The translations under genes and the position numbers were made by a program. Shown here piece after piece: positions 1 through 64,000 of a stretch of DNA of 64,000 nt (the first letter of the stretch is position 1; each line of letters opens with the position of its first letter). This DNA is from Stomoxys calcitrans (lineage: Eukaryota; Arthropoda; Insecta; Diptera; Muscidae), in the NCBI RefSeq assembly GCF_963082655.1, contig NC_081553.1, positions 63,664,311 to 63,728,310 of the forward strand, written 5' to 3'. The notes beneath the pieces were generated by a model, which did not search any database, was not told the origin of the DNA, and was given only the letters and a program-made list of their open reading frames with translations.

Positions 1-890
1 TAACCTGATATAGCTGCCATATAAACCGATCTTGGGTCTTGACTTCTTGAGCCTCTAGAGTGCGCAATTCTTATCCGATTGAAATGAAATATTGCACGAC
101 GTGTTTTGTTATGATACCCAACAACTGTGCCAAGTATGGTTTAAATCGGTCCATAACCTGATATAGCTGCCATATAAACCGACCTTGGGTCTTGACTTTT
201 TGAGCCTCTAGAGGGCACAATTCTTATCCGATTTGAATGAACGAAGTATTTCGTTATTATATCCAACAATTGTGCCAAGTATGGTTCCAATCGGTCCATA
301 ACCTGATATAGCTGCCATATAAACCGATCTTGGGTCTTGACTTCTTGAGCCTCTGGCGTGCGTAATTCTTATCCGATCAGAATGAAATTTTGCACGACGT
401 GTTTTGTTATTATATCCAACAATTGTGCCAAGTAGGGTTCCAATCGGTTCATAACCTGATATAGCTGCCATATAAACCGATCTTGGATCTTGACTTCTTG
501 ACCACTAGAGGTAGCATTTATTATCCGATATGCCTGAAATTTTGTACGACGGATCCTCTCATGACCATCAACAAACGTGTTTATTATGGTCTGAATCGGT
601 CTATAGCCCGATACAGATCCCATATAAATCGTTCTCTCTATTTTACTTCGTGAGCCCCAATGGGCGCAATTCTTATACGAATTGGCTGAAATTTTACACA
701 GGTCTCCAACATATAATTTAATTGTGGTCCGAACCGGACCAAATCTTGATATCGTTTTAATAGCAGAGCAACTCTTTTCTTATATCCTTTTTTGCCTAAG
801 AAGAGATGCCGGGAAAACAACTCGACAAATGCGATCCATGGTGGAGGGTATATAAGTTTCGGCCCGGCCGAACTTAGCACGCTTTTACTT
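1..890 (-). repeat. A-family interspersed repeat with about 150-bp internal tandem units
   Basis: The phrase TAACCTGATATAGCTGCCAT recurs at about 1, 154, 299 and 452, giving units of roughly 145-153 bp. More divergent units continue to about 890. Each unit carries CCATATAAACCGATC, a TCTAGAG/GCGCAATTCTTATCCGAT block and a TTTTGTTATNATATCCAAC block. The copy ends in a GC-rich palindrome TTCGGCCCGGCCGAA near 857-872, followed by CTTAGCACGCTTTTACTTG. The same palindrome marks the end of other copies at 1371 and 3652. Short open frames across the units come from unit translation and are not genes. The family is unclassified here; its defined terminus and variable internal unit number suggest a non-autonomous element. 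The copy runs off the left edge of the window. Confidence 0.8.
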
Positions 891-1364
891 GTTTTTTTTT
901 ATTATGACTCTGTACTTTTTTCCGCACCGAGGTCTAAATGCAATTACTTAAGTATTATTAAAAGTACATTAAACTCAGTTCATGGTCGCTCTTATTACTT
1001 TTATAATGTAAGATTTTTCTGTAATGTCTGAACAGAGTCATAATATGTGACTGGATATGTCTGTCTGGTGGCTGAAAGATGTCTGTCCCTCCGTCTGGTA
1101 TATCTAATACCAACCAACTATCAATGCATCCTTCTTGAATGTCATGAAATTGGTTTTCATTGTTTCTTGTCCAGGCTATAATATGAACATGTCTAACTTT
1201 ATTCGTATAAGTTAAAATACACAGAGAAAAAATTTTGGTTTTGGTTAGGTGAAGATTAAATCCTTTCGCACTTACAAAGAAAATCTCCGATCATTGAGCT
1301 CGTCTTCAAAGAGAAACAAACATAAAGCCTATGAAGTCTGCATTGGTAACTAAGTAAAAGCTTC
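891..1364. other. AT-rich spacer, no feature seen
   Basis: This stretch lies between two A-family copies whose GC-rich palindromic ends face each other. It holds simple CTGTCTGTC-like runs near 1058-1090 and no recognisable coding sequence. Confidence 0.5.
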
Positions 1365-1812
1365 CTAATTTCGGTCGGGCCAAACCTTATGAACCCTCCC
1401 CCATGGATCGCATTTGTCAAGTTCTTTGAATGACTTTTTCAGTTTTATGTGAGCTCTATGAAGTTTTTGACACAGTTGTTGGTAGTCATACCAAAACACC
1501 ACGTGCAAAATTTCAGCCAAATTGGATAGTTGCGCCCTCGAGAAGCTCAAGAAGTCAAATCGGGAGATCGGTTTATATGGCAGCTATATCAAACATGAAC
1601 AGGAATGGCCCATATACAATCCCAATCGACCTACACTAATAAGTATTTGTACAAAATGTCTAGCGCCTAACTATACACCTTTGAAAGTTAGCTTGTTTTT
1701 GACAGACAGAAAGACGAACGGATATAACTAAATGAACTTATAATGTCACGGGTCTTAGACGAAAATTTCGAGGTGTTACATACGGAATGATGAAATTAGT
1801 ATACCCCCATCC
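1365..1812 (+). repeat. A-family repeat, short copy in opposite orientation
   Basis: It begins with a degenerate palindrome (TTTCGGTCGGGCC near 1371), runs through CATGGATCGCATTTGTCAAG and one or two internal units (GGTTTATATGGCAGCTATAT near 1570), and ends with ATGAAATTAGTATACCCCCA just before 1812. Together with the copy at 1-890 it forms an inverted pair around a spacer of about 475 bp. It contains far fewer internal units than the first copy, so unit number varies between copies of the family. Confidence 0.7.
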
Positions 1813-1970
1813 TAGGGTGAAGTGATGCAGAGGTAAGCATACCCGCCTTTGACGGTGAACGCATGGGTTCGAATCTTCACTAATGCAGACGACATTTGTG
1901 AGGTCTTCAGTAAAACTTTTTTTGGCAAGCCGTTCAGACAGGGCTATAAAAGTTGACCTATTTTATTGAG
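1812..1970 (+). mobile_element. tRNA-derived SINE, truncated and diverged
   Basis: An A-box-like stretch (TGATGCAGAGGTAAGCA) is followed about 35 bp later by a B-box-like GGGTTCGAATCTTC. The SINE body follows: ACATTTGTGAGG and GCCGTTCAGACAGGGCTATA, matching better copies at 14549 and 50630. The middle is shortened and the 3' tail is missing. It directly abuts the end of the A-family repeat. Confidence 0.65.
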
Positions 1971-2071
1971 CAAACACAAACGTTCATACTTTTCTTAACA
2001 GTGTTGTGTCCTAAAACAATACTGTTAAGAAAATTATGAACAATTTTGTAGCTCACTGTGGCGCAGAGAGG

Positions 2072-2390
2072 AAATGGGTCTGCCCATGACTCATTGGGAA
2101 TACTCTTTTCTTGTAGAGATGAAGAAGACAATGTATGAAGAATTGCAAATATCAAAGCTGAACATATAAAAGGCAGCAATTGCCGATGGTTTGCCGACTG
2201 AACGAAGGTGGCATACTCATAAATGGGTCTGCCTATGACTCATTGGGAATACTCTTCTCTTGCTGAGATGAAGAAGACAAGGTTTGAAGAATTGCAAATA
2301 TCAAAGTTGAACATATAAAAGGCAGCAATTGCCGATGGTTTGCAGACATAGTTGTTTAAAGAACGAAGGTGGTATACTCATATATCGGAT
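2072..2390. repeat. 149-bp imperfect tandem duplication
   Basis: AAATGGGTCTGCCCATGACT at 2072 recurs as AAATGGGTCTGCCTATGACT at 2221. The homology continues through GAATTGCAAATATCAAAG and GGCAGCAATTGCCGATGG to GAACGAAGGTGG. The second copy carries a short insertion (ACATAGTTGTTTAAA) before its end. No coding potential is recognised. Confidence 0.85.
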
Positions 2391-3633
2391 ATATGAACTT
2401 ATTATTTCTATCGGGCTAGAAAAACGGATACTCACTCCCAGTAGAGTTGAAAAAAATCCCTTTTGGCCTTATTAAACATTTTAAATATAATTGACAGTGT
2501 CCATATAGGCAGGTTTTTTCTGCATAGTTTTTGTACTTTAAAACTTTTCCCCCATATACCCTAAACATTTTCCCAGTGTAATATATAGTCCACATATTTA
2601 TATCGTCGATGGCAACGATGACAGGTTTGCTCGCAATGGAGCAATTGATTACAATCCAAAAGTAATGTTTACGTTCATACGTTACATTGGGCACCACATG
2701 ACTTATACACCAAGCACAAAGTGCGTAATTTTATTGTGTCTGTCTACTACACATATGAAGCTATCAGAGGTAAATTAGCCCAATTCTGAAGGTGTGCCCT
2801 GGACATGGTACCACAAAAAACAGAAGAAAAAACAAAAAGGCTAACTACTTAACCATTTGTCTTCAGACGGGTTTTATTGCCAATTATATATATGTTAGGG
2901 AAAGAAAAACGGAAAAAAAGTTTCATAACTAGAACCTAGTCCTTGCTAAAATAAGTCTGCATTGTTGTGCTCCTAACAACCATATGTGCATATCCTTTTA
3001 TAGACTATTGTTATTTGGTTGGTTTTGTTCCTTTGCTTATTTTCAATTTACGTATATTCATTAACTAAATAATTCAAATGGTCATACAAAAGTACTTTCA
3101 CATGTCTGCAGGAGTATAGCGAAGACAAAAGAACTGACGGACAGACATACCATTTATAGGTGGTATAGTTTTTTCCTTTCATTGTCTTTTCGTACCTGAG
3201 ATACATTGCATGTGTTCTGTTAACGTAGTTTTTGGGGTGAATTTAAGTCAAGAGGTTAGATTGCTTTAGTTAAGACTATAAATATTGGGAAGGTCAATAA
3301 ACGCTACATATTGAGCAATTCTAAGTAATTTCATTCGGTAATGAATCACAAGAATTTGTGGTAAGGAATGTATTACTCAGGTGGTTAAAGAAAAATAGAA
3401 AAAACAAGAGTAATGGTATAACTGTCATTTTGTAAACTTTTGACGATATTTTCCGTAGGGAATTTTTTTTTAAATTTGAAAAAATATGTTGACAAAAATT
3501 TCTACTAAAAAAAAAGGTGGAAAAAATTTCATAAAAATATGATTTATTCGGACCTGAAATATTTCATACAATTGGCCGGCTTCAGACCGTATGGTTCTCT
3601 GTTTCTACAACAAATAGAAAAATAAAACGAGTA
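2391..3633. other. AT-rich region without recognised genes
   Basis: I see no gene, tRNA or intact element here. Around 3475-3540 there are degenerate AAAATTTC/TTTCTAC pieces resembling the 29-bp minisatellite unit found elsewhere in the window. Confidence 0.5.
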
Positions 3634-4993
3634 CGAGTAAAATGGCATTAAGTTCGGCCGGGCCGAGCTTTGATACCCACTACCTTGGGTATATACAGTG
3701 GCACAGATATATCTCCATACTTTTTCAAAAATAGCAGTTACGCAAACTGACAGTAACGTAGTTGGAATAAGATTTTACCCGAAAAATTTTAACTAATTAT
3801 GATACTCTGAACCAAGGTAAACAATTTTAGCAACAAAAGACAATTGATAGAAAAACTTTTTCCTATAAAAAATTCGTTTTGTAAAATGGGTGTTTTGAGT
3901 TGGGTATGTAGACTTTTCTGTGCCACTGTATGTAAACCACCTTTCGTCATAATCCGGTGAAAAATCCATTATTTATGCACCCATAGCGATTTTGACCAAA
4001 TTCGACACGGACATTGAGTGGTCTAATAAATACAAGTCACTGTTAAATTTTGGTTCAATATTGGTCTTTTTGGCAGCTATATCCAAATATAGACCGATGT
4101 GAACCATATAGGACACGGATGTCAAAAAGCCTAACATAAGTCAAATTTCAGCGAAATCGGATAATAAACGCGCTTTTTATGGGGCCAAGACCTTAAATGG
4201 AGAGGTCGAACTATATGGTAGCTATATCCAAATCTGAACCGATCTGGGTCATCTTCTAGAAGGATACTGTGGGACCTAACACAACTCACTGTCACAAATT
4301 TCACCGCAATCGGACAAAAGCTGCGCCTTTTATGAGCCCAAGGCCTAAAATCGAGAGATTGGACTATATGGTAGCTATATCTAAATCTCGACCGATCTGG
4401 GCCAAATTGAAAGAAGGTGACGAAGGGCCTAAGACAACTTATTGTCCCAAATTTCAACGAAATCGGACAATAAATGCGCTTTTTATGGGCCCAAAACCTT
4501 GAATGGAGAGATCGGTCTATATGACAGCAATATTCAAATCTGGACCGATCTGAGCCATCCTCAAGAAGGATACCGAATGAGATAACACAACTCACTGTCC
4601 TAAATTTCAGCGAAATCGGAGAAAAAATGCGTCTTTTATGGGCTCAAGACCTTCAATCAATAGATCGGTCCATATGGCAGCTATACCCAATTCTGGACCG
4701 ATCTGGACCAAACTGAAGAAGGATGTCTAGTGGCCTACCATAACTCACTGTTGCAAATTTCAACGAAATCGGACACTAAAAGCACATTTTATGGGCTCAA
4801 GACCTTAAATCGATAGATCGGTCTATATGGCAGCTATGTCCACCGATCTGGACCAAATTGAAAAAAGATGTCCAAGGGCCTTACACAACTCACTGTCCCA
4901 AATTTCAGCGAAATCGGACAATAAATACGCCTTTTATGAGCCCAAGACCTTAAATCGAGAGATCAGTCTATATGGCAGCTATATCCAATTCTG
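3634..4993 (+). repeat. B-family repeat array (about 152-bp units) with palindromic head
   Basis: The head is AGTTCGGCCGGGCCGAGC near 3651, then GATACCCACTACCTTGGG. From about 4070 a unit of about 152 bp recurs, anchored on GGCAGCTATATCCAAAT-like sequence near 4071, 4215, 4367, 4521, 4675, 4829 and 4974. Each unit includes GACCGATCTGG, AACTCACTGT, AATTTCAGCGAAATCGGA and GACCTTAAATCG. The array is broken at its right end by the mariner fragment. The same family lies in opposite orientation at 9560-10990. Confidence 0.8.
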
Positions 4994-5874
4994 GGGCAAT
5001 TGGTTTCGCAAATTCCGTTCTGGAGATTTTTCACTTAAAGATGAGCCACGTTCAGGTCGGCCAAATGAATTTGATGATGACCAAATCAAAGCATTAATCG
5101 AATTGGATCGTCATGTAACTGAGCGTGAGATAGGATAGAAGTTAAATATACCAAAATCAACCGTTCATTATCACATAAAAAGTCTTGGACTGGTGAAAAA
5201 GCTTGATATTTGGGTACCACATGTATTGAAAGAAATTCATTTAACAAACCGAATCAACGCTTGTGATATGCACCTTAAACGCAATAAATTCGATCCGTTT
5301 TTGAAACGAATCATAACTGGAGATGAAAAATGGATTGTTTACAACAACGTTAGTCGAAAACGATCAGGGTCCAAGTATGGTGAACCAGCTCAAACCACTT
5401 CAAAGGCTGATATCCACCAAAAGAAGGTTATACTGTCTGTTTGGTGGGAGGGATTGGAAGGGTGTGGTATATTTTGAGCTGCTTCCAAGGAACCAAACGA
5501 TTAATTCAGATGTTTACTGTCAACAATTGGACAAATTGAATACAGCCATCAAGGAGAAGCGACCAGAATTGGTCAATCGTTAAGGTGTCATATTCCACCA
5601 GGACAACGCTAGACCGCACACATCTTTGGTCACTCGCCAAAAACTGAGTGAGCTTGGCGGGGAACTTTTGATGCATCCACCATATAGCCCTGACCTTGCA
5701 CCATTATTTCGATCTTTGCAGAATTCCTTAAATGGTAAAACTTTTGGCAATGATGAGGCTATAAAATCGCACTTGGTTCAGTTTTTTGCAGATAAATGCC
5801 AGAAGTTCTATGAGCGTGGAATACTAAATTTGCCAGGACGATGGCAAAAGATTATCGAACAAAATGGCAATTAA
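4994..5874 (+). pseudogene. mariner transposase pseudogene, 5'-truncated
   Basis: Conceptual translation gives a Tc1/mariner DDE transposase of the D,D34D class. In order I see part of the N-terminal DNA-binding region (FRSGDFSLKDEPRSGRP, then IPKSTVHYHIKSLGLVKKL), the first catalytic Asp in GDEKWIVYNN, the second in HQDNARPHTS, and YSPDLAP near the end. The usual N-terminal 60 or so residues are missing; the frame joins B-family repeat at about 4993. It is dead by several lesions: a TAG in EREIG*KLN (5136-5138), a 4-base insertion in the GTTTGGTGG...GATTGG region (about 5445), a TAA before GVIFHQDN (5581-5583), and an in-frame loss of about four residues after YSPDLAP. That last deletion removes the expected third catalytic Asp, normally in a SDYH/F motif 34 residues after the second. 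Family assignment is firm and inactivity is certain. Confidence 0.92.
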
Positions 5875-5880
5875 TCTTTT

Positions 5881-5913
5881 AAAAAATCCGCAATTACTTT
5901 TTGGGCAACCCAA
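5881..5913 (-). repeat. mariner 3' terminal inverted repeat
   Basis: The terminal sequence AAATCCGCAATTACTTTTTG-GGCAACCCAA follows the transposase stop by a few bases. It is the reverse complement of the MITE start at 14885 (TTGGGTTGCCCAAAAAG). A TA dinucleotide, the expected mariner target, follows at 5914-5915. Confidence 0.85.
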
Positions 5914-6000
5914 TATTTGAATAAAGTTCATTCTAAGTTTTATTAAAAATGCATTTACTTTTTTTTAAAAACTCCGCATTTACCTTTTGGGCAACCCTAT
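5914..6000 (-). mobile_element. terminal fragment of a mariner-derived MITE
   Basis: Immediately after the first terminus, the sequence TTTGAATAAAGTTCATTCTA...AAAATGCATTTACTTT ends in a second, diverged terminus (CTCCGCATTTACC, TTTTGGGCAACCC). It matches the reverse complement of the first 85 or so bases of the MITE at 14884. Two mariner ends in the same orientation are therefore stacked, consistent with insertion into or recombination with an older copy. Confidence 0.75.
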
Positions 6001-6156
6001 ATGTAGCGCTATACCCCTAAAACCAACCCAAAATAGTTTAATTGCATAATTTTGCCAATGTGGGAATCAAGGGATAGATATTTCGAAGTAAAGTACACAA
6101 GTGCCAGGCCCTCATGGCGGCTGCAAAAATAGTACTTGGGAATTATATATGATACA

Positions 6157-7042
6157 CTAACAGTTCCCGGCCCGCTCTGCTGCCCCTTTATTAGCACCAC
6201 GTAAATAAGTTTCTTACTTGCTACCATGTGTTTCTCCCCAGTATAATTTGTTTATGTACTACCGATTACTTTTTATTTGGAAATTGTTTTGAAGGGTAGG
6301 AAACATCCTTTACCTTGAACCTCTTTTTTAATGCCATATTGGTAACCTACTCCCAAACACCTTTTATTTGAGTTTCATATTGTTATGATACGCTAATATG
6401 CCCACTTGGAACGGCTTTGCTTTTGGAGTGGCCCCTTTGGTAATTACACCCAATTTTTAATATTCGATAATCATATTCGTACTCTCCTTTCGAATACCTT
6501 TCATTGGAGTTCCATATTGTCCACATTTGTCCACTTTTAATTTTGAACGCTACTTTTGTGGCGGTTTTGGACCTAGGACAATTTGAATACCATATATACA
6601 TTCAACTTCCAAATACCTTTCATTTGAGTCCCATATTGTCTCAATAGGTAAGTATGTCCTGGGGGTGGAAAGGCCCCTCAGACACCAAGGAGGCCCCTCA
6701 GATACCGCACTTAGAGTGCCTTTTTTATGCCAAGTTCGCATTCTACTCTTCAATACCTTTCATTTTATACCCAAATTGTCCCAATCGGTAAACATGTCTG
6801 TTCGGGTGGGTTTTGGGATAAGGCCTCCCAAATAACCTTACCGCAGGTTATTTGACCCCAACATTTTATACAAATTTAGTATTTTTGGCATATCATAGGG
6901 TGCCATGCATGTGGATTTGTGCAACAATTTAGGCGAAATTTTGTATGTCTTCTTATGGTAACCCAATAACCCAAACTTGGTATATAAATTTGGGTCAAAT
7001 AACAGTGGGGGACGCCCTACCCCAAAAATCCATCATAAAAAA
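6157..7042 (-). mobile_element. Helitron-like non-autonomous element relic
   Basis: Read on the minus strand, the 3' end is GGGGCAGCAGAGCGGGCCGG followed by GAACTGTTAG, near the form (GGCGCAGCGGAGCGGGCCCG, GGTCAGCTAG) of better copies. The body contains the family phrases ACTCAAATGAAAGGTATT and GACAATATGGGACTC, here as reverse complements near 6600-6640 and 6755-6775. The expected 5' terminus is not seen. The element is bounded by the 29-bp minisatellite. Confidence 0.55.
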
Positions 7043-7735
7043 TTTAAATTATGACAAAATTTCCTATAGAAATGAAATTTTGACAAAATTTCCTATACAA
7101 ATGAAATTTTGACAAAATTTCCTATACAAATGAAATCTTGACAAAATTTCCTATAGAAATGAAATTTTGACAAAATTTCCTACAGAAATGAAATTTTGAC
7201 AAAATTTCCTATAGAAATGAAATTTTGACAAAATTTTCTTTAGAATTTAATTTTTTTCAAAATTTTCTTTAGAAATGAAAGTTTGACAAAATTTCCTATA
7301 GAAATGAAATTTTGCCAAAATTTCCTATAGAAATGAAATTTTGACCAAATTTTCTATAGAAATGAAATTTTGACAAAATTTCTTATAGAAATGAAATTTT
7401 GACAAAATTTCCTATAGAAATGAAATTTTGACAAAATTTCCTATAGAAATGAAATTTTGACAAAATTTCCTATAGAAATGAAATTTTGACAAAATTTCCT
7501 ATAGAAATGAAATTTCCTATAAAAATTAAATTTTGACAAAATTTCCTATAGAAATTAAATTTTGACAAAATTTCCTATGGAAATGAAATTTTGACAAAAT
7601 TTCCTATAGAAATGAAATTTTGACAAAATTTCCTATAGAAATGAAATTTTGACAAAATTTCCTATAGAAATGAAATTTTGACAAAATTTCCTATAGAAAT
7701 GAAGTTTTGACAAAATTTTCTAAAGAACTAGAATT
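7043..7735. repeat. 29-bp minisatellite array, about 24 units
   Basis: The period is 29 bp. Each unit is two dyads in series: the 19-base GAAATTTTGACAAAATTTC (8-bp arms, 3-base centre) and CTATAG, joined by AAAT. The unit therefore reads almost the same on both strands. Variants include C for G in the spacer, TTCTTTAG, and one truncated unit near 7510. The array starts exactly where the Helitron-like sequence stops and decays at its right edge. Confidence 0.95.
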
Positions 7736-9254
7736 TTAAAAAAAATGTTTAAGAACTTAAATTAAAAAAAAATAAATTAAGAAATAAAATAAAACTTAAT
7801 TATTTACTTGTCTATGTTTTCTTCATTCACTGCTGATTACTATTTGCAATACCATTCAACATAAATATTCGCATTAAGTAGTTTAGGTCCCTTTGAAAAT
7901 TGAGATTAATTACTTCCTGGAAGGAAAATAAAAGTAAATGTCTTTATACTCAGCAACACAACTCCCTTTTGAAATACTTTAGGTATTGAACAACAAGCAG
8001 GAATAGAAGCCCTCCCTAGTTTTCATTGACACTTTATGGGCTGATAGTTCATTTAAGGGTTCATATTTCATTGATGGTCATAAAAACGCCTTTTATGCCA
8101 CATCCAATGTCAAAGGAGAGAAAAATAGATAAAATTGGATTTTTCTTCTACTTAAGAAATTAGTACTAATATTTGTTTAATAGATAGAGTTTCAGTGAGA
8201 TGTTATTGTTCTCCATACCCTTAACTGCAACATCAACAAATTCCTAATGAAGACTGGGGTGATGTATTGTTTTTCATTTTCTTTATGGGAAATGCGGACT
8301 TTGCTAAACACTTGAAATTGAAACCAGGGTCCAGCCATTGCCTTATAAGAATGCCAACAGTTATTGTTTTAGGCCCAGACAGCAATGATGCTGACATTCA
8401 TAGTTTCATGATAATCATCCCTTGGTTTTTGTTTTTTCTATTTGCCAAAAATGTGTTGCTTGTTCTAGTACAAATATTCTTAAGTATAAATGAAAAAGAC
8501 GTACAGAGGCGTATAAACGAAGAAGCGTTTCTTTGGCTAGTCATTGACATTTCCATTCAATTAAACTGATACTTGTGTAACATATCTTCTTTTGATTTTA
8601 GCCCCCTTTCCACAAGAGGAAAGTCAATATTAATTTATGGCCTTGATTGTTTTTTCGTTTTTGCCATGCTTGGGTCTCTTTGCCCTACTCTTTGTACTAA
8701 GTGTCCACTTTCCAGTTTAAGCAAACTGTAGCATGTCAACGTGTATTTATGCTGTTCTTCTATGGAATGAATTCTCTTTGAAAATAATGATAATAATAAT
8801 CAGTAAATTAAGTAAACACCCTTGAAAAGTGAACTGTGAAGGAAATCTGCTTAATTGTTTTTATTTTTGGCAGATGCCCCTTTGTTTTGTAGTATGCTTT
8901 TAGGCTTTTGTTTATTTAATGGACTGTATTGTTTTGTTGACTTTGTTCTGTCAACTGCTGGGCTCTCTCTGATGATTTGGCATACGCCTTCTTTATTCTG
9001 AATCTTCTTCAAGTAAATGTTGACTCAGAGTAATAACTTAAGATTTTGATTTGAATTCTCGAGAGATTACACAACGAAGAAGACCTTTGTTGACACCTGC
9101 TGAACTTTATGAGATAGAACTGAGATATATGGAAATTAGAGAAGTACGTGAAAATGGAGGAAGAATTTTTAAGTAAAGAAGTAATAATGGGTTAAAAAGC
9201 CAAAATTTCAGGAAAACTTTAGTTTTGTAGAAGAAAAGTCTTGGCTTGATTTCA
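7736..9254. other. AT-rich region, no gene recognised
   Basis: No open frame shows a recognisable domain. A frame at 8267-8569 begins with a TTG and reads as hydrophobic low-complexity; I do not consider it a gene. A degenerate copy of the motif seen at 19-54 kb (TAGTATGCTTTTAGGC) lies at 8890-8905. Confidence 0.5.
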
Positions 9255-9520
9255 CGATATATGAGTTGATTTCAACTCTCTTTTCGTACAGCGGATCCAC
9301 ATGTTTTTCGGGTGTACCCTACTTCGTCGTCCTTGTGGGTTCCAGTCTAGGATATTTCTTGCTATATAATCGAGCGGTCGGCATGGGATATGACCCAACG
9401 AAGTCCATTCTTCATTTCAAATACAGTCTGGCCAGAAAATTCGAAGTATTTGTCGTAGGCAGCGATTTGTAAAAACTTGCGGGTAGTCGCTTGTGTCGAG
9501 CTCCAAGTTGTACAACCATA
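9255..9520 (-). pseudogene. non-LTR retrotransposon C-terminal fragment
   Basis: Minus-strand translation gives a stretch reading QVFTNRCLRQILRIFWPD, a stop, NEEWTSLGHI, a frame change, then LDWNPQGRRSR and, after a decayed segment, KRELKS. This order (NRCLRQILRI..WPD..., then ..LDWNPQGRR.) is the familiar C-terminus following the reverse transcriptase in RTE-like/BovB-type and related insect LINEs. Only the last 80 or so residues remain, with at least one stop and frameshift. The plus-strand open frame over the same bases is a shadow. The clade is tentative. Confidence 0.7.
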
Positions 9521-9559
9521 TAAAATTTAGTCGAACCTTTAATTCTTAAGAATATTTTT

Positions 9560-10990
9560 TGCAGAATGGGGGTATATTCATTTTGTCATTCCGTTTGCAA
9601 TGGAAATATCGATTTCCGACCCTATAAAATATATATTCTTGATCAGCGTAAAAATCTAAGACGATCTAGCCATGTCCGTCCGTCTGTCTGCTGAAATCAC
9701 GCTACAGTCTTTAAAAATAGAGATATTGGGCTGAAACTTTGCACAGATTCGTTTTTTCTCCATAAGCAGGTTAAGTTCGAAGATGGGCTATATCGGACTA
9801 TATCTTGATATAGCCCCCATATAGACCGATCCGCCGATTTATGTTCTTGGGCCCATAAAAAGCAAATTTATTATCCGATTTTGATGAAATTTTGGACAGT
9901 GAGTTGTGTTAGGCCCCTCGACATCTTTCTGCAATATGGCTCAGATCGGTTCAGATTTGGATATAGGTGCCATATAGACCGATCCCTCGATTTAAGGTTT
10001 TGGGCCCATAAAAGGCGCATTTATTGTCCGATGTCGCCAAAATTTGGGACAGTGAGTTGTGTTAGGCCCTTCGATATCGTTATTCAATTTGGCTCAGATC
10101 GGTCCAGATTTGGATATAGCTGCCATATAGACTGATCTCTCGATATAAGGTTTTGGGCCCATAAAAGGCACATTTATAATCCGATTTCGCCGAAATTTGA
10201 CACAGTGAGTTGCGTTATGTTCTTTGACAACATTTTGCAATTTGGCCCAGATCGGTTTAGATTTGGATATAGCTGCCATATAGACCGATCTCTCGATTTA
10301 AGGTTTTAGGCCCATAAAAGGCGCATTTATTGTCCGATGTCGGCGAAATTTGGGATAGTGAGTTGTGCTAGGCCCGTCGACATCTTTCTGCAATCGGTCC
10401 AGATTTGGATATAGCTTTCATATAGACCGATCTCTTGATTTAAGGTTATGAGCCCTTAAAAGGCGCATTTATTGTGCGATTGCGCTGAAATTTGAAACAG
10501 TGAGTTGCGTTAGGTTCTTCGTCAGCCCTCTTCAATTTGGCCAAGATCGGTCCAGATTTGAATATAGCTTCCATATGGACCGAAGGTTTTGGGACCATAA
10601 AAGGCACATTTATAATCCGATTTCGCTAAAATTTGGGGCGGCGGTGTGTTGCGTTAGGTTCTTCGACAATATTCTGTTATTTGGCCCAGATCGGTTAAGA
10701 TTTGAATATAGCTGCCATATGGACCGATCTCTCGATTTAAGGTTTAAGGCCCATAAAAGGCACAAATATTATCCGATTTTGATGAAATTTGGGACAGTGA
10801 GTTGTGTAAGGCCAGTCGACATCCTTCTGCAATATGGCCTAGATCGGTTCAGATTTGGATATAGCTTCCATATAGACCGATCTCTCGATTTAAAGTCACA
10901 CTTATAATCCGATTTCGCTGAAATTTGACACAGTGACTTATGTTAGGCTTTTCGACATCGTGTCATATATGGTTCAGATCGGTCTATATA
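9560..10990 (-). repeat. B-family repeat array
   Basis: The unique head contains GGGGGTATATTCATTTTGTC, GTCCGTCCGTCTGTCTG and GCTGAAACTTTGCACAGATT. From about 9800 units of 150-160 bp recur: CCATATAGACCGATC, CTCGATTTAAGGTTTTGGGC, CCCATAAAAGGCGCATTTAT, GACAGTGAGTTG, CAGATCGGTCCAGATTTGG. About eight units are recognisable before decay at 10,990. It is the inverse of the array at 3634-4993. Short translations (SRFGYSCHIDRSLDLRFWAHKR-like) come from the unit and are not proteins. Confidence 0.85.
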
Positions 10991-10999
10991 TGCATATGG

Positions 11000-11165
11000 A
11001 TAAAAATGTTATCAAAATTTTTTTCTATAGAAATATTAATCAAAATTTTATTTCCATACAAAATTTTGTCAAAATTTTATTTCTATAGAAAATTTTGTCA
11101 AAATTTTTGTTCCATCAAAAATTTTGTCAATATTTTTGTTTACTCGAATATTTTGAATTAAAAAT
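11000..11165. repeat. degenerate 29-bp minisatellite-like stretch
   Basis: Repeated ATTTTGTCAAAATTTT and TTTCTATAG pieces at roughly 29-30 bp spacing match the minisatellite unit in diverged form, abutting the end of the B-family array. Confidence 0.6.
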
Positions 11166-12395
11166 TTTTCCTTGTTGATTGAAAATTTCATGTCTTGTGG
11201 GCAAACTGGCATACAGCTTAATAATCCCAACAAGTAGGCGTTTTTTTTTATGCATCAAAAGCCTAACAATGCACAATAAATGGTTACAAAGAAAATTGTC
11301 AACCCAACTGCCATTGGGGGCATAAAGACGCCAAACAATAAAACATTATCATATATGGTTAGATTAAGCAATTTTTCTATAGAAATTTATGTGGCTATAT
11401 GTCCCCCCACACACACAATAAGGAAAATTAAAGAAAATCCCCATTAAACTGAAGAAAGGTGGGCGTTGGAGAAAAGTGCAGAATGTCCCAAAGGCTTAAG
11501 AAAAGCAAATGACACCAAACACCAACACAATCATAAAATCAAATTAAAGAAAATTTATCGAAGACTACACAGAAAAAGAAGAAGAAGGAGCGTTTATTCG
11601 TTGCTTAAAGCAATAAAGTTGGAGAAAAAGAAAAACAACATAAAAAACTAATGATAATTTTTCAAGTGGGCCATAGAGAAAAAAAGAGTGTCAAAAATGA
11701 GGTAAAAAAAACTTGCATTAATGTGCATTTGGAAGCCATATGGCAGTACTGCAAGGGAAATTTTCATTACATTAAAGCTCTGTGGGCGTTTTGAGTTGAG
11801 CAAAAAAGGTTAAAAACTAGACAATGAGTGATTTTCAAATTAATTTTTGGCTAATGGCAAAATTTGCGGTCTATTGTTATAGTCCACCGCAGGGAAGCCA
11901 AAGAAAAACCAGGTGCTTATAGAAATTATTTATTCTTTTATTGCATGGTTGGTAACAAAGGGCAATTTTGCTTTTGTTTAGCTGCCTCAGTTTGTGGCTA
12001 TTAGAGGAAATTTGTATATGATTTTCAAAAATTATTATGTTTTAACAAAACAAAGCGAACCATTAAGAGGGGAAGTGGATGAGCATGGACAAACAAGAGC
12101 CTTAAAGGCAGTGTTGCCTGGATGGTAAGAGACACAATTTTATATAAACAATTTTTGACGAAATAACAAAATGACAAAGTAATTTGTAGAAAGAACATTT
12201 TCAAAATATTTTTCTTTAAAACTTATTTTTGTTCAAATATGGACAAAATAAAAAAAAGGATACATTTTATTAAAGAAAAAAAAAAATGAAAATATCAACA
12301 AGATAAATCTAAAAACACACAAATTTGACACCCTTTTTTGCAAAAAGAAATTTAACAAAATTTTTGATAAAAATTAAATTTGGAAAATTAATAAA
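11166..12395. other. AT-rich region, no gene recognised
   Basis: No recognisable domain, RNA gene or element. Basic open frames here (for example 11466-11651, KKIYRRLHRKRRRR) reflect A-rich composition. Confidence 0.45.
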
Positions 12396-13591
12396 AAAAT
12401 TGTTGCGCTTTGTTTGTTGGTTTGTTTGTCTGTTCCGCATAGACTCAAAAACGGCTGAACCGATTTTAATGAAATTTTCGCAGTTAGAGCCCGCGGTGAA
12501 AATAGGGTAATAAATTTTTTGATATCCGAAGAGGGGGCGGACCCTCCCCCATACCTCCATTTTCAAAAATGGCAGATCTCGGGGATGGGTGCATTGATTT
12601 AAGCGAAACTTTGCTTGACACCTTAAAACACACAAAATTGGTGTAAAATGTTGGGGTCAAATGAATTGGGGGACGCCCCATCCCAAAACCCACCCGAACG
12701 GATACGTTTACCGATTGGAACAATGTGGGTATCAAATAAAAGGTATTTAAAAGTAGAGTACAAATCTGACATAAAAATTATTCCTTGGTGTCTGAGAGGC
12801 GCCCCTACCCCCAAAACGCCCCAGCAGGGCATATTTACCAATTGGGACAATATGGATATCAATTGAAAGGTACTTAAAAGTAGAATAAGAGTCTAGTATA
12901 AAAATGTATTTCTTGGTGTCCGAGGCGCCTCCCCATCCCCAAAACCCCTCAACAGGACATAATTATCGATTGGGTATGAAGTGAAAGGTATTTGGAAGTT
13001 GAGTATACATCTGTTGTAAGAATTAGTTCTGCGGAGCCCTCCAAACCTTAAAAACCCCCAAAACGGGCATGAATGTCCAACGGCGCAAAATTGGTAATGA
13101 AAGTTCTTTGGGGGTTGACTACGAATCTGATGTACACATTTGACATATTCTGGGACCAGTCCACCCACTAAATACCCTTCAATGTGTTGATCGAACGGAA
13201 TAATATGGGAATTAAAATTACGACATTAGAGTTCGAATCTTATGTTGATATAAAGATCCAAGTATCTGGGTCACGTCCTGTCCTTCAGCAGGACATGTCG
13301 ATCGCGACAATAAAGGACTCAAATAAATGGTATTTTGGGTCTTTAAAAATAACATATAGGACAGCATTTAAAGGTATACGGTAGAAGATCCTTAAAAATT
13401 TGCTATCCCAAGTGGTAGATTTAAAATGTGATTTTGAAAGTAGATAACCAATACAAAACAAAAATTAATTAGTGTGGATCTGAACGAGACCCGTAGTCCC
13501 GAATGTCTTAAACACCAGCCTAGAATTGCTTAAAGAAAAATCTAATTTCAAAAAGTCATTATGGTGTAGAGAAGCGCACCGGGCCAGCTAG
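12396..13591 (+). mobile_element. Helitron-like non-autonomous element
   Basis: The 5' part has TGTTTGTTGGTTTGTTTGTC, CATAGACTCAAAAACGGC, TGAACCGATTTTAATG and GGGGGCGGACCCTCCCCC. The body is a run of decayed 130-bp units (CAAATAAAAGGTATTTAAAA, CCCCAAAACCC). The 3' end is GCGCACCGGGCCAGCTAG, terminating in CTAG at 13588-13591, and the next base pair opens another element with TC. A TC start, CTRR end and lack of inverted repeats are Helitron hallmarks. No Rep/helicase sequence is present, so it would be non-autonomous. Class is inferred from the termini. Confidence 0.6.
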
Positions 13592-14548
13592 TCTTATATA
13601 TAAAAATCAATTTGTGTTTGTATGTTCCGTATAGACTCAAAAACGGTTGAACCGTTTTTTTTTTTTAAATTTTTACAGATGGTGCATTGTGATCCTAAAT
13701 TTGTTGATATCTGAAGGAGTGCGGACCTTCCCACTTATCTCAATTTTCAGAAACGCCAAACAGGTGGTGCTATTTAAGCGAAATTTTGTGTGCTGTCTTA
13801 GTAACCTTAAAACAAAAGTTCGGATAGGGTACCTAGGGGGGCCGCCCCACCTCCAAAACCTATCAAATATATATAAAGACCAATCACAATATGGGACTCA
13901 AATGAAAGGTATTTGCGAGCAGAATACGAATCTGATATCAAAAATTGAGATCATGTATATGGGGCACCGTCCCTTCCCCAAAAAAATCCCCCAAAATGTA
14001 AAAATTTACCAACCATGGCAATATGTGGATCAAATGAAAGGTAGCTGAGATTAGAAAAGGAATTTGACAACCAATTTTGGGGCCAAGTATTTGGGGGATG
14101 CCTCATCCTATAAACTCTTCTTAAACCAATGGCAATATGGGATTTAAATAATTGGTATTTGAGAGTAGAGCACTATGCCGTAATTTTTTTTTCAGGTTTA
14201 GGTATCTTGGGGCACACCTCACCCCAGAAGACACCCTTAAATTGGACATACATATTTACCGATCATGGTATTATGGGGATCAAATGAAAAGTATTTGGGA
14301 GTATAAAACGAAATTCATACTAACTTTCAGGACCACGTTTCTGGGGGTCCACACCACATCCTTAAACCACATCCCAAACCACCCTGGAGCGTTTCCCACT
14401 TCCATGAAAAAATCAGGCTCAAATAAAGTCTTTTAAGAAGGCAGTACATCTAACATCCAAACATAAGTGACCCCAAAACCCCCAAGCGAATTCATAGACC
14501 AATAAAGATTATATGGAATTTAGATAAAGACCTTTATTTTGTTATACT

Positions 14549-14850
14549 GGAGGCCACCATAGCGAAGAGGTTATCATGTCCGCTGAACGCCTGGGTTTGA
14601 ATCCTGGCGAGGCCATCAGAAAAATTTTTCAGCGGTGGTTTTTCCCTCCTAATGCTGGCAACATTTGTGAGGTACTACGCCATGCAAAACTTCTCTCCAA
14701 AGAGGTGTCGCACTGCGGCACGCCGTTCGGACTCGGCTATAAAAACTAGGCCCCTTATCATTGAGCTTAAACTTTAATCGGCCTGCCCCTATCGATATGT
14801 GAAAAGTTTGCCCCTGTTTCTTTGTGGAATGTCCATGGGAAAACTTTGCA
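14549..14850 (+). mobile_element. tRNA-derived SINE, near full length
   Basis: Head GGAGGCCACCATAGCGAAGA (A box TAGCGAAGAGG), B box GGTTTGAATCC at about 14595. Then ATTTTTCAGCGGTGG, CTCCTAATGCTGGCAACATT, AAAGAGGTGTCGCACTGCGG, CACGCCGTTCGGACTCGGCT, TTATCATTGAGCTTAAAC, and a 3' tail GTTTGCCCCTGTTTCTTTGT with GGAATGTCCATGGG. Pol III A and B boxes at about 30-35 bp spacing support tRNA ancestry. It is non-coding and would depend on a LINE for movement. It is inserted in the 3' portion of a Helitron-like element. Confidence 0.8.
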
Positions 14851-14883
14851 TTTTCATTGTTGTACTGTTTGTTAAGCGATATA

Positions 14884-15060
14884 TTGGGTTGCCCAAAAAG
14901 TAATTGCGGATTTTTTAAAAGAAAGTAAATGCATTTTTAATAAATCTTAGAATGAACTTTAATCAAATATACTTTTTAACACTTTTTTCCTAAAGCAAGC
15001 TAAAAGTAACAGCTAATGACTGACAGAAGAAAGAATGCAATTACAGAGTCACAAGAGTAG
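14884..15060 (+). mobile_element. mariner-derived MITE, 3'-truncated
   Basis: It begins TTGGGTTGCCCAAAAAGTAA after TATA and continues TTGCGGATTTTTTAAAAG, AAGTAAATGCATTTTTAATA, AGCTAATGACTGACAGAAGA, ending at GAGTCACAAG. The right terminus present in the 61.8-kb copy is absent here. It lies between Helitron-derived GCGATATA and GTAGCATGGTATTTGAAC. Confidence 0.8.
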
Positions 15061-15232
15061 CATGGTATTTGAACAAAAGATCTATAATTGTCGAAAATAA
15101 ATATTCAAAGGGTAATTTTGTTCGATATAAAGTCAAAGAAGGCGCAGCAGAGCGGCTCCGGTTCAGGTAGTTTTGTATAAAAACAAAATTTTGACATAAT
15201 TTAGTATAGATATAAAATGTTGACAACATTTT

Positions 15233-15722
15233 CTATAGCAAAGAACTTATAAACGTAAAGCAATTGTGTGCTGTTTTCAAAACACCTTGACTGGCATGGT
15301 GGATCGCAATTTCTGACACGTCATGTATTTTCGTCAACACCTTTGTTAAATTGATTAAGTTGCTCTACATACCCAACGATTATTGAATACGGTGTAGAGT
15401 GCGCTTTTATTCTAAAACAGGACTCAATAAGTCTCCCTTGTTGTTTTGAGCATTGATGATTGGTTTCTGTCGGAATAGTAGAAAATAAGTCTTTCTGTTC
15501 TCTTTATGTGCTTAGGCGGAAAGCTAAGGGGCAGGCAGAACAAAAGTGTGCTCTACACCATACTCAATAGTCGTTGGGTTTGTAGAGCACCTTAATCAAT
15601 TTGACAAAGATGTTAATGAAGATACATGGTGTATCAGAAGTCGCGATTCACCACATCAGTCAAAGTGTTTTGAAAACAGCTCATTATTGCCTAACTTTCA
15701 TAAGTTCTTCGCTATGCTATTC
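15233..15722. mobile_element. foldback-type element with about 180-bp inverted repeats
   Basis: The left arm (about 15233-15411) starts ATAGCAAAGAACTTATAAAC and includes GCTGTTTTCAAAACACCTTG and GCTCTACATACCCAACGATT. The right arm (about 15539-15722) carries the same order in reverse complement: AATCGTTGGGTTTGTAGAGC-like, CAAAGTGTTTTGAAAACAGC, TAAGTTCTTCGCTATGCTAT. The arms are imperfect but colinear. A centre of about 125 bp has no coding potential. Long inverted repeats without a transposase fit a foldback or MITE-like element; a transcript would form a long hairpin. I could not define a clear target-site duplication. Confidence 0.85.
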
Positions 15723-16808
15723 TGAATAGAAAGCATTGAAAATGTTCTCGAGCCGGAATATGTTCGAAATATATTTTTGACAAAATTTCTTATAGATATT
15801 AAATTTTGATACAAATTTTCTAAATAAATAAAATATTCACACTTATCTCTGTAAAATAAAATTTTAACAAAATTCTCAATAAAATTTTCCTGGCAACACT
15901 CAACTTAAGCTAATAATAAGGCCAGACTTTGTCCAATAAAGCCAGACGGTAAAGCAAAAAAACTCCAAGTGCATACAGTCTAGAGGCCAGGAAAATTCAT
16001 TTCACATTGCTGTTGTCGTTTTCTTAGACAATAAAATGGTACAAAATGAGACTAAACATCACAAATGACAAACATTGGCATCGAAACAATAGCAAATAGC
16101 AGATGGTGCCAGCATTAGGCTATGGGAAAAACAAGCAAGGACATACAATGGTGGGTGCTTTCTCGCAATTCTCTCTTACCAAGTCCTGTTGCTTTGTAAG
16201 GTTTTTGTTGTTTTCCCCTTTTTTTTTTCCCTTCACCACCTATGCAAAATAGAGATTTTCATTTCTGAAAATGAAATGAATATTTAAACAAAGCTTGATA
16301 ACAAATTCCCTTGCTCCCTGATAGCTTTTCCTTTTTTGCAATACACTCTGTGCCAGCAATACACACAAAGTACAACAGGATCAAAAAGGATTTTCTCTCC
16401 TCCTCAGTATCCTTGGGCTTCAATTCTAAGGCGGCAACATACAATTGTGACAATGACAATGAAACTCGTATAATGCTGGCATTGTATATCTATCAGTCCC
16501 ATGCAACGGACGGACAGTATAATGTAGGGCTGCCTGTTTTCAAGAGTTTTAGTTGTTGCTATTGTTGTTACATATAAGCTCTCAGGCTCCTTTAAAAGAA
16601 CACAAGAAGTGAAATGAAATTGCAACAATGCAACAAAAAACTGCAAGAACATAAACAGCCATAAGCCAATGTTGCAGCAACAACATCTCAAACAATAACA
16701 TACAAATAAACAAATACCATATTTCGAAGTCAAAGAAAGGCTAGGGAACTCTGTAAGGTGTAGAGTTGTAAAGGACGATAAGAGAAAAAATTCAAGAAAA
16801 TAAGAAAA
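15723..16808. other. No gene recognised; degenerate minisatellite traces
   Basis: ATTTTGACAAAATTTC-like traces occur at 15770-15890, with AT-rich unique sequence beyond. Open frames on both strands around 16311-16733 overlap each other and show no family features. Confidence 0.45.
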
Positions 16809-18362
16809 ATAAAATTTTGAGAAAATTTCCTATAGAAATGAAATTTTGAGAAAATTTCCTATAGAAATGAAATTTTTAGAAAATTTCCTATAGAAATGAA
16901 ATTTTTAGAAAATTTCCTATAAAAATGAAATTTTGACAAAATTTCCTATAGAAATGAAATTTTGACAAAATTTCCTATAGAAATGAAATTTTGACAAAAT
17001 TTCCTACAGAAATGAAATTTTGACAAAATTTCCTATAGAAATGAAATTTTGACAAAATTTCCTATAGAAATGAAATTTTGACAAAATTTCCTATAGAAAT
17101 GAAATTTTGACAAAATTTCCTATGGAAATGAAATTTTGACAAAATTTCCTATGGAAATGAAATTTTGACAAAATTTCCTATAGAAATGAAATTTTGACAA
17201 AATTTCCTATAGAAATGAAATTTTGACAAAATTTCCTATAGAAATGAAATTTTGACAAAATTTCCTATAGAAATGAAATTTTGACAAAATTTCCTATAGA
17301 AATGAAATTTTGACAAAATTTCCTATAGAAATGAAATTTTGACAAAATTTCCTATAGAAATGAAATTTTGACAAAATTTCCTATAGAAATGAAATTTTGA
17401 CAAAATTTTCTATAGAAATGAAATTTTGACAAAATTTTCTATAGAAATGAAATTTTGACAAAATTTCCTATAGAAATGAAATTTTGACAAAATTTCCTAT
17501 AGAAATGAAATTTTGACAAAATTTCCTATAGAAATGAAATTTTGACAAAATTTCCTATAGAAATGAAATGTTGACAAAATTTCCTATAGAAATGAAATGT
17601 TGACAAAATTTCCTATAGAAATGAATTGTTGACAAAATTTCCTATAGAAATGAAATTTTGACAAAATTTCCTATAGAAATGAAATTTTGACAAAATTTCC
17701 TATAGAAATGAAATTTTGACATAATTTCCTATAGAAATGAAATTTTGACAAAATTTCCTATAGAAATGAAATTTTGACAAAATTTCCTATAGAAATGAAA
17801 TTTTGGCAAAATTTCCTATAGAAATGAAATTTTGACAAAATCTCCTATAGAAATGAAATTTTGACAAAATTTCCTATAGAAATGAAATTTTGACAAAATT
17901 TCTTTAGAAATGAAATTTTGACAAAATTTCCTATAGAAATGCAATTTTGACAAAATTTCCTATAGAAATGACATTTTGACAAAATTTCCTATAGAAATGA
18001 CATTTTGACAAAATTTCCAATAGAAATGAAATTTTGACAAAATTTTCTATAGAAATGAAATTTTGACAAAATTTCCTATAGAAATGAAATTTTGACAAAA
18101 TTTCCTATAGAAATGAAATTTTGACAAAATTTCCTATAGAAATGGAATTTTGACAAAATTTGCTATAGAAATGAAATTTTGACAAAATTTCCTATAGAAA
18201 TGAAATTTTGACAAAATTTCCTATAGAAATGAAATTTTGACAAAATTTCTTCTAGAAATGAAATTTTTACAACATTTCTTACAGAAATGAAATTTTGACA
18301 AAATTTCCTATAGAAATTAAATTTTGCCAAAATGTTCTATAGAAATAAAGTTTTTGCAAAAA
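16809..18362. repeat. 29-bp minisatellite array, about 53 units
   Basis: This is the same 29-bp unit as at 7043-7735, in strict 29-base register over about 1.55 kb. The first four units have GAG or TAG for the central GAC. Three consecutive units near 17567-17632 share a TGTTGAC variant, and two adjacent units near 17965-18005 share a GACATTTT variant. Adjacent sharing of variants points to local unit-by-unit duplication. Degenerate copies continue to about 18,500. Confidence 0.96.
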
Positions 18363-19292
18363 TAAATGTTTGATATGTCTAGGATGTAGTTGACCTTTTT
18401 AAAGTTTCATCCGCAAAGAAATAAAATTTTGTCAAAAATTTCTACTAAATAAAATCTAAGCAAAATTTTCATTTAAAGCTCAAAATTTACAAAATTTCTA
18501 ATTTTAGAGTGTATGAGAACATGATTTCCAAGAATGCTAATCCTACGTCCTAACAAACCTTCACATTCTTGTCGTTATTTCCTAGCAATTATTTTTTTTT
18601 TTGAACCATAACAAAAAAATAGAATTTCCTAAACTTTTCCTAGAGTATCAAGTGCAAACACGACTAGGGTTTTTATATGAAACTGAAATGAAGTTATTAT
18701 ATTTTTCTATTTAAAAATTTCCATAATGGCAGAGAGCTCCTCCCACCAAAACTCTGAGAGGAAGTTGATTTGGGGCTACCACTAGAAAGTTCCTACATTG
18801 CAGCAGAAGAAATCTGCAACGAAAACGAATTGCATTGTCTACTTCTTGGTGTTGATGTGATGTTGTGTTGTGTTGTGTTGTGATGTTCACATTCATACAA
18901 AACAATAGAGGGAATTGTTTTGTTCAACACAAATCTTCTGTCATTTACACTTAATTTAAATGCGTGTCACAAATGTACAGAGCAGAAAATCTAGATTTCA
19001 CTATGACAACAGCTCCACCATAGATTTAGAGATAAAGACCAACGAATGCTCAATGCTATTGGCCGTTGACGTCCATGGATGGATAGATGGTTGGTACAAA
19101 AGGAAATCACCCACTGGCCACATAGCAAAAGCAGCAGCAACCGAAGAATAGTGCAAATGTTTTAAGCTTAACGTAGGAGAAGTATTGCCATGTATTTAAC
19201 ATGAACTTTAAGTGGCTTAAGGTTGTCTATCGTTTGTGTTAAGTGTTTGTCTTAAGTGTGCAGTATTTGCAGAATGTTGTTTTGCACAATCA
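18363..19292. other. No gene recognised
   Basis: Only a GTTGT-type short run (about 18852-18880) and AT-rich unique sequence are visible. An open frame at 18960-19151 has no recognisable domain. Confidence 0.4.
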
Positions 19293-22200
19293 TTGCATAC
19301 TCTTAGGGGCTAACGAGAATGGTGATGAGGTTGACGATGACTATGACTATAAGCGAAAATGACGGGAGTTTAAACACAGTATGCAGAGCTATGCATTACC
19401 TCCTAGTAGTAGAGTAGCGTTTAGTTACACGGGATTTACTCAAGTGTGGGAATTTAAAATAACTGTGTATAATTAAATGCAGAGGTAATATAAATTAATT
19501 GTTCGCAATTTGAAGTAGCTTGAAATGAGTAGGAACACATAAATTAGTCGTTTGAAAAGCAGTGGGTTACTTTAAAAAATATTAAAAATTAAATAGAAAC
19601 CTTTTAAAGCCATAAACTCCTAAAAAAAATATTAAAATTATAAAAAGAAGCGCAAAGACAGATAAATGAACGGACGGCACGCCGATAAATGTGTATGCCA
19701 CAATAAGCAAACATTGAAAGGTTACTTTGGCAATCAAAGATTGCCTCCTAACAGGTGTGTGTTGTTAATGCTAGATGTTCTTTTTGGGAGAGATATTGGC
19801 GGTTGGTGGTTTCTTTTCTTACTGCGCTCGAAGAAAGTTACCATGATATGATACAAAGTTATGCTCAATAAGGCATGCTCTACCATAACACAGCTCACTT
19901 ATTAGAGAATAGGTGGAAGCATGTAATCTATTTGGGGCTTAGTCGATTGATGAGGAAGCTTAGAAATCGCAATAGCGCCCCATTACATTTTTAAAAAGTT
20001 TTTTATTTTGCAAATTCAAAGCCTATTGGTTTCAGCTGGACAGAGAAATCCAGCAATTATTTTTCTTTGTTTTGATTCTTGTCAATTTCTCAAGACAAAT
20101 TTTCAGAAAACGATTTATAAGGTCATAGAATAGCTTCTTTTCGCAAGAAAGGACATATGTCGTCTGGTCACTTTTTTCTTCTTTCTAAATCAAATATATT
20201 TTCCAGTCATCTCAAGAGCATAAGCTTTGCAACAATACGTTATAGAGCATGCATTACGAAGAACGTGCCAAAAAATTTTATCTGTTGCTGCATACTTAAG
20301 GGGGTCATTGAAGTTCATAAATGCTAAGCATATCTTAAGGAGTTTAACAAGAGTTCACAATAAAGTTCGGGGGCTCTTAAAAATTTAAGGGAGTAAATGA
20401 AATAGAGGAATAAATAAAAACCTCACTTTAGTATTTAAAATAATTTTTCTTGTATACTTCTAGGGGCATTGAGAAACAAGTAAAGAAAATTTATCAAACT
20501 TGTTTTCATAACGTTAAGGAACAAATAGGTCGCATAACGTTAGGAAGAAAATAACCAAATTCTAATTGCGACACAGATTTTCAGTACAGGCGTCGTTGCG
20601 TCGAAGAATCTAACTAGAAGCTTTGGTATGTAGGTACAAAAATTTAATTGTAGTGTTGCAAGGAGCAAAATAAATTTTTTGAGTGATTCTAATAGTAGAT
20701 AATCGGCACAATTCAAAACTAGGCGCACCATAGAAATAAATTTATTTATTTAAAAAAGACAAAATAAAAAACGTTGTATGCTTTTAGGAGCTAAAAAAGG
20801 AAAAAGCAATTCTTTGGGAGGAAAGCTTTTCATTTAATTACGGTTTGTTTGTTTAAACGGATTTGGATCATACCCGGTATGAATATTGAAAGTCGTAACG
20901 GAGATCGTCGCACGAACTTCCATCCAAATCGGTATAGAATTGTGCTCTGTAAGTGCTCAAAATATCTTTACCACAACCAACCTTTACATAAAAAATTATT
21001 TGAGTTAAATTCTAAGCGCATTACTTTAGGCCTAATGTTGTGGTGGAGGTTATAAAAATCACCTGACCAAACATGAAGCATAACCCCTGTAGTATATATA
21101 ACATATTTTTAAACTATAGCATACTTTAAGGAGGTTAAGTAATTAATCAAAGTTCTGAACTATTATAATTACTTTTGTTTGATAAAAAATAAAACAACAA
21201 CTATGTTACAACAAAATTTTTTTAAATTCTTGGAAACGAGATTTGTGGAAACCGTCCTAGTGTCTTGTAAAGGGTGATTTTTTTGAGGTTAGGATTTTCA
21301 TGCATTAGTATTTGACAGATCACGTGGGATTTCAGACATGGTGTCAAAGAGAAAGATGCTCAGTATGCTTTGACATTTCATCATGAATAGACTTACTAAC
21401 GAGCAACGCTTGCAAATCATTGAATTTTATTACCAAAATCAGTGTTCGGTAACTGGTTAGCAGTTACATTTACATTTATGACGATAGCCATAAATGTAAC
21501 ATGCACTGAAGTCTACTTCTCTGTGGTAAATGGTCACAAAAAAGTAAGAAAATATTTTCCATCCAGTAAAAACATTATGGCTTAAAAAAAATAATTTTTT
21601 TTTTACAAAAATTTAAAAAAAACTAGATCAATATAAATATTCTAAACAGTAAAACTATCAAAATTTCTAAGGAGTCCAAAAAATATTTTATATAATCATA
21701 CCGGAGACTAATGAAAAAGTGCTGCGCACACATTAAAGATATTGGATTAAATTTTTAACGTACGTTTTATGTTCTTTTTCGTTTAAAAAAAATGAGTTAT
21801 AAAATAAGTTAAGTTAAATTAAATCCCGCGAAAACCTAGCGAAACGTACTGCATACCCTCAGGAGCGATTATGAACAAAATTTTAATTAAAAGCAGACAT
21901 TGGCAAGGATAAAGTCTGCTTCAAATTTATTTTAAGTTTAAGTAAAATATACGGCAACAATACGGCTAGAAAGAAAAGTCCAAAAGTGTACACCATAACC
22001 AAAGGAGGTTATAAAAAAAAAAATTATGAAAATTTGGATGCATACTTTGAAGAGACTGTACTGCATTTTTTTATAATTGTTTTTATTTCAACCAAAATTT
22101 CCTTAAAAAGTTAAAATTTTAACGAAAAGTCTGTTTAAAGGACTTAACCTACATAAAAAGCAAATAACGGTGACCATAAGACTAATTCATCTGTATTACG

Positions 22201-22525
22201 GATATAATTCGTACTTTATTATAAAGGAAATTTCTTTTTTTCTTCCTAAAAACAAAACGTCTAAAAAAAATATTTTTTATGATTATTGTTTTTTTTTTTT
22301 TAATTTTTTTCCATACTAGATAAGTATCAAGGCAGACTGTAAAATAATAATTAGTGAAATTTGTAGCATAACCGTAGGCGTACCAATAAAAAGCAACTGA
22401 TTTGACAAGTACTTAAAGTAAGTTATTTTCTCCAAAGGTTTTTGTAACTTTTTTCCCCCTAATTTTTTTGCAGCATAACCTAAGGAGTTTTTAAAAATCA
22501 ACAAACTAAAACATACCTTAAGGAG
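19293..22525 (+). promoter_or_regulatory. motif block 1: eleven or more plus-strand Su(Hw)-like sites
   Basis: Sites start near 19293 (TTGCATACTCTTAGG), 20288, 20326, 20450, 20774, 21117 (TAGCATACTTTAAGGAGG), 21849, 22038, 22364, 22471 and 22508. Most carry a downstream GGAG or GGGG. The 22471 and 22508 sites are only 37 bp apart; the others are 40-730 bp or more apart in AT-rich DNA. Several are diverged (for example GCATAACCTAAGG) and may not bind. Confidence 0.6.
21271..21460 (+). pseudogene. 5' end of a Tc1/mariner-superfamily (IS630-like) element
   Basis: It begins AGGGTGATTTTTTTGAGG, a terminus I associate with an IS630-like transposon common in flies. The leader GACAGATCACGTGGGATTTC follows, then an ATG at 21383 opening MNRLTNEQRLQIIEFYYQ and ending in a TAG at 21458-21460 after 25 codons. 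LTNEQRLQIIEFYYQN is the start of that transposase family's N-terminal helix-turn-helix. The rest of the gene and the right terminus are absent, so only the left end remains. Confidence 0.8.
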
Positions 22526-24098
22526 GTTAATGACTTTTTAAACAATCAAATACAACATTGAAGAGTTCTACCTAATGCATTTCAAAACAAGTCTCATTTT
22601 AGTTTATTCTACAATACCTAAATTAAACTTTTTGTGCACATGTTCAAATTGTAATAAAAACACATTTATTTTGAAGGAATACTTTCCAAAGATATATGAG
22701 TGTGTGTATATGTGCGTGTGGTTTTCACATCAACAACACACAGTTCAAACAATGAACTTCTTTTGTTTCGCATTCCTGGGAATCAACCCACGTGTACGAG
22801 TTTCGTGGTTTTTCATCTAAACAGGTAAAATTTATATGATTTCATTAAAGTGAAATTCTATTTCTTTTGGCAAAAGTACGTGATGAGTTGTTTTTATATT
22901 GCCATGGAATATATTTTGCAATTGAGACACTTCACATGTGTGTAAGATGTGGGAAAAAGTAGAAAGGTAGGACAGCATACAATCATTTGAGAAAGGATAG
23001 GGGATAATCGAAAACAAAGGAGCTAGGCAAACATGTTTAAATAACAATAAATTCTCAATTTGTTTGTATTGTAAGCCAAATTGCTGTAGCCTTCATTTTT
23101 TGAGCCAAAAACAATTTAAGTTTAAACATGTGGGTTAACAAAAAAGGATCACAAAAATTGTTCTATTCCATTTTAAATGCGTTTTTGTCTAGACCTACAA
23201 GCTAAATATTACTCTGAAAATTTTGCTTGCTCTTTGCTTGCTGTGGAATGTTGGGGAATTATTATCATGCGAATAATCGTTGAAAATTTAAATAAAAATT
23301 CCTTACATATGTATTCGCTTGCTGCTGTCTACTTCTGCTAAGATCATGTAGAAACTGTAAATTGCTTTGTTATCCTTGACATTATCCTTAAGACTTGGCT
23401 GCGTCTGCCGCAGAGTGGGTTTGAGGCTTAAGCTTCTCATTGTTCAGCAGGCAGCCTTGGTTACTCTAGACATACAAAGTCACATACGAATATGGTGTGT
23501 TAATATTTATAATCGCCTTCTTAGACGAGTTAAGAAATGGCATTTATTTTTCGCTTTTATTTTTCTTTTTTTTTTGTTTGCTGCTTACTCTTACGACTTT
23601 TGCTGTTTTTTATGTTTTACAAAAAAAAAAACAATACAATGCATTTTGTTCTCATCCCTGGCATTCAGTGAAAAGCCACAAATGTGCGCTTAAAAACACA
23701 TTTTCATAAACACAAAACTTATTATGCCACAAACACTTGGGATGTCTTCTTGTTCTCATTTTCATCGTTATTTAATGTCTTTGGGAACAAATGAAAGCGA
23801 AATATTTTCTGATGCTGCAAAATATTCTCAGAAGTCTGCCAGGCAGGCATTCTTAACCGCAAAGAGCAAGGAACTTTGAAAAATTCACACCATAAGAAAG
23901 CTATAGCAACAGCAACACAAAAGAAGCCACTGAAAAATCAAGATATACCACCCAAGGAGTTGAAACTCAATAAAAACTCGGAAAAACATGGCATATTCAA
24001 GCATATTTTGTTGCTTGTTACTTTTTTTGAGAAAGGAAAGAAAAAAAAAAAATATTTTGCATTAAGTACGATGATAATACTTTTTGTTGCAAAGTATA
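22525..24098. other. AT-rich region, no gene recognised
   Basis: Open frames at 22575-22820, 23367-23709 and 23876-24106 are low-complexity or cysteine/phenylalanine-rich by composition and show no domain. Motif sites are absent between 22.5 and 24.1 kb. Confidence 0.4.
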
Positions 24099-24137
24099 AA
24101 GCATAGCTAAGGGAATTGTAGAAAGCATAATGTTAAA

Positions 24138-24150
24138 GCATACTTTTAGG
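24138..24150 (+). promoter_or_regulatory. exact 13-mer Su(Hw)-like site
   Basis: AAGCATACTTTTAGGAAT; first exact copy of the cluster, 185 bp before a one-mismatch copy (GCATACTTTTGGG) at 24323. Confidence 0.6.
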
Positions 24151-24456
24151 AATACTTTTTAAACATTTTGTTAAAGATAATTTGCTTGAAAGGTTCATTG
24201 GCTTCGAAGGGTTGAATAACACGAGAGGGGAGGTGGAAATATATAAAAAAAATTAATGGATAAGAAAATTAAAAAAATATATATATATATATTTTATATA
24301 TAAGGTTTATAAGCGGCTATAAGCATACTTTTGGGAGTCAATTTTATTTCTTTTAATATTTCGTTTTAAATTATTACAATTTTTCTGTATTTAAACATAT
24401 TTTATATAAGTAAATAAGTACCATTGACGGCTTTATGTTCTATGGCTTATGTTGAA

Positions 24457-24469
24457 GCATACTTTTAGG
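24457..24469 (+). promoter_or_regulatory. exact 13-mer Su(Hw)-like site
   Basis: GAAGCATACTTTTAGGAGTC, in the tandem block; followed by unique T-rich sequence. Confidence 0.6.
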
Positions 24470-25100
24470 AGTCCTTTAATTTTTTTTCCAATTTTTGTTT
24501 GTTTCTCTTTCGAGACGAGCTCAATGATAGGAGATTTTCTTTGCAAGTGGAAAAGGAAAGCCAGAGATCGCAACATACACCAACCACTATGGGACGCGTT
24601 TCGTAATTTGATTACAATTACTCATCAGTCATACTTTATTTTTAATTTTTTTAAAAATTGGATTTTTGTGTGTGTGTGCGTGTGCGGTAATTTTAACAGT
24701 ATTTATAAATATATGGAGAGTTTACAGATTTAAATGAAAGGAAAACTTTCAATTGCATAAGATAATTAAAAAAAGATTTAAAAATATTTTTAATATAAAC
24801 TACAGCGTACCAGAAAATTTCTTAATAACTACTTAATTTTGTAATTTATAAAAGAATTACCCCAGATCATAGAATAGCATGCATTCCAAAACGAACTTCA
24901 AATATTTTCCTACGCTGCTTAGTCGTTTAATTAATGCTGATAACATTTATGAGAATTTCAGTACAAAAATGCGCTTCCTAATCCTAGAGGCGAAAATGTA
25001 TTAGCAAGCCCTCTAGAGTGATCCTTAAGCTTCATCTTAATGGATTTTTTCTCAATATATCAATACTTATACAACTATATGTCATATATTTTACATTGTA

Positions 25101-25113
25101 GCATACTTTTAGG
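25101..25113 (+). promoter_or_regulatory. exact 13-mer Su(Hw)-like site
   Basis: TAGCATACTTTTAGGAGTAA; heads the run of four further copies at 84-145 bp spacing, of which the 25222 copy (GCATATCATCAGG) is the most decayed. Confidence 0.6.
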
Positions 25114-25860
25114 AGTAAATTTAATTTCTATTAATATCCTTTTTTAATTACGTCAATTTTTGTGTGTTTAAAAATATCTTATTAAAATAAGTAAGATGTA
25201 TATGATGTTTACTTTATATTGTAGCATATCATCAGGAGTCAATTTAATTTAATTTAATTTTACTTAAAAATATTTTATCAAAAATATGATATATATTTTA
25301 TATTGTACCATACTTTTAGAAGTCAATTTAATTTCTATTAACATTTTTTTTATTGCAATTTTTGTGTGTTTAAAAATATTTTATTAAAATGAGTAAGAAT
25401 CATTAGCGGCTATATGATGTATATTTTATATTGAAGCATACCTCTAGGAGTAAATTAAATTTCTTTTCATATCTTTTTTTAATTAATGCAACTTTGTGTG
25501 TTTAAAAATATTTGATACAAAATATATAAAAAATTTATTTTGTATCATTAACGGTTATATAACATTTATTTTGTTATGTAGCATACTTAAGGGGTCAATT
25601 AATTTTTTTTTAATATTCTTTTTTTAATTTTTTCCATTTTTATACTGAAAAATATTTTATAAAAATAAAAAATGATCACAAACGGCAGAGGTCAATTTAG
25701 TTTATTTTAAATTTGTTTTATTATTGCATTTTTTTTATTTTCAAAATATTTTATAAAAATTAAACAAGTTATTTTTTTAAATATTTTTCAAATTACTGAA
25801 ATTTTTCAGCGTTTAAAAATATTTTATAAAAAAATAATGGTAAATAACGGCTTATAATGT

Positions 25861-28394
25861 ATATAAATATATTAAACAAATGTCAACAAGCGAAGTGGTT
25901 AAATTGCAAGAATTTTTCTTTTGACATAAAAGAATCCAAGATCATTCTGGTAGAAACATGTCATTTTGAAGTCTACTGTGGTGAGGTGCATTATCAGTGT
26001 CCCTGCTACAACATTTAAAGTCAAGAAATACAAAAGGAGTTGAATCGGTTTTTAGATATTTTGAACTTTTGGTACGGGAAATAATTATAAAACGCATCCT
26101 AGTATCCAATATTCATTTTTTAAAGCAAACAGAACCTGATGAAGTTATGCTATGGGTAAACCGATTTCGTTTTCAGGTGTTGTCATATTCAAAATTTCTG
26201 CCTTATTCATATTTGTTTGCTTAGTTTTCCATCGGCACAATCTCAGAGCAGAAGTAATAGTTTAAGGTTTGATTTCATATAAAACTTAAGCCTGGGACCA
26301 TAGTCCCACATACAAAGTGAATGTAGATTGCAAATGATTTAACCCCAACATATAAATTACTATTATTTTCATTTTGTGTAATAGCCCCACCTCTATTTTT
26401 CTGCAGTTTTGTTTGCCATCATTATCAAGACAAGATTTTTAATTAAATTTATGGTTAATTTTGTTGAGTTGCAAATCAGGCATTCCTCTTTCTCCTCCTT
26501 TAGCCGCTATGAACATAACAGTTGTAATAAATCTTTAAAACGAATCATTTCCTTAAACCATAAATAAAGTACTTTCCATACTTAACCTAGCCCATCGTCA
26601 TTCAATTTCGAGACCCACTCCTCCTGCTGAACTCCAACTCCTACTTCTCCCAACACCACCGCCCACAGCCTAAAAACATTAACAAACCAAAACGACAGAA
26701 AGACGGACAGACGGACAGACAGACAGGCAGACATCAATATAAGACACTCTCAAAGGAAAATCATGGCAGAAAATATTTGCCACTATGATGCCTCTGTGAA
26801 GTGGAGAGTGTGCCAGGGAAATTGAAAAAACATCATCACCAATATCATAGCCCACCAACAGCAATGACTATTGGGAGGAAACTGTTATGGTGATACTTGG
26901 TTTGGTAACATCATCCACACTTCATCATGATTTTGGTGTAGTAATTCATGGAACAGCCAAGCCAGGGCCATACATTTCCATTTCGCATTTGGAGGAAATC
27001 GACCGTAAAGCAAAATGTACCAGGAGCAATAACAGAAGCACCATCATCACCAACCACATTCAAAGGCTGTGTGTTTAGGCAAACACACCCTTTTTTCTGT
27101 TTGCTTGGATCCCTAAATGGAAAATAAATACATTTCTTTATTTCACTTGAGATCGAATTGATGGGCGAGTGCATGTGTCGGTGTGTGTGTATGTGTGTGT
27201 GAAAGCCAAGTTAGAAAGACAATAGTCATAAACACATTAAATTAAATTGATTTTCAATTTTCTGCCTTTATATTGAGGATTCGGGTAGGTCGAAAATAGT
27301 CATACCATGGATGGTAATGAAGATAGGCAAATGGAGATGCCATACATAATAAAAAAAAACATACACAAAAATTAAAAAAAAAAATCGGTATAGAAAATTT
27401 TTTTTCAGAATTGTCCACAGGAAAAAAATGTTCACAAATTTTTTAACAAACTTTTCTATAAAAAAAATTAAAAACGTTTGACAAATTTTACTAAAAAATT
27501 TGTAGAACATTCAAGTCGTTTTTTTTTATATAAAAATCAACTTTTTTTTAATTTCCCACAAAAATTGGCGGAAATTTTTTCTGGCAACTCTCTTTATTGC
27601 ATAGTTGCTGCCACTGACACTTGGTCTGAGATTTCCCACTATCAACAGCGTCCATAACATTTGGGATGGGATTTTGTGCAAATTAATGACTGGTTGGGCT
27701 TATTGTGCTACCAATAACACCAGCCACTCCACGCTGTCTGGCTGCTTGTCCAAGCTTGCCCCAGAGTATTTGAGTCTGTCGAAAATGAAAAATTTATTAT
27801 TTGTTAACATTGTCGTTTTAGGCAACATTACTACAAAAATCTCTTGTTTCTGTTTTATTTGTTGTTACTGCTGCTGCTGTTCAATAATCCATTAAAAATT
27901 ATTCTGCTCCCAATGTTTTTCCACAACAATCACTACAATGTTGTTTTCTTTTCTCTGTGAAGGCATTCCCCTCGTCTGTCTTTTGGAAGCAATAAATTGT
28001 GTATGAAATACTAAATATTTTACGAGTATTGCCTTTAAGCCTGACATGGACTACATTTAGGGAGTTGGGTTATTTTGTTTTTAATGTAACTTAAAGTTTT
28101 GTTTTTCGTAATGGTTGATAGGTGGGGAGGGTTGAATGGCAAACAAGCCATGTCAAGTCAAATGTTTGCAAATTTAATTCACATTCAAATCAAAATGCGA
28201 ACAAATAAAGCTGCCAATAGATATTTGAAAGGGAAATAAATTTTAAAGTTTTTGTTTTCCATGTAAATTAAAAAAGATTAATGATTGTTGCAGAGATTTT
28301 TGCCATACATTAGTCGTAGTTGGTTTAAATATAATTGCCAGAAATTTTAAACAATTTTAGGGGTGCGTTTGGGGATAGATTGAAAAAAAAAATG
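25861..28394. other. Mostly unique AT-rich region; microsatellites only
   Basis: Visible are a GACA/GACG run at 26698-26730 and a GTGTGTGT run near 27178-27200. One candidate motif of the cluster, GACTACATTTAGGGAG (two changes), starts near 28049. Open frames such as 26887-27078 and 27605-27895 have no recognisable domains. Confidence 0.4.
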
Positions 28395-28479
28395 TTGCAT
28401 ACCTTAGGGGGTTCATCATTTATTGAAAATTATATTTAAAACAAAATAAATAGACAATACATAATAAAATTAAAAAAAA

Positions 28480-29000
28480 AATACTGTGTCAAATTCCAGC
28501 GACATTGGGTAATAAATGCAGTTTTAATGGGCTTAAGACCCTTAATCGGCAGACCGGTCTATATGGCAGCTATATCTGAATAAAGTCCGATCTGAACCAT
28601 ATTTGAGCGGATATCGGGCCGCTTTAATCAACTCACTATTTAAAATTTCAGCGAAATCTAAAATAATTGCGACTTTTTTGGTCTCAAGACCTTAAATCGG
28701 CAGATCGGCCTATATGACAGCTATATCTAAATATGGTCCGATCTGAATCATATTTTAGTCAAATGTCGAAAGGCTTAAAACTACTCACTGTTTCCAATTT
28801 TATTAAAATCGGATAATAAATGCGTCTGCTACGGGCTTAAGACCCTAAACCAGCATATTGGTGTATATGGCAGCTATATTTAAATATGGTCCGATATGAG
28901 CCATATTCGGTTTGAACATAGTGGCCCTGTTTCAAATCTCAGTGAAATCGAACAGAAAATGCGGCTTCTACGGGCTTACGATCCTAATTCGCCAGATAGG
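28480..29000 (+). repeat. B-family repeat fragment
   Basis: Three to four diverged units carry TATATGGCAGCTATATCTGA, CTTAAATCGGCAGATCGG and AACTCACTGTTT-like blocks at about 150-bp spacing. The right end joins LINE-derived, more GC-rich sequence at about 29,000. Confidence 0.75.
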
Positions 29001-29585
29001 CACGCCTAGCTTCCTGAAGATGTAGGATGGGACTTACACCGAGCGCTCACGAGAAGGTGGAACTTCTGATGTAGAAGCATTTTCCGAGCGGCCAGGAAGA
29101 AGTCGGCGATCCAGATATCGTAAAACCTACATATGAGACCTTGGCGGTTGACCTCATCACAGATATCGTTGACTTCCCGGCCATTTATATCCGAGGGACC
29201 TGACGGTATTATCCTAACATTGTTACAGGAGTCCCTTGGGGTCACCTTTCCCTGGCTAGAACAAATTTTCCGGGCGAGCCTGACTAGGGTCTTCATACCA
29301 TGGAATGAGGTCAGGGTAATCTTTATCCCGAAGGCGGGAAAAATAAACCACAGCACCACCAAAGATTTTAGCCCCATTAGTCTGTCATGCTTTAACTCAA
29401 AATACTGGGAAGACTTATAGGCTTGAATGAGAGAGAGGGACTGACGCCGGCATAACACGCATACCTCGAAGGCAGATCAATGAAGACGGTCCTTCACGAA
29501 GTGGTACGGGAGCTCGAGACATCCCTCCTGCAGAAGGCCTTCTTGGGTATTGAGGGGGCTTGCAATAACTTGGATAAGCCACTAA

Positions 29586-29629
29586 ATGATGATTGGATGT
29601 ATCAATGGCCGTATACATCCAATCATCAT
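29586..29629. repeat. perfect 17-bp inverted repeat at LINE deletion junction
   Basis: ATGATGATTGGATGTAT (29586-29602) and its exact reverse complement ATACATCCAATCATCAT (29613-29629) flank CAATGGCCGT. This hairpin lies exactly where the RT core is missing and the C-terminal part resumes. Confidence 0.9.
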
Positions 29630-30148
29630 CCAGGCCAGTGAGACCAGTGTTGACCTATGGAGCACTGGTATGGTGGAGGGCCGTGAATAAGAGGACTCAA
29701 GCAAGGAAGTTCGAGAAGATCCAGAGACTGGCCTGTGTAGAAGTCATAGGGACAGTGAGATCTGCACCTCAGGCAGGTCTGGAAGCGATGCTAGATATGC
29801 AGCCCATTGGGGCCTGTATTCGGAACTGTGCCACCAAATTCGCGCTTAGGGTGCGAACAGAGTGTGAGATTAAAGTCGAGCCGGGATTGTCAATGCGATA
29901 AAGATTGTGAGTGCGAGAAAACTGGTTACATACACGACAAACTTTCTTCTGGCATGAAAATAAGCGCCAATAAGCTCGGCTCGGCTCCGCTCGGCATCAG
30001 CTCTCACTCTGTTCGCACACTTAGGCTGCGGTAGCTTGGCATGTTGAAGGAGGAGAGGTGCGGCCACAGTTCCATCCTGGATGCGATTGATGCGGAGAGT
30101 AGACTGAGGAGGATTTCCGAGTACCCCCCAGTACCGATTGGGGAAAGA

Positions 30149-30680
30149 ACATTCAGGATATGTTTTCTCAGGAGGAATGAACGGAGGTCGAATCCTGTGT
30201 TTGAAGGGAATGGGACTTCGATCATCACTTATGGCTCCAAGATGGAGTCAGGGTCCAGATTGCATGTCTCTGAGACTACCGGACAAGTGAACGGTCTTTC
30301 AGGCAGCGGTATATGCCATAACAATAGCCGCATGAGAAATTCTGGTAAGGGATCTACCGCCCTTAAGCCCTTGGGTTCGAGACCAGCGAGGGCGAGGTAT
30401 GTAGAGAATTGACTGGAGTCCCCGTATACGCTCCGGGTCCACGATGTGACGTTGATTGGGATTAGGACATTCAGGATTCGTTTTCCCGGGAGGTATGAAT
30501 GGAGGGCGAGTGCTGTGTTTGAGGGAGATGGGATCTTCACTGATGGCTCCAAGATGGATTGGGGGTTTACCCCTAAACACTCTATATCGGAATGTCTCTG
30601 AGACTACCGGACGAGGTGCGGTCTTTCAGGCATAGGTCTGTGCCATTACTGTAGCTGCATGAGAAATTCTGATAAGGGAT
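30149..30680 (+). repeat. about 320-bp tandem duplication of the RNase H region
   Basis: ACATTCAGGAT recurs at 30149 and 30468, GGCTCCAAGATGGA near 30231 and 30543, and CATGAGAAATTCTG at 30331 and 30658, giving offsets of about 312-327 bp. The copies differ by substitutions and small indels, so the duplication is not recent. Confidence 0.8.
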
Positions 30681-31041
30681 CTACCTCCCTCGAGGCCTTG
30701 TGTTCGAGGAAGGTGAGGTCGAGGTGTGTGCATGCATGTCGGTCTGCATGGAAATACCGCACAATGACTTTTGCAGGAGTTGTTTTTATGAGGTTGAGGA
30801 GGAGACTAGCGAGCACTTGTTCTGTTCATGTTCGGGTCTGCAGGGACGCAGGCTCTCCTTTTTGAAGAGGCTCTCCTTCTGCGATCTAATCTCGCATCTC
30901 TGGGATATCTCCTGAGATTTGTGAACGAAAAGGGATGGTTCCGCCAGAGGGTGCGATAAGATCCGACGAAGGTACATACGTTCTTGCGTGAGGGATATGC
31001 ATTTTCACACCTCGCTCTGGTTCTCCACTTTCCCGTTTCTT

Positions 31042-31275
31042 TTATCATATCAGTGAGTGCAGTCCGATTAAAGTTTCAGATCAGTGATAAAAGGCCTCCT
31101 CTTTTATGCTGAGTGCGAACGGAGTGTCGCAAGCGACACCACTTGGTAAAGAAGTTTTAGCATGGTAAGGGGATAACCACCGCTGAAAATTTTGTTGATA
31201 TTCAGGCCAGGATTTGAACCCAGGCGTTCGGCGTCATAGGTGGACATGGTAACCTCTGCAATACGGTGGCCTCCT
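31042..31275 (-). mobile_element. tRNA-derived SINE, internally deleted
   Basis: Minus strand from 31275: GGAGGCCACCGTATTGCAGA, then GCCTGGGTTCAAATCCTGGC (B box), TTTTCAGCGGTGGTTATCCC and CACTCCGTTCGCACTCAGCA, to ATCGGACTGCACTCACTGAT. The CTAATGCTGGCAACATTTGT block is missing, and the sequence CGCTTGCGAC replaces the usual centre. It lies just after the LINE relic. Confidence 0.75.
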
Positions 31276-31600
31276 TTACTCGAGTGAACTCACCTAGGAT
31301 GAGCAACCCATTCAACCTAACTTATCTACTGCATACCTTAAGGGATTTTCTATTCATGGATTAAGCAGTTTATTTTCAAATGCAATGAATCCTTTACTGA
31401 TGTAAGCTTTGCTAACTGGCATTCGCCGTTATAGGCGGACATGGTAACCTCTGCGTTACGGTGGCCTCCTTTATTCGAGTAAACTCACCTAGGATGGGCA
31501 ACCCAATCAACCTAACATATCTACTGCATACCTTAACGGGTTTTCTATACATGTATTAAACTGATAATTTTCCAATGCAATGAATCCTATGTAGATGTTG
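31265..31600. repeat. 195-bp tandem duplication including SINE head and motif
   Basis: CGGTGGCCTCCTTTA recurs at 31264 and 31459, ACTCACCTAGGATG near 31288 and 31483, and CTGCATACCTTAA at 31329 and 31524: a constant 195-bp offset. The second unit begins inside a copy of the SINE head (TATAGGCGGACATGGTAACC near 31432). Sequence identity is high, so the event is fairly young and carried a motif copy with it. Confidence 0.9.
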
Positions 31601-32571
31601 TAAGATTTGCTAACTGCAATACCAAAACAGTTTTTGGTTGTTCATTCTTTTTTTAATTTGTTTTTTAGTGAATTTTAAAAGGGCAGTACATGTGTGTTTC
31701 TTGGAAGCCATCATAAATAAATGAACTCCCCATATGAAATGACAACATTTCTGTTTCAAGAATATCATAGTCAATGAAGTCTAGCAAAGCGCATTGAATT
31801 TTGATGGCAAATTTGATTGGAATCATAATATAAATTTCAAATTTCCAATAGAGTTTCACTTTTTTCCCAATGAAAAAAAGGAGATACTTTCCTAGCATCG
31901 CAAGCATAAGGGACAGTCAAACTTGACTGCATGCCAAAAAGTCATTCAGCCAGCTAACCAAACAACCAGTCGCTGTTTCGTATAATTTTAAATATTTTAT
32001 GAACAGTGCACAATAACGTTATATAAATAATAAGATTTTCTGTTGTTTGCAATGACATTAAAAGTAAATAAAATAAAAATGAAACGTAAGATGTTCCATT
32101 GCATAGACGGACAGACAGAATATGGCAATAGACATGACCAAGTCTTTGTCTTCATAAGACTTTCTTTGTGACTTCATGATGGTGCGGTGGGGTAACGGGG
32201 TGACAAACCTTACAAACCCTGTCGAGACATTTGCATTGGCCTTAGCCAACTGTCTTTGAGGCAAATATTGTCAATCAATTTATTGGTCATGATAGAAAAT
32301 GCATTTTAGTTAAAAGGAAATTTTCATTTGTAAATACAAATTACTTTTGGCAGTTTCAATTTCATTCTTAGAATTTCGTTTTAAGATATATTTTTTTTTA
32401 TTGTTTTTGGCAAACTCAATTGGTTTGCTTTTATGCTGGCTCGTGATTGAATGACCTGCGGGTATTTAGGGAGAGAAATGACCTTTTGGGAGTAGAAAAA
32501 AAAATATTTAAAAATTAAATGGAAGGGAATGAAATGTTAGGGATTGCTTTTGAAAGTTCAGTATACTCGAA

Positions 32572-32584
32572 GCATACTTTTAGG
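32572..32584 (+). promoter_or_regulatory. exact 13-mer Su(Hw)-like site
   Basis: GAAGCATACTTTTAGGATGA, immediately left of a SINE tail fragment at 32595-32645. Confidence 0.6.
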
Positions 32585-32594
32585 ATGACTACAT

Positions 32595-32645
32595 GGTAGA
32601 TATTTGCCCCTGTTCCTTAATGGAAGGTTCATGGGCAAATTTGCA
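32595..32645 (+). mobile_element. SINE 3' tail fragment
   Basis: TATTTGCCCCTGTTCCTTAA, TGGAAGGTTCATGGGCAAAT matches the 3' tail of the SINE at 14815-14850. No head or body is present. Confidence 0.55.
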
Positions 32646-32899
32646 AAAGGGTAGAAATAATATTAACAATTGAAGTAGAAGGGAAAAAATGTTTAGTGAA
32701 ATAAACACTTTTATGATAATTCAAACCTGAATATACGGGCATACTTTAAGAATGACTTAAAACTGTAAAAGTTTATTCACAAACATTAAGAAACAACGGA
32801 GATTTTTCTTCTGTCAATTTGTGTAAATGAATTCAAGCACTAGCTGAGTGATATGGTCGAGCAGTAGAATTTAGTGAGCATATGACCACAACTAATACA

Positions 32900-32972
32900 C
32901 AACTAAATTTTTCATCAGGATTCGAACCCAGGCCTGAAGATTTTTAGGCGTACATGTTATCCCTTGAGCCTT
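32900..32972 (-). mobile_element. SINE head fragment
   Basis: Minus strand: GGCTCAAGGGATAACATGTA, then GCCTGGGTTCGAATCCTGAT (B box) and GAAAAATTT. Matches the tRNA-like head of the other SINE copies with changes in the middle. Confidence 0.6.
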
Positions 32973-33158
32973 TTTTTTCTTAATAAATGTTCTTAATAAA
33001 ATAATAGATAAAAAGTTTCTCACCTCAATTCAAAACTGCTAATTAATATGCAAACTGTTGCATACCTTAAGGCTTTACACAAATTGTTCATGTTATTTGC
33101 CAATAAATATCATGTGTGTATTCAAATAAGTTTTATGTTTGATGTCGGAACTTAATGA

Positions 33159-33689
33159 AGTGATCATCATAAACTTTTTAAATTCAACGTACACGCGCGG
33201 AAGGTCCGTAATAAGGCCCAGGGAATATTCGCATCGTTTCAAAAAATTCTTGGATACAAATCTTTGCCTGTAAATACGAAACTTTTATTGTACAAGACTT
33301 GTATTAGGCCTGTTATCTTATATGGTTTTCCAGTTTGGTTCAGTATATCCCCCATTGTTATGAAAGAACTTGAGATTTTTGAGCGGAAAATTTTGAGACT
33401 TTGCATTGGGAAGAATTTTAAGCGCATTAACAGAAGATATTCAAATAATTTCATTTATTTGAATTCCAAGTTAAAGCGGCTTTCTTCCTATGTGTGTGAT
33501 CTTTTGGAGAAATTCAATTTAAGATTAGGGCTTCATGAGAATTCTCATATGATTGACGCTATGAATAGTCAAGCGAACATTGGTTGGTATAATGCTCAGT
33601 ATTTATCTCCCTTGGGATATATAAATGAACCTGAATCGGGTACTATCGCTTTTTACGAAAAGGCACTAGCCGGTACTCACCGTGGTTAG
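33159..33689 (+). pseudogene. LINE C-terminal fragment, open for about 177 codons
   Basis: The frame is open from 33159 to a TAG at 33687-33689. It reads RKVRNKAQGIFASFQKILG, LLLYKTCIRPVILYGFPVW, then LEIFERKILRLCIGKNFKR, YSNNFIYL and LLEKFNLRLG. The LLLYKT-IRPV-LYG-PVW block followed by ..IFERKILRLC. is the conserved region after the thumb of Jockey/I-type non-LTR reverse transcriptases. Everything upstream is missing, consistent with 5' truncation at retrotransposition. A T-rich 3' UTR-like stretch follows to about 33,990, with AATAAATATAAACTTCAAAA as a possible tail. No stop interrupts the retained part, so it is younger than the 29-kb relic. Confidence 0.85.
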
Positions 33690-34069
33690 CTACATCTTAA
33701 CCTACTTTTCCTTGTTTTTTTTTTTTAGTTATAATTGTTATTATTTTTTGCTTATTTTATTATTTGTAGCTTTAAGTTCAAACCCTAGATTAAGATTTTT
33801 CTATTTAATGTAGTAGTCTCGGGAGCAAGGACGTCAATAATTCTAATTTCATGTATCCATATTACATTTTACCTTTTATGCTAAAGCCAGGTGCTGAAAC
33901 TACCTAATATGTTATTGCGATAATACATTATAGTCATAAGTTTTCTTTATTATGTTTCTAATTCTACTTCAATGTTTAAAAAAAAGACTCAATAAATATA
34001 AACTTCAAAACTTGCCAATAAATTTAGTCACGTTCTAATTGCTCAATTTACAGCATACTTTAGGGTGTA

Positions 34070-35410
34070 AACATTACATTTTAATTTATATTTGCCCAAA
34101 AAGGCGTTTTAACGCTACAGGTAAAGACACAATTTTCTTTGCAAATTTACATGAAAAGTACAGCATTTTCTTTGAACTAAGTTTGTTTAAAGCGTTTGTG
34201 TATGTCTGCATTCATTAATTCACAAGAAAATCCTAATTAATGTTAAGGTTAAGCTTTATAATAACTTTTTAGCCATTTCTTCTCATACCCACAGCGAGTA
34301 TACTTAAAGTGTCTGCAGCCGCCATTGCTCTTAAAATGCCACTTCAAGTTTTGTATTTGTGAGAATAATTTTCACCAACGCAGACAGAGTGCAGGCGCGA
34401 TTTTCATTAATAAAACTAAATCAAACGAAATCCTTTAACAAAAATTTTCAATGGTAATTAAAGCACTTTTCTCATACTCAAGCTAGCAAAAGAGAAAGAT
34501 TTGTAAAGAGGATTTTGGGAGGAAAAGAAATCGCTCCCGGGCAAATTTAGTCTATAGCCATAAAGTTAACCCTTTTTTAATGGCAAAATGTTTTCATTTT
34601 TAAGTAAAATAAAATTTCTCATGTTTTTCTCTTTTTTTCAGATTTAAGAGTTGTTGTAAAAAAGAAAATACCCTCAACCGCAAAACAAAATATAAAAATT
34701 TTACCATTTACCTCATCACTAAGGCAAATTGACAGAGACCATAGAACAGTACGGACGAATGGTTATAAAAAAAAGTTGCAGATATTTGTAAAGGAATTTG
34801 TTGGAGTTCATCGTTTTGATTTGATTTTAATCCCACCAGACATTACATGAGTATGACTGCAATAAACGAAGCAACTGAAGTCCCGAAAAACATCAACTCC
34901 CTGTGAAAACTGTGCTTATTGAGTTAGGACAAACACTAAGCAAAATCATAGTGAACATCAAAGTAAAAACTAAATGACAAAAAACTGAAAAACTGTTTGA
35001 AATTGTCATGGTATCATGACAGAAATAAAAGAGCATAACCAAAGTAATTTGAACTGTACTAAAGGGTAATTTCTTCCACTTAAAATAATCCTCAAAGGGA
35101 AAGGACAGTATGAGCTAAGCAAAAAAAAATTTTAGAAAATATGAACAAGAAAATGGAGTTAAACAATCAGCAAAAGAGAGGTTTGCGAAACACATGCAGT
35201 ACAAAACTTTGATAGAAAGTTATGTTGTAAGAAATTTTGTCGTATATTTTTTGATTGAAAATTTTTTAATAACAAAAATATTGCTTTATACTGTCAACAA
35301 TTAAAAACAATAAAAACTTTTACTAGATTTTATTTTGTCAAAATGTTATTTAACAAATTTTTTTTAAAAATTTAATTTGTCAACAAAATTTATTTAAAAC
35401 AATTAAAAAA
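34070..35410. other. Unique AT-rich region; no gene recognised
   Basis: A pyrimidine-rich stretch ending TTTTTTTCAG at about 34640 resembles a 3' splice site, followed by GATTTAAGAG and moderately complex sequence to about 35,000. I see no open frame that would support an exon there. Confidence 0.35.
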
Positions 35411-35423
35411 AATGTTGCATATA

Positions 35424-35640
35424 TTTAGGCTGCTCCTAAATTTTCCATGAACAATCCAATAAGGAACAGGAGCTACTTCTGTCATCTCAATGAGTGAAGT
35501 CCGTTTTGAAGCTCAGTAATAAGGGTCCTCCTTGTTTATGCCCAGTCCGAACGGCGCGCCGCTTAGTGAGACCATTTGATAAAGAAGATTTAGCATGGCA
35601 GGATACCTCACAGAATTAGTGAGGTATCCTGTTATGCTAT
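35424..35640 (-). mobile_element. SINE, rearranged, with terminal hairpin
   Basis: Minus-strand SINE tail (GTTCATGGAAAATTTAGGAG side) is followed by GGCGCGCCGTTCGGACTGGG and the ATGCTAAATCTTCTTTATC part. The head is missing. Instead the GCATGGCAGGATACCTCAC block is copied in inverse, making a hairpin at 35592-35641. Confidence 0.7.
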
Positions 35641-35641
35641 A
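35592..35641. repeat. 21-bp-arm hairpin with 7-base loop
   Basis: TAGCATGGCAGGATACCTCA-C pairs with G-TGAGGTATCCTGTTATGCTA around AGAATTA. There are two departures from Watson-Crick pairing, both possible G-U pairs in RNA. The inner 12 bp are perfect. Confidence 0.85.
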
Positions 35642-36699
35642 CTGTGTAGCATATTTTTAGGCAAATTTTACAGAATTCATAAAATTAGTCAAAAAATCAA
35701 TTTTGCCATTATTTTTTTTGTACTAATTTTTTTCAACTTTTTATTTGTATAATGATATCACTACAACATAAAGCTTTATTTGTATATTAAACGTAGGACA
35801 AGGCAAAATATTAAATCAAAATAAAATTCCTATCGACAACTTTTTAAACACAAATTTTTATTTTGGAAAAATTAATATATTATGTCAAAATTTAATTTTT
35901 TTAATTGATCAGTAAAATATTTTAAGTAAAACTATTGCCTACTTTAAGGATACATGTTAGGTATTTCTATAAATTTATGAAAAAACTAATTTCTGCAGTA
36001 ACGTATGGCTATAAATCAATTACATTGTTAAATATTAAACATTGCCTGTTTTTAGGCTTGGGATATAAGTCATAAATATTGTCAGAAAAATCTGTTGTTT
36101 TTCACAAATATTACTTTAAAAATGAAAACATTTAATTGCAATCAAAAATTTTTTAAAAAAATAAATTTCTATAATTTTTTTTTTAATTTTCTTATTGCAA
36201 AAACCCCCTGTTCATTTTATTTATTTTTTGCTTAAATTTTGTTAAAATTAAAATTCTCTAAAAAATTGGGCAAAAATTTTTTACTGCAAACTTTAATTTG
36301 ACAAAATTTTATTTTTACGCAAAATTTTATTTTTCCGCAAAATTTTATATTTCGTAAAATTTTATTTTCTTGCAGTTTTATTTCTGTAAGAAATGTATTT
36401 AGTATTACATTTAACAGAAAAATATATTTTTTAAAAAATTTGCTTACTTTCAGGCTGCTACTTGAAATTAATTACATAGCATACATTTTTTGCACACATT
36501 TTCTATTACGAAATAAACATTTTTTGTAATGAAATAATATTTAAGTGTTTTCTGAAAAAAATTAAGAAAAGTACTGAAAGCCTATCTTTCGGATTTAAAT
36601 CGAACTCAATATCAATGTCATATTTAAAAAAATTTTTGATTTTAGGTTGTGACCACAAAAGTCAATTAATTTGGTCAATTTATTTGTTTTGGCGTTTTA

Positions 36700-36990
36700 C
36701 AATTTGTATGCCCTCTACCACGGAATAATTTCTAATTTCGTCATTCCGTTTGTAACATGATCTGTGATCCAATGATACGATCGAAAGCCCGCTAACTTTC
36801 GAAGGAGTAAAGCTAGCCGCTTAAAATTTTGCAAAAATACTTCTTATTAGTGTAGGTCGGTTGGGATTGTAAATGGTATATGGTCCATGTTTTGATATAT
36901 AGCAGCCATATAAAGTGATCTTAGATCTTGTGTTCTTAAGCCCATGGAGAACACAATTTTTATCTGATTTGCATGAGGTATTTTGCTATG
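36700..36990 (+). repeat. A-family repeat fragment
   Basis: Contains TGCCCTCTACCACGGAATAA, TTCGTCATTCCGTTTGTAAC, CTAACTTTCGAAGGAGTAAAGC and one internal unit (AGCAGCCATATAAAGTGATC, CTTGTGTTCTTAAGCCCATG). It corresponds to the non-tandem side of the family plus one unit. The TTCGGCCGGGCCGAA end is not seen. Confidence 0.65.
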
Positions 36991-36999
36991 ATTTCTAAC

Positions 37000-38080
37000 A
37001 AATTTTTATAATTTTTTTTTTAATAGAACTGTTTAAGAAAATTTTATTTCAGTAGGAATTTTTTCAAAATTTTTCGAAAAATTAGATTATTATTGAATTT
37101 TTTTCTTGATATTTTTATAGTTTCTTTTAAGTTCTAGGAAATTTTGCATCTAAAATCAGTAAATCATGAAATACAACATGAAAATGTTTTACAACATCGA
37201 CCTGATTGTTCAGGTGCTTTCAATTTCGATAAAAATTAAAGGCATTAAGTCATTGGAAAATGTTATCAACACAATGTAGCCATAAAACTCCATTCCACTC
37301 CAAATAGCTGGCTCATGGTGGCGGCGGCAATCGGTTGTTGTGTTGCACTTTAATATTTGCTATGGTCTTTCCGACACAGCAACAATGTATTGCAAAAATT
37401 TGTTCTTACAAATAAACCCCGAGAGTACGGCGTCATATGTTAGGGTCCCCAAAGGTGGTCTCACAGCTATGAAAACCTCAAACACCAAACAAAAAAAAAA
37501 AAACGAAAAGGAAACCGCAGAATCGAGCCCGTTATCATTTGTTGAGGCTTACACGAGCGCAAACAATATTGACAAGCAGATCATTGAACTCATTCATTTC
37601 TCCTTCACAGGCATTAGGAACATAAAATATGATAACGTCAAAAATGTGTTGCACACAAAAAATGTTGTAGCAGCAAACTCAAATGACTGAAAGATAATTT
37701 TTTCTGATATTTTTTTCTTAGCTTTTATTTTTTTTTCGGTTTGAAACTGCAACAAACCACAAAGAAAAAGGGTTAAACAGCACAGCACATTGAACAGAAC
37801 AAGCTGCATGTTGTGGCTTAATTGCCTCCGACAAACCACCCAATGTAATGACTTTAAAGTTGAGATATTTGCAATAAAAAAAACTAAACAAAAAGTTTCT
37901 TTAAACTCAAGTGTTGGTGTTTATTTTAATTGGACTTATAGCAAAAAATCCGAAAAAAAACAGAAACCAGCAAGTCAATGACTTTTTGGGGAAATTTTTT
38001 AAAGGAAAAACAAATGTTCATTTGATTTCAAGGAGGAAAGCAAAATGAATAAAAGAAATATGGAAGTTAAAAAAAAAAAC
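37000..38080. other. Unique region, no confirmed gene
   Basis: A frame at 37340-37690 (116 codons, TTG start, lysine/serine-rich) is open but shows no signal, domain or codon pattern that convinces me. No motif sites fall between 36.5 and 38.1 kb. Confidence 0.35.
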
Positions 38081-38083
38081 GTT

Positions 38084-38096
38084 GCATACTTTTAGG
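38084..38096 (+). promoter_or_regulatory. exact 13-mer Su(Hw)-like site
   Basis: GTTGCATACTTTTAGGAGAC; combines the TTG 5' flank of the gypsy sites with the AGGAG 3' flank of block 1. Confidence 0.65.
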
Positions 38097-38344
38097 AGAC
38101 ATTTAAAACATGAAAAACTAAAATTTTGGTGGATTGAATTTAAAGAGATGATGATAGTAGCAGTTGGAAATAATACTTGCTTAGACATTTTTTGTCCCTT
38201 GTAATACTACAGTAGGAACAGACCAAACCAACCACTGGTAATTCCAGCTAAGTTTCCGGAGCACTTATGATTAATATACATTTTATATATTTTTCGCATA
38301 TATTTTTAACTTTAATCGGGCACCACTCATTAATATATGAGATG

Positions 38345-38385
38345 TTTGGCCCCTGTTCTTTAATGCATTTGCATTCGGAATATCG
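38345..38385 (+). mobile_element. SINE 3' tail fragment
   Basis: GTTTGGCCCCTGTTCTTTAA and ATGCATTTGCATT resemble the SINE tail; short and diverged. Confidence 0.35.
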
Positions 38386-38427
38386 GTTTTCGTATATTCG
38401 AAAATATGTTTTTTATATAAAATAATT

Positions 38428-38440
38428 GCCTACTTTTAGG
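38428..38440 (+). promoter_or_regulatory. exact 13-mer site, GCCTAC form
   Basis: ATTGCCTACTTTTAGGTGGC, opening a run of sites at 100-650 bp spacing. Confidence 0.6.
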
Positions 38441-39064
38441 TGGCTATGACTTGTATACAATTATATGAAATGAAAACTTTAAAACTGGCTTATTGAATTT
38501 AGTCAGACATTTTGGATGATCAAACGGAATTTTTAGGAAAAAATTATAACGTTGAATAATAACTTCATTGACCAGTCATACCAGGCAAACAAATTAAATA
38601 GACGGACGGAGCACGGAGCCAGAAGTGCTCTAATATTGGAGACTACATTGAGTATTCATTCATAAGGTTGTTGGTAAAATTCATTGGCAGACTCCAAGTG
38701 AACAGGAACCAGACAATCACAGGCTTGAAATCACTAAGAAATAGAAAGCAGTGTTGACATATGAGAAGATGTTGTACAACGGCTGAAGGGTTTAGCTTGT
38801 GGTAGCAAAATTAAAGTCTTCATATTCCAAATTGGGATTTATATTTATACTGATGATTAGACTAGCCAACTAAGAAACGTTTGCAATTGGCGTGCATGTG
38901 ATTAAATCCAATCTGTTGTCTGGCATTTTTTTTTCTGTAATGAATAATAATCCTTCATTCCCTTGGTCAAATTAGTAGAATAATAAATTCATTGACCAGC
39001 CATACTAGGCACACAAAATAAAAAATAATTCTATGTATTTTTAAATGTGTAACAAAAATATTTT

Positions 39065-39420
39065 ACAATTAACTGATTGCCTACTTTAAGGCAAGAGCTT
39101 GTAGACAATTATTTGCAATTAGAACAATTTCAATCTTTTACAATTATGGTAATAATAATAAATTAAATAAATCCATTGCCTATTTTTAGGCAATGAAATT
39201 AATGATTTTTTTTATATATAAAATAATGACAGAATGTAGGCATTGATCATGTATAAACATATATTTGCACAATTATTTGAAATTGGAACAATTAAATTTT
39301 TACAATTATGCCAATAATAATAATAAATCAAATAATTCCATTGTCTATTTTTAGGCAAAGAAATTAATGAATTATTTTTAATTATTTTATATAAAATAAT
39401 CAAGGAATGAAGGCACATGC
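39065..39420 (+). repeat. tandem duplication (about 165-bp spacing of motifs)
   Basis: Sequences after the 39077, 39176 and 39341 sites share ACAATTATTTGAAATTGGAAC-like, TTTACAATTATG, AATAATAATAAAT and AATAATTCCATTG(T/C)C blocks. The unit carries one motif copy per repeat. Confidence 0.75.
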
Positions 39421-39773
39421 AAGAGAAAAAATTTTCAAAAGTTAACTGATTGCCTATTTAAAAAAATATACCTTTGAATAATTGTTAAATCTTATATATA
39501 AAATAAATTTTTAATAAACCAAATAATAAAAAAAATTATATTGTCTTCGTTTAGGCTATTACATGTGTTTAATAACGTGGTAACATTTTAAAGTAATACC
39601 TACTTTAAGGCAAATGCTTTTGCCATTAAATACATATCCGTATTAGTATATTGATGCCACACATTTTCTAATAAACTAATAATTAAATAAATTTATGAAT
39701 GTTTCCACAGAAAACGAATTTAATGAATTTTACATATTCTGGAAAATTTTTCATTCTTCCATTTAAAAACATT

Positions 39774-39786
39774 GCCTACTTTTAGG
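39774..39786 (+). promoter_or_regulatory. exact 13-mer site, GCCTAC form
   Basis: CATTGCCTACTTTTAGGGTG; last plus-strand site before the minus-strand block begins at about 40.1 kb. Confidence 0.6.
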
Positions 39787-40689
39787 GTGATCCCCCATAA
39801 AAAAGGTTGACAAATGTCAAATTTTTTTTATGATTTTACCGAAAAAAAAAAACACAAAAAATCTTAAAAAACACATTTCAAAGCAAGTACTTACAAATGT
39901 AAAACCCATGTTTCTCTGCCAAATGTGCGTTATATTAATTTTTATTGGCATGACACTGAGTAACAATGAAAGAAATTTAGATTATGAAGACAATGACAGT
40001 TACATCTAGGGGGGTGTAACTGAACTGAACTGAAATGTCAAAAAATAAACATCAGCAATTAAAAAAGACCAAAAAAAAAATTGCAGACTTTGAGCAAACA
40101 GGTTTCGCCTAAAGGTAGTCTTCTCGTTATGTAAATGTCTGTCGGTCGATGTCAATAAACTTTGTTTTAAAATAACACCCCCATGTATACGCCCTACAAC
40201 TAAGATTAATTTTAATATTTGGCTGGCAAAAAACAAGAAAACAGACTGCCATGTAAGCTGATCCACCTTCGTCTATCCATTTCACACCCATTGCTAGGGA
40301 ATGGTAAACCCTCAAGTGTGCTGCGTCCTCGTCATTGTCTATCACCATGGAACTCATTTCGCACTTGGCAAAGAAAGGTGCTTTTGTGTAAATATTCCCA
40401 TAGTCAAAATGGCTAATAAAACTAATGTTGAAATTTTCCCACTAAACAGCTAATAATCTTGGCTAATATATGATGGAATTTAATGGCAAAAGTGTCTCGA
40501 AAACTTTGTTTCTTTAGCTGCTAACTTTACTTTCAGCAAACCACATACAGCTGAAGTTCTATGGCAAAAACCACTAATAGTTTTGCTACTAAGTACATGT
40601 GATGATAATAGGTGAACGACAAGGAGATGGTAAAAAATAAAGAATTTTTAAACACCAAGGTGGTACAAAAAATTTTTTATCATTTTTTT

Positions 40690-40975
40690 TTACCAAATCT
40701 TCTATAGCAATAAATTTTTTGACAAAATTTCCTATAGTTATTAAATTTTGACAATAATAGCAATAAAATTTTCTTTAAAAGTAAAATTTTAACAAAATTT
40801 TCTTTAAAAGTAAAATTTTGACAAAATTTTCTTTAAAAGTAAAATTTGGCCAAAATTTTCTAAAAAAATAAAATTTTGGCCAAATTTTTTAAAGAAATAA
40901 AATGTTGACAAAATTTTACAAAAATTTATAAAAAAAATATTTTGAAAAAAAAAAATTTTAAAAATAATTTTGAAA
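40690..40975. repeat. degenerate 29-bp minisatellite (about 8-9 units)
   Basis: ATTTTGACAAAATTTTC(T)TTAAAAGTAAA recurs at about 29-bp spacing, becoming AT-only at its right end. It is a diverged relative of the two large arrays. Confidence 0.7.
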
Positions 40976-40999
40976 AATTTTTTAAAAATTGAACCCTAC

Positions 41000-41900
41000 G
41001 GTCTGCAGCAGTACAGTATCCGATTGTAGAAATTAATTTTTTTTTAAATAAAATGTTGACTAAATTTTAGCAAAAATAAAGTTTTGACAAAATTTTAATA
41101 AAAATAAAATTGACAAAATATAAACTTTTGAAATTGTTTTTTTTTTTATTAAATTTATAAAAAATTTTCAAAGGGTAATACATTTTTGGTTTTTCTCCCA
41201 TTTAAGATGACATCCCTGTTTCTTATACGCAGTCAGCTGGAACAATAGAAATATCTGTTTAGCTTTTCATTCATCCTCCTATTACGCCCATATGCTTCTT
41301 GGATATCATTTCGAATTGCCTGCCTCCCCGATTTCCCACACAAAATATGTTCAAAGCATGGTTAGTGAGTTGGTTGGAAAAGTATTCATTAAATACTTGG
41401 TTTCGTCTAAATGAGCTGGCTCAGAATCTACACATATTCGCTACGTGTGCTGAGCTGAGCTAAGGAGCATAGTGATTTTTTTACGGTAATTAATGTTTGT
41501 GGCTTTATGGAAGGTGTGTTAATATGCATTTATATGCTAATAAGTATTATTCATTGGCTGTATGTAAAACCAGAGAGACAAAGAAAGACGACATAGCCAA
41601 GATTCTTGGAAAAATGTTTCTTTTCTCTAACAACACAATAGGATTTTCTTAATAAAAGCCAAAGTTATGACATGTTTAGAAAATATTAAAGAACACAAAT
41701 TATCGACATCGCACCACCCATAAGTTTTCGTCCAAAGTAATAATTAGTAAAAACTTATATACTTTTCATGAATTAATGCAGAAATATGGGGAATAAATTA
41801 GTAAAGTTTTATGACTTCCTTTGGGGAAACTTTAGAAAATGTTATAGTATATTGGCAAAAAATTGCTAGTGTTAAGATAAGAAAATATTTTATTTAGAGT
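41000..41900. other. No gene recognised
   Basis: AT-rich unique sequence. A phrase GGTCTGCAGC...CCGATTGTAG near 40999-41028 recurs near 47402-47433 and marks a small unclassified repeat. Confidence 0.35.
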
Positions 41901-41919
41901 AGAATAAATGTTGGAATGT

Positions 41920-42385
41920 CACCCAAATGTATGCTATAGTTTTAATTTATTCTAAAATGCCCTGGAAAGCATGCACCTAATTTTTACATATAAAAGGCAA
42001 AAGAACGTAAAAGAACATACTACGATTTTTCCAGAAGAATTCCGAACAAATTAAATCTTGCTCATTGAACTGTGCCTCGAGTTTATAAATGACGGCCTAA
42101 AAGTATGCAACTAATTAAAACAATGGTTAAATAAGAATATATTTGTTGTAGCTTAAATGGATGGATGCGGATGGATCTCAAAGCATAAACACCCAAAAAT
42201 ATACTATGGTTTTCAATATTTTATAAAATACCTCCAAAAGTATGCACCTAATTGTAACACTTTAAAATACTAAAGAGCGTAATAGAAGACACAGCGAATT
42301 TTCCAGAAGAATTGCAAACAAATTAAAACTTGCTCCTTGAAGTAGGCGTCAATTTTATAATTTACAGTCTAAAAGTATGCAATCA
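41920..42385 (-). repeat. about 270-bp tandem duplication carrying minus-strand motifs
   Basis: CTATAGTTTTAATTTATTCTAAAATGCC...GCACCTAA, CCAGAAGAATTCCGAACAAA, AATCTTGCTCATTGAA and GGCCTAAAAGTATGCAAC (41930-42110) recur as CTATGGTTTTCAATATTTTA, CCAGAAGAATTGCAAACAAA, AAACTTGCTCCTTGAA and AGTCTAAAAGTATGCAAT (42203-42382). Each unit carries motifs at both ends. Confidence 0.8.
42096..42108 (-). promoter_or_regulatory. exact 13-mer Su(Hw)-like site, minus
   Basis: Minus strand reads TTGCATACTTTTAGGCC, among the closest in the window to the extended Su(Hw) site as I know it. A sister copy with one change (AGACT for AGGCC) is at 42368-42380. Confidence 0.65.
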
Positions 42386-42517
42386 ACTTAAAAGCAAAAA
42401 TAAAATCCTTACTTGTGTTATATAGATTTAAATTTTTTTTTAATATTTTAAAAATGTTGAAGCAAATTAATTTAATTTTTGTAGTTTTAGGAATTTTGTT
42501 AGCAACAAAATTTTCAA

Positions 42518-42530
42518 GCATACTTTTAGG
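42518..42530 (+). promoter_or_regulatory. exact 13-mer Su(Hw)-like site, plus
   Basis: CAAGCATACTTTTAGGCTAC; faces opposite to its left neighbour at 42368 with about 140 bp between them, a head-to-head pair. Confidence 0.6.
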
Positions 42531-42539
42531 CTACACCGA

Positions 42540-43345
42540 AATAAAATAAAACTTTCCTAATTATTTGTTTTTTAATTTTCTTGTCTATCAAACTTAACAA
42601 CTACCCTTCAAATTATTCTCTCCTCATTTTAATTTACCTATTTTCAAGTCCTCCCCATGTCTACGCATATAATTTATCCATTTAATAGCGACAACATTTA
42701 CATTAATAATTAGCGTTTGTAACGCTGCCATTACCACTACAAATTGCATCAACACATTAGTGGTAAAGCCAAACAATAAAATAGAACAACAACAACGAAA
42801 GCCACAGAGAGTTTTGTGAGGATGACCTCTTACCTCCTATGTCTGAAGAGCCCAAAAGAACAATTAATCATGACCACCAACGGCAAAGACATTAACATCA
42901 ACAGAAATATTTTACACGAGCTTTAAACAAAAACTCCAACCTACAGATAGAGGTGGAGGATTGCTCTATACAGCTAAGAAATTGCTTAGGTTGGACGATT
43001 TGTGTTTTTCAGGCATTGCCATCACGACTTAAATGCCAACAACAGTCAAAGGCCATTTAAACAGCAGCCCCAAAGAAGCAGAAACCTTTCAGCACTATGG
43101 AAGACCATGAAATTAGGTACGATAAGGTTTTGCGTTGTGATTCATTATGGATAAGGATGTGGCTTAGAAAACAAATGTGGGAGAAAATAAATATTTCCTT
43201 AATTACCTTGCAAAACTCATTGATTGCATAAAAATAATTATACTCTAAAAGTTTTATGATATGATATGATATATTCGTCATCTTGGTTTATCAAAATTCC
43301 AACAGCAATCCAAATTAATTCATTAATTTAAAGCTAATGCAAATC
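42540..43345. other. Unique region, no gene recognised
   Basis: Less AT-biased sequence around 42600-43060; ACAACAACAACGAAAG run near 42786. No domain-bearing frame. Confidence 0.35.
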
Positions 43346-43349
43346 TGTT

Positions 43350-43362
43350 GCCTACTTTTAGG
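43350..43362 (+). promoter_or_regulatory. exact 13-mer site, GCCTAC form
   Basis: TGTTGCCTACTTTTAGGCTT; includes TTGCC and AGGC, giving dyad symmetry as in block 3. Confidence 0.6.
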
Positions 43363-43364
43363 CT

Positions 43365-44265
43365 TGTCTAATTTTATTTTATGTATAAAACCTCTTCACT
43401 TATCATATGCACCTCGTTCTTTGCATACCAATAACCCTACGCAAAAAAACACACCCCGACGTACCTAACTTAAATGTCCGTCTATCTGGCTTTTGTGTGT
43501 CTTTTTCGCCCCATATCTCTCCATTTCCCTCTGCCCCATCTGGGTATGGGTATAAAAAGTAAATCTGTGAAAGGACATTATATTTTGCACACTTTGAAAT
43601 TCGTGCTTATATTTCTTTTACACAGCATTTCGGCCATTCATTCATGGCATTTCAAAGCAATTTCCACTTGACATGGAGGAGGTAAGGTCCCTACAAAACA
43701 TCAGAGGCACTAGCTGGCCAGCATAAGAACTGACTGAATGTTTGTCTGTTGGCTATCCGTTTGTCTGTCGGCGTCTTAACCATTATCATTTCCAATGCCA
43801 TTGACCATGAAGTTGTGATTTGTTCTTGTTGCTGTTGTTGTTCTTGCTTTGCCAATACTAGAACATTAGAACGTGTTGTTTGCCTTTAATGTTCTTTGCC
43901 TTTGTCCGTCCCTCTATATTTTGCCATGGAGTGGCTCATACTACTTTATTTGATTTGCTTGGTTTCCTAATGTCTGCCTTTCGAAATGTGCATGTTAAAG
44001 CTATGCATTCTTTGAAAAATTACTTGGAAAAGAAAGTAAAAGTTTGTCTAATGTGTACGTTGGCACATTATAAAAATAGGTGGAGAACATTCGTTTTTTG
44101 GGAACTTGCTGGTGGGTTTAGATATAGAATTTTTGATTGCAAAAGTTTGTCATATTTCCAAGGAAACTAAATTATTTAGTTATTTGCCCAAGAAATGCAT
44201 AACTTGGAATTTAGTAAGAAGTCTCTGTTCATTTTTAAAAACAATTCTAAGGAATATACTTAAAG
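43365..44265. other. Unique region, no gene recognised
   Basis: TTGCATACC at 43421 matches the gypsy-type core but lacks the AGG extension. Open frames at 43474-43671 and 43880-44170 show no domain. Confidence 0.35.
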
Positions 44266-44379
44266 CTAACTCCCAAAAGAATGCTAAGATTTTAAATTTT
44301 TATCAAAGACATTAAACAATACAAGAAAATTCTAGAAGCCAGGATGCTCTCTCCAAAAACCAGATTAAGCAAAACATAT

Positions 44380-44520
44380 TTTTTAAAACAGACTTTGAAA
44401 AAATGCCATGATTTTTGATTCCTTTTTTCCAAAAGCCTCTGAGAAAAATTTATATTGTTTTAGAAAAATCAGAGAAAATATTGAAATTTAACTCCCAAAA
44501 CTATGCTATGATTTTTTCCA
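44380..44520 (-). repeat. about 100-bp tandem duplication with decayed motif
   Basis: GACTTTGAAAAAATGCCATGATTTTT (44391-44416) recurs as ACTCCCAAAACTATGCTATGATTTTT (44491-44516), with AAAATATTGAAATTTAA-like and TTTTTTAAAACA flanks. One copy keeps a recognisable motif, the other has lost it. Confidence 0.6.
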
Positions 44521-45254
44521 AATGCCTTCCAAATTATGAAGCTATGTTAGCATTATACATTTTTTGCTTTTTCGTTGTCTTTTATGTCATATTGCCTTAA
44601 TGACAATTTTGAGACACATTTGAGTTTTATATTTCTTAACATAGGCTAACTGTGTAAAAGAACAACCATAGGACTATATTACCTGTTCTAACAACGTAGT
44701 AATGCAAAATGTGGCACATACCTGCAAAAAATAAAGAAAATATTTATTAGAATTGTGGGAAAATTAATTTTTATAAATTATGCATAGAACATTTTTGTTA
44801 ATTCTTTAAAAATAAGCATATAAAAATTTGAAGAAACTCAAAAAGTAAATTACTGTTAAGAAGCCCATTTAAGTATGAAATAAATAATTTAATTTAAATT
44901 TTTTCCAATATATGAAAATTTCACTAATTTAAATTAAAATAATTGAAAAAATTTAATTTTAAATTAAATTAAACCCCTTAAACTATGTAACAATTTTATC
45001 AAAATGAAAATAAAAGCCGTCTACATGCAAAAGCTAAAAAAAAAATATTTAAAAAAAATCCCTTAAAACTATGCAATACATTTTTATACTTATTTTGCTC
45101 TTAATTTTTCTAGAAATATGGTCTTTTCTAATTTTAATTCAACTTTTTGGAATAAATATAAGGAAAACAAACGTCTTACTTGCCCCCTAAAATATGCAAA
45201 CATTATTAAATTAAATTTATTTCTGATTTTTATGTTTATCCTAACCTAACCTAA

Positions 45255-45470
45255 TTAAAAATAAAATGGCTGAAATTGTACATGTGGTGTTTTGTTACGA
45301 CTACCAACATGCGTGGTAAGTATTGCCGAAATCGATGTATAACGTGATAAAGCCCCATATAATCCGATCTCTTGATTGGTTTTCTACGGCCCCAAGAGCT
45401 ATAATTTTTGGCTGATTAAGCAGAAAGTACACAAGTGCCCTTTTACTAAATTCATGTTTGTTTCCAAGAT
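45255..45470 (+). repeat. A-family repeat fragment
   Basis: GGCTGAAATTGTACATGTGG, TTTTGTTACGACTACCAAC and CCCCATATAATCCGATCTC match internal A-family units; both ends are lost. Confidence 0.65.
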
Positions 45471-45749
45471 TCGGTTTAGAAAATCTACCACGTTATTTCT
45501 AGTTTCTCCTCTTTGGTGATAATATATATAAAAAAAACGAAAATGTCCCTATTTGTAATAAAATTTGTTTAATAATAAATATTTTAAACTTAAAAAAATA
45601 TATATATCCCCCAAAACTATGCAACAAAAAATAGTTTATTTTCAACTTTTGTGGTAATATTGAAAAAAGGCATAAATTTGTTCAAATAAAACTTAAAAAA
45701 TTGTTTCTTAACTTTTTTCAAATACTTTTATGAAATTTTTCTTATTTTT

Positions 45750-46385
45750 ATACCCTCCACCATAGGAAGGGGGTATGCCAATTTCGACATTCTGTTTGTA
45801 ACACTTCCAAATATTGGTCTGAGACTCAATACAATATATATATCTTGACATTTTGGGCCACTAGAGGGCGCAATTCATATACGATTTGGCTGTAAAATAG
45901 TATGTAAAATTACATGAGGTGTTTTGTTTTGACTTCCAATAAATGCGCCAAGAATGGTCCAAATTGTTTCATAACCTGATACAGATGCCATATAAACCGA
46001 TCTCGCTATAGGGCGCAATTCTTTTCCGATTTGGCTGATGTTCAATTTTGACTTCCAACAAGTATGCTAGGCATGGTCCAAATTGGTTCATTTCCTGACA
46101 TAATCTTCTTGAGTCGAAAAAAGAAGGCGCAGTTGCAAATGCATATTTACCCATGAACATTCTATTTAGGAACAAGGGCAAGAAGGCGCAATGATTTGGC
46201 TGAATATTTAAACGTGGTATTTTTTATGACTTTTAATAATCAGGGCAAGTACATTCCATCTGTAGGTATATCTCCTGTATATTTGAAAGTCATTCAAAGA
46301 ATATTTCAAATGCAAACCGAATCGTATATACCCCTTTAAGATTCAGCCCGGTCGAACGTAACGCGGTTTAAATTTAATTTGCATT
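45750..46385 (+). repeat. A-family repeat copy with both ends
   Basis: It starts ATACCCTCCACCATAGGAAG, GGGGTATGCCAATTTCGACA, continues through about three internal units (GGGCGCAATTC, CATAACCTGATACAGATGCC, CATATAAACCGATCTC) and ends in CAGCCCGGTCGAACGTAACG near 46343-46362, a decayed form of the TTCGGCCGGGCCGAA terminus. It lies within the motif cluster between the 45608 and 46444 sites. Confidence 0.75.
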
Positions 46386-46462
46386 AAAAAATAAAAATTA
46401 TAACATGACAAAAAAAACTCAAAAAGTAAACACACTACAAAAAGCCCCCTAAGCTATGCAAC

Positions 46463-47160
46463 ACAAAATTAAATTGAATTTCCTTTCAACTTTTATGGCA
46501 AATAATTAAAATCAATTTCATTCTGCAAATATTATGTCATTATTTGACTTTGTCCATTTATACAAAAGTGAATGGGAAGTCATCGAGTTGAGTGTGCGTT
46601 CCCAAACAATGTCAAAAATTGCAGCAATTGTGGTGACATTAATGACATGAATGTCATTAGACGACAAACACCTTTGTCATATGTTTTCTAAATAGTCTGC
46701 AAATTGTTTATCTGTCTGGCTGGCTGTGGCTCCTACTCATTGTTCCAACTGCTACTTTGTGTGCTTTTTCCGACTGTCATTCTTATGGAAGTTCCAAAAA
46801 TGTTCAAATAGAAGGTAGTGCATTTGTTTTTATTAAGCCACCAAAAACCAGACTAACATCCGCAATCATCATATAATGGATTAAGTATTCATAAAAACGA
46901 TAATAAAAGGACTATAGAATTTCGACATTAAATGCAATGACGGAGAAATTAGTGAGGATTAATATGATGCAGACACAAGCAATCAAAAAAAAAATGAGAA
47001 TAATAACAAAAATTGTCTGGCACGCGTTGCTTTCCCTTTAGGCTATGAAGATAAAAAAATTTAATAATTTAATTTCAATTTGTATTATATAAACTCCAAA
47101 GAGAATTGTTGCAATTTTTGTCCACAAATTTGGTCAAGGGAGAGGATAAGCTTAATTATC
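46463..47160. other. Unique region, no gene recognised
   Basis: A decayed motif TTGCTTTCCCTTTAGGCT starts near 47028. Nothing else is recognised. Confidence 0.35.
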
Positions 47161-47904
47161 ATATAATTAAAGCATACCTTTAGGATAGGATAAAATATTG
47201 CTTTTATAAGATTTAAAAAATATAAGGGCAAATATCATTAGAATGGACTTTTCATAAAATTGCTTTGAAATTTTAATGAAAATTTTTAATGAAAATTTAA
47301 TGAAAATTTGTCAAATTATGTAGGTGTAGAATATTTAAATAACCAGTCACAAGCTAAAAGGTTTTTTGTTTTTCTATTTGTAATAGGAACGGAGAACGCT
47401 ATGGTCTGCAGCCGGACAACAACCGATTGTAAGAATATTTAAGTAAAGCGAAGTATTGTGTACATACATCCTGAAAATTTAGTCTGCTGCTATCAGCTAA
47501 CACTGTCTGCTGATATTAAATTAAAAAATTTAAACTTTAAAAAAAAATCAATTTTTTTAACTTTAAACAATAATTGCGACATTTGCCATGTCTGAAAAAA
47601 ATGGCAATCTTAGACGTTAATTTGTTGTTGTTAATGTTGTCTTGATGTACAATTGGGTATAAGTAGCTTCCACATAAACCATTCTCGTAAGTTGAAATTT
47701 TTAACCCCTTTTTTGCTACTTTTCATAAATTTTTTAACTTATATTGGAAAAATTGAGTTTCGCATTATCCTTCTAAGGCAAAAACCAAAAATTTAGAAAA
47801 AATATTTCGATTATGTGTAAAAAATAATATGAGTTATTTTTTTAAATTTCTACTGCATATAGTCTAATGGCTTGCAAAACAAAATATATTGCATACTTTA
47901 AGGC

Positions 47905-50340
47905 GTTTCTATAATTTATTTTAAACTTAAAAAACTTATCTTAAGTAACATTTTCTTTTTTTTCAAAGAAAACATTTTTTCTCCATTATTATTCCACCTT
48001 TATTTCCAATTCTAAGGTAAATATAATTCACCAAAGAAAACTTCTTTGTAGACTTTACTTATCCAAAGAAAAATTAATTACATTTTCCACTGCTGCTACT
48101 CAATTCTCTTTATTCTCCTTGTAATTTGAGTTTTCATCGAAGAAAAAATAGAAAACCCAAGTAGAGTCTTAAATTACAAAATATCCAGACAAACTCGATT
48201 TTTTTCTCCCCCCTACCAAAGAACTCCATATCAAACGATAACTAATTGTAGAATATAATGAAGAAGACTATGGAAAACATTATTTAATCATTGCCAATAA
48301 TCAAAGACCAATAAACAGAAGTCTTAAAGCAAGTGAAAAAAGAAGCAAAAAGGATAAGGAATAAAAGCATGGGCAAATAAAAAAAAAGAAAAAACTCATC
48401 ATTTATTTGAAAATGCCAACGACCGTAGCACCCTAGTCTGATAATATTCATTCAATAAAATTTAACCAAATGCAAGGGAAAAAAGGGAAATTTTATTTAT
48501 GTGAGCAGACATTAGAAAAAGTAAAAACAAAAACAATAAGATCAATGGCGAAAGCATAAATTTCATCAAGAAAATAAGAGAAAAAAATGTTTTTATAAGT
48601 TGCCATCCTTATGCTTGTCTTGGCCATATAGAATCCAAGACAAGTCGAGCGCAAGTAACAAATTTGGGATTTGATAAAAATTGCATCCTTAATAACATTT
48701 AAAAGGAGGAGCTGTTTGATAGCTTATATGTGTCTATGTCTATATACCTCCCATTGTTCTCTCTCACTCGTATTAAAGAACGAGAAAGTATTTTAAATCA
48801 ATAGAAAATAATCTCAATAAGGTTGTGCAAAAATTTCGCTAACAATAGATTAAAAGTGAACTTAAGCTTATGGGAGGGGGGAGTAGCGATGTGTTTTTTC
48901 TTCTGTCTTGTAGTTGTTTCGCTGCCAAACCTCTTAGGATACCAGACAAAGCATAAGATTGGTGTCTACTTTTAGGCGCCTTAGCATAAATCACTTTTAC
49001 TTGAGTCCTTGCGGCTCGGAAGCTCTTAACAATGTTATATACATCGTTTCTGCAACTTCTTAATACTGTTGTTGCTGCTGCCTTAATGATGATAACAATA
49101 TTCCAACCCCATACAACCAGAGGTTAGGCTAGACCCTCTCTGTGGCTGTCTGTCGTTTCTTAGGGACTGTATGAATGAATGGCAGGCCTTGAATTTGACT
49201 TGGGTATGTGAAAAGAAGTGCACCGCCAATAATGTCAATGTCATTAAATCAATGTTTAAAAAGGTATTCATATCGCCACATAAAGTCCCAAAACCCAAAG
49301 ATAAGAGTCTAAAGATATTGCAGAGGAATCCCGACAATCACCCAGTAGTCAGCGAGACAAGTCTGTAAAAAGTCAGTCAGCCAGCCAAGTTTTTCAAACT
49401 GTCTGTTGGCTGGGTGAGGTGGTGCGGTGGCGCGCTTCATTCATCTGTGCTTTTGAACCGCCAGTTTTTGCCTTACCCAGTCACTTCAGTTCATTTTTAG
49501 TCGATGTCATTGTCATGGTTTTTGGAGTAGCAGCCAGCAGCCAGCATCCCAAGCGAAAGTTTTGCCAACATAATGGCACTGCATTTCAAGATGCTATCCA
49601 ACTATTTTGTTTGCTTTTATTGTTGTTGTTAATGTAAACTTCCAGCAATTCAAATCAGACTAAGCTGCAGAGAGAACATGCTCGGTCTTGGGGTTAAGGT
49701 TCATTCCTCAAATATGCTGCCTGCCACTGCTGCTGATGTGTACTTTTGTTGGCATCTACCAACATCATCATGTCATAGAATAGCAACGACAACGATGACA
49801 TTTACAAGTACGTTGTACATCCAACATACTGATGATGATGATGATAGATCCCAAACAGATAAGAGCGACCCTTAGGATCCTTTGCTTAAAATTTATTTGT
49901 CAAGCAGTAAGCAAAAAAACAAAAAACAGATATTAAATTTTTAAAGGATTTGTTTGCAATCAATGGAGAAAATTCAATAAAACTTCTATGACAAAAGGTA
50001 TCTACAAACTCACACGCGCGCACGCACACACACAGAGATCAGAGAGCATTAGAGATTTTAGTTTTCAACAAAGGACAGCAAGGACAAATGTCAATATGCT
50101 AAATATTAAAGATGATTAGGAAATATAACAAAAGAAACAACAGCAATAGCAATAGCCTGGTAAATAAAACTCAAATGAATATTTCATAATGCTTTGTCTC
50201 GTTTCAGATTTTCCAACAATAAAATATTAAATAGGTTATGCAGAAATTATTTGTGCAAAATTTCTTTTAAATTCTTGATTTCTTCTCATTTATGGTAATA
50301 TCATGCACAAATATTGATGGTTATATAAAAATTAAACTTT
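47905..50340. other. Mostly unique region, no gene recognised
   Basis: Simple repeats (TGATGATGATGATGA near 49830; ACACGCGCGCACGCACACAC near 50012). Open frames at 49083-49875 on both strands overlap and lack domains. Confidence 0.35.
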
Positions 50341-50454
50341 TAGGCATACTTTAAGGGGGAGAAATAATTTAAAGAATATCCTGAAGGCTGAAGATGTAAT
50401 TTTAGTTGAAAATATAAAATAAACTAAAATCAAATAAAACCAAATAAAAAAACG

Positions 50455-50629
50455 AAAATAAAATAAAATAAAACAAAATAAAAAATAAAAATAAAATAAA
50501 ATAAAATAAAATAAAATAAAATAAAATAAAATAAAATAAAATAAAACAAAATAAAATAAAATAAAATAAACTAAAATAAAATAAAATAAAATAAAATAAA
50601 ATAAAATAAAATAAAATAAAATAAAATAA
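50455..50629. repeat. (AAAAT)n microsatellite
   Basis: About 175 bp of AAAAT pentamers with a few C or extra-A interruptions. It abuts the head of a SINE at 50,630. The minus-strand FYFILFYFIL frame is a product of the repeat. Confidence 0.95.
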
Positions 50630-50895
50630 GGAGGCCACCATAACGCAGAGGTTAGCACCTCCGCCTATGACGCTGAATGCCTGGGTTCGAATTCGGGCGA
50701 GACTATCAGAAAAAAATTTCAGCGGTGGTTTTCCCCTCCTAATGCTGGCAACATTTGTGAGGTACTATGCCATGTAAAACTTCTCTCCAAAGAGGTGTCG
50801 CACTGCGGCACGCCGTTCGGACTCGGCTTTAAAAAGGAGGCCCCTTATCATTGAGCTTAAACTTGAATCGGACTGCACTCATTGATATGTGATGA
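50630..50895 (+). mobile_element. tRNA-derived SINE, near full length
   Basis: GGAGGCCACCATAACGCAGA (A box region AACGCAGAGGTTAGCA), GCCTGGGTTCGAATTCGGGC (B box), TTTCAGCGGTGGTTTTCCC, CTAATGCTGGCAACATTTGT, AAAGAGGTGTCGCACTGCGG, CACGCCGTTCGGACTCGGCT and GAGCTTAAACTTGAATCGG. It lacks the GCCCCTGTTTCTT tail of the 14.5-kb copy. The junction with the pentamer array is immediate. Confidence 0.85.
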
Positions 50896-51110
50896 ATTGT
50901 GTGAATTTTTTTTAATTTGTTTGAAAAGTATTGCAGCTTATAAAAAAACTAAAGTAAAATTAGGGCATAATTTTAGGAGCGAAATGTAAATGAAATATCA
51001 CATCAAAAAGTAAATCAAGTATAAAAATTAAATATTCGAACCCATTAACGACGATTAAGTAGCAAAATACCTAAGTACAAAGCTATCTCACAAAAATAAT
51101 CAAGTTTGGA

Positions 51111-51227
51111 AAAAGGTATCCTAATGAAATTTGGAACAGCATAAAATGAAAAAGGTATCCTAATGAAATTTGGAACAGCATAAAATGAAAAAGGTATCCT
51201 AATGAAATTTGAAACAGCATAAAATTA
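51111..51227. repeat. 39-bp tandem repeat, three units
   Basis: AAAAGGTATCCTAATGAAAT, TTGGAACAGCATAAAATGA starts at 51111, 51150 and 51189. The units are nearly identical (one G/A change), so the expansion is young. Confidence 0.95.
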
Positions 51228-52030
51228 ACAAAAATGAAACTACAAAAAAAAAAAATTCGTCATATAGATCATGTTTTGGGGGAAAATTGCGTTGCTTAAA
51301 TCGACAAAAAAGGTTCTCAAAATACGAAGTATTGAGATTTTTCAAGGTTTCTAAATAAAATAAGTAAATTTATGACAATAAGTCTGACGTTTTTGACGAG
51401 AAGTACGATTTTATTCATTTAGTCATTAAAATTCACTTTTCTTCACTAAATGGAAGATATTAAGAAAATTATTGTTTTTGTTGTAAAGGCATAGAGACAC
51501 AGGAAATAAAAAGATTGTTGTTATTTTTTTAATCTTTCTTTAACATTTTTAAAAATTTCTTTTTAAAAATGTTTTTAAAAACAAACAACAAAATGCTACG
51601 CCTATATATATGCTCTAAATAATGAATACATGAAATGTCTTAAAAATCGGAAAAACCAATCAATGCATACTTTTAGGACGAGAAGAAAAACCTTTTACAT
51701 CTGTTTGGCTTTTAACAGCCGGTCATGCAACTATTAAATACATTAGAGTCTTTCGAAAATATTTTTGTTTTAATACGAATTGAAAGTCCCGACCATATAA
51801 AAAATATAAGTTTCTTGTTAAGGACAAGTGGACATTTTTTCGTCTCAAAAAGTGCCACCTTAGACTTTTGGAAATGACATCATAAAGTAGTAAATATTTG
51901 TTGATAAAATAAGGATCAAACTTGGGGCCTTGGCAGCATGGTCGCCCCCAAACTTTTACGCTTTTATTATACACTGTAAAATATTTTTATTTTCTTAAGT
52001 GATATAACTTTTAAATTTAAATTCAGAATT
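51228..52030. other. No gene; one exact motif site
   Basis: AT-rich unique DNA around the site at 51665. An open frame on the minus strand at 51723-51974 shows no domain. Confidence 0.35.
51665..51677 (+). promoter_or_regulatory. exact 13-mer Su(Hw)-like site
   Basis: CAATGCATACTTTTAGGACG; isolated, not in a tandem repeat. Confidence 0.6.
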
Positions 52031-52219
52031 AAAGCACACTTTTGGGGGAAATGAAAGGTATATCTTGATTGCTGTAGATGTATATTTTGTTAAAGCATAC
52101 CAAAGAGTAAATAGAGTAAAACAATAAAATATTCTTAATAAAGAAGAATTTACAAGAGAAATAGAAAACAATGCATATTTCTAGGGGGTGGACGGAAATT
52201 ATAGCATACCTCAAAGTCT

Positions 52220-54136
52220 GACATAAACGTGTTTATTTTTAATTAAGAAATATACAAATCGTATGGCTAAGGCTATTAAAAACTAAAAATTTTATTTTGG
52301 GAAAGAGGTTGAAGACATTTGTTTCTCTGTGGAGTGCTGCCGAAACATCCGAAACATACCCTTTATAAAAATAAAGTTTTCCGAAAATTTTCAAAGGAAA
52401 TAAAATTTGGAGAAAAAGTTTACTAAATTTCAGAATAAAATACAAATTGTATAAATATTTAAAATTTTTGAAAATTTCTTTTATTCAATATGAGATATAT
52501 AACAAAGACTATTTGCATATTTTAATTTCATTATCCGCATTTTTGAAAGAACTTGAGTTAACACTGTTTTCTGCAGATATCAATCAGACCGGATATGCTT
52601 GTGTGTGGTTGAATTTAACTTTGTTGTAAGCTTTTAAAATTTTAAATAAAGTCTTTGTATTGGTGTTCATTTCGAAATGATTTCTTAAGGATATGTGAAA
52701 AATGATGGTACCATGCAAATTTCGAAAATTTCTCGTTTATTTGCTAGACCCTTGAGTTTCGTTTCTGTTTTTTTGGCATATTTATTAAGGGCAAACAACC
52801 ACAAGAACAAACTTTAAATAAATATCTGTTTTTAATGTTATATGCATGGGATTTTTGTTCGTTTTTTTTCATAATGCATATATAACATGGTTTTGATGAG
52901 TGAAAGAACAAACAAAAGAAATCAGAATTCACACTTATATGCATAAGAAGTATAAAGTGGTGTGTATGTCTTTTTTTTTTGAAAATTGCCAAACCACAAG
53001 TCAGACATAAGATGAAGGAAACAAAAGTATATGCCCTCTCAAAAAAAAAACAGAGACTCAAAGAATCTTAAACACTTGAACCCTATCTGGGGCCGTATAC
53101 ACACACACCACACATGGCCATAAATAAAATGGTTTCTAAAAAAATAAAACCAATTGGGATCAATAACCCAGAAGTAGCAACACTAAAAAGATATCCCAAA
53201 AAAATCTTAAAAAATGACACAATATGTTTAAAAAGTTTATGTGCTTCTTTTACAAATTTAGAAAAGAAACCTTTTCTCGAAAGAAAAAAAAAATGTTTCA
53301 TCTTGACGCAGGCATTGCAAATTGACACAACCGACATTTGTTTGAACCCTCCATATTTTTTTTTTTTGATTTTTTGGGACAAGAAATCAATGACCACTTA
53401 ATTGAAGTGATGAGAAATCTTACAAGGCCCGCACATTAAATTAAAAACCAATGACTTTAAGGATAAAAAAAGTCTAAAAAAAACACCCTAAAACAGGTAA
53501 ACAAATTTTTACCAAACACATATATAGGACATTAACCTCACTGAGCTGTAATTGCTTTCGCAGAAACCTTCTTGTTTTTTAAATCTTACTTGCTACACTT
53601 TTAGGAGACTTTGGCAAACTTATGGCCAGGACAGATGAATGAATGGAGGGACAGACAAACAGGCTCAGTGTCTGAGGACCATATTGTTTGGTTATAATAA
53701 AATAATGACTTTTTCTTTAATTAAAAGCAATTAAGTTATTTAAACAATTGCCAAGAAACGAAATTAAGAGATTGTTTGAAAAGTAAAATGAAAGAATTAT
53801 GATGACAAAAATGTCTATGGAGCTGCTGGCTGCCTTAAACAACATCAGTGCCTACAAATGACTGACGGCCTTTAAGCTTAATTGAATTTAATTTACCAAA
53901 CAATTGTTTAGTGAAAACAAAGAGAACTTTTAGATGGATGGCAGCAACACACAGAAAAGTAATAATTATAAGGTCAGAATGTTGATTTGCTTCAAAAAAA
54001 GAAGGGGATATAGAGCCAGAGGCTAGAATTTTGTACAGACGGATGATTGATATTTTAAAATATTTATTAAAAAAAATTATGCATAAGACTAATATAATTT
54101 TTTTATTTTAACTAAAATGTCATTGAAATATTCTTC
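52220..54136. other. AT-rich region, no gene recognised
   Basis: Overlapping open frames on both strands at 53083-53401 come from A/T runs. The last motif-like sequence of the cluster is at 53590. Confidence 0.35.
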
Positions 54137-55083
54137 TAAGAGAAGATAAAAAAATAAAAAAAAAATAAAATAAAATAAAATGAAATAAAATAAAAACATA
54201 AAATAAAATAAAATTAAATAAAATGAAAAAACAAAATAAAATAAAATAGATTAAAAAGAAAAAATCAAATAAAAAAAAATAAAATAAAATAAAAAAAAAC
54301 GAAACAAATAAAGTAAAATAAAATAAAAATAAATAAAATTAAAAAAAATAAAATTAGAAAAAAAATTAAATAAAAGATAATAAAATAATAAAATTAAAAA
54401 AAATAATAAAAAAACTTTTAAAAAAGAATAAAATAAAATTAAAAAAAATAATAATAAAAAAAACTTTTAAAAAAGAATAAAATAAAATAAAATAAAATAA
54501 AATAAAATAAAATAAAATAAAATAAAATAAAATAAAATAAAATAAAATAAAATAAAATAAAATAAAATAAAATAAAATAAAATAAAATAAAATAAAATAA
54601 AATAAAATAAAATAAAATAAAATAAAATATTATAAAAAAATAAAATAAAATATTATAAAAAAAATAAAATAAAAAAACTGAAATAAAAAAAATAAAAAAA
54701 ATAAAATAAAATAAAATATAAAATAAAATAAAATATAAAATAAAATAAAGTAAAATAAAACAAAATAAAATAAAATAAACTTAAGTAAAATACAAAAAAA
54801 ATAGAATAAAATAAAATAAAATAAACTTAAATAAGCTTAAATAAAATAAAATAAAATAAAATAAAATAAAATAAAATAAAATAAAATAAAATAAAATAAA
54901 ATAAAATAAAATAAAATAAAATAAAATAAAATAAAATAAAATAAAATAAAATAAAATAAAATAAAATAAAATAAAATAAAATAAAATAAAATAAAATAAA
55001 ATAAAATAAAATAAAATAAAATAAAATAAAATAAAATAAAATAAAATAAAATAAAATAAAATAAAATAAAATAAAATAAAATA
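54137..55083. repeat. (AAAAT)n microsatellite, about 0.95 kb
   Basis: Two long pure runs (about 54478-54626 and 54846-55083) are joined by interrupted AAAAT/AAAAAT/TATAAAAT sequence. The 128-codon minus-strand frame of FYFIL repeats is an artefact of the pentamer. Confidence 0.97.
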
Positions 55084-56275
55084 TTTTGTCTTCGGAGAAA
55101 ATTTTTTAGAAATTTTATCTTTAAAGAAAGTTTTCTGAAAATTTTTTTGAAAATTTTGTTTTCAGAAAAAATTCTATGAAAATATTTTTGTATTAGAGAA
55201 AACTGTATAAAAACTTTTGCCATTAAAGAAATTTTACAGAAAATGTTGTTCCTAAAATGTGATTAATTATTAGAGAATACTTCATTGCACATTGACCCCT
55301 TTAACCCTAAAATATGATGTTTATCCATAATTTCTCCCCCTCTTTCCTTTCCCACTACCTTTTTGCTATGGTAAAGCTATGTCCAAAATATATATATTAT
55401 CGATATTTCTAATTCGAAGCAACAAAAGGGGAAAACAGCAAACGTAAATAAACAAACAAACTTAACACAAATTGAAAAGGAAAAACGTGCCATTTGCCAT
55501 ATTTACACCAGTGCATTGTCGACAATCCGTCGTCTTTAATATATGGCTCTGGGGGCCACCGCAAAGCTGCCCCATAGTGTTGGCTTGGTGGATTTTCGCC
55601 ACCACGGCTATTGTCTGATAAATAATCATTTGTTGCATACGGCAGCCCACGAAAGCCTCTTTCGGCCATTTGCCTGCCAACACAGTATACGTCATACGAG
55701 TTCAATGACCTTGCCACAGTCGCCATCAGCAGCAAACAGCAATAGAATTGGCTTTTTGTTATTTCTAAACATACAAACTCCCACACATGCGAGCATTCAT
55801 ACATAGCCCCCAGTGGATGGGGGGCATATTCATTCTATATGCTTGATCTAGTGTGGCTCGACCTGTAATGGCAGATAGCTAGCTGCTCTAGCGCAACAGT
55901 GATAATAGCAACAGTTGCATATGACTGACTAAATGACGGAATGCCTGCGGCAGTCATCACAGCCACATAGCGGCAATATACTCAACCGAATAAAGAATCG
56001 ATTGCTAACGCCTCACTTACAGAGCGCTTGTGGGGAGGGGAAGTGGACACAACTTTTGCATAAATTGCAGAGTTGGCAAGGAAAACGCTTCGAATGCTTT
56101 CCCTTCTTATGCCATACAATATTTCTATATATAAACTAGCAATAATTAAAATGATTGACTACAAAGTTTTCAAGAGATAAGAGAAGGAAACAAGATGCGT
56201 GACTACATTGAAACGAAGTATAACAAAATGAAAACTCTGCATTTAACTCTTCTCAAACTCTCTAATGTCTTTTTA
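55084..56275. other. Unique region with a GC-richer core, no gene confirmed
   Basis: About 55490-55760 is visibly less AT-rich than its surroundings and has open frames on both strands (plus 55543-55806; minus 55409-55804, 131 codons, non-standard start). Neither translation shows a family I recognise. It could be a decayed exon, a regulatory element or a relic. Confidence 0.4.
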
Positions 56276-57401
56276 GAGTGGGGGTATTTGGGGATGGGGC
56301 AACCTCCCATTACTTAGACTTATTTTATATGCCCTATTTGTAATCTACTGCCAAATACTTTTTATTTTAATCCAATTTAGACATGAACGTCTTGGACCCA
56401 AATTCTAATACGATATTTGATTTCTAGTCTCTCACACCTTCCATTTGATACCCACATTGTGCCTGTCGGCCAACTTTTGATCTTGGATGGTGTTGTTGGG
56501 GTATGGGGGAGGGTCCGCTCCCATACGATATCAAAACATTATATAGCCTATGTTTCCTTCCAGACAAACCTACACATTGTGTGAAAGTCTTAAGAAAATC
56601 CGTTCAGCCGTGCATGAATCTATACGTAACAAACAAACAAACCGAGTCCCATATAGTCATAATTGGTTATTATGCCCATTTGGTGCTTTTCGGTGGGTTG
56701 GCGCTACCCCCAATACTTCGACCTGATTTTGTCTGCCAGATTCGTAACCTACTCCCGACCACCTTTCATTTGATCCACATATTGATATAAACGTTCAATT
56801 TGTCTGCTTGGAAGAATTTTGGAGTTAGGGCGACGTTCTAAGTACTTGGACCCAATTTTTAATACCATATTCATATTATACTCTTCAATACCTTTAATTT
56901 GATACCCATATTGTCCTTATGGGTCCACTTCTGATTTTGGTTGGCGTTTTTCGGGTAACGGGGGAGGGTCCGCCCCCTTCCAATATCAACAAATTATAAA
57001 GCCTTCTCTCCTCCCTGACCATTTTCGTAATCTTCTCCCGAATACTTTTTATTTGAGCCCATATAGTCATGGCCGTTCAATAAACCTATTTTTTGGGTTT
57101 TGGGATTAAGGCGTCCCCCCAGTTACTTGGGCCTAATTTTTAATATGAAATTCGTACTCTACTCCTAAATACCTTTCATTTGAGTTCCATACTGTCCCGA
57201 TTTTAGAGTAGTACTTTTGTGGTAAGAGGGAGGGTCCGCCCCCTTCCCATATCAGAAAATTATATGGCCTATGTTTCCTTCCAGACCAACCTACACAATC
57301 TGAGAAAATTTTAAGGTAATCGGTTCAGCCGTTTTTGAGTCTATACGAAACAAACGAAAAAACCGACAAACAAACACAAATCGATTTTTTTTTGTATAAG
57401 A
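56276..57401 (-). mobile_element. Helitron-like element, 3'-truncated
   Basis: Minus strand from 57401: TCTTATACAAAAAAAAATCG, TGTTTGTTTGTCGG, ATAGACTCAAAAACGGCTGA, GGGGGCGGACCCTCCCTC, then units with ACTCAAATGAAAGGTATT. The 5' TC directly follows the CTAG of the neighbouring element. The GC-rich 3' end is missing at the left. Confidence 0.65.
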
Positions 57402-59460
57402 CTAGCTGGACAGGGCCCGCTCCGCTGTGCCATCTTTCACCCTCTTATTTTATATGAGCCCTATACAAGCACGGTCAGAAAATATGTCTTATTAGGAGGT
57501 GGTACGACCTTTCCTATATTTCACCACCAATGTGGATATTGTGGCTTTCAAATTCGTGCTCTACTCCCAAATACCTTTCATTTGAGCTTTATTTTGCTAT
57601 GATAGCTAAATATGCCCGGTATGGGGTTTTTTTGTGTAAGGCTGACCCCCAGATATCAGATTCATGCTCTACTCTTAAATACCTTTAGTTTGAGCCCCAT
57701 ATTGGCATGATTGGTCTATTTATCCATTTGGCGGGCTTTGAAAGTGGGGCGTTCCCCCTAGATACTCCACTCTAAATTAGGACACCAAATTTCTGTTTTT
57801 GAGTTACTATTAGAGTAAAAACGAAGTTTCTCTTAAATCGCCCACCTATCTCCGAGATATGGCGTTTTTGAAAAAAGGGTAAGGGGATGGTCCCCCTTTA
57901 TAGTCTGGATGTAAGTTCGACTTCATTCTCTTGGTTTTGGTAGTGAATTGCCAAATCCTTTTTGCTGAAAGTTGATTTCAGATTCATACTCTACTCCTAA
58001 AAATCACATTTCAGCCACATACTGCCATGGTCGGTATACATATTTATTTGTCTGGTTTAGGGGGAGTATATAAGGTGAGGTGTGCCTGAAACACTTGGCC
58101 ATATAAAAGATATCAGATTTGAGCCCCTTTTTCCCATATGCAAATTTTGCCCTGGAACATTCCACTAAGAAACAGGGGTAAACTTCTCACTTGTCAATGA
58201 GTGCTGTTCGATTACAGCCGAGTCCGTACGGCGCGCCGCAGTACGACATCTGTTTGGAGAGAAGTTTTAACATGGCATAGTACCTCACAAATGTTACTAA
58301 TGGTAGTAACAGGAAACCACCGTTGAAAATTTTTTTGATGGTTTCGCCAGGACCATCTTTTTGCCATAGTTAGCAAATATGTCCAGTTTGAGGAGTATGT
58401 GTGGAATGGAGCGGCCACCCACACACATAGCCCTGAAAAAATATCATCATCGTGCTCTACTCTCAAATTCTTTTTATTTGTGCCTTAAATTGCCATTGGT
58501 TAAGGGGAAGTTTACGGGATGAGGCGTCCCCCAAACACTTGGCCCTAAAGTTGAATATCAAATTCGGTTTCAACTCTCAAATACCTTTCATTTGAGCGCC
58601 TATGCCCATAGATGGCAAACATGTATCCGGTTTTGGGGGTGGGCCCTTAAAAACTATCAACATCGTGCTACACTCTCTTTGAGCCCAAATTGCCATGATC
58701 AGCATAAACGTTCTATTTGGGGGTTGTGATGGGGGTTGGACGGCCCCTAGACACTTGATCTCGAATGTTTATATCAGATTAGTGCTAGACTCCACAATAT
58801 CTTTCATTTGAGCCCCATATTTCCATAGTCGCCAAATATTTCCAGTTTGAGGGGTGTTTAGTGGAATGGGGCGGCCACTCAGTAACTTGTCCCTGAAAAT
58901 ATATATAAGATTCATGCTCTACTCAAAAATGTCTTTTATTTTAGCCTCACATTTCAATGGTCCGCCAATACGTCCTATTTGGGGGTGTTATGGGGTTGAT
59001 GACCCCCAGAAACTTGGTTCTAAAAGTAGGTATACATTTCTTGCTCCACTACCAACTACGTTCATTTTAGATCCCTATTGCCATGGTCGGTAAATATGTC
59101 GATTTAGGGGTGTTTTGGGGGGTGGGGTGGTCCCCCAAACACTTGGTCACTCAATTGAATATCAAATACGGTTTCTACTCTTAAATACCTTTCATATGAG
59201 TCCCATATTGTCGTGAATAGATCAATCACGACAATATTTAAATATTTGGAGGGCTTTAGGGGTTGGGCGGCCCCTCTAGGTACCCCACACGAAATTTTGG
59301 AAACTACATTTTTGTTTTTAGGTTACTATAAGAGTGCATACAAAATTTCGTTTAAATCGCACCACCCATCTCTGAGATCTAGCGTTTCTGAAAATTAGGG
59401 TAAGGGGGAGGGTCCGCCTTCCCCCTTACTTTAACAAAAGTAAGCGAACCGACCCTGAAT
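57402..59460 (-). mobile_element. Helitron-like element with nested SINE, 5'-truncated
   Basis: The minus-strand 3' end is GGCACAGCGGAGCGGGCCCT, GTCCAGCTAG, with CTAG at 57405-57402. The body to 59,400 has many units with TTTCATTTGAGCCCCATATT, GCCATGGTCGG(C/T)AAATATG and GGGGCGGCC, all seen here as plus-strand complement. Near 59290-59420 the AGATCT...CGTTTCTGAAAATTAGGG and GGGGGAGGGTCCGCC 5'-proximal region appears, but the ACGGCTGAACC start is lost. It forms a tandem head-to-tail pair with the element to its left. Confidence 0.65.
58135..58370 (-). mobile_element. tRNA-derived SINE nested in Helitron-like DNA
   Basis: The plus strand shows the reverse: CCCTGGAACATTCCACTAAG, AAACAGGGGTAAACTTCTCA, GGCGCGCCGCAGTACGACAT, CATAGTACCTCACAAATGTT, ACCACCGTTGAAAATTTTTT. 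The tRNA-like head beyond the CGCCAGGACCAT is missing. Confidence 0.75.
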
Positions 59461-59464
59461 GTAT

Positions 59465-59640
59465 TCTTTAAAATACATTGCGCCTATAGAGGGCGCAATT
59501 TTCATCCGATTAGTCTACAACTTTGTGCAAGAATTTCTCTCATGACTTCCAACTTCATTAAATTTGGGGTTTCTCGGTCTGGGCATTGATATTGCTTCTA
59601 TATAAAGCGATCTCCGAATTACTTCTCATTTTCGTTTGAA
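59465..59640 (-). repeat. A-family repeat fragment
   Basis: CTATAGAGGGCGCAATTTTC, ATCCGATTAGTCTAC and TTCTATATAAAGCGATCTCC match one A-family unit. Next to it, 59665-59735 holds repeated ATCGATA/TATCGAT dyads (ATAGTATCGATACTATCGAT). Confidence 0.6.
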
Positions 59641-59754
59641 ATTTAGGTGATGGGAAATTAACGATAGTATCGATACTATCGATGTTTATTATTGGAAATA
59701 TCGAAAATAACGAATGTTGCGATTATCGATAGTTTGCCAGCTCTAATTTATATC

Positions 59755-59845
59755 CTTCAACAACATTTTCTCGTCTGGGTTTGAACCCACACGTTCAGCT
59801 TCATCGACGAACATGCTAACCTCAGCGCCTCTATGACTCCCACCC
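59755..59845 (-). mobile_element. SINE head fragment
   Basis: Minus strand: AGAGGCGCTGAGGTTAGCAT (A box region) and GTGTGGGTTCAAACCCAGAC (B-box-like). It retains only the tRNA-like head. Confidence 0.6.
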
Positions 59846-60660
59846 TCAGTGCTCTTCATCAAATATTTCATACATTCTACTCCAACACTACTATTTTCAA
59901 TCCCATAACACACACAAATGCTGAACAGTTGCATAGATAGTGGTCGTTGGTGTTTGCAAACGAAAGCCTATAAAGCTTATCAGCAGATATTAAATAAAAA
60001 AATTTTAAAATTTTCCTCACTAGGATTTAAAAAAGTAAAGTTTAAGTTTATGGCATTTTGCAAAGTCTAACACTTTGCCATAGGGTGGTGTTTCTTTACA
60101 TTACGCCTTGGTTTTCTTTCTGTTTGCTTTTCTTTAACATTTCAATGCATTTCTTATGGCGAGGTTGGTGTAGGAGATTACACTTAACTGATAAAGAAAA
60201 GTAGCTTCAAGACAAATAGGAATACTCGCATATACGACAACATATAGAGGTATCTGAGTGTGTGGTGTAGCATAGTCGCAGCGGTATTCTTAGGCCCCAT
60301 AGTATTTGCATATTAAAGTTATGGACTACGAGGGTATCACATAATTGAGTTATATACACGCTGAGCTAAGCTGCAGTAGTAACTGCCACAGCTGTGACTT
60401 GCGGTTACAATTCATTTAGGATTTTTCCGCCTTCTCTGTTTTAGGTTTGTTGTTGTTGCTTGAGTTCATCTACTTGTTGCTTGCGCTGAATTGCTTGCAT
60501 GAAAGAGAAGGCAATGAATATGAATTTCCAGAATTCTACACTGAGAAAAAATATGGACAATGCTATAAATAATATATGTTAAAAACAAGAGCAATTTATT
60601 TGCCCCACTTAAGATAGAGCTGGCTTTTTAAACGATTTCGGATTAAATTCAAACATTTAT
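59846..60660. other. No gene recognised
   Basis: Unique sequence with a TTGTTGTTGC run near 60450. No recognised domain in any frame. Confidence 0.35.
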
Positions 60661-60661
60661 T

Positions 60662-61789
60662 TATAATCCTATTGTGTTTGTTTGTAGGTTTGTTTGTGTG
60701 TTCCCTATAGACTCAGAAACGGCTGAACCAATTTTCTTGAAATTTTCACAGATGGTACATAATGACCCCGTGGTGAAAATAGGGTACTACATTTCTTGAT
60801 ATCTGAAGGGGGGGGGCGGACCCTCCACCTTATCCTAATTTTCAGAAACGCCAGATCTCGGAGATGGGTGGTGCGTTTTAAGCGAAATTTTGTGTTCTCT
60901 CATATAGTAACCTAAAAATAAAGATTTGGTATCCAAATTTCAGATGGGATACATAGGGGGGCTGCCCCACCCTAAAACCTACCAAACACATATTTAGACC
61001 AATCACGACAATATGGGACTCAAATAAAAGGTATTTAGGATAAGAAAACGTATCTGATATCCAATTGTCGGACCAAGTGCTAGGGGGACCACCCCAAGCC
61101 CCAAAACACCCCTAAATCGGACATACTTACCGACCATGGCAATATAGGACTCAAATGAAAGGTATTGGGGGGTAGAACAAGAATTCATACCCATTTTCGG
61201 GACCAATTTTCTGGGGGTCTACCCCTTTCCCAAAATACCCCACAAACAGCAAAAGGTATTTGGGAGTAAAATACAAATTTGATACCCAAATGTAGGTCCA
61301 TGTATTTAGGGCATCACCACTTTCCCAAAACACCCCCAAAGGAAAAAAAATTTTCGACCATGCCAATATGTGGCTCAAATGAAAGGTATTTGCGATAAGA
61401 AAACGAATTTGATACACGATTTTGACATCCTGTAAACTCCTCTTAAGCTAATGGCAATATGGGGTTTAAATAAATGGTATTTGAGAGAAGAGCACGATGC
61501 TGATATTTGTTCAGGGCCAAGTATCTGGGGGACTACCTCTCTCTCCATTTTAAAAATGGAGTATACCTTACACTCAAAATTAAATTCGAAAGCCAATAAA
61601 GATCATATGGGATTCAGATAAAGGCACTTATATTATTATATTATTAAACTGTTAGTCAAGCGATATACTATTTTCGCAGCATGGTATTTCACTAAAAAAT
61701 CTTTAATTTTCAAAAATAAATATTCCAAGGAAACTTTTGTTCCATATAAAGTAAAAGAAGGCGCAGCGGATCGGGCCCAGGTCAGCTAG
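60662..61789 (+). mobile_element. Helitron-like non-autonomous element, uninterrupted copy
   Basis: The start region is TGTTTGTAGGTTTGTTTGTG, CTATAGACTCAGAAACGGCT, GAACCAATTTTCTTG and GGGGGGGCGGACCCTCC. The body has six or so units with GGACTCAAATGAAAGGTATT and CCCCAAAACACCCC. The 3' end is AAGGCGCAGCGGATCGGGCC, CAGGTCAGCTAG with CTAG at 61786-61789. It serves as the empty-site reference for the insertions in the 13.6-15.2 kb copy. Confidence 0.65.
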
Positions 61790-61830
61790 TTCTATATATT
61801 TTTCAATTAATTTCGACCAATATAGTATTG

Positions 61831-62056
61831 GCTTGCCCAAAAAGTAATTGCGGATTTTTTAAAAGAAAGTAAATGCATTTTTAATAAAAAAACTTTAATA
61901 AAATATACTTTTTTTGCACTTTTTTTTAAAGCAAGCTAAAAGCAACAGCTGATAACTGACAGAAGAAAGAATGCAATTACAGAGTCACAAGCTGTGAAAA
62001 AATTTGTCAACGTCGACTATATGAAAAATCCGCAAATACTTTTTGGGTAACCCAGT
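61831..62056 (+). mobile_element. mariner-derived MITE, complete
   Basis: Left terminus TTGGCTTGCCCAAAAAGTAA, right terminus AAATACTTTTTGGGTAACCC, imperfect inverted repeats of about 30 bp. The interior includes GCAAGCTAAAAGCAACAGCT, GAATGCAATTACAGAGTCAC and GTCAACGTCGACTATATG. Length is about 225 bp. TA-type flanks are present but a clean TA duplication cannot be fixed by eye. There is no coding sequence; it could be mobilised only in trans. Confidence 0.85.
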
Positions 62057-62254
62057 ACTTCGTTGAATAGAAAATCACAAAAAAAAAATAAAAATTAATT
62101 TATCATATTTTTTCTTATTTTAACAAGTTACGGAACAGGTTGAAAAAACTAAAAACAAACGTTGGTGAGTTTTTTTTTTGTAAAAACTAACAGACAACAG
62201 AAAGTTTAAGAACTGAAAATAATGCTTAAAAACAAAAAACTTATAGTCTACGAT

Positions 62255-62385
62255 ATTATTAATTAATTTTTATTTAATTAATTAATTTTTATTTAATTTA
62301 ATTAATTTTTACTTAATTTAATGAATTTTCATTTAACTTAATTAATTTTTATTTTAATTAATTTTTATTTTATTAATTTTAATGC
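62255..62385. repeat. TTAATTAATTTTTATTTAA-type AT repeat
   Basis: AATTAATTTTTATTTAATTA recurs in diverged form six or so times, composed only of A and T apart from a few C and G. Confidence 0.85.
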
Positions 62386-62390
62386 TATAG

Positions 62391-62573
62391 TGTGCAGCCC
62401 ATGTCTGTTTTCAGTGTATGTTGTATTCTTATGCGGAGGCCAACCATAGGCCAGTTCCTGATGGCGACGGTAATCTCTATGCCACCATCACCCCCTACAG
62501 GAGAACTTTAAGTCCCAGCGGTCGCAGAGTTTACGAAAAATACAACAAAAAACTATATTTGCATTTCCACTAA
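62391..62573 (+). other. GC-richer 60-codon open stretch of unknown origin
   Basis: Embedded in almost pure AT DNA. The frame between stops at 62388-62390 and 62571-62573 reads CAAHVCFQCMLYS, EANHRPVPDGDGNLYATI and RRTLSPSGRRVYEKY. It has a CxxxxCxxC cluster and no obvious start codon except an internal ATG. I do not recognise a family. It may be a fragment of a mobile-element ORF or simply a compositional island. Confidence 0.3.
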
Positions 62574-62929
62574 ACTGTAAATAATTGCAGTTTTCTATGC
62601 TGATAATACAACCAATATTGTCGAATGAGTTGTTCTCAGACTCAGTCAAAGTCTCCATGAGCTATCTCGAAATATTCATATGGGGTAGTGGCTTTGACTG
62701 GAGTCACAATGTCGAACCGCAAAAATAGTATCGCAATAAAAACGTAAAAAAATTAAAAATTATTTACAATTCATTTAAAAAAAAATTATGAAAATAAGAT
62801 AAGCAAAAATTCACAGCAACAAAGTGTTGTTAATAAAATTTCGTGTTTACAATTTCGTATTTTTATCATGGCAGTAAATTTTCTTAAGAAATAAAATCAT
62901 GAAACAACGATTCAAACCAAACAACTAAA

Positions 62930-63934
62930 TTTTCTACAAAGTAGATTTGCTTGAAATCTTCACAGATTGTGTAGGATGGTTTGGAAGAAATAATAGGCTA
63001 TAAAATCTTTTGATATCGGAAGGGGAGCGGACCCTCCCCTCAGCACAAGAGCAACATCCAAATATAAAAGGAAACCATTCGGGACAGTAAATGACTCAAA
63101 TGAAAGATTAGAGTAGAGAGTAGAATACTAACTCGATATAAAAAAATTGGGTCCAGATATCAAGGGGACCGCCCCGACCCCAAAACCACTTCAAACAGGC
63201 ATATTGGACGATAAAAGGACTCAAATGAGAGGTATTTGGGAGTAGATAACGAATATGGTCTGGAAAAGCAATAGGCCATAGAATTTCTGACATCGCAAGG
63301 GGACGGACGCTCCTCCTTATCCAAAACGCACCACGCAAAAATAAAAGTGGACCGATCGGGACAATATGGGGCTCAAATGAAAGGTATTAGGGAGAAGATT
63401 ACGAATATGGTCTGCAAGTAGCAATAGTCTATAGAATTTATTGACATCGCAAGGGGGCGGACGCTACCCCTTATCTCAAAAGCACCACCCAAAAATATAA
63501 ATGGACCAATCGGGACAACATAGAACTGAAATGAAAAGTATTCGGGAGTAGAGTTAAAAATTTGATAATAAACATTGGATCCAGGTACCTAGGGGGCCGC
63601 CCCGACCCAAAACCTCCTCAAGTAGGCATAATAGACGGTAATGACTATATAGAACTCAAATGAAAGGTATTAGGGAGTAGATTACGAATATGGTCTGCAA
63701 AAAGCAATAGGCCATACAATTTGTTAATATCGGAAGAGGAAGTCATGACAATATGGGACTCCAAAACCCCTCCCCAAATGGGAGTATTTGCCAATCATCG
63801 CTATATGGAGTACAAATAAAAGGTATAGTGCTTGAGAATAGATAAACAAATCGTTCTGGGCAGATACAAATGGTTTTAAAAAATTTTTCGCATGGTACTA
63901 ATGAAGGCGCAGCGGAGCGGCCCGGGTTTAGCTA
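62930..63934 (+). mobile_element. Helitron-like element, 5' part diverged
   Basis: From about 62945 (TTGAAATCTTCACAGATTGT, TTTTGATATCGGAAGGGGAG, CGGACCCTCCCC) it shows repeated units with GGACTCAAATGAGAGGTATT and GGGGGCGGACGCT. The 3' end is AAGGCGCAGCGGAGCGGCCC, GGGTTTAGCTAT, with CTAT in place of CTAG. The CGGTTGAACC start is not preserved. Confidence 0.6.
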
Positions 63935-64000
63935 TCTTCTTCTTTTATATTAAAATGATAGTGTTGCACTTTATTTGTTTGTTTGTTCTGAGTAGACTCC
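63935..64000 (+). mobile_element. start of a further Helitron-like element, cut by window edge
   Basis: TATTAAAATGATAGTG, TTTGTTTGTTTGTTCTGAGT and AGACTCC match the opening of the other copies. It directly follows the preceding 3' end, giving a third head-to-tail junction in the window. Confidence 0.5.

What the first reader, a model, noticed from the sequence alone, without database searches (positions are those of the whole stretch)
19293..53610. About 60 Su(Hw)-like sites dispersed over 34 kb
GC(A/C)TACTTTTAGG recurs far beyond chance: eleven exact 13-mers (24138, 24457, 25101, 32572, 38084, 38428, 39774, 42096 minus, 42518, 43350, 51665), about thirteen with one change, and some 35 weaker. 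The core and its A/C ambiguity agree with the Drosophila Su(Hw) consensus YWGCMTACTTHY. The gypsy insulator has 12 such sites in a few hundred bases; ordinary endogenous sites are single or few. A gypsy-free cluster this large would be a new kind of insulator, boundary or chromatin-organising region in a fly genome.
Basis: partly seen in the sequence, partly recalled or inferred. Interest (0 to 1): 0.9.

Follow-up and report, generated by a model that had tools for sequence, protein, structure and literature searches.

The report
Long Su(Hw)-site array in headcase intron
A 33-kilobase stretch inside a giant intron of the fly gene headcase carries about fifty matches to the recognition sequence of the chromosome-organising protein Su(Hw), most of them pointing the same way in long runs, which suggests a large landing platform for that protein; whether the protein really sits there has not been tested.

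Summary
In detail: 11 exact and 13 one-mismatch 13-mers (0.24 expected). A matrix made only from 15 published D. melanogaster in vivo Su(Hw) sites finds 50 sites >=12 in the window, 49 of them at 18.8-52.3 kb (null 6.7), and 29 of 29 >=16 there (null 0.7). Sites picked by the 8-base core alone mostly carry the GG of the long in vivo motif (23 of 28): endogenous type, not gypsy type. After dropping 8 duplicated sites, average similarity between sites is confined to about 30 bp: not a decayed repeat. The genome (1.07 Gb, fly) encodes su(Hw), and the window lies in a roughly 295-kb headcase intron. Sites form 5 orientation runs, 21 expected. The motif is enriched and clustered elsewhere in the genome too, so this is an extreme case of a wider habit. 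Most likely a multivalent Su(Hw)/CP190 platform for insulation, pairing or looping within the intron. Occupancy, conservation and function are untested. New variant of a known kind.

The parts
18834..52187 (.). Su(Hw)-site array: 61 external-matrix sites >=10, 49 >=12, 29 >=16
   Evidence: compared with flanks and random stretches
18834..39788 (+). orientation block A: 27 sites >=12, all on + (two weak - sites of score 10.4 lie within it)
40106..42383 (-). orientation block B: 7 sites >=12, all on -; holds a tandem duplication (41920-42120 / 42190-42393) with 3 sites in each copy
42515..43364 (+). orientation block C: 2 sites >=12 on +
44270..46462 (-). orientation block D: 7 sites >=12, all on -
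47888..52048 (+). orientation block E: 6 sites >=12, all on +
19292..19309 (+). Su(Hw)-type site, score 19.3
20287..20304 (+). Su(Hw)-type site, score 21.3
20773..20790 (+). Su(Hw)-type site, score 16.7
21116..21133 (+). Su(Hw)-type site, score 16.8
24320..24337 (+). Su(Hw)-type site, score 19.0
24454..24471 (+). Su(Hw)-type site, score 19.7
25098..25115 (+). Su(Hw)-type site, score 22.3; locally duplicated with 25305, 25433, 25578
25578..25595 (+). Su(Hw)-type site, score 19.1
28394..28411 (+). Su(Hw)-type site, score 21.2
32569..32586 (+). Su(Hw)-type site, score 17.2
34050..34067 (+). Su(Hw)-type site, score 18.6
35646..35663 (+). Su(Hw)-type site, score 16.6
38081..38098 (+). Su(Hw)-type site, score 23.2
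38425..38442 (+). Su(Hw)-type site, score 21.4
39076..39093 (+). Su(Hw)-type site, score 17.4
39771..39788 (+). Su(Hw)-type site, score 21.4
41920..41937 (-). Su(Hw)-type site, score 19.6
41960..41977 (-). Su(Hw)-type site, score 17.9
42094..42111 (-). Su(Hw)-type site, score 21.0
42231..42248 (-). Su(Hw)-type site, score 22.0
43347..43364 (+). Su(Hw)-type site, score 23.4
44270..44287 (-). Su(Hw)-type site, score 17.2
44492..44509 (-). Su(Hw)-type site, score 16.7
45183..45200 (-). Su(Hw)-type site, score 17.2
45608..45625 (-). Su(Hw)-type site, score 23.2
47888..47905 (+). Su(Hw)-type site, score 20.4
48961..48978 (+). Su(Hw)-type site, score 20.7
50341..50358 (+). Su(Hw)-type site, score 17.4
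52031..52048 (+). Su(Hw)-type site, score 18.0
1..64000 (-). the whole window lies in an intron of headcase (hdc), transcribed on -; flanking coding exons, recognised by profile only, at window coordinates -5181..-4981 and +290400..+290498
   Evidence: PF16002 positions 33-99 and 3-35

Best explanation
A long homotypic array of endogenous-type Su(Hw) binding sites in a roughly 295-kb headcase intron of a fly, probably a calyptrate. Shown: the sites, their long-motif character, density and orientation runs, the absence of a shared repeat unit, and a su(Hw) gene in the same genome. Inferred: Su(Hw) occupies many of them (in D. melanogaster strong motif matches predict constitutive occupancy) and brings CP190 and Mod(mdg4), making a multivalent platform. 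Inferred mechanism: the platform works as a wide insulating and pairing domain that separates regulatory DNA on its two sides, between the distal headcase promoter and the downstream exons, while its coherently oriented sites help it pair in register with the homologous chromosome or with other Su(Hw) clusters. I put 0.85 on binding by Su(Hw) and 0.5 on this insulating/pairing role as the main effect.
For: Exact motif counts. Published-site matrix: 49 of 50 sites >=12 and 29 of 29 >=16 in the interval. Sites chosen by the 8-base core alone carry GG at +11,+12 in 23 of 28 (window) and 23 of 32 (second locus); leaving out the exact 13-mers by which both loci were found (11 and 7), 12 of 17 and 16 of 25. 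Average similarity limited to about 30 bp. Sites >=14: 40 in 33.6 kb here, 2 and 4 in the 60-kb flanks, 0 in 30 kb of random stretches. su(Hw) gene. Orientation runs: 5 for 49 sites >=12 against 21 expected. Literature: strong matches predict occupancy; four reiterated sites block enhancers about as well as gypsy; multimerised Su(Hw) sites show self-interaction in bypass tests and fly boundaries self-pair head-to-head.
Against: No occupancy, contact-map or expression data, and no second species for conservation. In 5 aligned pairs of local duplicates the motif is not significantly better kept than flanks (106 of 124 against 457 of 577; p = 0.13). Clusters occur elsewhere, so headcase may not be special. 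In D. melanogaster Su(Hw) sites are not systematically at gene boundaries (passages), and Su(Hw) sites alone are not sufficient for long-distance pairing: the gypsy element failed in that assay. Words for BEAF, CTCF and GAF are fewer inside than outside. The orientation runs could come from two inversions and local duplications, and they are weak at the second locus (21 runs against 28 for 55 sites, p 0.04; not significant at higher cut-offs).
Confidence: 0.5

Rival explanations
1. Bound but largely inconsequential: a near-neutral cluster that grows by point mutation and small duplications in a gene-poor, AT-rich giant intron.
For: Local duplications carry sites; motif not significantly better kept than flanks in duplicates; other clusters exist in the genome.
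Against: The 60 kb to the right (8 sites >=12) and two 5-kb samples (1 and 0), all in the same intron, are far poorer; 41 of 49 sites remain after dropping duplicates; non-random orientation.
Confidence: 0.2
2. A lamina-contact modulator: Su(Hw) bound inside a lamina-associated giant intron locally keeps it off the nuclear lamina.
For: In D. [quoted passage not shown] the sampled stretches inside are AT-richer, GC 0.307 against 0.372 outside.
Against: No lamina data for this species; composition alone is weak evidence.
Confidence: 0.15
3. A silencer: the array recruits Su(Hw) mainly as a repressor of headcase in particular tissues.
For: Su(Hw) is described as a repressor in the ovary and testis and at promoters in D. 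melanogaster (abstracts listed).
Against: The array is intronic, about 24 kb 5' of the next recognised downstream exon and about 238 kb from the recognised N-terminal exon; no expression data.
Confidence: 0.08
4. Sites of a different zinc-finger protein with a similar motif.
For: The binding protein was not identified directly; C2H2 proteins are numerous.
Against: The match extends over the long published Su(Hw) motif, also at a second locus; su(Hw) is encoded.
Confidence: 0.04
5. A decayed satellite or transposon family that carries the motif.
For: Simple tandem arrays lie just outside the interval; transposon-like fragments are present; besides the recognised duplications, a few pairs share short flank stretches, for example 42-43 bp at 81-88%.
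Against: For 41 sites the average identity beyond about 30 bp is at background (0.294 and 0.301 against 0.295 and 0.294); 0 of 50 sites >=12 lie in DNA shared with the second locus.
Confidence: 0.03

Closest known systems
Endogenous D. melanogaster Su(Hw) binding sites (Adryan 2007, PMC2374998; abstract, passages and section 10 seen)
   Same: Same long motif: GC(A/C)TACTTTT core, T/A before it, GG after it
   Different: There about 60 bound sites in 3 Mb, 40 of 41 motif-bearing fragments with one match, and six pairs of motif hits under 1 kb apart; here 49 motif sites >=12 in 33.2 kb, median spacing 469 bp. The matrices and cut-offs differ, so the ratio is approximate
gypsy retrotransposon insulator
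   Same: Many Su(Hw) sites together
   Different: gypsy has 12 sites in about 340 bp, mainly upstream and central modules; here sites spread over 33 kb and mostly carry the downstream GG
nhomie/homie boundaries of even-skipped (PMC13405320; abstract and Discussion part 1 seen)
   Same: Su(Hw) sites in orientation-dependent boundary pairing
   Different: One Su(Hw) site per boundary; here a long intronic array without boundary evidence
Su(Hw) sites within lamina-associated domains (PMC2991331; passages seen)
   Same: Multiple Su(Hw) motifs within one domain, set by DNA sequence
   Different: Lamina association unknown here; the passages speak of peaks within LADs, not of dense arrays

Membership tests
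Endogenous-type Su(Hw) binding site | match to the long in vivo motif beyond the core | tested here: met
Endogenous-type Su(Hw) binding site | Su(Hw) protein encoded in the genome | tested here: met
   C-terminal stretch 78% identical (E 9e-30) and a second match 61% over 41 residues; fingers 83% over 64 and 68% over 63 residues, two later finger pieces weaker (56%, 34%).
Endogenous-type Su(Hw) binding site | in vivo occupancy by Su(Hw) | not testable with these tools
   needs ChIP or CUT&RUN
Endogenous-type Su(Hw) binding site | conservation of sites between species | not testable with these tools
   the tool reports no relatives held for this genome
gypsy insulator | about 12 sites within a few hundred bp, mainly lacking the downstream module | tested here: not met
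   median spacing 469 bp; GG at +11,+12 in 23 of 28
tandem repeat or satellite | sequence shared by the copies beyond the motif | tested here: not met
   41 sites, after 8 of 49 were dropped as duplicates; local duplications and some short flank matches do exist
dispersed transposable element | copies with shared flanks at other loci | tested here: not met
   0 of 50 sites >=12 in DNA shared with C1:37.895-37.975 Mb; only this one other locus was compared
insulator / TAD boundary | enhancer blocking or a contact boundary | not testable with these tools
   needs transgene assay or Micro-C

The most novel reading that the evidence does not exclude
Long, orientation-coherent Su(Hw) arrays are a distinct class of architectural element in this fly lineage: multi-kilobase directional platforms in giant introns that pair homologues or distant loci in register and partition the intron, a fly counterpart of directional CTCF arrays that arose without a repeat.
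Probability: 0.25. Interest if true: 0.85.

Novelty: new variant of a known kind. Interest (0 to 1): 0.6.

Why it matters
Endogenous Su(Hw) sites in D. melanogaster were reported as mostly single, in contrast to the clustered sites of gypsy. A fly genome with naturally dense, directional Su(Hw) arrays inside a known developmental gene would make it directly testable whether site number and orientation set insulation strength, homologue pairing or lamina contact, and how architectural sites accumulate as introns grow.

Tried and rejected
Considered early: a splice-site-like motif or the promoters of a small-RNA gene array; no Rfam match at gathering scores and no tRNA, and the long Su(Hw) motif explains the sites better. 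Repeat and transposon origin was tested and rejected. The constraint test in local duplicates was inconclusive. Other words (selected stretches): CA repeats 0.31 inside against 0.17 per kb outside; BEAF, CTCF, GAF and Zelda words fewer inside. Pfam on ten open frames of the window gave one match over its cut-off, a transposase piece. A pattern hunt for the headcase domain, recalled from memory, found nothing convincing; the Pfam search did. A genome-wide unbiased map of sites was not obtained: the exact-motif search was answered once (100 of 2049 places listed, C1 only), the longer patterns never.

Literature: searches were answered, 79 and 83 timed out, 10 was rejected. In the titles and abstracts that I saw, none described such an array; the listings were partial (for example 15 of 1,659, none of those 15 holding the name suppressor of Hairy-wing), so I make no claim that it is absent from print.
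Full report
Observation. To avoid circularity I built an 18-position matrix from 15 in vivo D. melanogaster sites of Table 1 of Adryan 2007 (PMC2374998; passages). Of that table's 20 rows I left out four without a good match and one that repeats another row. In the window the matrix finds 50 sites >=12, 49 of them at 18.8-52.3 kb, and 29 sites >=16, all there. Sixty fourth-order Markov sequences gave means of 6.7 (maximum 13) and 0.7 (maximum 3).

Motif identity. The published in vivo consensus is TGT(T/A)GC(A/C)TACTTTT(G/A/C)GG with a short G/C/T-rich end; another paper describes an AT-rich upstream module, a core and a CG-rich downstream module over about 26 nt (passages). When sites are chosen by the 8-base core GC(A/C)TACTT alone, 23 of 28 in the window have GG at exactly +11,+12, and 23 of 32 at a second locus, C1:37.895-37.975 Mb. 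Both loci came to notice through exact 13-mers, which contain that GG. Without those (11 in the window; 7 at C1) the figures are 12 of 17 and 16 of 25, still far above the few per cent expected from base composition. Flank columns outside the 13-mer also score above random positions: for 48 sites none of 5000 samples reached the observed means; for the 19 strongest p is 0.003 upstream and 0.015 downstream. The downstream GG sets these sites apart from gypsy sites, which consist mainly of upstream and central modules.

Not a repeat. A self-comparison of the interval finds few duplications with sites: at 25.1/25.3/25.4/25.6 kb, 31.2-31.6 kb, 39.2/39.3 kb and 41.9-42.1/42.2-42.4 kb (three sites per copy), and one stretch shared by 31.0-31.3 and 50.6-50.9 kb with two sites below 12. 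The flank comparison adds 24.3/24.5 kb to the 25-kb family, and some short matches, for example 42 bp at 88% between the sites at 38425 and 39076. I dropped 8 of 49 sites as duplicates. For the 41 left, pairwise identity is 0.680 in the motif and 0.417 in the 12 bases before it, but 0.294 and 0.301 further out, against 0.295 and 0.294 with shifted registers, s.d. about 0.004 (the downstream value is about 2 s.d. high). None of 50 sites >=12 lies in DNA shared with the C1 locus. In five aligned pairs of duplicates the motif is 85% and the flank 79% identical, p = 0.13: no firm sign of constraint.

Orientation. The 49 sites >=12 form five runs (27 plus, 7 minus, 2 plus, 7 minus, 6 plus); 21 are expected and none of 20,000 permutations was as low. 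At >=10 there are 11 runs for 61 sites (26 expected), at >=16 five for 29 (12.6 expected, p 0.001). Tandem duplicates share orientation and contribute to this. At the C1 locus runs are only mildly fewer than expected (21 against 28 for 55 sites, p 0.04; p 0.06 and 0.11 at higher cut-offs). Two inversions in a one-way array would explain the pattern here as well as function would.

Genome context. The own genome has 1.07 Gb and the window is C2:63664311-63728310; the exact 13-mer occurs 2049 times against 43 for the reversed control. Of the first 100 listed places (C1, up to 42.6 Mb), 43% of neighbouring distances are under 34 kb against 8% for uniform placement, yet no 34-kb stretch starting at one of them holds more than 5, against 11 in 27.5 kb here. 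With the published-site matrix, sites >=14 number 40 in 33.6 kb here, 2 in the 60 kb to the left, 4 in the 60 kb to the right, 0 in 20 random 1.5-kb stretches of C1 and C2 (3 at >=12), and 41 in the 80 kb of the C1 locus, which I picked because one search showed a cluster there. Clustering is thus a wider habit of this genome and this locus an extreme case among what was sampled.

The binding protein. The fetched piece there holds zinc fingers 83% identical over 64 residues and 68% over 63 to the recalled sequence; two later finger pieces are weaker, 56% and 34%.

The gene. A coding stretch left of the window is the C-terminal part of headcase; of 7 hits, named ones are an uncharacterised protein of Musca autumnalis (72% over 56% of the query), proteins of Sarcophaga and Glossina, and 'Headcase protein-like' of D. 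rhopaloa (60% over 8%). That the fly is a calyptrate is inferred from these hits. Pfam Headcase (PF16002) has four matches, all on the minus strand: positions 33-99 at window -5181..-4981, two more further left, and positions 3-35 at +290400..+290498. Positions 33-99 and 3-35 adjoin in the profile, so no exon of this domain need lie between them, and the window sits in an intron of about 295 kb. The exons rest on profile matches, not on transcripts. The near edge of the array is about 24 kb 5' of the next exon. Two 5-kb samples further along the intron hold 1 and 0 sites >=12.

Function. Reported for D. melanogaster: strong matches predict occupancy and sites are mostly isolated; four reiterated sites block enhancers about as well as gypsy; multimerised Su(Hw) sites interact in bypass tests and boundaries self-pair head-to-head, although the gypsy element alone did not support long-distance pairing (Discussion part 1 of 2; abstract); Su(Hw) density within LADs lowers lamina contact. 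Against an insulator reading, Su(Hw) is not systematically found at gene boundaries there. My inference is a multivalent Su(Hw)/CP190 platform that insulates and pairs within the headcase intron (0.5); a bound but inconsequential cluster is the main rival (0.2).

Verdict. The claim of a wholly new kind is tempered by clustering elsewhere in the genome, and occupancy, conservation and function remain untested.

Noticed in passing
G000:C1:37895001-37975000 (L009-L016): A second dense region: 55 sites >=12 and 32 >=16 in 80 kb (Markov null means 8.1 and 1.2), with many repeat-like open frames; orientation less coherent.
   Followed up: partly
   Followed up: no
G000:C2:63649537-63649668 (-), window -14773..-14642: The headcase domain match here contains an in-frame TAA. 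Readthrough in hdc mRNA is known (reference title; that the stop is UAA is recalled), so this may be that stop or an exon edge.
   Followed up: no
window 16807-18361 and 54151-55083: A 29-bp satellite array and an (AAAAT)n array lie just outside the two ends of the site array.
   Followed up: no
window 42001-46000: GC skew turns negative (-0.114, -0.048) roughly where most sites are on the minus strand, as an inversion could give.
   Followed up: no
window 5139-5474: Transposase fragment (Pfam Transposase_1, E 3.5e-7), mariner-like by recall.
   Followed up: no
L013:62-5299 (+): A 1746-residue open frame in the second cluster that looks like a retrotransposon polyprotein by eye (family not searched).
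   Followed up: no
L001 and L005: Two of the first eight exact sites of the genome have three more sites >=12 within about 1.3 kb, so small groups are common too.
   Followed up: no
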